A DNA stretch of 37,892 nucleotides from a virus. A program made the translations under genes and the position numbers. The stretch's first letter is position 1. The number at the start of each line of letters is the position of its first letter. Shown here piece by piece: positions 1-37,892 of the stretch. The stretch is taken from the IMG/VR virus record IMGVR_UViG_3300030106_008175, positions 1 through 37,892 of that record, one strand, 5' to 3'. The notes beneath the pieces are model-generated. The model saw only the letters and a list, made by a program, of their open reading frames with translations, did no database searches and was not told the origin of the DNA.

Positions 1-119
1 TCAACGTCCGCCGCACTCGGGAATTGCGGCTGTATCCTGCCCGTCCCGACGCAGCCGCTCGCAAGCAAGGCCAACGCCGGGATCGCCAGTAACGCCGGGG
101 GTTTCGATAGCATTCGCAT
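1..119 (-). CDS. Embedded Rz1-like outer-membrane spanin lipoprotein, partial
   Basis: A shifted frame inside the Rz-like gene starts with ATG at 119, preceded by AGGAG with seven bases of spacing. It encodes a short basic start (MRMLSK), a hydrophobic stretch and a lipobox-like LLASGC with the cysteine at residue 23. This is the pattern of a signal-peptidase-II lipoprotein. The mature part begins VGTGRIQPQFPS and leaves the window at base 1 with no stop codon. Rz1 o-spanins are short lipoproteins whose genes are often nested in or overlap Rz, so position, frame offset, ribosome site and lipobox all agree. The end cannot be seen here. Confidence 0.75.
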   Translation of the reverse strand, partial: MRMLSKPPALLAIPALALLASGCVGTGRIQPQFPSAADV

Positions 120-378
120 AATCTTGCTCCTGTTGCCGATTGGTGCGGTCGTTGGCCACGCGCTCGCCCGCCGCGCGCTCGCCCGCCCTGGTGCCCTTTT
201 CGAGCTGACCCACATTCGCTTCGAGCCGGTCGCGCTTCACCGCGCGGTCGACCTCCGAACAGTGCCACAGCGCCAAGGCAAGCAGGGCAGCAAGGACGAT
301 ACCGACCCGCAGCACCCAGGGGGCCAGTTTCGTGGCGAGACCTTCAGAGAGGCCGAGAGAGAGGAGGAAGCCGGTCAT
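1..378 (-). CDS. Rz-like inner-membrane spanin
   Basis: This is a 125-residue protein with one N-terminal membrane segment (about residues 16-36, rich in L, A and V) followed by a charged, heptad-like helical region (about 40-95). That is the architecture of Rz-type i-spanins, which span the periplasm and help disrupt the outer membrane at lysis. The start is chosen at 378 because GAGGG lies seven bases upstream; a longer in-frame version would run back through the hairpin at 401-416. The stop codon is exactly at the window edge. It is the last gene of the lysis cassette (endolysin, holin candidate), which fits. A second reading frame inside its 3' end encodes a lipoprotein, as expected for Rz/Rz1. 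The assignment rests on architecture and context; sequence similarity between spanins is usually low. Confidence 0.75.
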   Translation of the reverse strand: MTGFLLSLGLSEGLATKLAPWVLRVGIVLAALLALALWHCSEVDRAVKRDRLEANVGQLEKGTRAGERAAGERVANDRTNRQQEQDYANAIETPGVTGDPGVGLACERLRRDGQDTAAIPECGGR

Positions 379-400
379 GGGTTTTCCCTCAATGGAGGGC

Positions 401-416
401 GGGGGCCGAAGCCCCC
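401..416 (-). terminator. Stable hairpin between spanin and Gp49-like gene
   Basis: Six-base G+C arms (GGGGGC and GCCCCC on the minus strand) close a TTCG loop, giving the very stable C(UUCG)G tetraloop in RNA. It sits in the 43-bp gap after the Gp49-like gene and just before the spanin ribosome site. No T-run follows, so it could be a processing, stability or attenuation element rather than a full terminator. Confidence 0.4.
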
Positions 417-421
417 ACCGG

Positions 422-724
422 TTAGGCTGCGAGGCGTTCGCGCAGCAGATAGCCTTCCAGCGCCCAGATCTTGTTCCGCGCATTCTCGCGGGCGATCTTC
501 CGCCCGATCGCTTCGTCGAAATTGTCGGGCGAGGCAGCGGCGCTTTCGCCGGTTACGATATACCCATTGCGCAGCGTGAGCGCGCAGATGGTCATCGTCG
601 TGCCGGGGAAAACATGGTACTGTTCGGAGTTGATCGCGGCGTCGATCATCTCCGGGTTCAGGCGAGGCGCGTTGAGCCCCTTCGACTGAATTTCCTCTTC
701 GATCTGTTTCTCATTCTCGGTCAT
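422..724 (-). CDS. N4 Gp49 / Sf6 gene 66 family phage protein
   Basis: This 100-residue soluble protein matches, from memory, the N4 Gp49/Sf6 Gp66 family (PF13876). Family-like stretches are the FPGTTMTICALTL segment, the NGYIVTGES segment and the C-terminal block IGRKIARENARNKIWALEGYLL. The family is widespread in phages and its function is unknown. AAGGAAAG lies upstream of the ATG at 724. It sits inside the lysis cassette between the holin candidate and the spanin. No membrane segment or signal peptide is visible. The family call is fairly secure; a role in lysis would be a guess. Confidence 0.85.
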   Translation of the reverse strand: MTENEKQIEEEIQSKGLNAPRLNPEMIDAAINSEQYHVFPGTTMTICALTLRNGYIVTGESAAASPDNFDEAIGRKIARENARNKIWALEGYLLRERLAA

Positions 725-796
725 CGGTCTTTCCTTCCATCTATCCCGCAGAAGCGCGCGGGGCCGCTATCCGCTTCACGCGGAAACCAAAGAGGA

Positions 797-1063
797 TCAG
801 GGGCTTTCGTCCTGCGTATGCACGGGGTCGCTCGGCTTGCCGGTGGGCCGGGTCGCCATCAGGCTCGTTTTGTCCTTGGACCCCTGCGAGCTGCCGAAGT
901 GGAAGTTGACCACCGATCCGGCCCAGCCCAGCGCCACGCCCAGCAGCACCAGCGCAAGGTCTCGGTTGCCCTCGGGGATTTCCTGCCAGAACAGCAGCAG
1001 GATGATGATCGCCGCCAGCGCCATCACCACCCCGCCCACGATGTTGCGCGGAAGGTCGGTCAT
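797..1063 (-). CDS. Holin candidate, two membrane segments
   Basis: The 88-residue protein has two hydrophobic helices, at about residues 8-27 and 36-53, and a polar, charged C-terminal tail. That suits a class II-like holin or a holin-related membrane protein that lets endolysin reach the wall. Its start codon overlaps the endolysin stop by four bases (ATGA), so the two are co-translated. The next gene downstream is the Gp49-like protein and then the spanin pair. No specific holin family signature was recognised. The TM/coiled-coil protein upstream of the endolysin is an alternative holin or antiholin. Confidence 0.6.
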   Translation of the reverse strand: MTDLPRNIVGGVVMALAAIIILLLFWQEIPEGNRDLALVLLGVALGWAGSVVNFHFGSSQGSKDKTSLMATRPTGKPSDPVHTQDESP

Positions 1064-1854
1064 TGCCCACCCTCCCGCTCAAGCATCGCGTCGACCAGGC
1101 GGTTGAAGATCGCGCGGCGCTCCTCCAGCCCGATGGCGCCGCCGTTGATGCGCTTGGTCTCGTCTGCCACGCCCGGCGTATCGGCCAGACGGTTGACGTC
1201 GTTCTCCTCCCAGAACCACGCGGCGGCCATCACCCCGCCTTCGACCGTTCCGATCCACTGGACCGCCTCGTCCAGCGTCATGCCCATCGCCTTGGCGAAG
1301 GCTTCGTGGTTCGCGCGCCCGGTCAGCTGCGGCGGGCCGTTGCCCCGGAACCGCCAGCCATCCCCGCTCTCGGGCGGGCCGTTACCCATCCGGTTGGCAT
1401 AGACGTGATTGGCAATCTCCTGCGGCTTGCGCTCGATCGCACGCGCCAGCGCGTTGGGCCCACGAAACCGCGATGGCCACACTTCCGCCAACCGCTCCGC
1501 CGAGTAGTTCATGTTCTCACGCACGCCGACCTTGAAACCGCCCTCATGGGCCAGCGTGGTGACGAAGGCGGCAATCCGGCGGATCGTGTCGATTTCGAAC
1601 TTGGCGCAGGCTTCGCGGATCGGCTCGACCCATTGTTGCAGATCGCCCGCATCCGGCTTGGCAACGCGCAACAAGGCCGCGTCGATCATCGCGATCGGGC
1701 CGAGGCGATACACCACCGGTTCGGCTTCGCCCGTCGTTCGGGGGATCAATGCCGCATCGAGAGCGGCATGGATGATCGGGACCATCTTCTGTTCAAGGGC
1801 ACCGCCCGCCGCCTTGCGGGCAGCGGCGAACATCGGTTCGCGTGGATCGCTCAT
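1060..1854 (-). CDS. Endolysin, glycoside hydrolase family 19-like
   Basis: This 264-residue protein carries a GH19 chitinase/lysozyme-type domain in about residues 85-264. The catalytic-type Glu is in HEGGF (E103), and the conserved substrate-groove motif is NGPPQLTGR (about 171-179; family members usually read RGPIQLTG). Such phage enzymes cut the peptidoglycan sugar backbone. About 80 N-terminal residues of unknown role precede the domain and may help wall binding or regulation. No signal peptide is seen, so export through a holin is expected. The start at 1854 follows AGGAAAGGAAA. The stop overlaps the holin start, and the start overlaps the end of the upstream membrane protein. Confidence 0.9.
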   Translation of the reverse strand: MSDPREPMFAAARKAAGGALEQKMVPIIHAALDAALIPRTTGEAEPVVYRLGPIAMIDAALLRVAKPDAGDLQQWVEPIREACAKFEIDTIRRIAAFVTTLAHEGGFKVGVRENMNYSAERLAEVWPSRFRGPNALARAIERKPQEIANHVYANRMGNGPPESGDGWRFRGNGPPQLTGRANHEAFAKAMGMTLDEAVQWIGTVEGGVMAAAWFWEENDVNRLADTPGVADETKRINGGAIGLEERRAIFNRLVDAMLEREGGQ

Positions 1855-2276
1855 GGTTCGATTTCCTTTCCTGCCGACAGGCGCGCGGCCAGATTGGCCA
1901 GTTCGTCGGGCATGTCCTCGGGCACGGGGTAGGTTTCGTTGATCCGCGACAGCACCAGCCCCAGCGAAGCGCGGCGCGGGTTCATCACGATCAGGTCGTC
2001 CACCATGATGTGCGTCACCCCCACGGCGAGATTGAAGGCCCGGTCGAGCTGGCGAACGCTCTGTTCGACCGCAGCAAGCCGCCCCTCGGTCACTTCGCGC
2101 TGTTCCTTCTCGCGGCGGGCGAGCGAGTCTTCCCACTCTTTCAGCTGGGCGCTCTTCCTGTCGCTTCGCTCCCCGTGCCAGTTGAGCAACCAGGCGATCG
2201 CGCCGCCCAGCGCGGTCAGCACCGCGACGACGCCCGCGAAGATCCCGCCGACATCGCCAGCGCTCAAATTGTCCAT
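1851..2276 (-). CDS. Membrane/coiled-coil protein of lysis cassette
   Basis: This 141-residue protein has one N-terminal transmembrane helix (about residues 9-32) followed by a strongly charged helical segment (about 34-80, rich in E, R and K) likely to form a coiled coil. The C-terminal part is acidic. The family is not recognised. Position directly before the endolysin, with a four-base overlap, suggests a part in lysis, for example a holin partner, or a virion membrane protein. Two starts are plausible: ATG 2276 with GAGG upstream, or ATG 2315 with AAAGGG upstream, which would add 13 residues. I chose 2276. Confidence 0.6.
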   Translation of the reverse strand: MDNLSAGDVGGIFAGVVAVLTALGGAIAWLLNWHGERSDRKSAQLKEWEDSLARREKEQREVTEGRLAAVEQSVRQLDRAFNLAVGVTHIMVDDLIVMNPRRASLGLVLSRINETYPVPEDMPDELANLAARLSAGKEIEP

Positions 2277-2374
2277 TCGTGCGCCCCTCGTCGCTATCGT
2301 GATTGATCCGGCCATCATGCTGCCCTTTCGAATTGAGCTTGTGACTGGTGCCCGCTGCCGCTACCGAACCGGAA

Positions 2375-3094
2375 ATGGCGGGGGTCTTCGAAATTGTACT
2401 GGGGATGGGCGCGGCAATCGCGCTGCTCGCCTATGGCTTCGCCATTGGTCGCTACAAGGCATGGCCTTTCCGCCTTGTCAGCGCGCGGTTCCAGCGCACG
2501 CCGCCCGAGAACAGGCACCATCGCCCCCGCGCGGAACAGTTCGGTTTCTTTCAGCCCGAAGTGGATACCGTCATGCTGGGCGACAGCATGATCGAAGGTG
2601 GGCTTTGGGGCGACATCTTCCCCGGTCATCGGATTGCCAATCGCGGCGTCGGTGGCGACACCACCAGGCGCGTTCTGGACCGCCTCCATCAGATCGAACC
2701 GCTGAAGCCCAAGCGCGTATTCCTGCTGATCGGTCTCAACGATCTGGCGCGCAAGGTGCCGGTCGCCCAGATCTTGCGCAATTACGGCGAAATCGTCTCC
2801 CGTTTGCAGGCGATGCGCGCAGAAGTGATTATCCTGTCTGTAGTGCGCCCGCGCGACAATCCGCCCCTCGCCGCGCAGGTGATCCAGCTCAATGCCGAAC
2901 TGCGCAGGATCGCCAGCGAACACGACTGCACTTTCGTGGACATCGACGCCGCTTTGAGCGATGCCGACGGCATCCGCCGCCAGTACACCTATGACGGCAC
3001 GCATATCGGCGCACGCGGCTTTGTCGTGTTCCGTGACGTGATCGCTCCCCTGATCGAAGGTGAGCCCAATCCTGCGCTGGCCGCTGCGGGTTAG
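2375..3094 (+). CDS. Membrane-anchored SGNH/GDSL-type hydrolase (moron candidate)
   Basis: This 239-residue protein has an N-terminal membrane anchor (about residues 7-24) and an SGNH hydrolase domain. Block I is MLGDSM with nucleophile Ser71. A Gly-rich block (NRGVGGD, about 89-95) and GLND with Asn122 follow, and YDGTH supplies Asp207 and His210. These enzymes are esterases or O-acyl transferases/deacylases. Here the domain would sit at the membrane, probably periplasmic. It is the only plus-strand gene among the minus-strand virion and lysis genes, ending 11 bp from the tail-fibre stop, which is typical of a moron expressed from the prophage. A change to surface polysaccharide acylation is an inference. 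A GTG at 2348 is an alternative start with a weak ribosome site. Confidence 0.85.
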   Translation: MAGVFEIVLGMGAAIALLAYGFAIGRYKAWPFRLVSARFQRTPPENRHHRPRAEQFGFFQPEVDTVMLGDSMIEGGLWGDIFPGHRIANRGVGGDTTRRVLDRLHQIEPLKPKRVFLLIGLNDLARKVPVAQILRNYGEIVSRLQAMRAEVIILSVVRPRDNPPLAAQVIQLNAELRRIASEHDCTFVDIDAALSDADGIRRQYTYDGTHIGARGFVVFRDVIAPLIEGEPNPALAAAG

Positions 3095-3105
3095 CATCGC
3101 GTTCA

Positions 3106-5706
3106 TCATGCGTTCCCGTTGGAGAATGTGGTGCGGAAGTGCGCCCAGCGTTCCTCGCCGATCGCCCAGGTGACCGGGCCGGGACGCGGCGTATTGCGGA
3201 ACTGGTTGGCCAGCGGATGCAGGTTCGGGTAGATTTTCTTCTGCGGGCTCGCCGGGTTGGAGACCCCAACCTCAACCTGATCCATATCGTAAGCGTCGAT
3301 AATCCGGTGGTCGATTTGCAGCCCGGACGGCCCCACGAGGGAAACAGCAGGATAGGCGAGATAGTATGGGTCTCCGTGCCCGGTAACGAGCTGGTCCTGC
3401 ATTCCGCGCCCCGGATGCCGCACACTGCTGAATAGCGTGGACAGCCAAGGCCACATGCCAACATGCGCGGCATAGGTGGTGACGGCAGAGAGCGCCTTCA
3501 TATACCAGATTTCATCGAGCGTGCGCGTCTCGGCATCGAACCGATAGAGTGCGCGGACGTTGAAGATGTTGGCCACGCCGAGAAAATCTGTGAGCGTGTG
3601 ACTGGTCAGGATATCGAGCTGCTTGCCTGCCACCGGATCGGTCGAAGCGTCGGCCACCTCGTCGCCGTCGATACGGATGACGGGCGGCGCGTCGATATGG
3701 CAGCGATTGTGATCGTCGAAGCCGACAATGTTCCCGTCGATCGCGGTGAAGATGGCGCAGCCGGTTTGGCCGGAAATCAACGTCGCCTCGGCAACCGTGG
3801 TACACGCCAGTTCCTGGGTGCGGCGGGCGTCGTATGCCCCGGTGAAGTTCCAGCAGTCCGAAGTGGTGCCGCCCGCACCGTCTGCGAGGCCGGTAAACTT
3901 CTGCAACGGGAACGAAAAGCCCCGCGCGCTTTGCGGCGCGCCGCCCGGCAGGAACACGTTTTTCTGCGAAGCCGATGGCACCAGCAACAGGCCCGGCATC
4001 GGGTTGGTGATGATTGCCGCGCTCTCGCCACCGCTCGCCGTCGGCGCGAAGTCGGGCAGGGCACCGGCATACATCTGGACCTGCACTGTGATATCGGTCT
4101 GCGGCGCGAAGGAACCCGGGATCGCGTTGTCGATCGTGAGTTCGACATAGACCGTGGGCGTCGTCACCGTCGCCGGGTTCATTTTCAGGCGGGCGTAGTA
4201 CCACCCTAGCTGGCCGCGTATCGGCGTGCAGGGGAAGGTTTGGAACTCGGTCCCGATCGAGCCCTGCGCGCGAAAGAACGCGCGGCTGAACACTGCGGGG
4301 TCGCCATTGGCATCGAGACACCGCACCAGCGCCACGGCCGTGCCGCCCACGGGTAGCGACAAACCGGACGCTCTCTGCGTTTCGGAACTGTCTCCACTGT
4401 TGACGGTGAACGGGCCGAGCGACCACAGGTTGCTCGCGTGCGCCTCTCCGCCATTGAGGAAACATCCCGGCAATCGCTCCGCATCCGGCTGCGCGAACTC
4501 TCCACTCGCACCGGCGGGGCCGACCGCCCAGCTGACGGGCAGCTTCGCCTGCGATCCGTTGGTATCGAGATCGAGCTTGAACGAAGTCGCGCCTGCGGGG
4601 ATCGTCTTTTCGACCACCCAAAAGCGCCCGCGTTCCTCGAAATTGTAAGTGGTCGTGCCCAACGTGACCGTGCTGGTCGCGCTGTTGAAATTGCCATCCT
4701 TGGGCTCGACGAAGCAGAAAAATTCCTCGCCCGGCACCAGCGCGGTGACGCGGCCGGAACTGTCGAACCGCAAATCGTTGCCTGCGCCCGCCGTGATCGT
4801 CACGATCTGGTCGACGCCCAGCACCGCTTCGCTCGCGGTCATCCCGTGCGGCACGATGCCGCCGATTATGCCATAGCGATTGCGGATACCGGGGAAGCCC
4901 GTGTATTCGCCCAGGTTGCCCAGCAGGACGCTCAGCAGGCTTTGGTCGATCAGCGTAACGCCCTGGTCGACCGCAACGTCGCTGTCGTTCAGGTAATAGG
5001 CCAGGCCATTGCCCTTGACCCAAAATCCCTCGCCGTCGCTGGTCGCCGCAATGCCCGCCGCCGTGTCGCTGTAGATGCCGCCCGCCAGCAGCGCCGCTGC
5101 CGCTGCGGAGAGGACTTCGGCCCTGACGGCGGCGATCTCGTCCTTGGTGCCCGCGACCTCTTCGGCAGTCGCGTCGATCGCTGCCTTTGCAGCGAGGACC
5201 AGCCCCAGCGCCGTGGACGCCTGCGCCGCCGAATCCGCCGCCAATGCCGGATCGTTGTCGAAGCCCACGATTTGGCCGCCCACCACCCCCAGCGCCTGAC
5301 CGGCGGTGATCGCGCCGAAATCGTACACCGTCGCTCCGCGCGCGAACTTCGGCGCGCGGGCAATGTCGTCGTCCTGCTCCTGCTGCTGCATCTGGGTGCG
5401 ATCCAGCTCGTCTTCGAGAGATGCAGCGCGCAAATCTTCGCCGGATGGGATGCGGTAATCCTGCCCGCGCGCGGTAGAGCGCCGATACGCGATCACGGCA
5501 CCATTCACCCAGTAGGGCGCAATGGGCACGATCTGCTGAGCGGGATAGATACCCGACACAGCGTAGTGCGTGCCCTGAATCTGCACGACGCCATCGGCCT
5601 CGACGATCAGGTCGGCGGGCCTGCGAAGCTGGAATTCGAGAGTGCGCGGCGTGCCGAGCCCGTCTGCCACGAATTGACCGGAAGTCGGATTTGTGGTCAG
5701 CGTCAT
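3106..5706 (-). CDS. Tail fibre / receptor-binding protein
   Basis: The protein has about 866 residues. Residues 1-125 resemble the N-terminal virion-attachment region of podovirus tail fibres (short beta-rich repeats with a 'THYAVSG' element, then a Gln-rich helix). Residues 140-210 are Ala-rich and helical, probably a trimeric stalk. The rest is beta-rich and Gly/Thr/Asn-rich, as expected for a receptor-binding or glycan-degrading head, though no catalytic motif is recognised. It lies between the internal virion proteins and the lysis genes, as in T7. ATG 5706 is used; an in-frame TTG at 5712 is less likely. An operator-like repeat and possible promoter sit just upstream (5759-5801), so it may be transcribed separately. 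Confidence 0.75.
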   Translation of the reverse strand: MTLTTNPTSGQFVADGLGTPRTLEFQLRRPADLIVEADGVVQIQGTHYAVSGIYPAQQIVPIAPYWVNGAVIAYRRSTARGQDYRIPSGEDLRAASLEDELDRTQMQQQEQDDDIARAPKFARGATVYDFGAITAGQALGVVGGQIVGFDNDPALAADSAAQASTALGLVLAAKAAIDATAEEVAGTKDEIAAVRAEVLSAAAAALLAGGIYSDTAAGIAATSDGEGFWVKGNGLAYYLNDSDVAVDQGVTLIDQSLLSVLLGNLGEYTGFPGIRNRYGIIGGIVPHGMTASEAVLGVDQIVTITAGAGNDLRFDSSGRVTALVPGEEFFCFVEPKDGNFNSATSTVTLGTTTYNFEERGRFWVVEKTIPAGATSFKLDLDTNGSQAKLPVSWAVGPAGASGEFAQPDAERLPGCFLNGGEAHASNLWSLGPFTVNSGDSSETQRASGLSLPVGGTAVALVRCLDANGDPAVFSRAFFRAQGSIGTEFQTFPCTPIRGQLGWYYARLKMNPATVTTPTVYVELTIDNAIPGSFAPQTDITVQVQMYAGALPDFAPTASGGESAAIITNPMPGLLLVPSASQKNVFLPGGAPQSARGFSFPLQKFTGLADGAGGTTSDCWNFTGAYDARRTQELACTTVAEATLISGQTGCAIFTAIDGNIVGFDDHNRCHIDAPPVIRIDGDEVADASTDPVAGKQLDILTSHTLTDFLGVANIFNVRALYRFDAETRTLDEIWYMKALSAVTTYAAHVGMWPWLSTLFSSVRHPGRGMQDQLVTGHGDPYYLAYPAVSLVGPSGLQIDHRIIDAYDMDQVEVGVSNPASPQKKIYPNLHPLANQFRNTPRPGPVTWAIGEERWAHFRTTFSNGNA

Positions 5707-5758
5707 TCTCAAACCCCATTGGCTGTGTAGAACCGGGGCACCGGAAGAAAGCGCCTTT

Positions 5759-5801
5759 CTAACTCACGGTTAGTTTATGCTGGGTTTGAAGGCAAGCCCA
5801 A
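5759..5801 (-). promoter_or_regulatory. Operator-like TAAC-N5-GTTA repeat and weak promoter before tail fibre
   Basis: CTAAC-TCACG-GTTAG at 5759-5773 is a 15-bp inverted repeat matching the other sites in this window. On the minus strand a weak TTGGGC-N18-TAAACT promoter (5801 to 5772) is possible, with the operator overlapping the -10 side. The gap between the internal protein and the tail fibre (5707-5815) holds nothing else evident. Confidence 0.5.
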
Positions 5802-5815
5802 GGAAGAACGCGCCG

Positions 5816-8212
5816 TTATTGGCCCGTCGCGTTCTCCAAATCGGGCGCGCGCCAGTCGAGGCCGCTGCCGGGCGGGGCGAAATACTCGGTCCCTTCGTTC
5901 TCCGCGCGGGTCATCCTGCGGCGGAATGCGTCATCGGCCTTGGGGTCCACCAGCTCGCGGATATTGTCGCTCACCAGGCGTTCCCACGCCAGGCGGGTCA
6001 TCCACAGGTTGCGTCCCGGCACTTCGCGTTCCAGCGTCGTCGCCGTATCCTTGATGAACTGGGTTTCTTCGCCGCGCGCAGCCTTCATCGCGTTACCGGC
6101 CGTCGCGTCCCACAGGTTCGGAATCGCCTGCCCCAGCAGCGGTCCCGCCAGGGTGGCGACCAGACCGCCGCCATAGCTGTTTTCGCTGTTGTACAGCAGG
6201 TCGCCGAACAGGCCGAGCCCGCCCGACTGCACCACCGCCTTGATCGCGAATTCGGGAGTGTTCATCGGCTGCGGATCTTTGCCTGCCGCCAGCATCTTGA
6301 GCTGCGCGGAAAGCGCGCCCAGCGCGGTCATCGTCAGGCCGAACCCGATCGCGTAGCGCGCCTTGTTCCACGCGCCCGGCTGATCGAGCATCCGCCGCCC
6401 ATGCAGGTTCCACATCGCCATGGGGAAGCTCTTGAACAGCAGCGTGCTGCGCATGATTTCGCCCATCAGCGTGCCCGGCTTCATGTAGGAATTCATCTGC
6501 ACGCGGGTGCGGATGTCGGGCATGATGATCGCGTAATCGGTTTCGCGCAGCACCATTTCCAGCATCCGGTCGCCCGCTCGGCCTGCATCGGTCGGCATGA
6601 TCCAGTCCGCCCCGCGCTCCTGCCGCACCGGCGTGGCACGATAGGCGTCCCAGTCCGCTTCGCCGATGCCGTTGTTCCGCATCACCCGCTGAATTCCCGG
6701 CTCCAGCTCGCCGAAGGCGCGTCCGCGCATTTCGGTCAAATGGCTGAGGAACTGCATTCCGAACGCCCACTGGCCGTTGCGGGTGTGACGGGCGAGGCCT
6801 TGCCCCCGGATCACCGCGTCGGCCAGCCTGCGCGAAATCTCGCCGGTCAATTCCTCCCCGGTGTAGCGTGCGGCGCTGCTGGAAAGGCCGATCCAGTCAT
6901 CGGTGACCAGGCCTAGCCGCACCGCCAGCGCGCGATCTTCGCCGCTCGCCCACAGGTTCATGTAACGGCCCATGGTCTTCATCACGGGCAGGTCGTTGTA
7001 TCCCGCCGTGATCAGCAAGGTGCCGTAATCGTTCACGGCGGAAAGCATGGCGCTGCCCAGCTTCGCCGCGACCTGCTGACTGCGCAGCGCGGAAAAGCCC
7101 AGCGCAAGGCGTTCGTCGCCCGCGATCTTGTTGCCCCCGGTCAACTCGTCGTAGGTCGCCTGCATCCGATCGAGCGTGCCGACGATCTTCTGTCGGTCCC
7201 GCTTGGCCCCGTCCATCCCGGCGCTCTTCTCGATCCAGTCCTTCTGATATCGGATCGTGGCGGCGGGGTTCGGCCCCATTTCCTCCATCAGCGCGGTGTC
7301 ACGGGCCATGCGTTGCAGGTGGCCGGAAATGATGTCGTAGATCGAATCGCCCGCACCGAAGGCGCGCTGGTACGTCATCCAGTCGTCGAAATTGGCGAAG
7401 TGGATCACGCGCGGGTCGCGCCCGCGATTGGCCAGCGCCCCGGCAAATTGCGCACCGGGCTTCGTCTTGCTGGCTCCATCGCTGCGGATGGTCTCGTAGG
7501 CTGCGCGCAAAATCTCTTCCTTGCGCAGCCCGGTGGCATATTCGCCCGTTTCGGTGTCGCGCACGCGCGCATTCTCGATCGAGGGATGCGCGCGCCACTG
7601 GTCGAAAGGCACGGCGCGCACCGCCTCGCTGTCGTGGCGCTGCGGCAGGCCGTAACTGTCCAGCTTGCCGATCGCGCCGCCCGCCGCGTTGAACCGCTGG
7701 CGCGCGGTCTCGAACACGGTCTGGATCGAATCGGCCATTTCGCGCGCGTTGAGGTCGCCGGTCTTTTCGCCGAACAGCTCGCGCCCCACATTCTCCAGAT
7801 CGCTCTTGTGGCGCACTTCGCCCACCAGGTTGCGGCGGTGCTTGCGCAGCAGGTCGTCCAGTGTGGAGAAATAGCGGCCCCGGATGGCGTCGATCTTCTT
7901 GTCGAGCATTTCCAGCCACACCCGCGCCGCTTCGCCATCCAGCGGGCCATCTGCCGCCGCCATGCGCTGCGCATCGAGCCAGCGTCCCTGTGCCTGCATC
8001 TGGAGAAGGGCACGGCGCTTCTTCAGCAGGCTGTCGCGCTCCAGCATCTTCAATGCGGTTTCGGTCGCCTGCGCTTCGGCCACCGGGCGGCTCATGCCTT
8101 CGCGCTCGTACTGCTCGCGCAGCTGGTCGTACCGGCGCTGCAATTCGGCGGCGCGCTCGGGCGGAACCTTGTTCTGCGCGATCAGGTCGGGGATGCAGAC
8201 ACCTAGCGACAT
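5816..8212 (-). CDS. Large internal virion / ejection protein
   Basis: The protein has 798 residues. The N-terminal third is strongly helical and charged (Arg/Glu/Gln rich, about residues 15-150). The C-terminal half contains amphipathic and hydrophobic stretches (for example about 610-640 and 665-700) that could insert into membrane. No enzymatic motif was recognised. Its place between the transglycosylase-bearing virion protein and the tail fibre corresponds to the C-terminal portion of T7 gp16, which forms the ejection channel with gp14 and gp15. I infer that the gp16 function is divided between two genes here. The start at 8212 follows GGGAG at about eleven bases. A terminator lies just upstream (8243-8267), separating it from the previous gene. 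Confidence 0.65.
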   Translation of the reverse strand: MSLGVCIPDLIAQNKVPPERAAELQRRYDQLREQYEREGMSRPVAEAQATETALKMLERDSLLKKRRALLQMQAQGRWLDAQRMAAADGPLDGEAARVWLEMLDKKIDAIRGRYFSTLDDLLRKHRRNLVGEVRHKSDLENVGRELFGEKTGDLNAREMADSIQTVFETARQRFNAAGGAIGKLDSYGLPQRHDSEAVRAVPFDQWRAHPSIENARVRDTETGEYATGLRKEEILRAAYETIRSDGASKTKPGAQFAGALANRGRDPRVIHFANFDDWMTYQRAFGAGDSIYDIISGHLQRMARDTALMEEMGPNPAATIRYQKDWIEKSAGMDGAKRDRQKIVGTLDRMQATYDELTGGNKIAGDERLALGFSALRSQQVAAKLGSAMLSAVNDYGTLLITAGYNDLPVMKTMGRYMNLWASGEDRALAVRLGLVTDDWIGLSSSAARYTGEELTGEISRRLADAVIRGQGLARHTRNGQWAFGMQFLSHLTEMRGRAFGELEPGIQRVMRNNGIGEADWDAYRATPVRQERGADWIMPTDAGRAGDRMLEMVLRETDYAIIMPDIRTRVQMNSYMKPGTLMGEIMRSTLLFKSFPMAMWNLHGRRMLDQPGAWNKARYAIGFGLTMTALGALSAQLKMLAAGKDPQPMNTPEFAIKAVVQSGGLGLFGDLLYNSENSYGGGLVATLAGPLLGQAIPNLWDATAGNAMKAARGEETQFIKDTATTLEREVPGRNLWMTRLAWERLVSDNIRELVDPKADDAFRRRMTRAENEGTEYFAPPGSGLDWRAPDLENATGQ

Positions 8213-8242
8213 GTTAAGATTTGCTCCCTCATTTGAGGTCGA

Positions 8243-8267
8243 GAAAATTAAACGGGCCAACGGCCCG
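8243..8267 (-). terminator. Rho-independent terminator between two internal virion protein genes
   Basis: On the minus strand CGGGCC-GTT-GGCCCG is followed by TTTAATTTTC, a classic intrinsic terminator. It lies in the 135-bp gap after the transglycosylase-bearing gene and before the 798-residue protein. A second hairpin with seven-base arms (GTCGCGC/GCGCGAC, 8309-8326) lies just upstream in the transcript. Confidence 0.8.
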
Positions 8268-8308
8268 CAAGGGCGACCGCCCGCCCGAGCTTATGCGAGG
8301 AAAGCCAA

Positions 8309-8326
8309 GTCGCGCGGATGCGCGAC
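8309..8326 (-). other. Short perfect hairpin in virion-gene gap
   Basis: Arms GTCGCGC and GCGCGAC enclose a four-base loop. It lies between the end of the transglycosylase-bearing gene and the terminator at 8243-8267. It may help transcript stability or termination. Confidence 0.4.
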
Positions 8327-8347
8327 GCCCGGCGCTTGAGGGCGCAA

Positions 8348-11300
8348 TCACAAGCAATCCTTCACGGTCTGGAGAAATGCCGCGTCCGCGTCGAACTCGG
8401 CCAGCAGGTCGGCCCCGCTGATGGCATCGCCTTCTTCTTCGAGGCGGAACGTGGGCTGGTCGGCAGCGTCGAACAGGCCAAGCCCCATCGTTCCGTCCTG
8501 CGCTTGGCCGGTACGGTTCTCACCGCGCATGGGGGCATCGGCACGCAGCTGCGTTTCCTGCGCCTGCCGTGCCTGCGCCTGCGGGTCGGCTTCTGCGCCG
8601 CGATCGAGTACCGCCCGCGCGTCATGCTCCATGCTCTCGGTAGTGGTTTTCGCGGCGGGGCCTTCGGGATCGTCCCAGCCCTGCCAGCTTTCGGGGTCTA
8701 GCGGGCCGCTTTCTTCTGTGCCTGGGCGAGCGCGCGCATATTGCGCGCCACCCGCGCCGCGTCCGCCTGCAGCCCCTTCGACAGCGCCGAATCCGAAGAC
8801 ATCCGTTCCATCAACGAAATAGCCGTCGGCATCGGGGACGTACCCGGCTTCGTAGCGGAGCGCGTCGAAGCGCTGCTGCCATTCGTCGCCATATCTCGGG
8901 TCGAAGATGTCATAATCGCGACCATAATCCGCTTCCATGCTTTCGTCCACTGCGCGACGAAGCGTGTCCTCCATATCCTCGCGCACCATCTGCGCGATGA
9001 CGTGTTCGGGTGCCAGCCCTTCGCCATCCGCCCAGCGCCCGGCTGCGACGACCAGCATGTGTTCGGGCAGGTCGTCGGGGGCGAGGCCGTAATCCTCCCA
9101 CAGCTTGCGGAATGCCTTGACCTGCGGATTGTCGAATTCCTCGCGCGCGGCGGCGCGGCGGGCATCGGCGGCATTGTCGATCCGGGCGGGATAGATCTTG
9201 TCGCCGCGGCGAATCGTATCGTCCAGCATGGCGATGAATTCGGCTTCGGTCGGGCGCGGCGTCACTTCGGGCGGGCCGAAAAACCCTTCGTCGTGCAGGT
9301 CTTCGACCAGCTCGTCGAGGCCGCGCCCGCTCTTGCGCACCAGCGGCCCTGCGCCGGGGACGAAGTGCGATCCGATATTGCCGGTGTTGCGCAGGTCGTG
9401 TCCCTTGGGCGGGTTGTCCATCGTCGCATTGCGGGCACGCTGCGCAGCGCCGAACCCGTCTTCGGACAATCCGCCGCGCCGCGCGATTGCAGCCAGCAGG
9501 TCGTCTTCGCCGCGCAGGCTCGGGCGCGCGAAATTGCCGTCCCACACCCCGCCACGATCCGCCAGCACCTCGGCATCGGTCTGCCAGCGATAGCGGCCCT
9601 GCGCGTTCAGCACGCGCTTGCGTGCCTCGCGCGGGATTTTCATGCTGATTTCGCCGCGCTGCGCCAGCTCGGTCAGCGCCGCGCGAAGATCCGGCTCGGC
9701 AACATCGAGTTCGCGCGCAAGGCCCTCGATATCGTTCAGCGACCGGCCCTGCTTGGCGATCACCTCACGCAGCGGCGGGATCGCCGCCTGCACAGGCTCG
9801 GGCAACACAGCCGGTTCGATCGTGGGCACCTCGGCACTCGTCGGGGCTTCGACCTCGGCGAGCGGGCGGGGCAGGTCGTCGGGCGGCGCATCCGCACGCA
9901 CAGTTGCCGGGCCTCCCAGCTCTTCGTCCAGTCGGTCGAGTTGCGCGCGCGTATCCGCCAGCTCGCGATCGAGCGCGGCGAAGGGGTCGGCTTGCGGCTC
10001 CGCGCGCGTGCCGGCCGATACGGCGGGGCTGGACGCTCCACCCATCTTGCGGTGGGCCCATGCGACCACATCGCTGGCGGTCATCCCCCGCAGGAAGGGG
10101 TTGGCATCGACCACGCGCTGCCCCAGCACCCGCTCCACCGGAACGCCGGGGTCCGCGCGCAACAGGTCGAGCGCGCCCTTGCGCCCCGCGAAGTGCGCCA
10201 GATACAGGTTGCCCGCATCCGCTGCGTGCCCACCCTGTTGCAGCGCCCGCATATTGTCCGCCAACAAGTCGTCCATCAGCGTGTTCTGCAAACCGGTGTC
10301 GGTCTTCTTCGCGATGATCTGCGCGTCGGTCAGGCCCCGTGCGCCGTACCGGCGCTTGTAATAGGCCAGCCAGGTGCCATCGGTGAACTGGTACAGGCCC
10401 TTCGCGCTGCTGCGCGGATTGGCTGCCGTCGCCTTGCCGTTGCTTTCGACGACGCCGATCCGCGCCTTGACCGTCGCCATCGCATCGCCGGTAATCTGGG
10501 TCGCAATCGCGGTTCCACCGCGAAGGCGGGCACCGGGGCTGGGGCGCGTCTTCGGCACATAGGCCGGGGCACCGTCCATGATGCCCTGCATGGTTTCGGC
10601 CAGCATCGTGTTGTACGACGCCACGCCCGCACCATCGGGGACGAACGGATTGGCCGCTGCCACCTGCCCTTCGCGGCGCAACGCCGAAATCGCCCCGCGC
10701 TCCGCATCGGTCATCAGCTCGGACGGGATCAGGCCTTCGGCGATGTCGGGCAGATGATCGTCCAGCGCGGCCCAGTCGACCTTCGCGCCCACCTTCTCGC
10801 GCAGGCCCGGCGTGCGATCGAGGATCGTCGCCCACGCCTTTTCCTGCACGGCCTTGGGCGCACTGGCGATCTTTGCCCAGTGCTTCCCGCCGATCTCGAA
10901 CCCGCCGCGCAGCACGGCGGCACCGGCACCGGCGAACAGGATATTCTGCACCGATTCCTCGGTCGTCATCGCGTCACGCCCCAACGCAGCCCTTTGCCGG
11001 TTGATGCTCGGCTGCATCAGCCCTTCGACGCCCATGTTCACCGCCGCTTCGGTGACGACCTTGGCCAGAACGGTCTTCCCGAAGCCGCCCACCGGCAACG
11101 TCAGGAGGTTGAGGGGGTCGGTCATCGCGCCTGCGGTGCCCCCTGCGAATGCGGCCACGGGATTGCCGCGCGATGCAACCCGATCCGCCTTGGCGATCCG
11201 GTCGCGCTCGCGCGCCTGCCACTGTTCGTCGAACTGGTCGCGGCTGCGCGGCAGGCTCTTGAAATTGCCGCGCTGGCGCTGCTGCTCCATCGCCGCCCAC

Positions 11301-11554
11301 ACGCCTTCGCCGTCGACCAGGCCGGTGCGCGGGTTGACGAAGGTGTAGGCCTTGGGCCCACCCAACCGCTCGACCTCGTTGGCGATGTCCATATAGGCGT
11401 CCAGCTCGACGTCCATGGCCCTGCCCGTCGTATCGGCCCGCGCAGAGGTGAATGCGCCTTGCAGCGTTTCCAGCAACCCCGAAGGCGGCCCTTCACTGCC
11501 GCGCGCGGGTTCGTTCTGCCGCATTTGCGACGTGATGATCGCACCGGGCGGCAT
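8348..11554 (-). CDS. Internal virion protein with lytic transglycosylase domain (gp16-like)
   Basis: The protein has about 1068 residues. Around residues 360-470 is a transglycosylase SLT-like segment: RIGVVESNG supplies the likely catalytic Glu, followed by SSAKGLYQFTDGTW, which matches the conserved 'G..Q' region of soluble lytic transglycosylases. Such a domain locally opens peptidoglycan during DNA ejection, as in T7 gp16. The N-terminal part (about 115-190) has Ala/Gly-rich hydrophobic stretches. The C-terminal half is acidic, repetitive and probably disordered in parts. ATG 11554 overlaps the stop of the gene before by one base (TGATG). A terminator follows at 8243-8267. Confidence 0.8.
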   Translation of the reverse strand: MPPGAIITSQMRQNEPARGSEGPPSGLLETLQGAFTSARADTTGRAMDVELDAYMDIANEVERLGGPKAYTFVNPRTGLVDGEGVWAAMEQQRQRGNFKSLPRSRDQFDEQWQARERDRIAKADRVASRGNPVAAFAGGTAGAMTDPLNLLTLPVGGFGKTVLAKVVTEAAVNMGVEGLMQPSINRQRAALGRDAMTTEESVQNILFAGAGAAVLRGGFEIGGKHWAKIASAPKAVQEKAWATILDRTPGLREKVGAKVDWAALDDHLPDIAEGLIPSELMTDAERGAISALRREGQVAAANPFVPDGAGVASYNTMLAETMQGIMDGAPAYVPKTRPSPGARLRGGTAIATQITGDAMATVKARIGVVESNGKATAANPRSSAKGLYQFTDGTWLAYYKRRYGARGLTDAQIIAKKTDTGLQNTLMDDLLADNMRALQQGGHAADAGNLYLAHFAGRKGALDLLRADPGVPVERVLGQRVVDANPFLRGMTASDVVAWAHRKMGGASSPAVSAGTRAEPQADPFAALDRELADTRAQLDRLDEELGGPATVRADAPPDDLPRPLAEVEAPTSAEVPTIEPAVLPEPVQAAIPPLREVIAKQGRSLNDIEGLARELDVAEPDLRAALTELAQRGEISMKIPREARKRVLNAQGRYRWQTDAEVLADRGGVWDGNFARPSLRGEDDLLAAIARRGGLSEDGFGAAQRARNATMDNPPKGHDLRNTGNIGSHFVPGAGPLVRKSGRGLDELVEDLHDEGFFGPPEVTPRPTEAEFIAMLDDTIRRGDKIYPARIDNAADARRAAAREEFDNPQVKAFRKLWEDYGLAPDDLPEHMLVVAAGRWADGEGLAPEHVIAQMVREDMEDTLRRAVDESMEADYGRDYDIFDPRYGDEWQQRFDALRYEAGYVPDADGYFVDGTDVFGFGAVEGAAGGRGAGGAQYARARPGTEESGPLDPESWQGWDDPEGPAAKTTTESMEHDARAVLDRGAEADPQAQARQAQETQLRADAPMRGENRTGQAQDGTMGLGLFDAADQPTFRLEEEGDAISGADLLAEFDADAAFLQTVKDCL

Positions 11555-13416
11555 CAGCGGCGCTTTCCGCGCGGAACGTGGAATTCGTAGGGCTTGCCCG
11601 ATTTCGACATCAGCGGCGCGCCGGTTGCGTCGATCATGCGATAGACCGGATCGCCATCGGCGGTGTCGCGCGCATATTCCGGCCGGTAGTGGTCGATCAC
11701 ATCGGCCTTGCGGGCGGCGCTGCCATCCGCGTAGCGCGCCTTGTCGAAAGTCAGCCCGCGCACGCTCCGCTCGAAGTCGTCGCTGGTCTGCCACTCGGGC
11801 AGGATCACGCGATGCTTGCCGAAAGTGCCGACACCACCCCGCCATTCGCCATCGCTTGATCGGTGCCCACCAAAGGCGATGTCGATCGCCACGGCGAAGC
11901 CTTCGCGGGTAAAGCCTTCCTTGCCCTTGGCGTTGGCCTGCCCGGCATAGATATCCCACGCCAGCGTCATCAGGTCGTCGTAAGATCCGCCCAGCGTCCC
12001 GGCGAAGTCGCCCGTGGCACTGCGAAAGGCCTTGGTCACTTCGTCCTTTTCGCCGAAATCCTTGGGCCGCGCCTTGCGCACCTCGGCACCGTCCAGCGCG
12101 GCACGCTGCGCCGGGGCGGGCAGCATGGCCACGTAACCCAGCCCGTCCTTCGCCTCCTGCGCCGCGATGAAACGCTGATCGCGCGGCAGGCGCGCCAACT
12201 CGCCCAGCACCGCCTGCTGCCCCTGCACGCCTTGCCCGGCCATCTCGCGATACCGCGCCCCCGCTGCCTTGGCGCGCGTTTCCGCAACCCCTTGCAGGTG
12301 CGCATAGGCCACCTGCTCTTGTTCGCTCGCCGTCCCGCTCGCGACCTTGGGCGCGAGCTGGCGAACAACCTGCGCCGCTGCCGCGCCGCTCGGGTCGTTC
12401 GCTTCGCTGAACTGGCGGTTCAGCCCGATCTGCACGTTCAGCCCGTCGAAGGCGATCAGCTCGTCTGCCGGCAAACCCGCTGCCTGTCCCGCTGCGCGCG
12501 CGGCGTCGAATTCGGCCTGCGTAGGATTGATGCCGATGGCGATCTTCGCTTCGATGGCGTCGATCGCATTGCGCGCCTCAATCCGTTTCGCCTCGGCTTC
12601 CTGCTCGGCGGCGATGTCCAGCGCGCGCTGCTCGCCCGCCACCTGGTCGCCCAGCTTGCTCGTGTCGAGTTCCAGAGAATCGTAGAAGCCCTGGTCGATC
12701 AGAGCCCGCACCATCTGCGGTTGCCCCGCCGCAAACAGGCCATCGTTCATGCCCAGCGCCAGCTTCGTCGCCGCCTTGCGCTTCATGGTCGCCGCTGCCG
12801 CGTCGTCGAACGCACCCGCACCGATCATGGTATCGACATCGGCCATCGCCTTGGCGAATTCTTCGCCCGCATTGGCCGGGTCCGTCCGCGTCAGCCGGTT
12901 GGCAAGAGTGCCCACCGAAACTTCGAAATCCTCCCCCTGCGCTTCCTGATTGCGCTGGCGCTGCCACGCCTGTTCGCGCAGCTCGATTTGCGCCGCCTCG
13001 CGCACGATCGACTGGCGGAATTGCTGGCGCACCCGCTCGTTGCCAACCATGCTGGTATCGAATGCCCGCAGCTTTTCGTCCAGCAGCTTGCGCACCGTGT
13101 CGCTGTGCCCGTCGCCGTAGCGATCGGCTTCCTGCCGCGCCGCCTCGACTGCGCTGCTCACCTCTGCCTGCAACGCGATCCACTCGGCCCCCTTGCGCAC
13201 GGTCAGGTCGCGATCCTCGCGGTCCTGTGCTGCCATCGCAATGCGGTGGTCTATCTCGGTAACCTGCTCCTTGGTCGCCCGGTCGCGCGCCACGAATTCG
13301 CTGCCCGCCTGCCCGGCTACGCTCAGGGCATCGCCCAGCGCGCTGAATGCGCTCGGTTGACGGACCACCGGCGTGCGGGCGATCTGCCGGGGAAGGGGAA
13401 TGCGCGCCTGTACCAT
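11554..13416 (-). CDS. Internal virion protein (gp15-like position)
   Basis: This 620-residue, mostly helical, Ala/Gln/Glu/Arg-rich protein has no recognised catalytic motif or signal peptide. Its position after the gp14-like gene and before the transglycosylase-bearing gene is that of T7 gp15, a component of the internal core that moves into the periplasm to build the ejection channel. The start at 13416 has an excellent GAGGAG eight bases upstream, and the upstream stop ends one base before the start. Function is assigned from order and composition; sequence similarity to T7 gp15 could not be tested. Confidence 0.65.
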   Translation of the reverse strand: MVQARIPLPRQIARTPVVRQPSAFSALGDALSVAGQAGSEFVARDRATKEQVTEIDHRIAMAAQDREDRDLTVRKGAEWIALQAEVSSAVEAARQEADRYGDGHSDTVRKLLDEKLRAFDTSMVGNERVRQQFRQSIVREAAQIELREQAWQRQRNQEAQGEDFEVSVGTLANRLTRTDPANAGEEFAKAMADVDTMIGAGAFDDAAAATMKRKAATKLALGMNDGLFAAGQPQMVRALIDQGFYDSLELDTSKLGDQVAGEQRALDIAAEQEAEAKRIEARNAIDAIEAKIAIGINPTQAEFDAARAAGQAAGLPADELIAFDGLNVQIGLNRQFSEANDPSGAAAAQVVRQLAPKVASGTASEQEQVAYAHLQGVAETRAKAAGARYREMAGQGVQGQQAVLGELARLPRDQRFIAAQEAKDGLGYVAMLPAPAQRAALDGAEVRKARPKDFGEKDEVTKAFRSATGDFAGTLGGSYDDLMTLAWDIYAGQANAKGKEGFTREGFAVAIDIAFGGHRSSDGEWRGGVGTFGKHRVILPEWQTSDDFERSVRGLTFDKARYADGSAARKADVIDHYRPEYARDTADGDPVYRMIDATGAPLMSKSGKPYEFHVPRGKRR

Positions 13417-13417
13417 A

Positions 13418-13948
13418 TCAGCCACTCCTCTTCGGCAGCGGCAGCGCCCCCAGCGGGGCCGGGCCCTTCGACTCTTCCTTGCGGCGGCGCTCGTTCGCCT
13501 TGTCCAGCTTGTCCGCATTGCGGTCGTTGGAATATGTGCTCAGCGCCCCCGCACCGGCACGCACCAGCCCGCCGAACAGTGCCATCTTGCCGCGCGTGCG
13601 CGCCGCGCTCGCCTGCGCGCGCAGCCCCGCCGCTTCCCTGCTTGCGGTTTCCACCGTGCTGAACGCCTGCTGCCAGCGCGCCTCCGCGTTGGCCCGCATC
13701 AGGTCGGACAGCGTGCCATTGCCCGCGCCGACACCGCCAGCGGCGCTCGCGGCAAGATCGGCCCCGGCTTCCAGCCTGCCCATCCGCAGCCCATACAGCG
13801 CGTCCTCAGCCCCCTGCGTGCCCACCGCAACGGCGTTTTGATCCAGCGCGCGCGCTTCGGCCTTGGCCTCGGCATTCGCGCCCACACCGTCTATCAGCGG
13901 GCCTGCCGTGTTCAGCGCCATCAGGCCAATCGTTACCGGGTCAGCCAC
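13418..13948 (-). CDS. Internal virion protein (gp14-like)
   Basis: This 176-residue protein has an N-terminal hydrophobic segment (about residues 4-20) and a long Ala/Arg-rich helical middle. A Gly/Ala stretch, ALFGGLVRAGAGAL, follows (about 129-142), then a basic tail. Such features fit podovirus gp14-type internal core proteins that insert into the outer membrane at ejection. It starts with GTG 13948 with GGAGG five bases upstream and overlaps the gp13-like gene by eight bases. Order gp13-like, gp14-like, gp15-like, gp16-like matches T7. Confidence 0.65.
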   Translation of the reverse strand: MADPVTIGLMALNTAGPLIDGVGANAEAKAEARALDQNAVAVGTQGAEDALYGLRMGRLEAGADLAASAAGGVGAGNGTLSDLMRANAEARWQQAFSTVETASREAAGLRAQASAARTRGKMALFGGLVRAGAGALSTYSNDRNADKLDKANERRRKEESKGPAPLGALPLPKRSG

Positions 13949-14369
13949 GGCGTCCTCCCTCATACAACCATATGGCCATGTCGCGCCCGTTGGGCTGCGC
14001 ACGGGCCAGCCAGGCTTCCAGACGGAACCCCAGCATCGCCGCCCAGCGCGCGCTATCCGGCTGCGCTGGATCGACGTGCATATCGATGCGCGCGGCATTA
14101 TGTTCGCGCACCCGCCGCGCCACTGCCCGCGTCAGCGCCACCATCGCCGGGCCCTTGCCATCCGCAAGGATCGTCCACGCGGTCGCCCACCCCGGATGCG
14201 TATGCGCGAAGCCGCCCACGCCCAGCACCTGCCCGCCATGCTCGAACGTCCAGCACGGCCCGCGCGGCACCGCTTCATGCAGGATGCGCGCGCGGGCATC
14301 ATCGTCCAGCGACTGTGCAGGCTGCGGAACGAACCGCCACAGGTCTTCGCTCTGGAACGGGCGCAGCAT
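13941..14369 (-). CDS. gp13-like protein with GNAT fold
   Basis: This 142-residue protein reads like a compact GNAT acetyltransferase fold. It begins LRPFQSEDLW, has a central GGQVLGVGGF beta-bulge region, a helix after it (about 77-95), and ends with a strand plus GFRLEAWLA-type segment. The phage T7 gp13 family (DUF2833) is related to GNAT proteins and lies at this place next to tail tube B. It is needed for virion assembly rather than known catalysis. The canonical acetyl-CoA loop (R/Q-x-x-G-x-G/A) is only weakly present. The start overlaps the tail tube B stop by one base. Confidence 0.7.
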   Translation of the reverse strand: MLRPFQSEDLWRFVPQPAQSLDDDARARILHEAVPRGPCWTFEHGGQVLGVGGFAHTHPGWATAWTILADGKGPAMVALTRAVARRVREHNAARIDMHVDPAQPDSARWAAMLGFRLEAWLARAQPNGRDMAIWLYEGGRRG

Positions 14370-16546
14370 CAGCCTTCGCCCACCTGCTGATACGCCATCA
14401 GCGCCAGCACCGTTGCAGGGCGGGGCAGGTATCGCCGAATCGTGATCGGGCCGGTGCGCCTGTGATTGCCGTCCAGCTCGAACATCTTGTCGCCGGTAAA
14501 CAGGGGTAGCGCAGTATCGGTCGGGCTGTTCGTCTGCATCTGCTCCATCTTGCGCGTCACGCCCTGGCAGCTGACCTCCAGCCCGTCGCTGTTCAGCAAT
14601 CGCAGGTCGACGCGCAGCACCCGGCGCAGCTTGTTCTGCGATGTCCCGTTGCCGCTGCCCGCCTCGGCGTCGTGCGTGATCATGTACGCTTCGAAGGGCA
14701 GACCGGCGACGATCGACGACGCCTCGAATTCCAGCGTAGCGGCACCGCTGCCGTCCAGCTCGACCCCCTGCCGCACGCGCCCGTCGGCCACCACGTCCAC
14801 GGTCTTTCCGGCAAGGTGCGGGGCTGAAATCGCGGACGTGGGCGGGCCGCGATAGACGCTGGCCGCATCCACCATGACGCGATCGGTGCTGGCATCGCCA
14901 GCCTGCCGCACCTGCTCCATCCGCAGCACCCAGTGCGCGTCGTCGACGGCAACGATCATCCACACCTGGTCGAACCGGCCATCGGGGTCGGTATTCGTCG
15001 ACAGGCTGATGACCGATAGCCCGTCTGCCATCGGGCGCGGTGCCCAGCCCAGCAGCGCCTCTTCGGGCATGTATGCCGCCGCCACCAGCGATCCATCGGC
15101 GCGGCGAATCCATATCAGGCGGTCGGGCTCCTTCTGGTAAACCACTTCCTCGATCGCCGAAATTCCGATGTGATCGGCGTAGCGGGTCAGGTCCGGGCTC
15201 TCCTGCCGATACAGCTCGCTTCCGCCGAACGGGAATTGCAGCAACCGCTTCTGCGCACGCTGGAGGTAGATTGCGCGCCCGTCGACCTTGAAGGGGCGGT
15301 GACGTGCCGATCCATTGCTGCTCGGATTGCGCTGCTCCACCTGCCCGGTGCCGACGCCTTGCTGGCCACCGCCAAGGGTAAATTCGCCGCTGGCCGTGCC
15401 GATCAACAGATCCCGGTCGGCCATCATCCACCGGATCGGGTCCGCGCTCGGCAGGTCGATCGAAAAGGCCATGTCCTGGCTCTGGTCGCCGAATTCGTTG
15501 CGCAGCTCGAAATTGTGATAATCGCTGGTCACGCTGCAATGCACCGTGGCGTTGCGCCACAGTGCCAGGCGGTCCTGCCAGAAGCACCCGCCCTGCGGAA
15601 AGCCGCGCCGGGTACTGAACGCGCCGAAGCGCCACCGCCAGTCCGCACCGCCCCCCGCCAGCGTGCGCGTCACCGTGGCCTGCATCTGGTATGCGCTGAT
15701 GAAGGCGGTGAACTCGACCGATCCGAAGCGATCGTACAGGTACGTCCACTTGGTGCCGTATGGCCCCTTGTCGTTCACGTCCTTGCCGGTCGAGATACCG
15801 TCCCACTCGGTTCCTTCGATATGAATCGGCGCAAGGTCGCCGGTGCGCCCGGTTCCGCCCGCATTGCGATAGACGCGCCCGCCCCACTGGCGGATGTCGT
15901 TTGTGTTCGTCTCGATACCCGCCTGCCAGCTCGGAATGGTGGAGAAGTCGCCGGTTTCAACCTCCATCAGCCCGCCGACATCGCCCGCTGCGAAGATCGG
16001 TTTGCTGGCTGTCACCGTCACAGTACCGCTGGTGTTGCTGAATGCCACGGTCGACGACCGGTCGCTGTTGCGCGGCTCCCACGGGCCACCGCTCAGGTTC
16101 AGCTCTTCCAGCTCGAATGTGTCGGCTCCGGTGCGCAGCAGCCGGTGGGGCATGGTGTCGCCATGGAACAGGTACAGCGCGTCGAAGCTCTGCACATATT
16201 CCAGCTCGGCCACCTGCGCGGCGGTCCACGGTGTTGCAACCTCGTAAGGCTCGCCGCCATCCATGATCTGCGCGTCGTTGGTGAAGAACCGGAAATAGCC
16301 TTCGCCCGCCTCGATCTGGTATCCTTGCGTCACGTTGAATTCGAACGGGATCAGCCGGGCTGCCCCCTTTGCCCCGGCAACGAAGATCGTGCCGGGCGCG
16401 GCCTCGGCAGGGCCTTGCAGCAGCGGGAGGAAGCCGACCATCGCGGCCATCCCGTTGCTGTACACGGACTGGTCGACGCGCCCTTTCAGGCGCGGCGATT
16501 GCTCCCCGCCGTTGAAATTGGTCTGGATCGGAACGACGACTGCCAC
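14369..16546 (-). CDS. Tail tubular protein B (nozzle protein)
   Basis: This 725-residue, beta-rich protein has the typical N-terminus of podovirus tail tube B/nozzle proteins. It shows TNFNGGEQSPRLKGRVD, a Tyr-containing segment, and later RLIPFEFNVTQGY with GEGYFRFF. It forms the distal tail tube that closes the virion and binds fibres. Its ATG at 16546 follows the tail tube A stop by three bases, and its stop overlaps the gp13-like start. Length is close to T7 gp12 (about 790). Confidence is high from N-terminal pattern and order. Confidence 0.9.
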   Translation of the reverse strand: MAVVVPIQTNFNGGEQSPRLKGRVDQSVYSNGMAAMVGFLPLLQGPAEAAPGTIFVAGAKGAARLIPFEFNVTQGYQIEAGEGYFRFFTNDAQIMDGGEPYEVATPWTAAQVAELEYVQSFDALYLFHGDTMPHRLLRTGADTFELEELNLSGGPWEPRNSDRSSTVAFSNTSGTVTVTASKPIFAAGDVGGLMEVETGDFSTIPSWQAGIETNTNDIRQWGGRVYRNAGGTGRTGDLAPIHIEGTEWDGISTGKDVNDKGPYGTKWTYLYDRFGSVEFTAFISAYQMQATVTRTLAGGGADWRWRFGAFSTRRGFPQGGCFWQDRLALWRNATVHCSVTSDYHNFELRNEFGDQSQDMAFSIDLPSADPIRWMMADRDLLIGTASGEFTLGGGQQGVGTGQVEQRNPSSNGSARHRPFKVDGRAIYLQRAQKRLLQFPFGGSELYRQESPDLTRYADHIGISAIEEVVYQKEPDRLIWIRRADGSLVAAAYMPEEALLGWAPRPMADGLSVISLSTNTDPDGRFDQVWMIVAVDDAHWVLRMEQVRQAGDASTDRVMVDAASVYRGPPTSAISAPHLAGKTVDVVADGRVRQGVELDGSGAATLEFEASSIVAGLPFEAYMITHDAEAGSGNGTSQNKLRRVLRVDLRLLNSDGLEVSCQGVTRKMEQMQTNSPTDTALPLFTGDKMFELDGNHRRTGPITIRRYLPRPATVLALMAYQQVGEG

Positions 16547-16549
16547 GGC

Positions 16550-17161
16550 CTAGCGCCCCAGCACGCCGTTGCGATACCGCGCGCCTGCCCAGCGGCTCGA
16601 TCCGACACTGCGCCTGCGGGCGCGCCGCCCGGTCGCCAGCCCATCCGCCTTGCGCGCCGCACGCAGCAATTCGTCGCGATCGTCGGCGATTGACTGACGC
16701 AGGCCCTTCAATCCGGTTTTCGCTTCGCAGTATTCGTGCGCCAGCGTGTGCGCCAGCACGTCGACGAACAGCGGGTTCCACTTGGCCAGTTCGTCGTGAT
16801 CGCCGATGTAGCGAACATAGACTTCCTCGGCATCGGTCAGGAAAAAGCCGCCCTCTTCCTCACCGTCGAAATAGTATGGGTCGTCGCTGTCCCACGGCAG
16901 CCAGCGCAGGCAGGTGGGCGGGATGGCGTAGCGATAGGCATAGCCGAACGCGGGCGGCTTCTCGTCGCGCTGCAACTTCTCGCGCACGATGGCGAAGTTC
17001 CACGGGTGCAGCGCCAGCGCACTGCGCCGCGCAATATCCCACAGCGCAGACAGGCTCTGCGCACTCGGAATCGTCTCGTCGGGGGAAAGCAGCGATTCGC
17101 GCGACCCCAGCAAGACGATCGCCTTGTTGAAAATGGCGGTCTTGCCGACGGGGCTGGCCAC
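16550..17161 (-). CDS. Tail tubular protein A (adaptor)
   Basis: This 203-residue protein resembles T7 gp11-type adaptors (about 196 residues). It has an N-terminal helix with KTAIFNKAIVLLGS, a WDIARRSALALHPWNFA segment, a PPTCLRWLPW strand, a YIGD motif, and a basic Arg-rich tail. It links portal and nozzle. The GTG at 17161 is chosen because AAGGAG lies six bases upstream. An ATG at 17212 would place 17 extra residues in the loop of a large hairpin (17188-17245) and lacks a ribosome site. Confidence 0.88.
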   Translation of the reverse strand: MASPVGKTAIFNKAIVLLGSRESLLSPDETIPSAQSLSALWDIARRSALALHPWNFAIVREKLQRDEKPPAFGYAYRYAIPPTCLRWLPWDSDDPYYFDGEEEGGFFLTDAEEVYVRYIGDHDELAKWNPLFVDVLAHTLAHEYCEAKTGLKGLRQSIADDRDELLRAARKADGLATGRRARRRSVGSSRWAGARYRNGVLGR

Positions 17162-17187
17162 GCGATGCTCCTTGGTAGATGCGGAAA

Positions 17188-17245
17188 TGACGCCGCCCGG
17201 TTCTTCCTCCATCCACGGCGAACCGGGCTGGACCGGGCGGCGTCA
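17188..17245 (-). other. Large perfect hairpin in leader of tail tube A
   Basis: TGACGCCGCCCGGT (17188-17201) and ACCGGGCGGCGTCA (17232-17245) form a perfect 14-bp stem with a 30-base loop. It lies between the 147-residue protein and tail tube A. On the minus strand it is followed by TTTCC and then the tail tube A ribosome site. It could be a weak terminator, an RNase III-type processing site, or a stability element. Confidence 0.6.
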
Positions 17246-17263
17246 CCCTTACGCGCGCTGGAG

Positions 17264-17707
17264 TTACCCGCGCGAAGAGGTTTCGATTTCGACCACCACC
17301 TTGCCGGTGCCCGGCAGGTTGGCAGTCCCGATGCCCATGTAGATGGCGGTAAGGCCCGCCAGCGGCACGCCTTTGACCGCCGCCAGAACCGGATACTTCA
17401 CCTCGGCATTGGCCGTGGTGCCGTAAGCTTTCGCCGCCGCGTACAGATCGGGGTCCGCCGCCGTGCCGAAGCTCAGCGTGGACGTGCCCAGCGATACGCT
17501 CGACTGCACCGTGATGCCGGTAATCACCTCGCCCTCGGGGATCTTCGCAATCAGGTCGAGGTCGCCGTTCGCACCTTCGAAATCGGCGGCAGCGAGGTCG
17601 ATAACCTCGGTATAGGACTTCTTGCCCCCGCCGTTCAGCGCTGCGTGGATCAGCCCAGCGGCCCCTACGCCTGCGGCGGTACGAAGTGTTCCAAAACCAG
17701 TAGCCAT
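17264..17707 (-). CDS. Small beta-rich virion protein, decoration candidate
   Basis: This 147-residue, Gly/Ala/Thr-rich protein alternates polar and hydrophobic residues as in beta-sheet virion proteins, with no Cys and no membrane segment. It sits between the major capsid protein and tail tube A, where many podoviruses encode a head decoration or head-fibre protein. No family was recognised by sequence. The ATG at 17707 has AAAAGGAG upstream. Separate terminator/hairpin elements on both sides (17759-17790 and 17188-17245) suggest its expression is set independently, which would suit a high-copy structural protein. Confidence 0.55.
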   Translation of the reverse strand: MATGFGTLRTAAGVGAAGLIHAALNGGGKKSYTEVIDLAAADFEGANGDLDLIAKIPEGEVITGITVQSSVSLGTSTLSFGTAADPDLYAAAKAYGTTANAEVKYPVLAAVKGVPLAGLTAIYMGIGTANLPGTGKVVVEIETSSRG

Positions 17708-17758
17708 GTCGGGCTCCTTTTCGTTCGTGTCGGCTTGCTCAGGGCCGGAAATGAAGCG

Positions 17759-17790
17759 GTAAAGCCGGGCGAACCTCCGCCCGCCCGGCT
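17759..17790 (-). terminator. Terminator after major capsid gene
   Basis: On the minus strand AGCCGGGCG (17790-17782) pairs with CGCCCGGCT (17771-17763) and is followed by TTTACC. It lies ten bases past the capsid stop codon. The T-run is short, so read-through into the downstream tail genes is likely. Confidence 0.7.
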
Positions 17791-17800
17791 ACAGGGTCGA

Positions 17801-18790
17801 TCAGGTCGGCTTGCAGGCCACCTGGAAGCAGCGCTTCTCGTCGCGCCGCCCGTAACGGATGTTCGTGTAGGCGCTGAACTGCCACGGATCGCCGTCGAGG
17901 TCGGTACGCTGGCTGCGCTTGGTCAGCACCGTCAGCCATTCACGGCCCGCCATACCCTTGGGCACCCACACCGGGCACAGCTCGTTGCCGTTGGCATCGG
18001 TCGTCAGCCCCAGCTCGTTCGCCTCGGGGTACATTTTCGAGTTGGTGAATTCCTTGGGCACGAAGTGGAACCCGAGGAAGTCGGTCGGCATACCGTCCTG
18101 CAAAGCCTGCCGCGCCCCTTCGGACAGCGGACGACCGTAAACGCCCTGCATGATCTGGCTGTCGGGGTTGTATTCCCGGCGCACATATTCGTCGATGTCG
18201 AGCAAATCTTCGATCTGCTCCGCCGTGATCATCCAGTGCAGCTTCTCGACACGCGGGTCGATCAGCAACTGTCGCGCGCGCTTGCGCACGGTCTTCATCT
18301 TCGGCAGCGAAAGGCCCGTGGCAGTGCCGGGGCTTTCGAAGTCTGCCGCGATGATGTTCGCGCTGGAGAAGGGCACATACTGCGTACCTTCCTTGCCGGT
18401 CGCGGCGTCGGTGTAGAAACCGATCAGGAATTCGTCCTGCCGGGAAATCTGGATGCCCCGCGCGACACCTTCGGCGAGCGGGCTGTCGAGCGGAATTTCC
18501 GTCGCCATCTGGTCATCCATGTCCAGCGCGGTGTGGCAGGAAATCGATTCCTGCTTGTGAATCCACCGGCGCTCGACGACGTTGTCCTGCAGGTCCTTCT
18601 TGGCGAAGCGCGACGTCTTCTTCTTGCCCCGCAGGTTGCCGAAGCGGTCGGTAATCTCGGTCTTCTCGCCCGTGATCCCGCCCTTGAAGTCGCACATCGC
18701 TTCGAAGTCGGTGCCGATCTCGGCAAGCTGGAATTCGACCGCCTTTTCGAAGTTAACGGTGCGGGTCGTTTCGAGGTAATTGTCGGCCAT
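17801..18790 (-). CDS. Major capsid protein
   Basis: This 329-residue protein lies between scaffold and tail-tube genes. It shows features of an HK97-fold podovirus capsid protein: an N-terminal segment with VEFQLAEIGTDFEAM, a charged extended-loop region (GKKKTSRFAKKDLQDN), a helix with PKMKTVRKRARQLL (spine-like), and a C-terminal beta region. The start at 18790 has GGGAG seven bases upstream. It has its own upstream promoter with operator repeat (18996-19025), a leader with a large hairpin (18944-18990) and a terminator downstream. That layout would allow high, independently regulated expression. Confidence 0.85.
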   Translation of the reverse strand: MADNYLETTRTVNFEKAVEFQLAEIGTDFEAMCDFKGGITGEKTEITDRFGNLRGKKKTSRFAKKDLQDNVVERRWIHKQESISCHTALDMDDQMATEIPLDSPLAEGVARGIQISRQDEFLIGFYTDAATGKEGTQYVPFSSANIIAADFESPGTATGLSLPKMKTVRKRARQLLIDPRVEKLHWMITAEQIEDLLDIDEYVRREYNPDSQIMQGVYGRPLSEGARQALQDGMPTDFLGFHFVPKEFTNSKMYPEANELGLTTDANGNELCPVWVPKGMAGREWLTVLTKRSQRTDLDGDPWQFSAYTNIRYGRRDEKRCFQVACKPT

Positions 18791-18943
18791 GTCATCGCTC
18801 CCTGGCTCGAAAAACAAACAATTGGTTCGGTTTCCGAGCGGGGATGCAGGTTTCCCTGGGCCGCTCTTGCAGTCTTACGCTCCTGCCCGCGCGCTGGCTT
18901 TACAGCGATGCACCGGGGCCATCAGGCGATGGGGATGCCGGAT

Positions 18944-18990
18944 AACGAACCGGGAAGAGGACTCCCATGGGGCGGGCTTCCCGGTTCGTT
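18944..18990 (-). other. Perfect 14-bp inverted repeat in capsid gene leader
   Basis: AACGAACCGGGAAG (18944-18957) and CTTCCCGGTTCGTT (18977-18990) form a perfect stem with a 19-base loop. It lies just downstream of the capsid promoter and about 150 bases before the capsid start, so it would be at the 5' end of the transcript. It may stabilise or be processed in the capsid mRNA. No T-run follows. Confidence 0.65.
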
Positions 18991-18995
18991 CCGTG

Positions 18996-19025
18996 ATTAA
19001 TCTAACGACGGGTTAGATTTGTCAA
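18996..19025 (-). promoter_or_regulatory. Capsid promoter with operator in the spacer
   Basis: On the minus strand TTGACA (19025-19020, a perfect -35) is followed by 18 bases and ATTAAT (19001-18996). The spacer contains CTAAC-CCGTC-GTTAG (19016-19002); including flanks the arms reach eight bases (AATCTAAC/GTTAGATT, 18999-19019). A protein bound here should block RNA polymerase. The -35 overlaps the scaffold stop codon. Confidence 0.75.
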
Positions 19026-19909
19026 CCCTGCTGGCGCGCGCGATGCTGCGCGATCATCTTTTGCAGATAATCGCTCTCCCTCGCCTCGGGGCTGCCCTTC
19101 GTCTTCACCTTCTTGCGCCATTCGGCATCTTGCATCTTGGTATTCCAAGTCGCCTCGGCATTTTCAGGCGCAACGGCCTGGAACCCGGCGGGCGGATTGT
19201 CGCCTTCACCCGCATAGCCAAGATCGCCGACGCGATCGTGCAGGGCAAACATGAACTTCATCAGTCCATCGCTGCCCAGCTTGATGTCGAGCCGGTTCAG
19301 GTCCGCTTCGCCTAGCTCCAGCGGAGTGCCGGTGAACCCCTCGATCATCTTCTGGACCTCGCCCAGCTTTTCGTCGTAGCCGCTGCCATAATCGGCCTTG
19401 AAGCTGTCGAGCTGTTTCTGGCTCGCAGCATTCGCAGCCTCGATCTGCTTGTCCATCGCCCCGGCGTAGAAGTCCATCGCCCCCTTCGCGAGGTGGGGAG
19501 GCAACCCACTATCGAAGGCGAATTGGCGGAACCCGTCGACCATTTCGCTGTCCATACCTTCGGGCAATTCCCCGAAATCGTAGGCATCGACGCTTTCCGG
19601 CCGCAGAGCGTCGGCGAAGGCCTTGCGGCTTTCCTCGCTGTCGCCCGGCAGCGGAACAGCCTTGGCGCTGGCGGCGCGCTTGGTTTCGAGGTGCCCGCGC
19701 GCGAGGTCCTCCAGCGAGTTGTACTTACCCAGCGTGGCGTCGCCTCGCAGGTCTTCGGGCAATCCCGCGCGCCAATCCTGCGCCGCTGGCGGGGTCAGCG
19801 CGTCGGTTGCTGCCGGGGTCGGCGTAGGCGTAGGCGTCGGCGCCGGGGTTGCTGCGGGGGTCGGAGTGGGGGTGGGCGTCGGCGCGGGGGCCGGTGCGGC
19901 ATCGGTCAT
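19022..19909 (-). CDS. Scaffolding / capsid assembly protein
   Basis: This 295-residue acidic, helical protein sits directly upstream of the major capsid gene. The N-terminus (about residues 5-35) is a striking low-complexity run of Pro, Thr and Ala. The middle shows family-like segments such as WRAGLPEDLRGD and LPPHLAKGAMDFYA, and the C-terminal end is basic and helical (WRKKVKTKGS to the end), which scaffolds use to bind capsid. It acts in procapsid assembly. The ATG at 19909 has AGGGAACC upstream. The Pro-Thr repeat could vary in length by slippage. Confidence 0.8.
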   Translation of the reverse strand: MTDAAPAPAPTPTPTPTPAATPAPTPTPTPTPAATDALTPPAAQDWRAGLPEDLRGDATLGKYNSLEDLARGHLETKRAASAKAVPLPGDSEESRKAFADALRPESVDAYDFGELPEGMDSEMVDGFRQFAFDSGLPPHLAKGAMDFYAGAMDKQIEAANAASQKQLDSFKADYGSGYDEKLGEVQKMIEGFTGTPLELGEADLNRLDIKLGSDGLMKFMFALHDRVGDLGYAGEGDNPPAGFQAVAPENAEATWNTKMQDAEWRKKVKTKGSPEARESDYLQKMIAQHRARQQG

Positions 19910-19910
19910 T

Positions 19911-20255
19911 CTAGGGTTCCCTTCCAGTTGAATCGTTCTGAAGTCTCTGCTGCGCGCGCGCGATCTTGGCGGTGTCGATGTCGACCCACTCGATCAGCGT
20001 CCGTACGATATGCTGCGCGCCTGCGTCGAACAGGCGGCGGTCGGCATCGCCGTTGAACCCATGCTGGTTCAGCCGCGCTTCGTAGGCCAGCAGGGCAATC
20101 AGCTTTTCACCTTGCGGCGTCACCTCGCCATCTTCGCCAAGGAACACGGCCTTCGCCGCGTGCGATTGCAGGCCCAGCAGGCGAATCCCCAGCAGTTGCA
20201 TCCGGCGCGATATCTTCGCTTGCCGCAGCGGCTTCGCGCGATCGGGCTCAGGCAT
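19911..20255 (-). CDS. Small helical protein between portal and scaffold
   Basis: This 114-residue soluble protein has a basic N-terminus and a central helical region with LIALLAYEARLNQHGF and a C-terminal helix ending in polar residues. It overlaps the portal stop by eight bases and ends one base before the scaffold start, so it is co-translated with head genes. Many T7-like phages of Proteobacteria carry a short protein at this spot (the Bbp19-like type). The resemblance is suggestive but not certain. A head assembly or accessory role is inferred from place only. Confidence 0.5.
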   Translation of the reverse strand: MPEPDRAKPLRQAKISRRMQLLGIRLLGLQSHAAKAVFLGEDGEVTPQGEKLIALLAYEARLNQHGFNGDADRRLFDAGAQHIVRTLIEWVDIDTAKIARAQQRLQNDSTGREP

Positions 20256-21909
20256 TGCCGCTCACTCCCGCTGCGCCCAGGTCTTTGGCGATACCCGCCA
20301 CCGCTGCGCCCGTTTCCAGCAGGTCCTGCGCGTTCTGGCGCTGCGCGGCGGCATCGTCCGCCGCCTTCAATTCCGCTTCGGTCGCCTGCCACGCGGCAGG
20401 CACCCGCAGCACGCGGGCAAGGTTCGGCATCACCTTGGCAGCCGGGAACATGCGGTTGAATTCCTGCATCCACGTCGGGTCGTATTGCGCCTGCGTGGCG
20501 ACCGCCTGCGACATGCGGAAATAGCCTGCGGCCTCCTCGCTCATCAGCGCGGCATTCAGCGGGTTGTCGTAAGTGATCGCGCGCGCGCCGCCCGCCTCGA
20601 TCACTTCGCCGGGCATATCGTCGAACTCGCCCATCTGGCCCATCAGGTCGATTTCGCGGTCGAGCATCGGGCTCAACCACTCGGTTTCCTGCGTGGCCAG
20701 CGGTTGCAGCAGCACGCCCTTCTCCTGCACCCGCTCCATGATCTGCGCGTCGGTGACATGGCTTTTCATGTCCTGCGTCAGGAACAGCAGGTGGCGGAAA
20801 AACGCGCGGTCTATCGCTTCGTGCAACTGCGCCTGGATCGCCAGCGGGCCTTGGAAATCGCCTACGTCGAACAGCTTGCCGATCACCTGATTGCCGGAAT
20901 AGTTGAACGCGCCGGGCACGAACTCGCCAGCGCCGTAATTGATGATCATGTCCAGCGCGTCGTCGGGTCCGCCCAGCGGGGGCATCAGCCCCATTTCCGC
21001 GCCGGTCATCAGATCCACCATGATCTGTTGCAGCGCCTTCGCCTCGGGCAGCATGTCGACGCCGGGGCCGCGCCCGTAATCCTCGCTCGGGCTGCGCATG
21101 AACGCGGAATAGGTCAGCTCGCGGCTGTTCCAGCCACCCTGTTCGATCCATTCCTTGTCGGCCAGCGAGATATAGCCGCCGATGTAGGGCTTGCCCTTCA
21201 TGTCCATCCGCTCGGGATCGACGTTCGGGTTTTCCAGCGCCACCAGCAGGAAATCGAACTCGGTGTGCTTCTTCTCGCTGTTGGTCGCCGCTTCCAGAAC
21301 CTGCGGCGCGCGTTGCAGCTTTTCGCGGCCCCAGCGCTCCAGCGCCTGCTCGGCGGTCCACGTCCACTTGCGATGCGTGCGCCCTTGCAGACCCTGCCAG
21401 TTGCGCTCGATGTAGCAGCGCCCGATATGCTCGCTGCGATATCGCAGGCCGATGGGCCGTTTCGTGCGCTTGTCGATCCGGTGCGTCACCGACATGCCCT
21501 GATTGCCAAAAGCCATCAGGCTGGCCCAGCTCTCATCGGTCTGTTGCACGAAGCCGCTGTTCGGATCGTGCCGCAGCTCGAACAGGCGGCGCGTCTTCGC
21601 TTCGTACCAGGCGGCGACGTGCTGCAATTTCAGCAATTCGTCGTGGTCGGGCGGGGCGATTCCCTGAAACAGCGCGCCGCGCGGCATCACCATGCCCACC
21701 GCGATGCTCTTGCCATCGTCCAGCGCACGGGCGGGATAGCTATCGAAGATTTCGCGCGTGCGCGGCACGCCCTGCGTCGAATTCTGCCCGCTGAAGTCGG
21801 CCTGCCGGGGCAGGAAATACTGGGCCGCTTCGGTCCATTCGGCTTCGAACGGGCTGCGCGCATTGTGCATCCGTTCCTGCGCCTTGATCTGAGTGGCGAC
21901 GTCCAGCAT
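20248..21909 (-). CDS. Portal protein (head-tail connector, T7 gp8-like)
   Basis: This 553-residue protein matches the podovirus head-tail connector family (PF12236). Early residues LDVATQIKAQERMHNAR and WTEAAQYFLPRQ, an RALDDGKSIAVGMV segment, and the middle region around YGRGPGVDMLPEAKAL are typical. It forms the dodecameric channel through which DNA is packed and ejected and binds TerL and tail tube A. Its length is close to T7 gp8 (536). ATG 21909 lies after AGGGAACAGGAA. It lies between the 266-residue protein and the scaffold. Confidence 0.93.
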   Translation of the reverse strand: MLDVATQIKAQERMHNARSPFEAEWTEAAQYFLPRQADFSGQNSTQGVPRTREIFDSYPARALDDGKSIAVGMVMPRGALFQGIAPPDHDELLKLQHVAAWYEAKTRRLFELRHDPNSGFVQQTDESWASLMAFGNQGMSVTHRIDKRTKRPIGLRYRSEHIGRCYIERNWQGLQGRTHRKWTWTAEQALERWGREKLQRAPQVLEAATNSEKKHTEFDFLLVALENPNVDPERMDMKGKPYIGGYISLADKEWIEQGGWNSRELTYSAFMRSPSEDYGRGPGVDMLPEAKALQQIMVDLMTGAEMGLMPPLGGPDDALDMIINYGAGEFVPGAFNYSGNQVIGKLFDVGDFQGPLAIQAQLHEAIDRAFFRHLLFLTQDMKSHVTDAQIMERVQEKGVLLQPLATQETEWLSPMLDREIDLMGQMGEFDDMPGEVIEAGGARAITYDNPLNAALMSEEAAGYFRMSQAVATQAQYDPTWMQEFNRMFPAAKVMPNLARVLRVPAAWQATEAELKAADDAAAQRQNAQDLLETGAAVAGIAKDLGAAGVSGNA

Positions 21910-21949
21910 TTCCTGTTCCCTTGTGTCGGAGGCTCGCGAGAGGGGGCGC

Positions 21950-22750
21950 TTACGCGGCGTCCGCTTCGGCAACCGCCTTGGGCGGGGCCGGGCGGAACAC
22001 CAGCGTGCGCGCGGGGAAGCTGATCGAATGCCCGCCGCCGCACTTGCGCCGGCCATTCAGCACGGTGCGCAGCGCGCCTGCATCGGTCATCAGCGATACG
22101 CCGACCACCGCGAATTCGCGCGACTTCGCGGGCAGCTCGATCGCCTTGGTCAGCAGCAGGCCCCCATCGGCGGTCGGCTCCAGCTCGCTTTCGCGCACTT
22201 CGATCCGATGATCGGGGCTGTAGGCCTGGCCATTGTCGACCACGACGGCACGGATGATCTTGCCCGTGATATCGCGCACATCGCCGATGAACGGCGGCGT
22301 CTCGGCGAAGGCCTTGGCGGCTTTTTCTTCCAGCTCGGCCCGTTCCTCGGCAGCGGCTTTCGCCGCCTTCTCCTGCTCACGCGCCTGTCGCTTGGCCGTT
22401 CGCGCTGCACGACTGCGCCCCTTCTCGATCGCCTCTTCCTGCGTCAGGCGCTGGCGCTCGGCAACCTGCGCCGGGGTTTCGGGGATCAACGCCTTGAACC
22501 GTTCCACCAGATCGGCCGGAAGATCCGCATCGGCGCCGATGACCAGCGTGCCGACGTCGATTTCGCGCGGCATAGCCGCCTTCACCAGCTCTTCGAGATT
22601 GGCGTCGAGATAGGCTTTCACCTCCGCCTGCACGGCCTCGGCAAAGGACGGTTCGTGCTTGTGGTCAGGCTCGCCTTTGGCGGCAGCGGGCGCCTTGTCT
22701 TCGTCCGCCTTGGGTTCATTCGCCTTCGGCGCGTTCTTCGCATCGGCCAT
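21950..22750 (-). CDS. Lys/Ala/Glu-rich protein upstream of portal
   Basis: This 266-residue protein begins with an Ala/Lys/Glu-rich disordered region (about residues 1-35). A long charged helical stretch (about 100-150) suggests a coiled coil. A C-terminal domain (about 155-266) of beta character ends in hydrophobic and Ala-rich residues. No family was recognised. It is placed between the LTG-motif protein and the portal. It could be a minor virion or assembly protein. The ATG at 22750 has AAGGAG nine bases upstream; a nearby ATG at 22743 is a weaker choice. Confidence 0.6.
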   Translation of the reverse strand: MADAKNAPKANEPKADEDKAPAAAKGEPDHKHEPSFAEAVQAEVKAYLDANLEELVKAAMPREIDVGTLVIGADADLPADLVERFKALIPETPAQVAERQRLTQEEAIEKGRSRAARTAKRQAREQEKAAKAAAEERAELEEKAAKAFAETPPFIGDVRDITGKIIRAVVVDNGQAYSPDHRIEVRESELEPTADGGLLLTKAIELPAKSREFAVVGVSLMTDAGALRTVLNGRRKCGGGHSISFPARTLVFRPAPPKAVAEADAA

Positions 22751-22776
22751 ATCGGTAGTCTCCTTCGCTGATCGGG

Positions 22777-22995
22777 CTACAGGCCCAGGTTGGTTTTGCC
22801 GGTGCCGGATTCGGCACCCATCTTGCCGGTCAACTGGTTGGCGGCTGCGCCTTTGCGCTTCGAAAGAAGATCGCGGTTCTGCGCAGCCTCGGCAGCAGTA
22901 TCGACGCGGGGTTGAAGTACGGGGGCGGAGGGCTTCGGCTTCTTGCGACCGAACAACACCCCGGCCACGGGCGACAACAGAGTGAGGGGATTCAT
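22777..22995 (-). CDS. Small virion protein with LTG motif
   Basis: This 72-residue protein has a short hydrophobic N-terminus and a Pro/Lys linker. Its C-terminal block, RDLLSKRKGAAANQLTG plus KTNLGL, resembles the 'R..A.N.LTG....KT.LG' endings of small proteins found near terminase and portal genes in many podoviruses. Function is unknown; similar short proteins are thought to be virion or assembly components. It overlaps the TerL stop by four bases (ATGA). The motif resemblance is from memory. Confidence 0.6.
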   Translation of the reverse strand: MNPLTLLSPVAGVLFGRKKPKPSAPVLQPRVDTAAEAAQNRDLLSKRKGAAANQLTGKMGAESGTGKTNLGL

Positions 22996-24653
22996 CGCAA
23001 TGCTCCTGCATACCCGGTGCGCTTCACGCCCGCCCCGCGCTTCCGGGCCTTCGCGCGGCGGTCTATGTCCTCGATCGAATTGCTGGCCTTGCTCACCCCG
23101 GCTTCGAGATATTGCAGCGCATCCTGCGCGTGGCCGAAGGGGTTGCGCTTGTCGGGCTTGTCCGCCAGCGCCTTCGTACCGTCCGAAAGCTTGGTTTTCG
23201 GCAGCGTGTAGCCATTGTTGAAGCCCTGCCTCAGCCACGGGCACGCGGGCGACAGCAGCATTCCGCAGAACGGCAGGTTATCGCGCACCATCCGCGCCAC
23301 CATGTTGGCGTGGCGGATCGAAAACAGGTTGCCCTTCACGGGCGAAGGGCGAATCCGCACGTTCGCCGCCTGGCTGAACTTCTGCGCCCAGCTCACATCC
23401 TCGGCGTGGCCGTAATCGCCCGTGAAGATGGCCGGATCGCCCCACGGCTCTGCTACCACCACATCGGGGAAATTGTCGTCGACGAACCGGCGATAGGTCT
23501 CGCCGAACTGGACCGGCCCCATCTTCTCGAGGATTTTCTTTTCGTCGTCGGGCAGGAACACGACCAGCTCGGCAATCACCAGCAGCTTGCCGTCATGGTC
23601 CTTCTGTCCGAAGATCGCGGCAGGGGTCGCACCCCCGTCGATCCCGCAGAACAGCGGCAGGTTGGGGTTCGCCTTGATCGGTTCCTTGGCAACGTGAAGA
23701 TCGTCGCGAAATTGCGGGAACACCGGCTGCCCGCTGCGCACCGCGCCGAACTCGTTATGGATGAACCGCTTTTGCTCGTGTTCGTCGAGCGTCAGCTTGA
23801 GGCCCTGATAGTACCCCTTGGGCAGGTTCGCGATGTTTTCGGCATTGGGGGAGAGCCCGCCCGGCTGCCTGTGGAACGTGACGCGAAAATTCGCGCCCTG
23901 CTCCGCCTGCATCTGCTCCAGCTCTTCCTTCGAAATCGGCAGGTTTTCGTTGACCGCGATGTCGTACACCCAGTTGGTGACCTCGGGCGCGTTCAGGTCG
24001 AAGAACATGCAGCTATGGCGGCACCCACCATCCTTGGCGGCGGGATAGCGGCCCAGTCGGGGGAAGCCGTACTTGACCACGGCAGGCTGCAAGGTGTCGG
24101 CTTCGTTCAGCCACAGCCAGGTCAGCTGCATCCCCTTGAACAGCTTTTCGGGCTTCGTGTCGCTGCTCAGGGCGCGCCACAGAATTTCGATTTCGAGCAT
24201 CCCGAAATTCGGAACCTCGATCCTGATCTTGCTGTCGTTCGTGTCGCCGTTGAAGTTGTCTTTCGTCTTGGGGAACCAAGAGAAAAAGTCCTTCATCACG
24301 TTGGATTTGAGCTGGTCGTAGGTGTCGCGCACCACGCAGCCGCGGCTACGCCGCACCCCGTCCTTGCCGGGGGTCTGCATCATCGTGATCAGCAGGATTT
24401 TTTGCAGGCAGCTGGTCGTCTTGGCGCTGCCATACGGCCCCATGATGATGTCGATCTTCGACTTGCTCTCGACGAATGCCTTGGCCACCGGGCCAACAGG
24501 CTTCATCGTCATGGTCTGGGCTTCGCCCTCGCTACCGTCCCAGTCGCGCGCGTCGACCGGCGCGGGCATCGGCGCTGCGGCCGCAGCCGAAGCCAGCGCC
24601 GCCGCGCCCATCGCACCGGCCTTCGCGGCATTACGGAGGTCGCGGGTGATCAT
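22992..24653 (-). CDS. Terminase large subunit
   Basis: This 553-residue protein is a packaging ATPase/nuclease. Walker A is GPYGSAKT (residues 72-79). Walker B is LWLNEAD (180-186) with the catalytic Glu. Downstream is a DGG-type nuclease strand, CGIDGGATP (Asp339), the first acidic residue of the RNase H-like domain. An Ala-rich, probably disordered N-terminus (about 1-45) precedes the ATPase. Start 24653 overlaps the 50-residue upstream gene by four bases. It uses the small subunit to recognise concatemers and powers DNA entry through the portal. Length (553) is in the usual range. Confidence 0.92.
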   Translation of the reverse strand: MITRDLRNAAKAGAMGAAALASAAAAAPMPAPVDARDWDGSEGEAQTMTMKPVGPVAKAFVESKSKIDIIMGPYGSAKTTSCLQKILLITMMQTPGKDGVRRSRGCVVRDTYDQLKSNVMKDFFSWFPKTKDNFNGDTNDSKIRIEVPNFGMLEIEILWRALSSDTKPEKLFKGMQLTWLWLNEADTLQPAVVKYGFPRLGRYPAAKDGGCRHSCMFFDLNAPEVTNWVYDIAVNENLPISKEELEQMQAEQGANFRVTFHRQPGGLSPNAENIANLPKGYYQGLKLTLDEHEQKRFIHNEFGAVRSGQPVFPQFRDDLHVAKEPIKANPNLPLFCGIDGGATPAAIFGQKDHDGKLLVIAELVVFLPDDEKKILEKMGPVQFGETYRRFVDDNFPDVVVAEPWGDPAIFTGDYGHAEDVSWAQKFSQAANVRIRPSPVKGNLFSIRHANMVARMVRDNLPFCGMLLSPACPWLRQGFNNGYTLPKTKLSDGTKALADKPDKRNPFGHAQDALQYLEAGVSKASNSIEDIDRRAKARKRGAGVKRTGYAGALR

Positions 24654-24802
24654 CGGCCCGCCTCACGCCAATTCCACCATTGGCGAGCGCACCAATCGTC
24701 CAGTGCGCGCTGGATGCGGACAGGGTGATCAATCGGGAGCGTTTCGAGCAGATCGCGGAAAACCAGCTCACTGCCACCCACCATCACAATGCGGTCAGCC
24801 AT
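24650..24802 (-). CDS. 50-residue protein between small and large terminase
   Basis: This short protein has a Met/Val/Gly-rich start, an acidic middle and a Trp-rich end (WCARQWWNWREAGR). It overlaps the small-terminase stop by eight bases and the large-terminase start by four, so translation is coupled. No family was recognised. Tight coupling suggests a packaging accessory, but this is inference. Because it is short it could be a chance frame, though its overlaps on both sides are those of a real gene and no gap would otherwise be filled. Confidence 0.6.
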   Translation of the reverse strand: MADRIVMVGGSELVFRDLLETLPIDHPVRIQRALDDWCARQWWNWREAGR

Positions 24803-25475
24803 CGGCGCCCCTCTCCGCATCCTTGGCGTCGTCCCCATCTACCTCGGCGAATTCGGCATCTTCGACCAGCTTCATGCCCTCGAAATCGAGCGCCGCGAGC
24901 CCGTGCTTGTCGATCGCGGCGGAAAGGTCTTCGTGCGAAACATCGGTCGGGGCGTTGATCCCCGGAATGATCAGCACCGCGTCCTTCTTCTCGGCAATTT
25001 CGATGCTCGTTGGCTGGCGACCGTGGACATAGGTGAAGGCGTCGACGAAGATCTTGCGCCACCACTCGGCGACTTCCATCGCGCCCACTTCCTTGCGGCT
25101 CATGTACGCCATCAGCTTGCGGTAGAGCTTCGCCGCTTCCTTGTCGGAACAGTGCGCGGCGAGCCGGTCGACCAGCCTTTCGAGCCGATCCAGCTCACCA
25201 CTTCTGTCGCCCTGGTCTGCCTGCCGGATCGTCGCCACCAGCACTTCCAGCGGCGTGGTGATGATATTCCCGGCAATGTCGATCGGGTCGCCGTACTGGT
25301 GGACAAAATACCGCGCGACCTTCTCGGTGCGCTTGTTGCGCGCGCCCGGCGGTCGCCCTTGACCGCGCGCCTTGGCGAGGCCGCTGGCGGAAATCTCGCC
25401 TTCCTCGGCATGGATCAGCGTCAGTTGCTGCGGCGAAGGCAGAAACGAATGCTGGCGGGGCGCGTCAGTTGACAC
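24795..25475 (-). CDS. Terminase small subunit candidate
   Basis: This 226-residue, mostly helical protein begins the packaging block next to the large terminase. It has a basic stretch GRPPGARNKRTEKV (residues about 40-53), a DNA-binding-like element common at the N-terminal side of such proteins, and a helix-rich middle with a 'YRKLMAYMSRKEV' segment. The C-terminal end is acidic. The assignment rests on these features and gene order. It begins with GTG 25475 after a GGGGG run; no better start is seen. The upstream region lacks a gene for about 1.2 kb. Confidence 0.7.
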   Translation of the reverse strand: MSTDAPRQHSFLPSPQQLTLIHAEEGEISASGLAKARGQGRPPGARNKRTEKVARYFVHQYGDPIDIAGNIITTPLEVLVATIRQADQGDRSGELDRLERLVDRLAAHCSDKEAAKLYRKLMAYMSRKEVGAMEVAEWWRKIFVDAFTYVHGRQPTSIEIAEKKDAVLIIPGINAPTDVSHEDLSAAIDKHGLAALDFEGMKLVEDAEFAEVDGDDAKDAERGADG

Positions 25476-25934
25476 GATTCACCCCCGATCCTAGCCTCGC
25501 GAGCTTCTTCCTCCATCCTGGGTGAGCCGGAATTGTCATCCCCCGACCCGATTTTTGACCTCCCAAGGCGCGATTTTCGCGGAAACCTGCGCTTTTCGGG
25601 TTGAGGTTCCGCGCGCAGCACAGCGCAGCGCTCCCCCCGACCCCCTGTGTGCCCGTGAGCCATTCGCGATTTTTTCGAACGTCGAAGGCCTTCAAGCCTG
25701 ATTGGGGCGGGATCGAGCCTGCCCGGCGCGCGATGCGCTTTGCCGATCGTCCCTGCCGCGCGGAACCCGGATAGAGATGGCGGACGGCCCCCCGGTGGGG
25801 GGCTCGCCCCCCCTCGGCGCAGCGCGTGGGAGCCGCCTGCGGGCCGCGTGCGGTCGATGTCGGCGCGCCAGTCGCAAAACTGGCAATTTGCCGACCACCT
25901 TGCGCAAGGCCCTGATTTTCCAGCGCTATCGCCA

Positions 25935-25962
25935 GCGATGCAACACCCTGCGATGCAACACC
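25935..25962. repeat. Tandem 13-bp direct repeat
   Basis: GCGATGCAACACC occurs twice in a row, with starts 15 bases apart (25935 and 25950). The linker is CT. It lies in the gene-free region beside the small terminase gene and could be a protein-binding iteron, for example for terminase. Confidence 0.6.
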
Positions 25963-26177
25963 GCCCACGCCGACACCGCTAAGTGCCTGATTTTGCGTGC
26001 TGCGCGGGATCCGTCGCGACCGGCCCAGCTCGAACCCGACCTGGCCGATCCGCGCGCCGTTTTCACCAGCCAGCGCCCCGCCCCCCGCCCGCTGAACACG
26101 GGTCGAGCGGCAGCAAGCCCAATTCCGGGCACCTATTTTATTCGGCAAGGGCGAAATGCGCTCGATCACAGCGCAGG

Positions 26178-26207
26178 GACATAACGCAAAGTTAGAAATA
26201 GGCGCAA
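26178..26207 (-). promoter_or_regulatory. Operator-like repeat with weak minus-strand promoter
   Basis: TAAC-GCAAA-GTTA (26182-26194) matches the operator-like family. On the minus strand TTGCGC (26207-26202) and TATGTC (26183-26178) flank it with an 18-base spacer, a weak promoter that would point toward the terminase genes about 700 bases away. Confidence 0.45.
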
Positions 26208-26220
26208 GCCCCGCTCTCAA

Positions 26221-26438
26221 TGTTCCCTTTGTTCCTTCTATGGAACAGAGATGGGAACAAGAAAAAGACTATAGAACATAGACTTAAGGCTAATGTTACC
26301 TCTGTTACCTATTACGTATCGCGCACCCATGCGCTCAACGCGCGCCCAGATGCGGACCTCGCCCGATCAGCGGGAACATCCGTAACATGGCGAAAAACGA
26401 GGCACTATCAATACCATACCTGTTTCGACCTCTGTTCC
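26221..26438. other. AT-rich island with TGTTCC/GGAACA cluster, possible origin
   Basis: TGTTCC occurs at 26221, 26230 and 26433, and GGAACA at 26242, 26254 and 26373, with a near copy AGAACA at 26273. The inner pair forms TGTTCC-N6-GGAACA (26230-26247), a perfect dyad. The 26220-26310 part is clearly AT-rich against its surroundings and also has a GTTACCTCTGTTACC direct repeat. Clustered sites plus an AT-rich stretch are what a replication origin or a regulator array would look like. No gene is seen here. Confidence 0.5.
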
Positions 26439-26585
26439 GCTGCCGCAACAGCCGCAACGCGCCCCGCTCTCCGATTTTCCAGACCGCGCGCCAAATCTCT
26501 TGTTGGAAATCTTTGGGTCGGGGGTCGAGGGATAGGCGGAAAGCGGCGGAGAAGAGCGCCTGACGGGCCGGGGTGTGTCGAGTTG

Positions 26586-26631
26586 AGCGCGTCCGCACCG
26601 CGCGCCTGCGGCGCGCTGGACGCGCATTTTT
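26586..26631 (+). terminator. Strong plus-strand intrinsic terminator
   Basis: GCGCGTCC/GGACGCGC (26586-26593 and 26617-26624) enclose an inner hairpin, GCGCGCC-TGC-GGCGCGC (26599-26615), and the stem is followed by ATTTTTTC. It points along the plus strand. No plus-strand gene ends nearby, so it must end an RNA begun in the island upstream or shield the next promoter. Confidence 0.85.
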
Positions 26632-26642
26632 TCATTTAGCGC

Positions 26643-26672
26643 TTGACACTAAAAACTAACTCTCGGTAAAGA
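26643..26672 (+). promoter_or_regulatory. Accessory-cassette promoter with degenerate operator
   Basis: TTGACA (26643-26648, perfect -35), an 18-base spacer and TAAAGA (26667-26672) form a plus-strand promoter. The spacer holds CTAAC-TCTCG-GTAA (26656-26669), one base away from the operator consensus TAAC-N5-GTTA. The first gene starts about 45 bases downstream of the -10. Confidence 0.65.
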
Positions 26673-26696
26673 AATCGTGCCACGACGAGGTGGCGG

Positions 26697-27030
26697 AACG
26701 GTAATGGAGACCGACCCGATGAACGCTTATAGCCCCATCCAATCAATGCAGCGCCTCGAAGGCGGCGGCTTCGCCCGCAAGCAAGCCGAAACCTTGGCGG
26801 AGGAACTGCACGGCGCTACGGTACAGCACGTGACGAAAGACGAACTCACCAAGGCGCTTGAAGCCCATGCCAACAAGCTGACGCTCCGCCTCGGTTCGAT
26901 CATGGCCGCGCTAGCCGCGCTGATCGTCGCCGCAATCCAACTGTTCTGACCGGCGACCCTATCGGTGAAGGGCGGGCAATGTCCGCCCCGATCCGATGGG
27001 GCCACCCATCGTCAACGGTATTGGAGACCG
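26697..27030 (+). repeat. Repeated 17-bp translation leader
   Basis: AACGGTAATGGAGACCG (26697-26713) and AACGGTATTGGAGACCG (27014-27030) differ at one base. Both end with GGAGACC as the ribosome site of the following gene (starts 26719 and 27036). The coordinates span both copies and the gene between. The match argues that the true starts are those two ATGs. Confidence 0.6.
26719..26949 (+). CDS. DUF1640-like coiled-coil, tail-anchored protein
   Basis: This 76-residue protein has a polar, helical front (a GGFARKQAETLAEEL segment), the conserved-looking VTKDELTKALEAHANKLTLRLG and a single C-terminal hydrophobic helix (about 56-75). This pattern is that of DUF1640-type coiled-coil membrane proteins, common in alphaproteobacterial phages and plasmids. 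A membrane-anchored oligomer is likely, and its function is unknown. ATG 26719 is preferred over ATG 26704 because GGAGACC lies nine bases before it, matching the leader of the next gene. It is the first gene of the accessory cassette and has its own promoter. Confidence 0.7.
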   Translation: MNAYSPIQSMQRLEGGGFARKQAETLAEELHGATVQHVTKDELTKALEAHANKLTLRLGSIMAALAALIVAAIQLF

Positions 27031-27035
27031 GAAAA

Positions 27036-27209
27036 ATGCACGAATATCTGATCGAATTTGCGGACGGATCGTCGCTCGAAGTGAGCGTGGCACCGGACGC
27101 AGACCTAGACGGCAGCTTTACCGCCACCTGCAACTTCACGGGCGAAGCGCTCACCATCAACGGTTGGCTGGCGACCCGCTTCGAACCCCTCGATCTGGTG
27201 GAGGCGTGA
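27036..27209 (+). CDS. Small hypothetical protein
   Basis: This 57-residue acidic protein (HEYLIEFADGSSLEV start) probably forms a small beta-strand domain. It contains a single Cys and no membrane segment. No family was recognised. The start at 27036 has GGAGACC eight bases upstream. It ends two bases before the LPD29-like gene, so it is in the same operon. Confidence 0.6.
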   Translation: MHEYLIEFADGSSLEVSVAPDADLDGSFTATCNFTGEALTINGWLATRFEPLDLVEA

Positions 27210-27211
27210 AC

Positions 27212-27925
27212 ATGGCTCACACCGCACAGATAATCGACTTCGGCGCGACACTCGACGCCCGCCGCTCGGCACAGACCAAAGCGAGCGCCGAACAGGCAAG
27301 GGCTGAGGCGCAGGAAAAGCGGAAGAGCGACTTGGCCGAAAGACTCGGCGGATCAATCGCCGCGCACATCGTTGCCGAAGTGGTGACCGATGTCGAACAG
27401 CGACAGATAGAGCAGGCGCGGGCCGACAGGTTCGTTCCCGCCTACTGCGACCCGGAAAATGAAAAACGGGGCACGAAGCACGACGCGACCCGAAATCTCG
27501 ACATCAGCGAGATTGCCAAGCGTATGCGTGCCGACATCAAAGCCCTTCAACTTGGGTCGGGGATCAAGACGAGCGTTCGAATCCAGCGCTATAGCGGCGG
27601 GCAGTCGATAGACATCAGGATTACCGCATTGCCATCCGGCTTCGCGATCCTCTCCGACCAGGCAGCGAGCTGGCGCAAGCAATTCCCGCAGCGCGCGCAC
27701 GACTGCCCGGGCAGCCTGACCGACCAGCGCAGCGCGGAATTTCACAGCCTGATGACCCGCCTCGAACGTATCCACGGCGCGTACAACCGCGACAATTCGG
27801 ACAGCATGACCGATTATTTCGACGTGCGCTATTACGGCTCGGTATCGCTGGACTGGCAACTGCGCCGCGATCTGGAGGCCGCCCAGGTCGACGCGAACCC
27901 CGGCACCTACTGGGCGGAGGATTGA
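27212..27925 (+). CDS. LPD29-like domain protein
   Basis: The protein has 237 residues. A charged N-terminal helix (about 1-60) is followed by a region (about 95-225) that reads like the LPD29 domain (large polyvalent protein-associated domain 29). It shows ISEIAKRMRADIKAL, then KTSVRIQRYSGGQSIDI, and near the end YNRDNSDSMTDYFDVRYYG. That domain is found in phage and plasmid proteins often linked to anti-restriction functions. Whether this copy blocks host defence is inference. It is co-transcribed with the Cys-rich protein that follows after a three-base gap. The ATG at 27212 lies directly after the previous stop. Confidence 0.65.
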   Translation: MAHTAQIIDFGATLDARRSAQTKASAEQARAEAQEKRKSDLAERLGGSIAAHIVAEVVTDVEQRQIEQARADRFVPAYCDPENEKRGTKHDATRNLDISEIAKRMRADIKALQLGSGIKTSVRIQRYSGGQSIDIRITALPSGFAILSDQAASWRKQFPQRAHDCPGSLTDQRSAEFHSLMTRLERIHGAYNRDNSDSMTDYFDVRYYGSVSLDWQLRRDLEAAQVDANPGTYWAED

Positions 27926-27928
27926 GCG

Positions 27929-28564
27929 ATGATCCAAGGCGATCTGTTCAAGTCTGCGGGCATTGCGTCCTTCGCCACCCGCCCGCCCAAGCCAGACAGC
28001 GCCATGCTACTGGCCATGTCCGCCGATCACAGACAGGGCGGCGCGGTGCCGCCAACCAGATCGGCACCCCTGCCGCTTCCCCGCACGGGCGCGGAACTGG
28101 TGATGCAATCGCGAAGTTGCTGCAGCCAATGTTCCGAGACCGGGCATCCCTGCCACTACAAATGGCACGCCGATTCGCAGCAGCTACTTTGCCCGCCATG
28201 CAATGCGCGCAAGCTGGGCTATCTCGCCACCCCCAACCGGAGCGGCGTTTACTTGGAGCCCACCGAATTCCTCGCCCCGCCGCGAAAGAAGAACTTTCAC
28301 GGCTTGGACATAGCCGAAATTCGCCTGATGAACCTCGGCCCGCACTGGATATGGGCGACCGGCTTTCAGCTGCGTGGCGGCGATTGTCGCGGCTCTCATA
28401 GCCCGTTGTCAGAAGCACACGGCGGCAAGGCCGCGTCGCGCGCCGCAGCGATCAACGCGGCGTGCGCCGAATTGCGCGGCTATCTGGATGGCTGCGACAA
28501 TGCCGACGCGCGCGCCATCCTCGCTTGGCTCAAGATGCTCGATCAGGCCGCACTGCTGGCATGA
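27929..28564 (+). CDS. Cys-rich hypothetical protein with putative zinc site
   Basis: This 211-residue protein has a Pro-rich N-terminal third. Residues 64-93 hold CCSQC, a HPCH motif and CPPCNARKLG, a likely four-Cys zinc knuckle. A C-terminal helical segment contains DARAILAWLKMLDQAALLA. No family was recognised; a nucleic-acid or protein-binding role is guessed from the zinc site. It begins three bases after the LPD29-like gene and its end overlaps a small upstream-type frame, so the cassette continues. Confidence 0.65.
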   Translation: MIQGDLFKSAGIASFATRPPKPDSAMLLAMSADHRQGGAVPPTRSAPLPLPRTGAELVMQSRSCCSQCSETGHPCHYKWHADSQQLLCPPCNARKLGYLATPNRSGVYLEPTEFLAPPRKKNFHGLDIAEIRLMNLGPHWIWATGFQLRGGDCRGSHSPLSEAHGGKAASRAAAINAACAELRGYLDGCDNADARAILAWLKMLDQAALLA

Positions 28565-28659
28565 ACAATCGCCTCCAAATTGGAACAAAAAAAGAACTTT
28601 CCTACACGCGCCGCGCGCTCCAGTTTGCGAATCCCACCAATCTGGAGAGAGAAAAGGCC

Positions 28660-28875
28660 ATGTTGAACCACCTTGCGCAGGCCCGCGACGAAGCCAACGC
28701 CGAATACGATCAGACCATGGCGATGGCCGCGCTGGAGGCGCTTGAATTGCTCTTCGTGCAGGCCTCGCCCGGCACCGAAATCCCGGCCACCAACATCGCG
28801 GCGCTGCTGCACTTCGTTCATCGCCCGGTGCGTGACGCCTTCCTTTACGTCACCGGCGCGGCCAACGATCGCTAG
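28660..28875 (+). CDS. Small helical hypothetical protein
   Basis: This 71-residue, mostly helical protein has the segment MAMAALEALELLFVQASPG. It has no Cys and no signal peptide. ATG 28660 is preferred because GGAGAGAGAAAAGG lies just upstream. An earlier in-frame ATG at 28561 overlaps the previous stop (ATGA) but has no ribosome site, and its extra residues (Lys/Arg-rich) do not look conserved. The stretch 28565-28659 may hold a weak promoter. The stop overlaps the end of the convergent methyltransferase gene by four bases. Confidence 0.55.
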   Translation: MLNHLAQARDEANAEYDQTMAMAALEALELLFVQASPGTEIPATNIAALLHFVHRPVRDAFLYVTGAANDR

Positions 28876-29489
28876 AGCAATCGAGGCTGGCCCGCTCGCG
28901 CTGCTTCTCCGCGCTCCACTGGCAGGTGGAACCGGATCGGCGGGGGCGGGCCTTCGCGCGGGGTGGCGTCGAACCTGTACCATGCGCAGTCGTCGGCCGG
29001 ATCGTACTTGCTGCCTTCGAACCACTTGAGCCGCCCCACGGCCACCACATCGGTCAGGATCGGCCGGAACGGTGCCGCTTGCTGCGTATAGGCCCAGCTC
29101 GCATCGTGGAGGCTCCACAGCGGCGCTATCGCAGCCAGGTGCCATATCAGCGGATGCAGCCAGCTCCGTTCCCACGGCAGGTTGCTGATGAACAGGGTGG
29201 CCCCGTGAAGATCCCGCACGGTCAGCGACAGCGCATTGCCGATGCCGATAGGCCAGCGGTTCGCAAGGCCCTCGCTCTGCGGCTCCAGCTCCAACCCCCA
29301 TTCGCAGACGAGGCCCGCGGCTTCGAGCAGGTGGATAAGATCGCCCGCCCCGGCGCACGGCTCGGCAAAGCGCGTGCCTGCCGGCACATGCGCCAGCAAC
29401 GGCGCGACACAGCGCGGGTCGATGGTCGGATAGAAGAAATTGCGCTTGCGCGGGCGCTGGGTGCCCATCGCCTGCCCTAAGCGGCTCAT
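28872..29489 (-). CDS. Class I SAM-dependent methyltransferase, DNA adenine type likely
   Basis: The protein has 205 residues. Motif I is FAEPCAGAGDL (residues 41-51, SAM-binding). The catalytic-type motif is SNLPW (102-106), in the place of the DPPY/NPPW box of N6-adenine DNA methyltransferases, but with Leu instead of the first Pro. C-terminal residues include a WFEGSKYDPADDCAWYRF segment and Pro-rich tail. Such phage enzymes modify the phage DNA to resist host restriction. It lies convergent to the accessory cassette. The start at 29489 has AAGG ten bases upstream; ATG 29468 is an alternative. Confidence 0.75.
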   Translation of the reverse strand: MSRLGQAMGTQRPRKRNFFYPTIDPRCVAPLLAHVPAGTRFAEPCAGAGDLIHLLEAAGLVCEWGLELEPQSEGLANRWPIGIGNALSLTVRDLHGATLFISNLPWERSWLHPLIWHLAAIAPLWSLHDASWAYTQQAAPFRPILTDVVAVGRLKWFEGSKYDPADDCAWYRFDATPREGPPPPIRFHLPVERGEAARAGQPRLL

Positions 29490-29542
29490 GCCCGCGCTAC
29501 CTTGACCCGTTCCACGTCTGTTCTAATGGGCAACGAGTGCCT

Positions 29543-29797
29543 ATGCGCCATGTCAACTGTCCAGCTCACGTGGCTACGGTCACGCTGATGATCGAACGCG
29601 GCATCAAGGTTCGTACTTGGTGCACGCATTGCCATGCGCCTTTCAGGCAGGTCGATCTTGCCGAGGTGGCGCGGGTCAAGGGCCCTGACTATTCTCTGTG
29701 GGGTCGCTGGACGCGCTGCAAGCTCACGCCCGGCTGTCGGGGGCGCAATCGCTTCTTTCATGACGGCAGGGGCCATTACACGGGTATGTGGGACTAG
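29543..29797 (+). CDS. Small Cys-rich protein, zinc ribbon-like
   Basis: This 84-residue basic protein has CTHCHAPF and a second Cys pair (RCKLTPGC), the spacing of a zinc ribbon. It contains many aromatic and Arg residues. A DNA- or RNA-binding role is possible. It is alone on the plus strand and ends five bases before the stop of the Lar-like gene. TTGACC-N16-TAATGG (29502-29529) could be its promoter, which would place the RNA start close to the first codon. GTG 29537 is an alternative start. Confidence 0.55.
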   Translation: MRHVNCPAHVATVTLMIERGIKVRTWCTHCHAPFRQVDLAEVARVKGPDYSLWGRWTRCKLTPGCRGRNRFFHDGRGHYTGMWD

Positions 29798-29802
29798 GAC
29801 GC

Positions 29803-30048
29803 TCACAACCCCTCCGATTCCACCGTCAGGTATTCTTTGCCGACACGCGCTTGCCACGGCTCGTTCCACGCCTCGGTAGCGGTCTTAGGCGTTGGGCGGC
29901 ACTTGCCGATGGTGCCGCACGCACATTCCATCCGGTACATACGATGCACGCCCGTCTTGCGCGGCGTGTTGTAATAAACCTCGATCGCGCGGAGCGCAGG
30001 CGTTTCTACGCAATAGTGACAGGCGATAGGTTCCGGCTTCTCGCTCAC
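29803..30048 (-). CDS. Lar-like zinc protein
   Basis: This 81-residue protein has the pattern of Lar/restriction-alleviation-like zinc domains: ACHYC near the N-terminus, MECACGTIGKC in the middle, and then PTPKTATEAWNEPW, which corresponds to the family's 'T..EA...WN' ending. Lar proteins of Rac prophage modulate type I restriction, while most family members are uncharacterised. It starts with GTG 30048 overlapping the helicase stop by four bases (GTGA), making it the last gene of the replication operon. The family resemblance is clear, function is inferred. Confidence 0.7.
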   Translation of the reverse strand: MSEKPEPIACHYCVETPALRAIEVYYNTPRKTGVHRMYRMECACGTIGKCRPTPKTATEAWNEPWQARVGKEYLTVESEGL

Positions 30049-31973
30049 CCTGCTTCCCCCGGCATGAACATGCTCAGCGGCAGCGCCACGACGTATTCGG
30101 GGCTGCCCACCTTCTCGAATCGCATCTTGGTGCGGATCGCGCCTTCGGCCTTGGCCAGGCTCTGCACCCACTGCCCGCTGGCGAAGTCGCCCGGTGCGCC
30201 CCGGAACAGCTCTTGCAGGCCCTTGTGCCCCCCGCCTGCCACCGCAAGATAACCGTCGCGCCATGCCTGTTCGCCGTGGCCCAGCTCGTTGACGCCATAG
30301 CGCGCCCGCCCCTTCTCGTCGGGCGCCAATTCCTTGGGCAGAAACACGCGCAGGCCGTAGGTTTTCAGCCGGTCGCGCGCCGCTTCGTCGATGCAGATGA
30401 TTTCACGCTCGCCATCCCACTTCAGGCCCGGCTCCACCGCCTTGCGCAGCCAGCGCGCCACGCTTTCGGGCGGCTGCCCGCCAGCGCCCGGCACCAGCGC
30501 GGAGAGCAGGTACTGGATGCAACGCTCGGTATCGGTGCGCGCTTCCTCGGTCCCCCGCATCATCAGCGGTTCGATCAGCCGCACCCATGCCGCGCCGCCC
30601 ACGTCCTCGCCTTCCTCGCGGTCGAAATTCTCCGGGTTCAGCGGGTCGAGACGTTGGGCCGGGGCATAATCGAACAGCAGCAGGTCCGCACAGGCCAGCA
30701 GGGTGCCGAAGGTGTCGCGCCAGCGCCCGGCATAGCCCGCCGCGTGAATCTCGCCCTTGTAGTAATCCAGCGTGGCGTCGAACCGATGCCACTGATCCAG
30801 CATCCGCCGATGCAACCGCCGTCCCAGTCCGCGAAGATGGGGAAGGTCAAGCCGAAGGTCAGCCTTGTCGCTGGGGATGGGCCGCATGTCGAGGATGGCG
30901 AACCTGTTGTGATCCTGCCCCACCTTGATCGAGTGGATGATGCTGGACAGCACGAAGGCGCTGTGAATGGTAAAATCCTGCGCCTTGTGGTCGCTGCCGC
31001 CGCGCCCGATGCTGCCCCCGCTGCTCCCTTTGCGCGCCAGCGTCAGCATCGCCTGTTGCCGCTCTGCGTCGTCGTCCGCCTCGGCTTCGTCGATCAGCAC
31101 TGCCAAGCGATCGAGGCCCAGCTTCTGCCGGATATAGGCGGGGCTCGCGTCCTCGGTCGTAATCGCCCAGTCGCTCGCCAGCGCACGCAGCAGCTTTTGC
31201 AGGTGGCTCTTGCCCGCTGCGGTCGATCCGGTCAGCCAGATATGGGCGCGCCAGTTCAGCGCGCCGCAAATATACATCTGGCCGACCCAGCCCAGCAGCA
31301 GCAGCCGCGCCAGCTCGGGCGCGATCCAACTCCATTCGCCGAACAGGTCCATCAGCTCGCGCGACTCTTCGCAGGTCGCGGCGCTGCCAAGGTCGGGCAG
31401 GGGCAGCGGCGGGCCACCGGGATAGAACGCCCCCTGATACTCGCCCGCCTTCGCGCCTTGCAGCTTTTTCAGCCGCCGACCGCGATTGTCGGGCACGTTG
31501 GCCAGCAGCAGACGGTTGCCACAATGCAGCAGCAGCAGGTCTTCATCGTGCCGGGGCCGGTGCGCCCCGCGCCCAAACACGCGCCCCTCGGGGTTGAAGA
31601 TGCCCTTGGTAAAGCACGCCTCGGCCAGCTCGCCGCCCGCTTCGCCATGATCGAAGCCGACCTGCACGCGCGGCACCTGATCTTTCTTGTCCTTCTCGCT
31701 CTGCTTGGCGTAGCGCGGGAAATTCTCCCACAGCCAGTCCTGCCCGCCGCAGTGCAGAACGAAATCATTGTTCGACAGCCGCGTGTCGCGCTCTTGCAGC
31801 ACGTTGTTGCGGTCCATGAACACGATCCGGCTGCCACCGATCGCCTGCCCCAGCGGCACGATCGGCGAATCGGGCAACAGGAACTTGTTGACCTCCGCAT
31901 CATGGCTCTGGCCGGGCGCTTCATCCTCGCCCGCAAGATCGGGCAGGGTAACGGGATCGGGGAGAGTGCTCAT
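30045..31973 (-). CDS. AAA-type replicative ATPase / helicase-like protein
   Basis: This 642-residue protein has Walker A GSTAAGKS (residues 249-256) and Walker B AVLIDEAEAD (291-300), with an arginine-finger candidate further on (around RFAILDMR). Residues 1-200 form a distinct, beta-rich domain with FVLHCGGQDW. The C-terminal third is helical and DNA-binding-like. Together with the primase just upstream it probably loads or acts as the replicative helicase, similar in plan to phage primase-helicase modules but split into genes. It overlaps the small upstream protein by four bases (ATGA). Confidence 0.75.
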   Translation of the reverse strand: MSTLPDPVTLPDLAGEDEAPGQSHDAEVNKFLLPDSPIVPLGQAIGGSRIVFMDRNNVLQERDTRLSNNDFVLHCGGQDWLWENFPRYAKQSEKDKKDQVPRVQVGFDHGEAGGELAEACFTKGIFNPEGRVFGRGAHRPRHDEDLLLLHCGNRLLLANVPDNRGRRLKKLQGAKAGEYQGAFYPGGPPLPLPDLGSAATCEESRELMDLFGEWSWIAPELARLLLLGWVGQMYICGALNWRAHIWLTGSTAAGKSHLQKLLRALASDWAITTEDASPAYIRQKLGLDRLAVLIDEAEADDDAERQQAMLTLARKGSSGGSIGRGGSDHKAQDFTIHSAFVLSSIIHSIKVGQDHNRFAILDMRPIPSDKADLRLDLPHLRGLGRRLHRRMLDQWHRFDATLDYYKGEIHAAGYAGRWRDTFGTLLACADLLLFDYAPAQRLDPLNPENFDREEGEDVGGAAWVRLIEPLMMRGTEEARTDTERCIQYLLSALVPGAGGQPPESVARWLRKAVEPGLKWDGEREIICIDEAARDRLKTYGLRVFLPKELAPDEKGRARYGVNELGHGEQAWRDGYLAVAGGGHKGLQELFRGAPGDFASGQWVQSLAKAEGAIRTKMRFEKVGSPEYVVALPLSMFMPGEAG

Positions 31974-32209
31974 CGCCGCCCCCGCCAGCTATCGGCGCGC
32001 TGTTCCATCGAACTGGGGACCTCGCTGAGGTCGATCTTGATCCTTGGCATTCTTGCAGGTGCCTGCGCTTTCGTTGGTGCCGATGGAGTGGGCTGCGGTG
32101 GCGGGGTGGGGAGGGGAGGAGCGGGCCGCTCTGCGCGGCGCCGCTCTTTCGCGGCTTCGCGCTCGTAGTCTTTCCAGCTCCATGCCGGGCGAGGCTTGCG
32201 ATTGCTCAC
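31970..32209 (-). CDS. Small Pro-rich linker protein between primase and helicase
   Basis: This 79-residue protein begins with GTG 32209, overlapping the primase stop (GTGA), and its stop overlaps the helicase start (ATGA). It has a basic helix (WKDYEREAAKERRR), a Pro/Thr/Ala linker (about residues 29-50) and an acidic C-terminal part (IKIDLSEVP). No family was recognised. Such disordered bridging proteins could couple primase and helicase. The coupling of both overlaps and the composition favour a real gene. Confidence 0.65.
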   Translation of the reverse strand: MSNRKPRPAWSWKDYEREAAKERRRAERPAPPLPTPPPQPTPSAPTKAQAPARMPRIKIDLSEVPSSMEQRADSWRGRR

Positions 32210-33327
32210 GCCGCCACCCCCCGCATCTTGCGCTCGCGCAATTCGGCAAAGTCCTTCACGTCCTGCGGGGGCCAGATCGCTTGCACCAGGCGCTTGCCCC
32301 GGTTGCGCTCCTGCAACTTGGTTACCGCCTTTTCGAAGCTTTCCGCGCCGCCGCTTCCTTCGGGGTCGTTCTGCGCGATGATCACGATGTTGCCCGCTTG
32401 CTCGGGCACCTCCAGCGCACCGATATTGCCGACATCGCCCGCAGCCACGATGCGCAGACTCGGGTCTTCCATCGCCACCGCACCGCCATCCTCGATCCCT
32501 TCGCTGACGTAGATGTCCGTTCCTGCCGGGATGGCGTGCAGCGGCACGTCGTAGCGCCCCTTCCACACCGGGATATGCGCGCCCTTCTTGGCCCCCAGCA
32601 TCATCTTCGCCTTGTGCAGCACACGCCGCGCGTGCTTGGCGCTCGCCTCTTCGTCCTCGATCGCCAGTTTCTGCCACCGGCTCACGCCGGATGTGTCGGG
32701 CCGATATTGCAGGAAGGTGCGATGCACCGCCGTGATGCTGCGCAGGTCGGGGCCGATCATGCAGCTGACCATTGCGGGGAGTTCGCGCTTGAGGTCGCCA
32801 TGCGGCACATCGCCCCGGTATTTCAGCGCGCCCGGCCAGTGTCCCAGCGATCCGAAGTCGATCCCGCGCCCGCGCAGGTAATCGTCGGCGGGCGTTTCCG
32901 CGCCCGTCATGCACGAATACCAAAGGCCTTGCGCACTCTTGCGCCGCTCAGCGGCATCCGCCGCCGCCTTCGCCTCGCGCCGCTCCAGCAGCTCGCGGTC
33001 GGCCTCACGCTGTTTCAGGTTCATGCCCGCGATCCCGGCATCCTGCTCCAGCATCCGCAGCGCTTCGCCGAACGGCAGCTTCTGATGATCCATCAGGAAG
33101 TCCATCGCATCGCCGTGCGCCTGACAGCCGAAGCAATGGTAGAAACCCTTGTCGTCGTTGACCGTGAAGCTGGGCGTGCTTTCGGTGTGGAACGGGCACA
33201 GGCCGAACCAGTCGGGGCCCTTCTGCGTCAGCTTCACCACGCGCCCGATCAACGTCGAGAGTTTCACCCTCGCGCGTATCGAATCCATCTTCTGCCGTAG
33301 ATCCGGCTGCGACCCCGCACCGCTCAT
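32206..33327 (-). CDS. CHC2 zinc-finger DNA primase with Toprim domain
   Basis: This 373-residue protein has a CHC2 zinc finger with C44, H47, C65 and C68 (LCPFHTES ... FYHCFGCQAHGD). Its Toprim-like core has VSEGIED (274-280, catalytic-type Glu). The second Toprim motif is IIAQNDPEG (around 316-324). The usual first Asp of 'DxD' is replaced by Gln there. It synthesises primers for phage replication and leads the minus-strand operon with the helicase-like ATPase. The short length suggests a compact phage primase lacking the DnaB-binding domain. ATG 33327 is the start. Confidence 0.88.
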   Translation of the reverse strand: MSGAGSQPDLRQKMDSIRARVKLSTLIGRVVKLTQKGPDWFGLCPFHTESTPSFTVNDDKGFYHCFGCQAHGDAMDFLMDHQKLPFGEALRMLEQDAGIAGMNLKQREADRELLERREAKAAADAAERRKSAQGLWYSCMTGAETPADDYLRGRGIDFGSLGHWPGALKYRGDVPHGDLKRELPAMVSCMIGPDLRSITAVHRTFLQYRPDTSGVSRWQKLAIEDEEASAKHARRVLHKAKMMLGAKKGAHIPVWKGRYDVPLHAIPAGTDIYVSEGIEDGGAVAMEDPSLRIVAAGDVGNIGALEVPEQAGNIVIIAQNDPEGSGGAESFEKAVTKLQERNRGKRLVQAIWPPQDVKDFAELRERKMRGVAA

Positions 33328-33331
33328 TGCG

Positions 33332-33607
33332 TCAGCCCGTCACGTCTGCGGATTGCAGCGCTTCGTCGACGACGGGGGCGGGCAAATGCCAGTCGTTCGG
33401 GCCGCAAACCTCCAGATCGTTGAGCTTCGAAATATTGCCGTGACGCGGCACTTTCTTGCCTGTTTCCCAAAAATGCACCGCAGGCTGCGTCACGCCGAAC
33501 AGCGTAGCGGCCTGCGTCAGCGTCAAACCTTCGCGCTGCCGCCACGCGCGCAGCTTTACAGCGCCGAGAGAGAGGGTCGGGGGGGATTGGTTGTCGGTCG
33601 CGATCAT
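33332..33607 (-). CDS. Cro-like HTH protein
   Basis: This 91-residue protein has an XRE-type helix-turn-helix (residues about 20-60: REGLTLTQAATLFGVTQPAVHFWETGK). It resembles small Cro/YdaS-like regulators. It is divergent from the CI-like repressor at 33701 and faces the operator at 33635-33647. It probably competes with it in the lysis-lysogeny decision and is first in the replication operon, ending four bases before the primase start. ATG 33607 is chosen because AAGGG lies seven bases upstream; a longer start at 33664 would extend through the promoter and operator. Confidence 0.75.
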   Translation of the reverse strand: MIATDNQSPPTLSLGAVKLRAWRQREGLTLTQAATLFGVTQPAVHFWETGKKVPRHGNISKLNDLEVCGPNDWHLPAPVVDEALQSADVTG

Positions 33608-33700
33608 GCCTTGGCCCTTGCTTTCGATATGGCCTAACTCTAGGTTATATTGATTGCAAGCCACCCGGCAACGTAATTAACAAAAGGGGATATACCCGCC
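33608..33700. promoter_or_regulatory. Divergent switch region with operator
   Basis: TAAC-TCTAG-GTTA (33635-33647) lies between two divergent XRE genes. On the minus strand TTGCCG (33671-33666), 16 bases and TATAAC (33649-33644, five of six consensus bases) form a promoter whose -10 overlaps the operator. On the plus strand TTTCGA-N18-TATATT (33622-33651) is a weaker promoter toward the repressor, also over the operator. One protein bound here could shut one or both. Confidence 0.65.
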
Positions 33701-34135
33701 ATGACAGCCGAAGTGTACCTGTTCCCCGGTATGACCAAGCAGTTAGAAACCTATCCCAACCGCATTCGCGAATTGCGCCTTGCTGCGGGCCTCACCCAGC
33801 AGCAGCTCGGCGACAAGGTCGGTATGACGGCGGTGAACATCGGGCATCTCGAACTGGGCCGTCGCGATGCCAGCATGAAGGCGCTCCAGGCGATCGCGCG
33901 CGAACTCCACGTTGCTACCGCTGCGCTGCTTTCCGCCGAAGACAATCCGCTCAACGCCACGCCCGAAGGTCGCCAGCTCGCGATCGACTGGGAGGCGGCG
34001 GGCGACGAAGGCCGGCACGCCATCGCGCGCGTTGCCGAAAGCTTCACGCGCTACCGGCCCGAACGGTCGCAGCCACGCCTTGTCGAAGACATGGATCGCG
34101 ACGACGATGGAGAAGTCTCGCCTAACGCAGCGTAA
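33701..34135 (+). CDS. CI-like XRE repressor
   Basis: This 144-residue protein has an XRE-type HTH at about residues 20-75 (NRIRELRLAAGLTQQQLGDKVGMTAVNIGHLELGRRD). An acidic C-terminal part with no peptidase motif follows, so it resembles short CI-like repressors that are not RecA-cleaved. It is divergent from the Cro-like gene. The operator-like repeat family of this window (TAAC-N5-GTTA) is the obvious candidate target, inferred from position. AGGGG lies eleven bases before ATG 33701; ATG 33731 is an alternative. A degenerate operator copy (TAAC-GCAGC-GTAA) overlaps its stop codon. Confidence 0.8.
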   Translation: MTAEVYLFPGMTKQLETYPNRIRELRLAAGLTQQQLGDKVGMTAVNIGHLELGRRDASMKALQAIARELHVATAALLSAEDNPLNATPEGRQLAIDWEAAGDEGRHAIARVAESFTRYRPERSQPRLVEDMDRDDDGEVSPNAA

Positions 34136-34176
34136 GGTCGAATATTTCCGGCAACAAACTCTCCGTTATTTTTCTC

Positions 34177-34205
34177 TTGCGCTCCATATAACCTAGGGTT
34201 ATTTC
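34177..34205 (+). promoter_or_regulatory. Early operon promoter with operator-like repeat
   Basis: TTGCGC (34177-34182), 17 bases and TATTTC (34200-34205) form a weak plus-strand promoter. Its spacer and -10 hold ATAAC-CTAGG-GTTAT (34188-34202), a 15-bp inverted repeat of the same family. The first gene of the plus-strand early operon starts at 34232. Confidence 0.55.
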
Positions 34206-34231
34206 TGCACTCCAATCATGGAGGCAGATCA

Positions 34232-34636
34232 ATGGCTGAGATTATCGCATTCCCCGCACGAACGCCGGACAACCGCCGTTCCAAATGCCCTGAGGGGGAG
34301 GCTCCGTCGCTGCCCGTCACGTCCGGACGGCGCTGCGAATACGCGATCGGCGACGTCGCCCGACTGCTGAAAATCCGGCACTTCGACAGTCGCACCATCA
34401 TCCGCAAGCTGCGCGCGCTGGCCGAGGAAAAGGATATGCCGCTGCCCACCACCCCCCGCATCTATGGCGGCAAGGTGGTAACGGGCGCGCAGGCGATCTG
34501 CCTGCGGTCGCGCTGGTGCGCGGAGCGGTTCGACGGATGGCATGAAACGCAGGATGGCCCGGAGCCGGACTTGCCCGCCTCGTCTGCCCTGCACGCCCGC
34601 ATGGCCGAACGCGCCCGCCAGCTGGCAGGTGCGTGA
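34232..34636 (+). CDS. Putative DNA-binding protein, first gene of early operon
   Basis: This 134-residue protein has a central segment reading like a winged-helix or MerR-like DNA binder: YAIGDVARLLKIRHFDSRTI followed by RKLRALAEEKDM and a TPRIYGGKVV wing-like strand. Basic and Trp-containing residues follow. It is the first gene behind the operator-bearing promoter. It may be a regulator in the CII/excisionase-like position, but no family is certain. ATG 34232 has GGAGG eight bases upstream. Confidence 0.6.
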   Translation: MAEIIAFPARTPDNRRSKCPEGEAPSLPVTSGRRCEYAIGDVARLLKIRHFDSRTIIRKLRALAEEKDMPLPTTPRIYGGKVVTGAQAICLRSRWCAERFDGWHETQDGPEPDLPASSALHARMAERARQLAGA

Positions 34637-34908
34637 TGATCGCGTTCCTTGCGTCATCAATCGCCTCAGGTCGCCAGTACGTTGGCTCGCACTGGGGATG
34701 GAAATGCGACAGCAACAACTTCATCCATTTGGGCGAACAGGGCCAGCTAGGCGAAGCTTTTGGCTTCATCGCGAGCAACAAGAACCATCTGCGCGGCAAG
34801 CTCTGCTCGGGATATGTGGTCCTGGACCCGGTCTCGGTCGAATTGAAGGACTACGCAAGCCTGCGGGTCGTGCGATCACTTGCAGACCGCCACAGGGTGG
34901 CGAAATGA
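34636..34908 (+). CDS. Small hypothetical protein
   Basis: This 90-residue protein starts hydrophobic (MIAFLASSIASG). Its Trp and Gly residues follow, with two Cys further on (WGWKCDSN; GKLCSGY). The ATG overlaps the upstream stop by one base (TGATG). A GTG at 34633 is a near-equivalent start. No family was recognised. Confidence 0.6.
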   Translation: MIAFLASSIASGRQYVGSHWGWKCDSNNFIHLGEQGQLGEAFGFIASNKNHLRGKLCSGYVVLDPVSVELKDYASLRVVRSLADRHRVAK

Positions 34909-35063
34909 CCCGCATCGCCCACCTGCAGGCCTGGCTCGATCGCCACACCCCCACCGCGCAGCGGGCATCGCACATCGCCACGCGCGCCGCCTTCGCCGTG
35001 CTCGGCGCCAGCGCCATCGCCAACCTAACAACCGTCTTTCTCAGGAGCATCGGTCATGGGTGA
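34905..35063 (+). CDS. Short membrane protein
   Basis: This 52-residue protein has a hydrophilic start and one hydrophobic helix (about residues 27-44). It overlaps the preceding stop by four bases (ATGA). Its size and membrane helix make it similar in style to the other small membrane proteins of this operon (35826-35972 and 36355-36486). Function is unknown; superinfection exclusion is only a thought. Confidence 0.55.
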   Translation: MTRIAHLQAWLDRHTPTAQRASHIATRAAFAVLGASAIANLTTVFLRSIGHG

Positions 35064-35412
35064 TCAATTCCGCTTCGAACACGTCGACCCGCGCGACCGG
35101 ATCGTGATCACGCCGCAGCGCCCGCTCGGGGCCTTGGGCCGGATCGTCGCCGTTCGCGATAAGCAGAAGGCCATGGGCTACACGCCCGTCCACGACGCCA
35201 ATGTCGATCTGGTCGAAATTACCGGGCTCATTTCCGGCAACGTGTTCGACGCGCTCAAATCCACGGGCGAGAAACGCAAGCAGGCGTTCGCCCGCATCGG
35301 CGCGCTCGCTTACGCCGGGATCGAGCGGGAGGAAGAGGTTGAGCGTGCCCGCGAGGCCGCGCGCCTCGCCCAAGAGCTAAGCGGGCAGCTCGATCAGGCC
35401 GACCCGCAATGA
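35056..35412 (+). CDS. Hypothetical protein
   Basis: This 118-residue protein has a beta-like front and a charged helical C-terminal end (EREEEVERAREAARLAQEL). ATG 35056 has CAGGAG about nine bases upstream and overlaps the previous gene by eight bases. It overlaps the next gene by four bases. No family was recognised. Confidence 0.6.
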   Translation: MGDQFRFEHVDPRDRIVITPQRPLGALGRIVAVRDKQKAMGYTPVHDANVDLVEITGLISGNVFDALKSTGEKRKQAFARIGALAYAGIEREEEVERAREAARLAQELSGQLDQADPQ

Positions 35413-35972
35413 GTGCGCCGGATACGCTCACCGCCACCCCGCGCGGCGAAGAACACTTGGCGCTCGATCACCTGCTGTCGCAGCCACTGGAAGGCGCGAC
35501 GATCGTCGATCACATCCGCCTAGCCGCCACCGATAACGGCGAATCCGTCCGCCTGCTGGCCATGCTGGGCCTACGCTGGTGCCCGCAGGAGGAAATGCTG
35601 GCGGTCGCCTGCCGGCTTCCCGCCGATGAAGTGTTCCTGGGGACTGAATGGCACCAATGCCACGCGCAGGTGCTGCTCAGGATCACAGGTGCCCGCCGTC
35701 AGAAAATCCGCATCAGCGGCATTCCCATTCCCCAAAACGCTGTGCTGGTGCCGATGGCAGCGCTGCGGGCACCACGCCGAAGTGCTCGCCCGCAATATCC
35801 GCTAGATCGAAAGGGAACTGCGCCAATGAGGCAGAAATCCACCGTTCAGGTCGAGGACGCACGCCAGCGCTATCAGGCGCAGCAGCGCCGCCGCGACTTG
35901 CACCGCCTTGTCATCGCCTCCGCCGTACTTGGCACGATCGCCATCGCTCTCGCCCTGTGGATCGCGCCATGA
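35409..35972 (+). CDS. Paralogue A of tandem pair, fused to membrane tail
   Basis: The protein has 187 residues. Residues 18-118 are clearly homologous to the next gene: ALDHLL, DHIRLAATD, SVRLLAMLGLR, LPADEVFL and a C-terminal GARR block are shared in the same order. After a linker rich in Arg and Pro the frame continues into a 48-residue segment with a C-terminal membrane helix (about 165-183). ATG 35826 with AAGGGA nine bases upstream could start that segment as an independent protein. Function is unknown. It overlaps genes on both sides by four bases. Confidence 0.65.
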   Translation: MSAPDTLTATPRGEEHLALDHLLSQPLEGATIVDHIRLAATDNGESVRLLAMLGLRWCPQEEMLAVACRLPADEVFLGTEWHQCHAQVLLRITGARRQKIRISGIPIPQNAVLVPMAALRAPRRSARPQYPLDRKGTAPMRQKSTVQVEDARQRYQAQQRRRDLHRLVIASAVLGTIAIALALWIAP

Positions 35973-36358
35973 TCGCCGCGCAGGAACGCACCGCAGGCGC
36001 GCAGGCAGACAGCGCCGCTACGCTCGGCAGCGATGGCAAGGCCGCGCTCGATCACCTGCTGCGCCACGTCCTCACCGGCATCACCATTGCCGAACACATC
36101 AGGCTCGCCGCCGCGACGGATGATGGCCGCTCGGTTCGCCTGCTCGCCATGCTCGGCCTGCGCTACTGCGCGAACGAACGCGCACTGGCCGTCGCCCGCG
36201 ATCTGCCCGCCGATGATGTGTTCCTGTGGAGCCAGTGGGCGGAATCGCACGAAGTCGCGCTGATGACCCTCCCCGGTGCCCGCCGCGCGTGCATCTGGAT
36301 CGGCGGGAAGCCGACCAGCGCGGTGCTGATCCCCGCAGACCTGTGCGGCCAGCCATGA
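35969..36358 (+). CDS. Paralogue B of tandem pair
   Basis: This 129-residue protein is the second copy of the domain in the preceding gene: ALDHLL, EHIRLAAATD, SVRLLAMLGLRYC, LPADDVFLW, and GARR before the last strands. The C-terminus ends at [10 protein letters not shown] without a membrane tail; a separate 43-residue membrane protein follows in the next frame. The pair is a tandem duplication with divergence. The family and function are unknown. It overlaps both neighbours by four bases. Confidence 0.65.
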   Translation: MIAAQERTAGAQADSAATLGSDGKAALDHLLRHVLTGITIAEHIRLAAATDDGRSVRLLAMLGLRYCANERALAVARDLPADDVFLWSQWAESHEVALMTLPGARRACIWIGGKPTSAVLIPADLCGQP

Positions 36359-36486
36359 TCCGCGCCACAGACCAGCACATCACCCGGCGCGGCAAACGCC
36401 TCGGCGTGCGCCTCATTCAAACCAGCGAATATGCGGCCGCGCTGCTGTCGCTGTTCATCGTCCCACCCACCGAAAGGATCCGCTGA
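36355..36486 (+). CDS. Short membrane-type protein
   Basis: This 43-residue protein is basic in front ([10 protein letters not shown]), then has a short hydrophobic helix (about residues 25-36). It overlaps the upstream stop by four bases and ends one base before the GapR-like start. It may correspond in position to the membrane tail fused to paralogue A. The small size lowers confidence. Confidence 0.5.
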
Positions 36487-36487
36487 T

Positions 36488-36724
36488 ATGGCCGAAGCCA
36501 CCGATGATCGCCTGCGCCTGCTGATAGAGCGCATCGAACGCCTCGAAGAAGAGAAGAAGGGTATCTCCGACGATATCCGCGACGTTTACGCCGAGGCCAA
36601 GGCCGTTGGCTACGATCCCAAGATCATGCGCGAAGTGGTGCGCCTGCGCGCCATGAAGCCGGATGATCGCAACGAGCGCGAAATCATCCTCGACACCTAC
36701 AAAGCCGCCCTGGGGATTGCGTGA
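36488..36724 (+). CDS. GapR-like nucleoid protein (DUF2312)
   Basis: This 78-residue protein matches the GapR/DUF2312 family across its length. [18 protein letters not shown] and [20 protein letters not shown] are nearly the family consensus, and it ends with [15 protein letters not shown]. GapR is an alphaproteobacterial dimer/tetramer of helices that encircles overtwisted, AT-rich DNA and assists topoisomerases at replication. A phage copy could aid replication or packaging or bind the AT-rich island at 26220-26310. The start at 36488 follows the small upstream gene by one base. It overlaps the next gene by one base. Confidence 0.92.
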
Positions 36725-37776
36725 TGGCTGATGAACCCACATCCTCGCTGGCGGATGAGGCGAAAGCCGCAGCTATGGAAATTCGTTTCGACAGCGGCCA
36801 ATTCGTTCGCTGCTATGAGAGGGAAGACAAAGCGATCTGGTCTAAGGCCGATAAGCACGGCCGCGATCTCACCAGAGAGAATAGCGAAGGCGTTCTCTAC
36901 CACGTCCGGAGTGTGTTCGTGCCCCACGGATGCACGAACCCGTTAGAAGCCCTCCGCACCACCGAAGCGCAACCGGCTTGCGAATGCGGAACCTGTGGCG
37001 GCTGCGAATGGGTCTGTGAAGACCATACCGATAGACCGTGGAGCGGAGCGTCAAAACGTTCTGACGCCTGCACGTGTGGCGGGGCTGGCGCGCCTTGCCC
37101 GAAGTGCAATCCCCTATCCCACCCCACCCACGCCGACGAAGCGCGCAGCCCGGATCATTCGTTGCGCGCTCTGCGGCGGTGTTCCGAAGAAGAGGGTGAC
37201 GAAATCAGCTTGAGCGTATTCGATTGGCCAGATGGCCGCACACTGACCCAACACCGCGAATTCATGTGGGGCGACCACCTGCTGATCCTTTGCGAACTCA
37301 ATCGCTCGAACGTATGGGACGACCTAGGCTTCGACGCAGCGACAACTGCGCTCGAACGCGCCCTATCCCACCCCACCCCCGCCGATGAGGCGCGGGGGCT
37401 GATCCAGCGGATTGTGGGCCTTGGCAAGTGCGAAAGTGTCGAGGCGCGAGAAGCGGCGCTGGTCGATCTCGAATGCGATGCAGCTGAATGGCTCGCAGGA
37501 AAGCCCGCCGATGATGCGCTTCATCCGGCAACAGCTGACCTCGTTGATCGGTTCGCCGCGGCTCTCAAAGAAAAGCTGGCTGCGTCCGAACGCAAGTATG
37601 GCTGGACCGACGAATGGACCAAGGATGACTGGCAGGAGCGGTGCCAACGATCGCTGGTCGAACATCTTGCGAAAGGCGATCCTCGCGACGTCGCAGCCTT
37701 CGCGGCTTTCATGTGGCACCATGGCTGGCCCACGGTTGCCGCCGATGATGCGCGCACACCGGCAGAGGGCGCGTGA
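36724..37776 (+). CDS. Mosaic Cys-rich phage protein
   Basis: The protein has 350 residues in modules. Residues 10-70 form a small beta domain. Residues about 78-125 hold clustered Cys (CECGTCGGCEWVCEDH; CTCGGAGAPCPKC), probably two zinc knuckles. The middle is an unknown domain. The C-terminal domain (about 270-340) matches a segment common in phage proteins with dATP/dGTP-type or related partners (KYGWTDEW ... KGDPRDVAAFAAFMWHHGW). A repeated linker (LSHPT-ADEAR) separates modules. It begins one base before the GapR stop and its stop overlaps the Gp37/68 start. Function is unknown. Confidence 0.7.
   Translation: MADEPTSSLADEAKAAAMEIRFDSGQFVRCYEREDKAIWSKADKHGRDLTRENSEGVLYHVRSVFVPHGCTNPLEALRTTEAQPACECGTCGGCEWVCEDHTDRPWSGASKRSDACTCGGAGAPCPKCNPLSHPTHADEARSPDHSLRALRRCSEEEGDEISLSVFDWPDGRTLTQHREFMWGDHLLILCELNRSNVWDDLGFDAATTALERALSHPTPADEARGLIQRIVGLGKCESVEAREAALVDLECDAAEWLAGKPADDALHPATADLVDRFAAALKEKLAASERKYGWTDEWTKDDWQERCQRSLVEHLAKGDPRDVAAFAAFMWHHGWPTVAADDARTPAEGA
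37112..37394 (+). repeat. Repeated linker sequence within Cys-rich gene
   Basis: CCCTATCCCACCCCACCC occurs at 37112-37129 and at 37361-37378. Both continue with a similar stretch encoding ADEAR, for about 35 bases with three differences. They encode the linker between protein modules. The coordinates cover both copies. Confidence 0.75.
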
Positions 37777-37892
37777 TGGCTGATGGGACCAACATAGAAT
37801 GGACCGACGCCACCTGGAACGTCGTCAACGGCTGCTCGGTCACCTCGCCCGGCTGCAAGCACTGCTACGCGATGAAGCAGGCGCACCGGGTA
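37776..37892 (+). CDS. Phage Gp37/Gp68 family (DUF5131) protein, 5' part
   Basis: Only the first 39 residues are visible, cut by the window end. They match the N-terminus of the Gp37/Gp68 family: IEWTDATWNVVNGCS, then SPGCKHCYA with Cys spaced as in a CxxC near the start of a radical-SAM-like fold. The ATG at 37776 overlaps the upstream stop by one base. Family members sit in phages, often in early or accessory regions, and their function is not established. It continues the plus-strand early operon. Confidence 0.9.
   Translation, partial: MADGTNIEWTDATWNVVNGCSVTSPGCKHCYAMKQAHRV

Follow-up and report, generated by a model that had tools for sequence, protein, structure and literature searches.

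Candidate palindromic operators at early and late promoters of a sphingomonad prophage, with lineage-specific versions in its relatives

Introduction

Among the best-known prophage repressors the silencing of late genes is indirect, and the operators of lambda CI act at early promoters only. The stretch of DNA analysed here (the window; the whole 37,892 bp of IMG/VR record IMGVR_UViG_3300030106_008175, G+C 64.9 %) carries copies of the inverted repeat TAAC-N5-GTTA beside both early and late genes, which raises the question of whether a single phage repressor might silence both classes directly.

Profile and family searches of the window identified tail-tube-type tail proteins, a head-tail adaptor, a terminase, a major head protein, a primase, a helicase/primase-like protein and an endolysin, and its closest named relatives are Sphingomonas prophages. 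The overlapping contig G001 (L159) shows identity to the window over 29 kb and runs 5.2 kb beyond its end (L159 1–5176, joining at window position 37892), where an integrase is encoded (2007–3371, minus strand; phrog_1, E 7e-20) with host-like genes adjoining it. The frames beyond the integrase, as we read their translations, presumably correspond to a host TonB-dependent receptor and a PepSY protein. Since the integrase adjoins host-like genes, the phage is regarded as temperate, and since the contig continues through the integrase into host-like frames, the window record is regarded as an incomplete prophage. The window thus represents a temperate podovirus of sphingomonads, apparently integrated. 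A separate stretch of 232 bp (36483–36714) shares 82 % identity with the much larger Erythrobacter phage XM05 (152 kb), which may be taken as a hint of the host.

The operator family in the window

Five perfect copies of TAAC-N5-GTTA are present in the window (Table 1), all where the first-pass annotation had placed them, together with the degenerate TAAC-N5-GTAA copy that it had listed. This is the most over-represented family among the window's 4-mer inverted repeats with spacers of 0–13 (Poisson p ~6e-11), and dinucleotide shuffles yielded a mean of 0.02 copies and a maximum of 1. The excess over chance claimed earlier is thus upheld, although the expectation of 0.15 copies then given, which assumed about 63 % G+C, was too high. 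The copies had also been described as entirely intergenic, and all five do fall in gene gaps and in sequence scored as non-coding, dispersed over the genome; the R1 site overlaps only a GTG-extended reading frame whose likely ATG start is at 33607, and a long frame with a TTG start (25465–26220), for which there is no family match, includes the R3-late site in its 5' part. When one mismatch is allowed, 11 sites are found, only two of which (8204 and 23268) lie clearly within genes, so that copies inside genes, which would have spoken against an operator family, are not common. Three one-mismatch copies had escaped the first-pass annotation, namely one at 5806 and two which form a 33-bp ladder with the R2 operator, the outer of these overlapping the final codons of XRE1.

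For comparison among phages, five syntenic regions were set by homologues of window genes, the regions themselves being drawn from the finding in the window. R1 is the gap that separates XRE1 from XRE2, R2 precedes the 34232 operon, R3 lies between the helicase/primase and terminase genes, R4 is upstream of the major head gene, and R5 is between the 5816–8260 gene and the tail-fibre gene.

Table 1. Regulators, candidate operators and associated features of the window
Feature	Position	Strand	Basis and remarks
XRE1, 144 aa, HTH_3 regulator, proposed immunity repressor	33701..34135	+	Pfam HTH_3 E 2.4e-11; homologues at same place in relatives
XRE2, 91 aa from ATG 33607, Cro-like divergent regulator, heads early primase operon	33332..33607	-	HTH_3/HTH_31 above cut-off; same position in relatives
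Operator R1, TAACTCTAGGTTA, XRE1/XRE2 gap	33635..33647	.	Perfect copy; -35-like TTGCAA 12 nt upstream on minus strand
Operator R2, TAACCTAGGGTTA, promoter of 34232 operon	34189..34201	.	Perfect copy; TTGCGC 12 nt upstream
R2-ladder operator, one mismatch	34156..34168	.	Pattern scan; 33 bp upstream of 34189
R2-ladder operator, one mismatch, overlaps XRE1 end	34123..34135	.	Pattern scan; 66 bp upstream of 34189
Operator R3-accessory, TAACTCTCGGTAA, behind TTGACA (26643–26648) of rightward accessory cassette	26657..26669	.	Pattern scan, promoter alignment
Operator R3-late, TAACGCAAAGTTA, terminase side, behind TTGCGC (26202–26207, minus)	26182..26194	.	Perfect copy, promoter alignment
Operator R4, TAACGACGGGTTA, in -35/-10 spacer of major-capsid promoter	19003..19015	.	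Perfect copy, promoter alignment
Capsid promoter: TTGACA 19020–19025, candidate -10 ATTAAT 18996–19001, spacer 18	18996..19025	-	Promoter alignment
Major head protein gene, downstream of R4 operator	17801..18817	-	phrog_3437 E 6e-20
Operator R5, TAACTCACGGTTA, between 5816–8260 virion gene and tail-fibre gene, no clear promoter	5760..5772	.	Perfect copy; synteny

Promoter context and the divergent regulators

Site-by-site alignment placed -35-like hexamers 8–13 nt upstream of most R1, R2, R3-late and R4 sites, while the looser pattern TTG[AC] at 7–13 nt is expected at a fraction of 0.03–0.045 of random positions. The same alignment revealed neither a -35-like hexamer nor a convincing -35/-10 pair at R5 in any lineage that has an R5 site. 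The earlier proposal that the sites cover promoters therefore holds for most of them and is doubtful at the tail-fibre gap, where the site may instead be a roadblock.

The early switch resembles those of the CI/Cro type in several respects. Two divergent HTH_3-class regulators flank a gap with a palindromic operator, the same motif is found at the other early operon (34123, 34156 and 34189), and the phage is temperate and integrating, as indicated by the integrase on the overlapping contig. XRE1 matches HTH_3 and PHROG repressor families and not recombinases; in the Pfam search only its HTH part was matched, with no S24 peptidase match. Its recognition helix is common to phages that have a common operator (L023 and G028; G011 and G015), and that of XRE2 likewise tracks the operators.

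Operators among the relatives

A five-mer regional statistic with random-region controls ranked the motif of the window at the top, but its power was too low in the relatives; the operator of each relative was therefore defined from R1/R2 and its whole genome then scanned. A scan of the collection for TTGACA-N4-TAAC-N5-GTTA proved unspecific and was dropped. Inverted repeats rich in G+C, and a small GCAGA-N3 family in L026, probably reflect coding background and were not retained.

Among the relatives scanned, more than a stray perfect TAAC-N5-GTTA copy was found only in the near-identical G001 and in G002, a fragment of it, which were excluded from the assessment of conservation because such contigs carry no variation; G015 has one perfect copy, in its tail-fibre gap. 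The relatives encode the same divergent XRE pair with operators that differ from that of the window: TTAGC-N5-GCTAA, TTMAGC-N5-GCTKAA, TTTTCRC-N5-GYGAAAA, TAAAC-N5-GTTTA, GTAAAC-N5-GTAGAC and ATGTRYC-N5-GRYACAT. Every lineage has a version of its own at the matching promoters, namely the divergent switch, the next early operon and usually the terminase side and the accessory cassette, including an R3 site pair about 475–540 bp apart, and in most of the closest relatives this version is also present in the major-capsid promoter, where it separates TTGAC from the -10. Conservation, which the first-pass annotation had proposed to look for, is thus one of position with lineage-specific sequence.

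In G013 and G014 (TTAGC-N5-GCTAA) all sites with at most one mismatch fall in R1–R5. The early and late pattern is repeated in three groups fetched later by capsid similarity, as were G044 and G045: G041 (TTMAGC-N5-GCTKAA), G043/G042 (TTTTCRC-N5-GYGAAAA) and G039/G040 (TAAAC-N5-GTTTA), the last having late sites with one half degraded. In S. tagetis the pattern GTARAC-N5-GTAR, trimmed after inspection, gives five sites, all in R1–R4, and a weaker one in R5; with the untrimmed pattern the R4 site has three mismatches, and no equally good site is found outside the R regions in 41 kb. A direct-repeat reading of this operator was dropped, since the sister phage G039 favours an imperfect N5 palindrome. 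G015 and G011 carry ATGTRYC-N5-GRYACAT in R1–R3, and TTTTCCATYTGATACATT, with one half-site kept, is common to R4 of both and R5 of G015. At the late sites of G015, G011 and G039 only one half is well preserved, and reading them as operators is a matter of interpretation. The tail-fibre-gap site recurs at the syntenic position in G013, G014, G042, S. tagetis and G039.

The location of the capsid-promoter site is significant over four lineages besides the window (G013, S. tagetis, G041 and G043; Fisher p 7e-4); for G039 the R4 location alone is not (p 0.25). In all five of these phages the site starts 7–11 nt past TTGAC, a placement whose background rate is about 0.0025 for each. In G015 the best operator match in R4 is not behind TTGAC, but its half-site is.

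By genome scan, G044 and G045 keep operators at R1–R3 with no clear R4 site, and the outgroups L023, G028, G022 and S. trueperi have them at R1/R2 only, with no late sites; the same holds for G017 if one-mismatch copies elsewhere are disregarded. For G009, G010, G016, G020, G021, G024, G026 and G046 no operator could be defined. The earlier claim of one operator family at early and late promoters thus extends to the capsid promoters of G013/G014, G041, G043/G042 and S. tagetis and, in degraded or half form, to those of G039 and G015/G011, whereas the set is not universal and more distant relatives have it at the early switch only. In midpoint-rooted FastTree trees of concatenated proteins the late-operator phages group together, with G044 and G045 beside G013/G014, which fits an ancestral operator set with later loss, among other possible histories.

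At the second early operon, pairs 33–35 bp apart occur in most relatives with a defined operator; pairs at 32–35 bp are found in the window (34123–34201), L023 (3298/3331), G022 (7654/7687), G028 (7226/7259, oriented) and G041 (442/477). A pairing of about three helical turns is kept despite differing half-sites and spacers (N5 or N7), which suggests conserved cooperative binding. Separately, other palindromes lie in R4 upstream of the capsid gene in G003 (TCGGTTGTCTGAAAGACAACCGA, oriented 19248–19270) and in G020 and G026 (TTATTGCCTATGGCAATAA, 20783–20801 and 21484–21502, respectively). They match no operator at the early switch of these phages and possibly belong to a different late regulator.

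Proposed mechanism and alternatives

The sites, their excess over chance, their conserved positions, the way they diverge together across lineages and their location directly behind the TTGAC of the capsid promoter, all read from the sequence, make it probable that they serve as operators for an immunity repressor which the phage itself encodes, most likely XRE1, and which would silence early and late genes directly. The binder, repression upon binding and the sequence of lytic events are steps that we infer. XRE1 would occupy the N5-spaced palindrome as a dimer, and the Cro-like XRE2 may use these sites too. The position of the operators between the -35 and -10 indicates polymerase occlusion, by which the bound repressor would block promoters used by the host polymerase. 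These would be the promoters of the two early operons and the accessory cassette as well as those of the terminase side and the major capsid gene; prophage late genes would in this way be kept off directly and not only via an early gene. At the tail-fibre gap the bound site would probably add a block to transcription. The XRE1 recognition helix common to operator-sharing phages favours this explanation. Points against it are the weak -10 boxes, the missing promoter at R5, the XRE2 helices that follow the operators as well, the want of a clear R4 site in G044 and G045 and of late sites in the outgroups, and the single good half left at the late sites of G015, G011 and G039.

More broadly, and with about even confidence, it is proposed that in this sphingomonad podovirus clade a single XRE repressor dimer represses early and capsid promoters directly, without a dedicated late activator being needed for prophage silence, and that the whole operator set was rewritten together in several lineages as repressor specificity changed. 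No database match in the window suggests a late activator, and several late-strand genes have no match of any kind.

It appears unlikely that XRE2 is instead the main binder at the late sites, being made early in lytic growth, lowering the early promoters and delaying the late ones. XRE2 does head the early operon and its recognition helix matches between operator-sharing phages, but the helices of XRE1 track the operators equally, so the comparison does not separate the two proteins. By analogy with CI/Cro both would share sites, which does not single out XRE2. Preference is given to XRE1 since its production is expected in the lysogen, where XRE2 is not expected while the prophage is quiet.

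That the late-region sites are stoperators, at which bound repressor halts polymerase already elongating into a late operon, seems quite unlikely. The R5 site would suit such a role, since in every lineage that has it the flanking genes run in the same direction and no promoter is recognisable between them, as with the stoperators of Cluster A phages (PMC9262239). However, nearly all R1, R2, R3-late and R4 sites follow a -35-like hexamer at a distance that argues for an effect on initiation, and they are symmetric, whereas L5 sites are asymmetric and orientation-dependent (PMC9283540).

Activation of the late promoters from these sites, which the weak -10 boxes there might favour, is very improbable, as the sites fall within the spacer and also cover early promoters, which a lysogen has to keep off. 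XRE-class activators as a rule bind upstream of the -35. That the sites belong to a host regulator, or are chance repeats favoured by gaps that are A+T-richer than genes, has a negligible probability given the shuffles and the co-divergence at conserved positions across phages, and was rejected on the comparative data.

Relation to known immunity systems

Phage P1 C1 is a further case of dispersed operators. In the Cluster A mycobacteriophages L5, Bxb1 and TipsytheTRex the immunity repressor binds short dispersed sites that lie mostly between genes, and among relatives the site motif varies together with the repressor (PMC6550527, PMC9262239); the window and its relatives show the same two features. 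The L5-type sites number more than 20, are asymmetric, are bound by a monomer and act mostly on elongation in one orientation (PMC9283540), whereas the window has about eight palindromic sites, mostly behind -35 hexamers and including the capsid promoter. The sites are palindromic in most relatives too. The master repressor MrpR of SPbeta resembles the proposed repressor in acting at dispersed promoter sites, about ten 15-bp elements termed SPBRE; it has a tyrosine-recombinase fold, unlike the HTH_3 match of XRE1, and its reported targets are mostly genes of unknown function, with no capsid promoter seen among those named (PMC10516654).

The divergent XRE pair, the operator in the gap and a further group of operators at the other early operon recall the CI/Cro systems of lambda, P22 and 434. 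Unlike in lambda, the family also reaches late promoters, and a further difference from lambda-type switches is that XRE1, of 144 aa, matched Pfam through its HTH part alone. Podoviruses of the BcepC6B and MT835534 type also have a divergent XRE switch, along with homologues of the tail and repressor genes, although the GTAAC-N7-GTTAC of MT835534 is confined to the early switch, and in BcepC6B no such operator set was found. Searches of open-access literature gave no description of a prophage XRE repressor with an operator in a capsid promoter; subscription papers fell mostly outside this scope, and the negative is therefore weak evidence of novelty. These comparisons suggest a variant of dispersed-operator immunity set apart by palindromic sites in the capsid promoter. 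A compact, mostly symmetric operator set that spans early and late promoters and has been rewritten as a whole in about seven operator lineages offers a natural data set on how a repressor changes specificity when many sites must change too, as well as a testable case of direct late-gene silencing.

Other repeats in the window

Two further repeats were observed within genes of the window. A 34-nt direct repeat (37112–37145 and 37361–37394; 91 % identity, 249 bp apart) lies within the 36721–37776 reading frame, and degenerate short repeats of the GGCGTAGGCGTA type occupy 19791–19886, inside the gene (19022–19909) that precedes the capsid gene.
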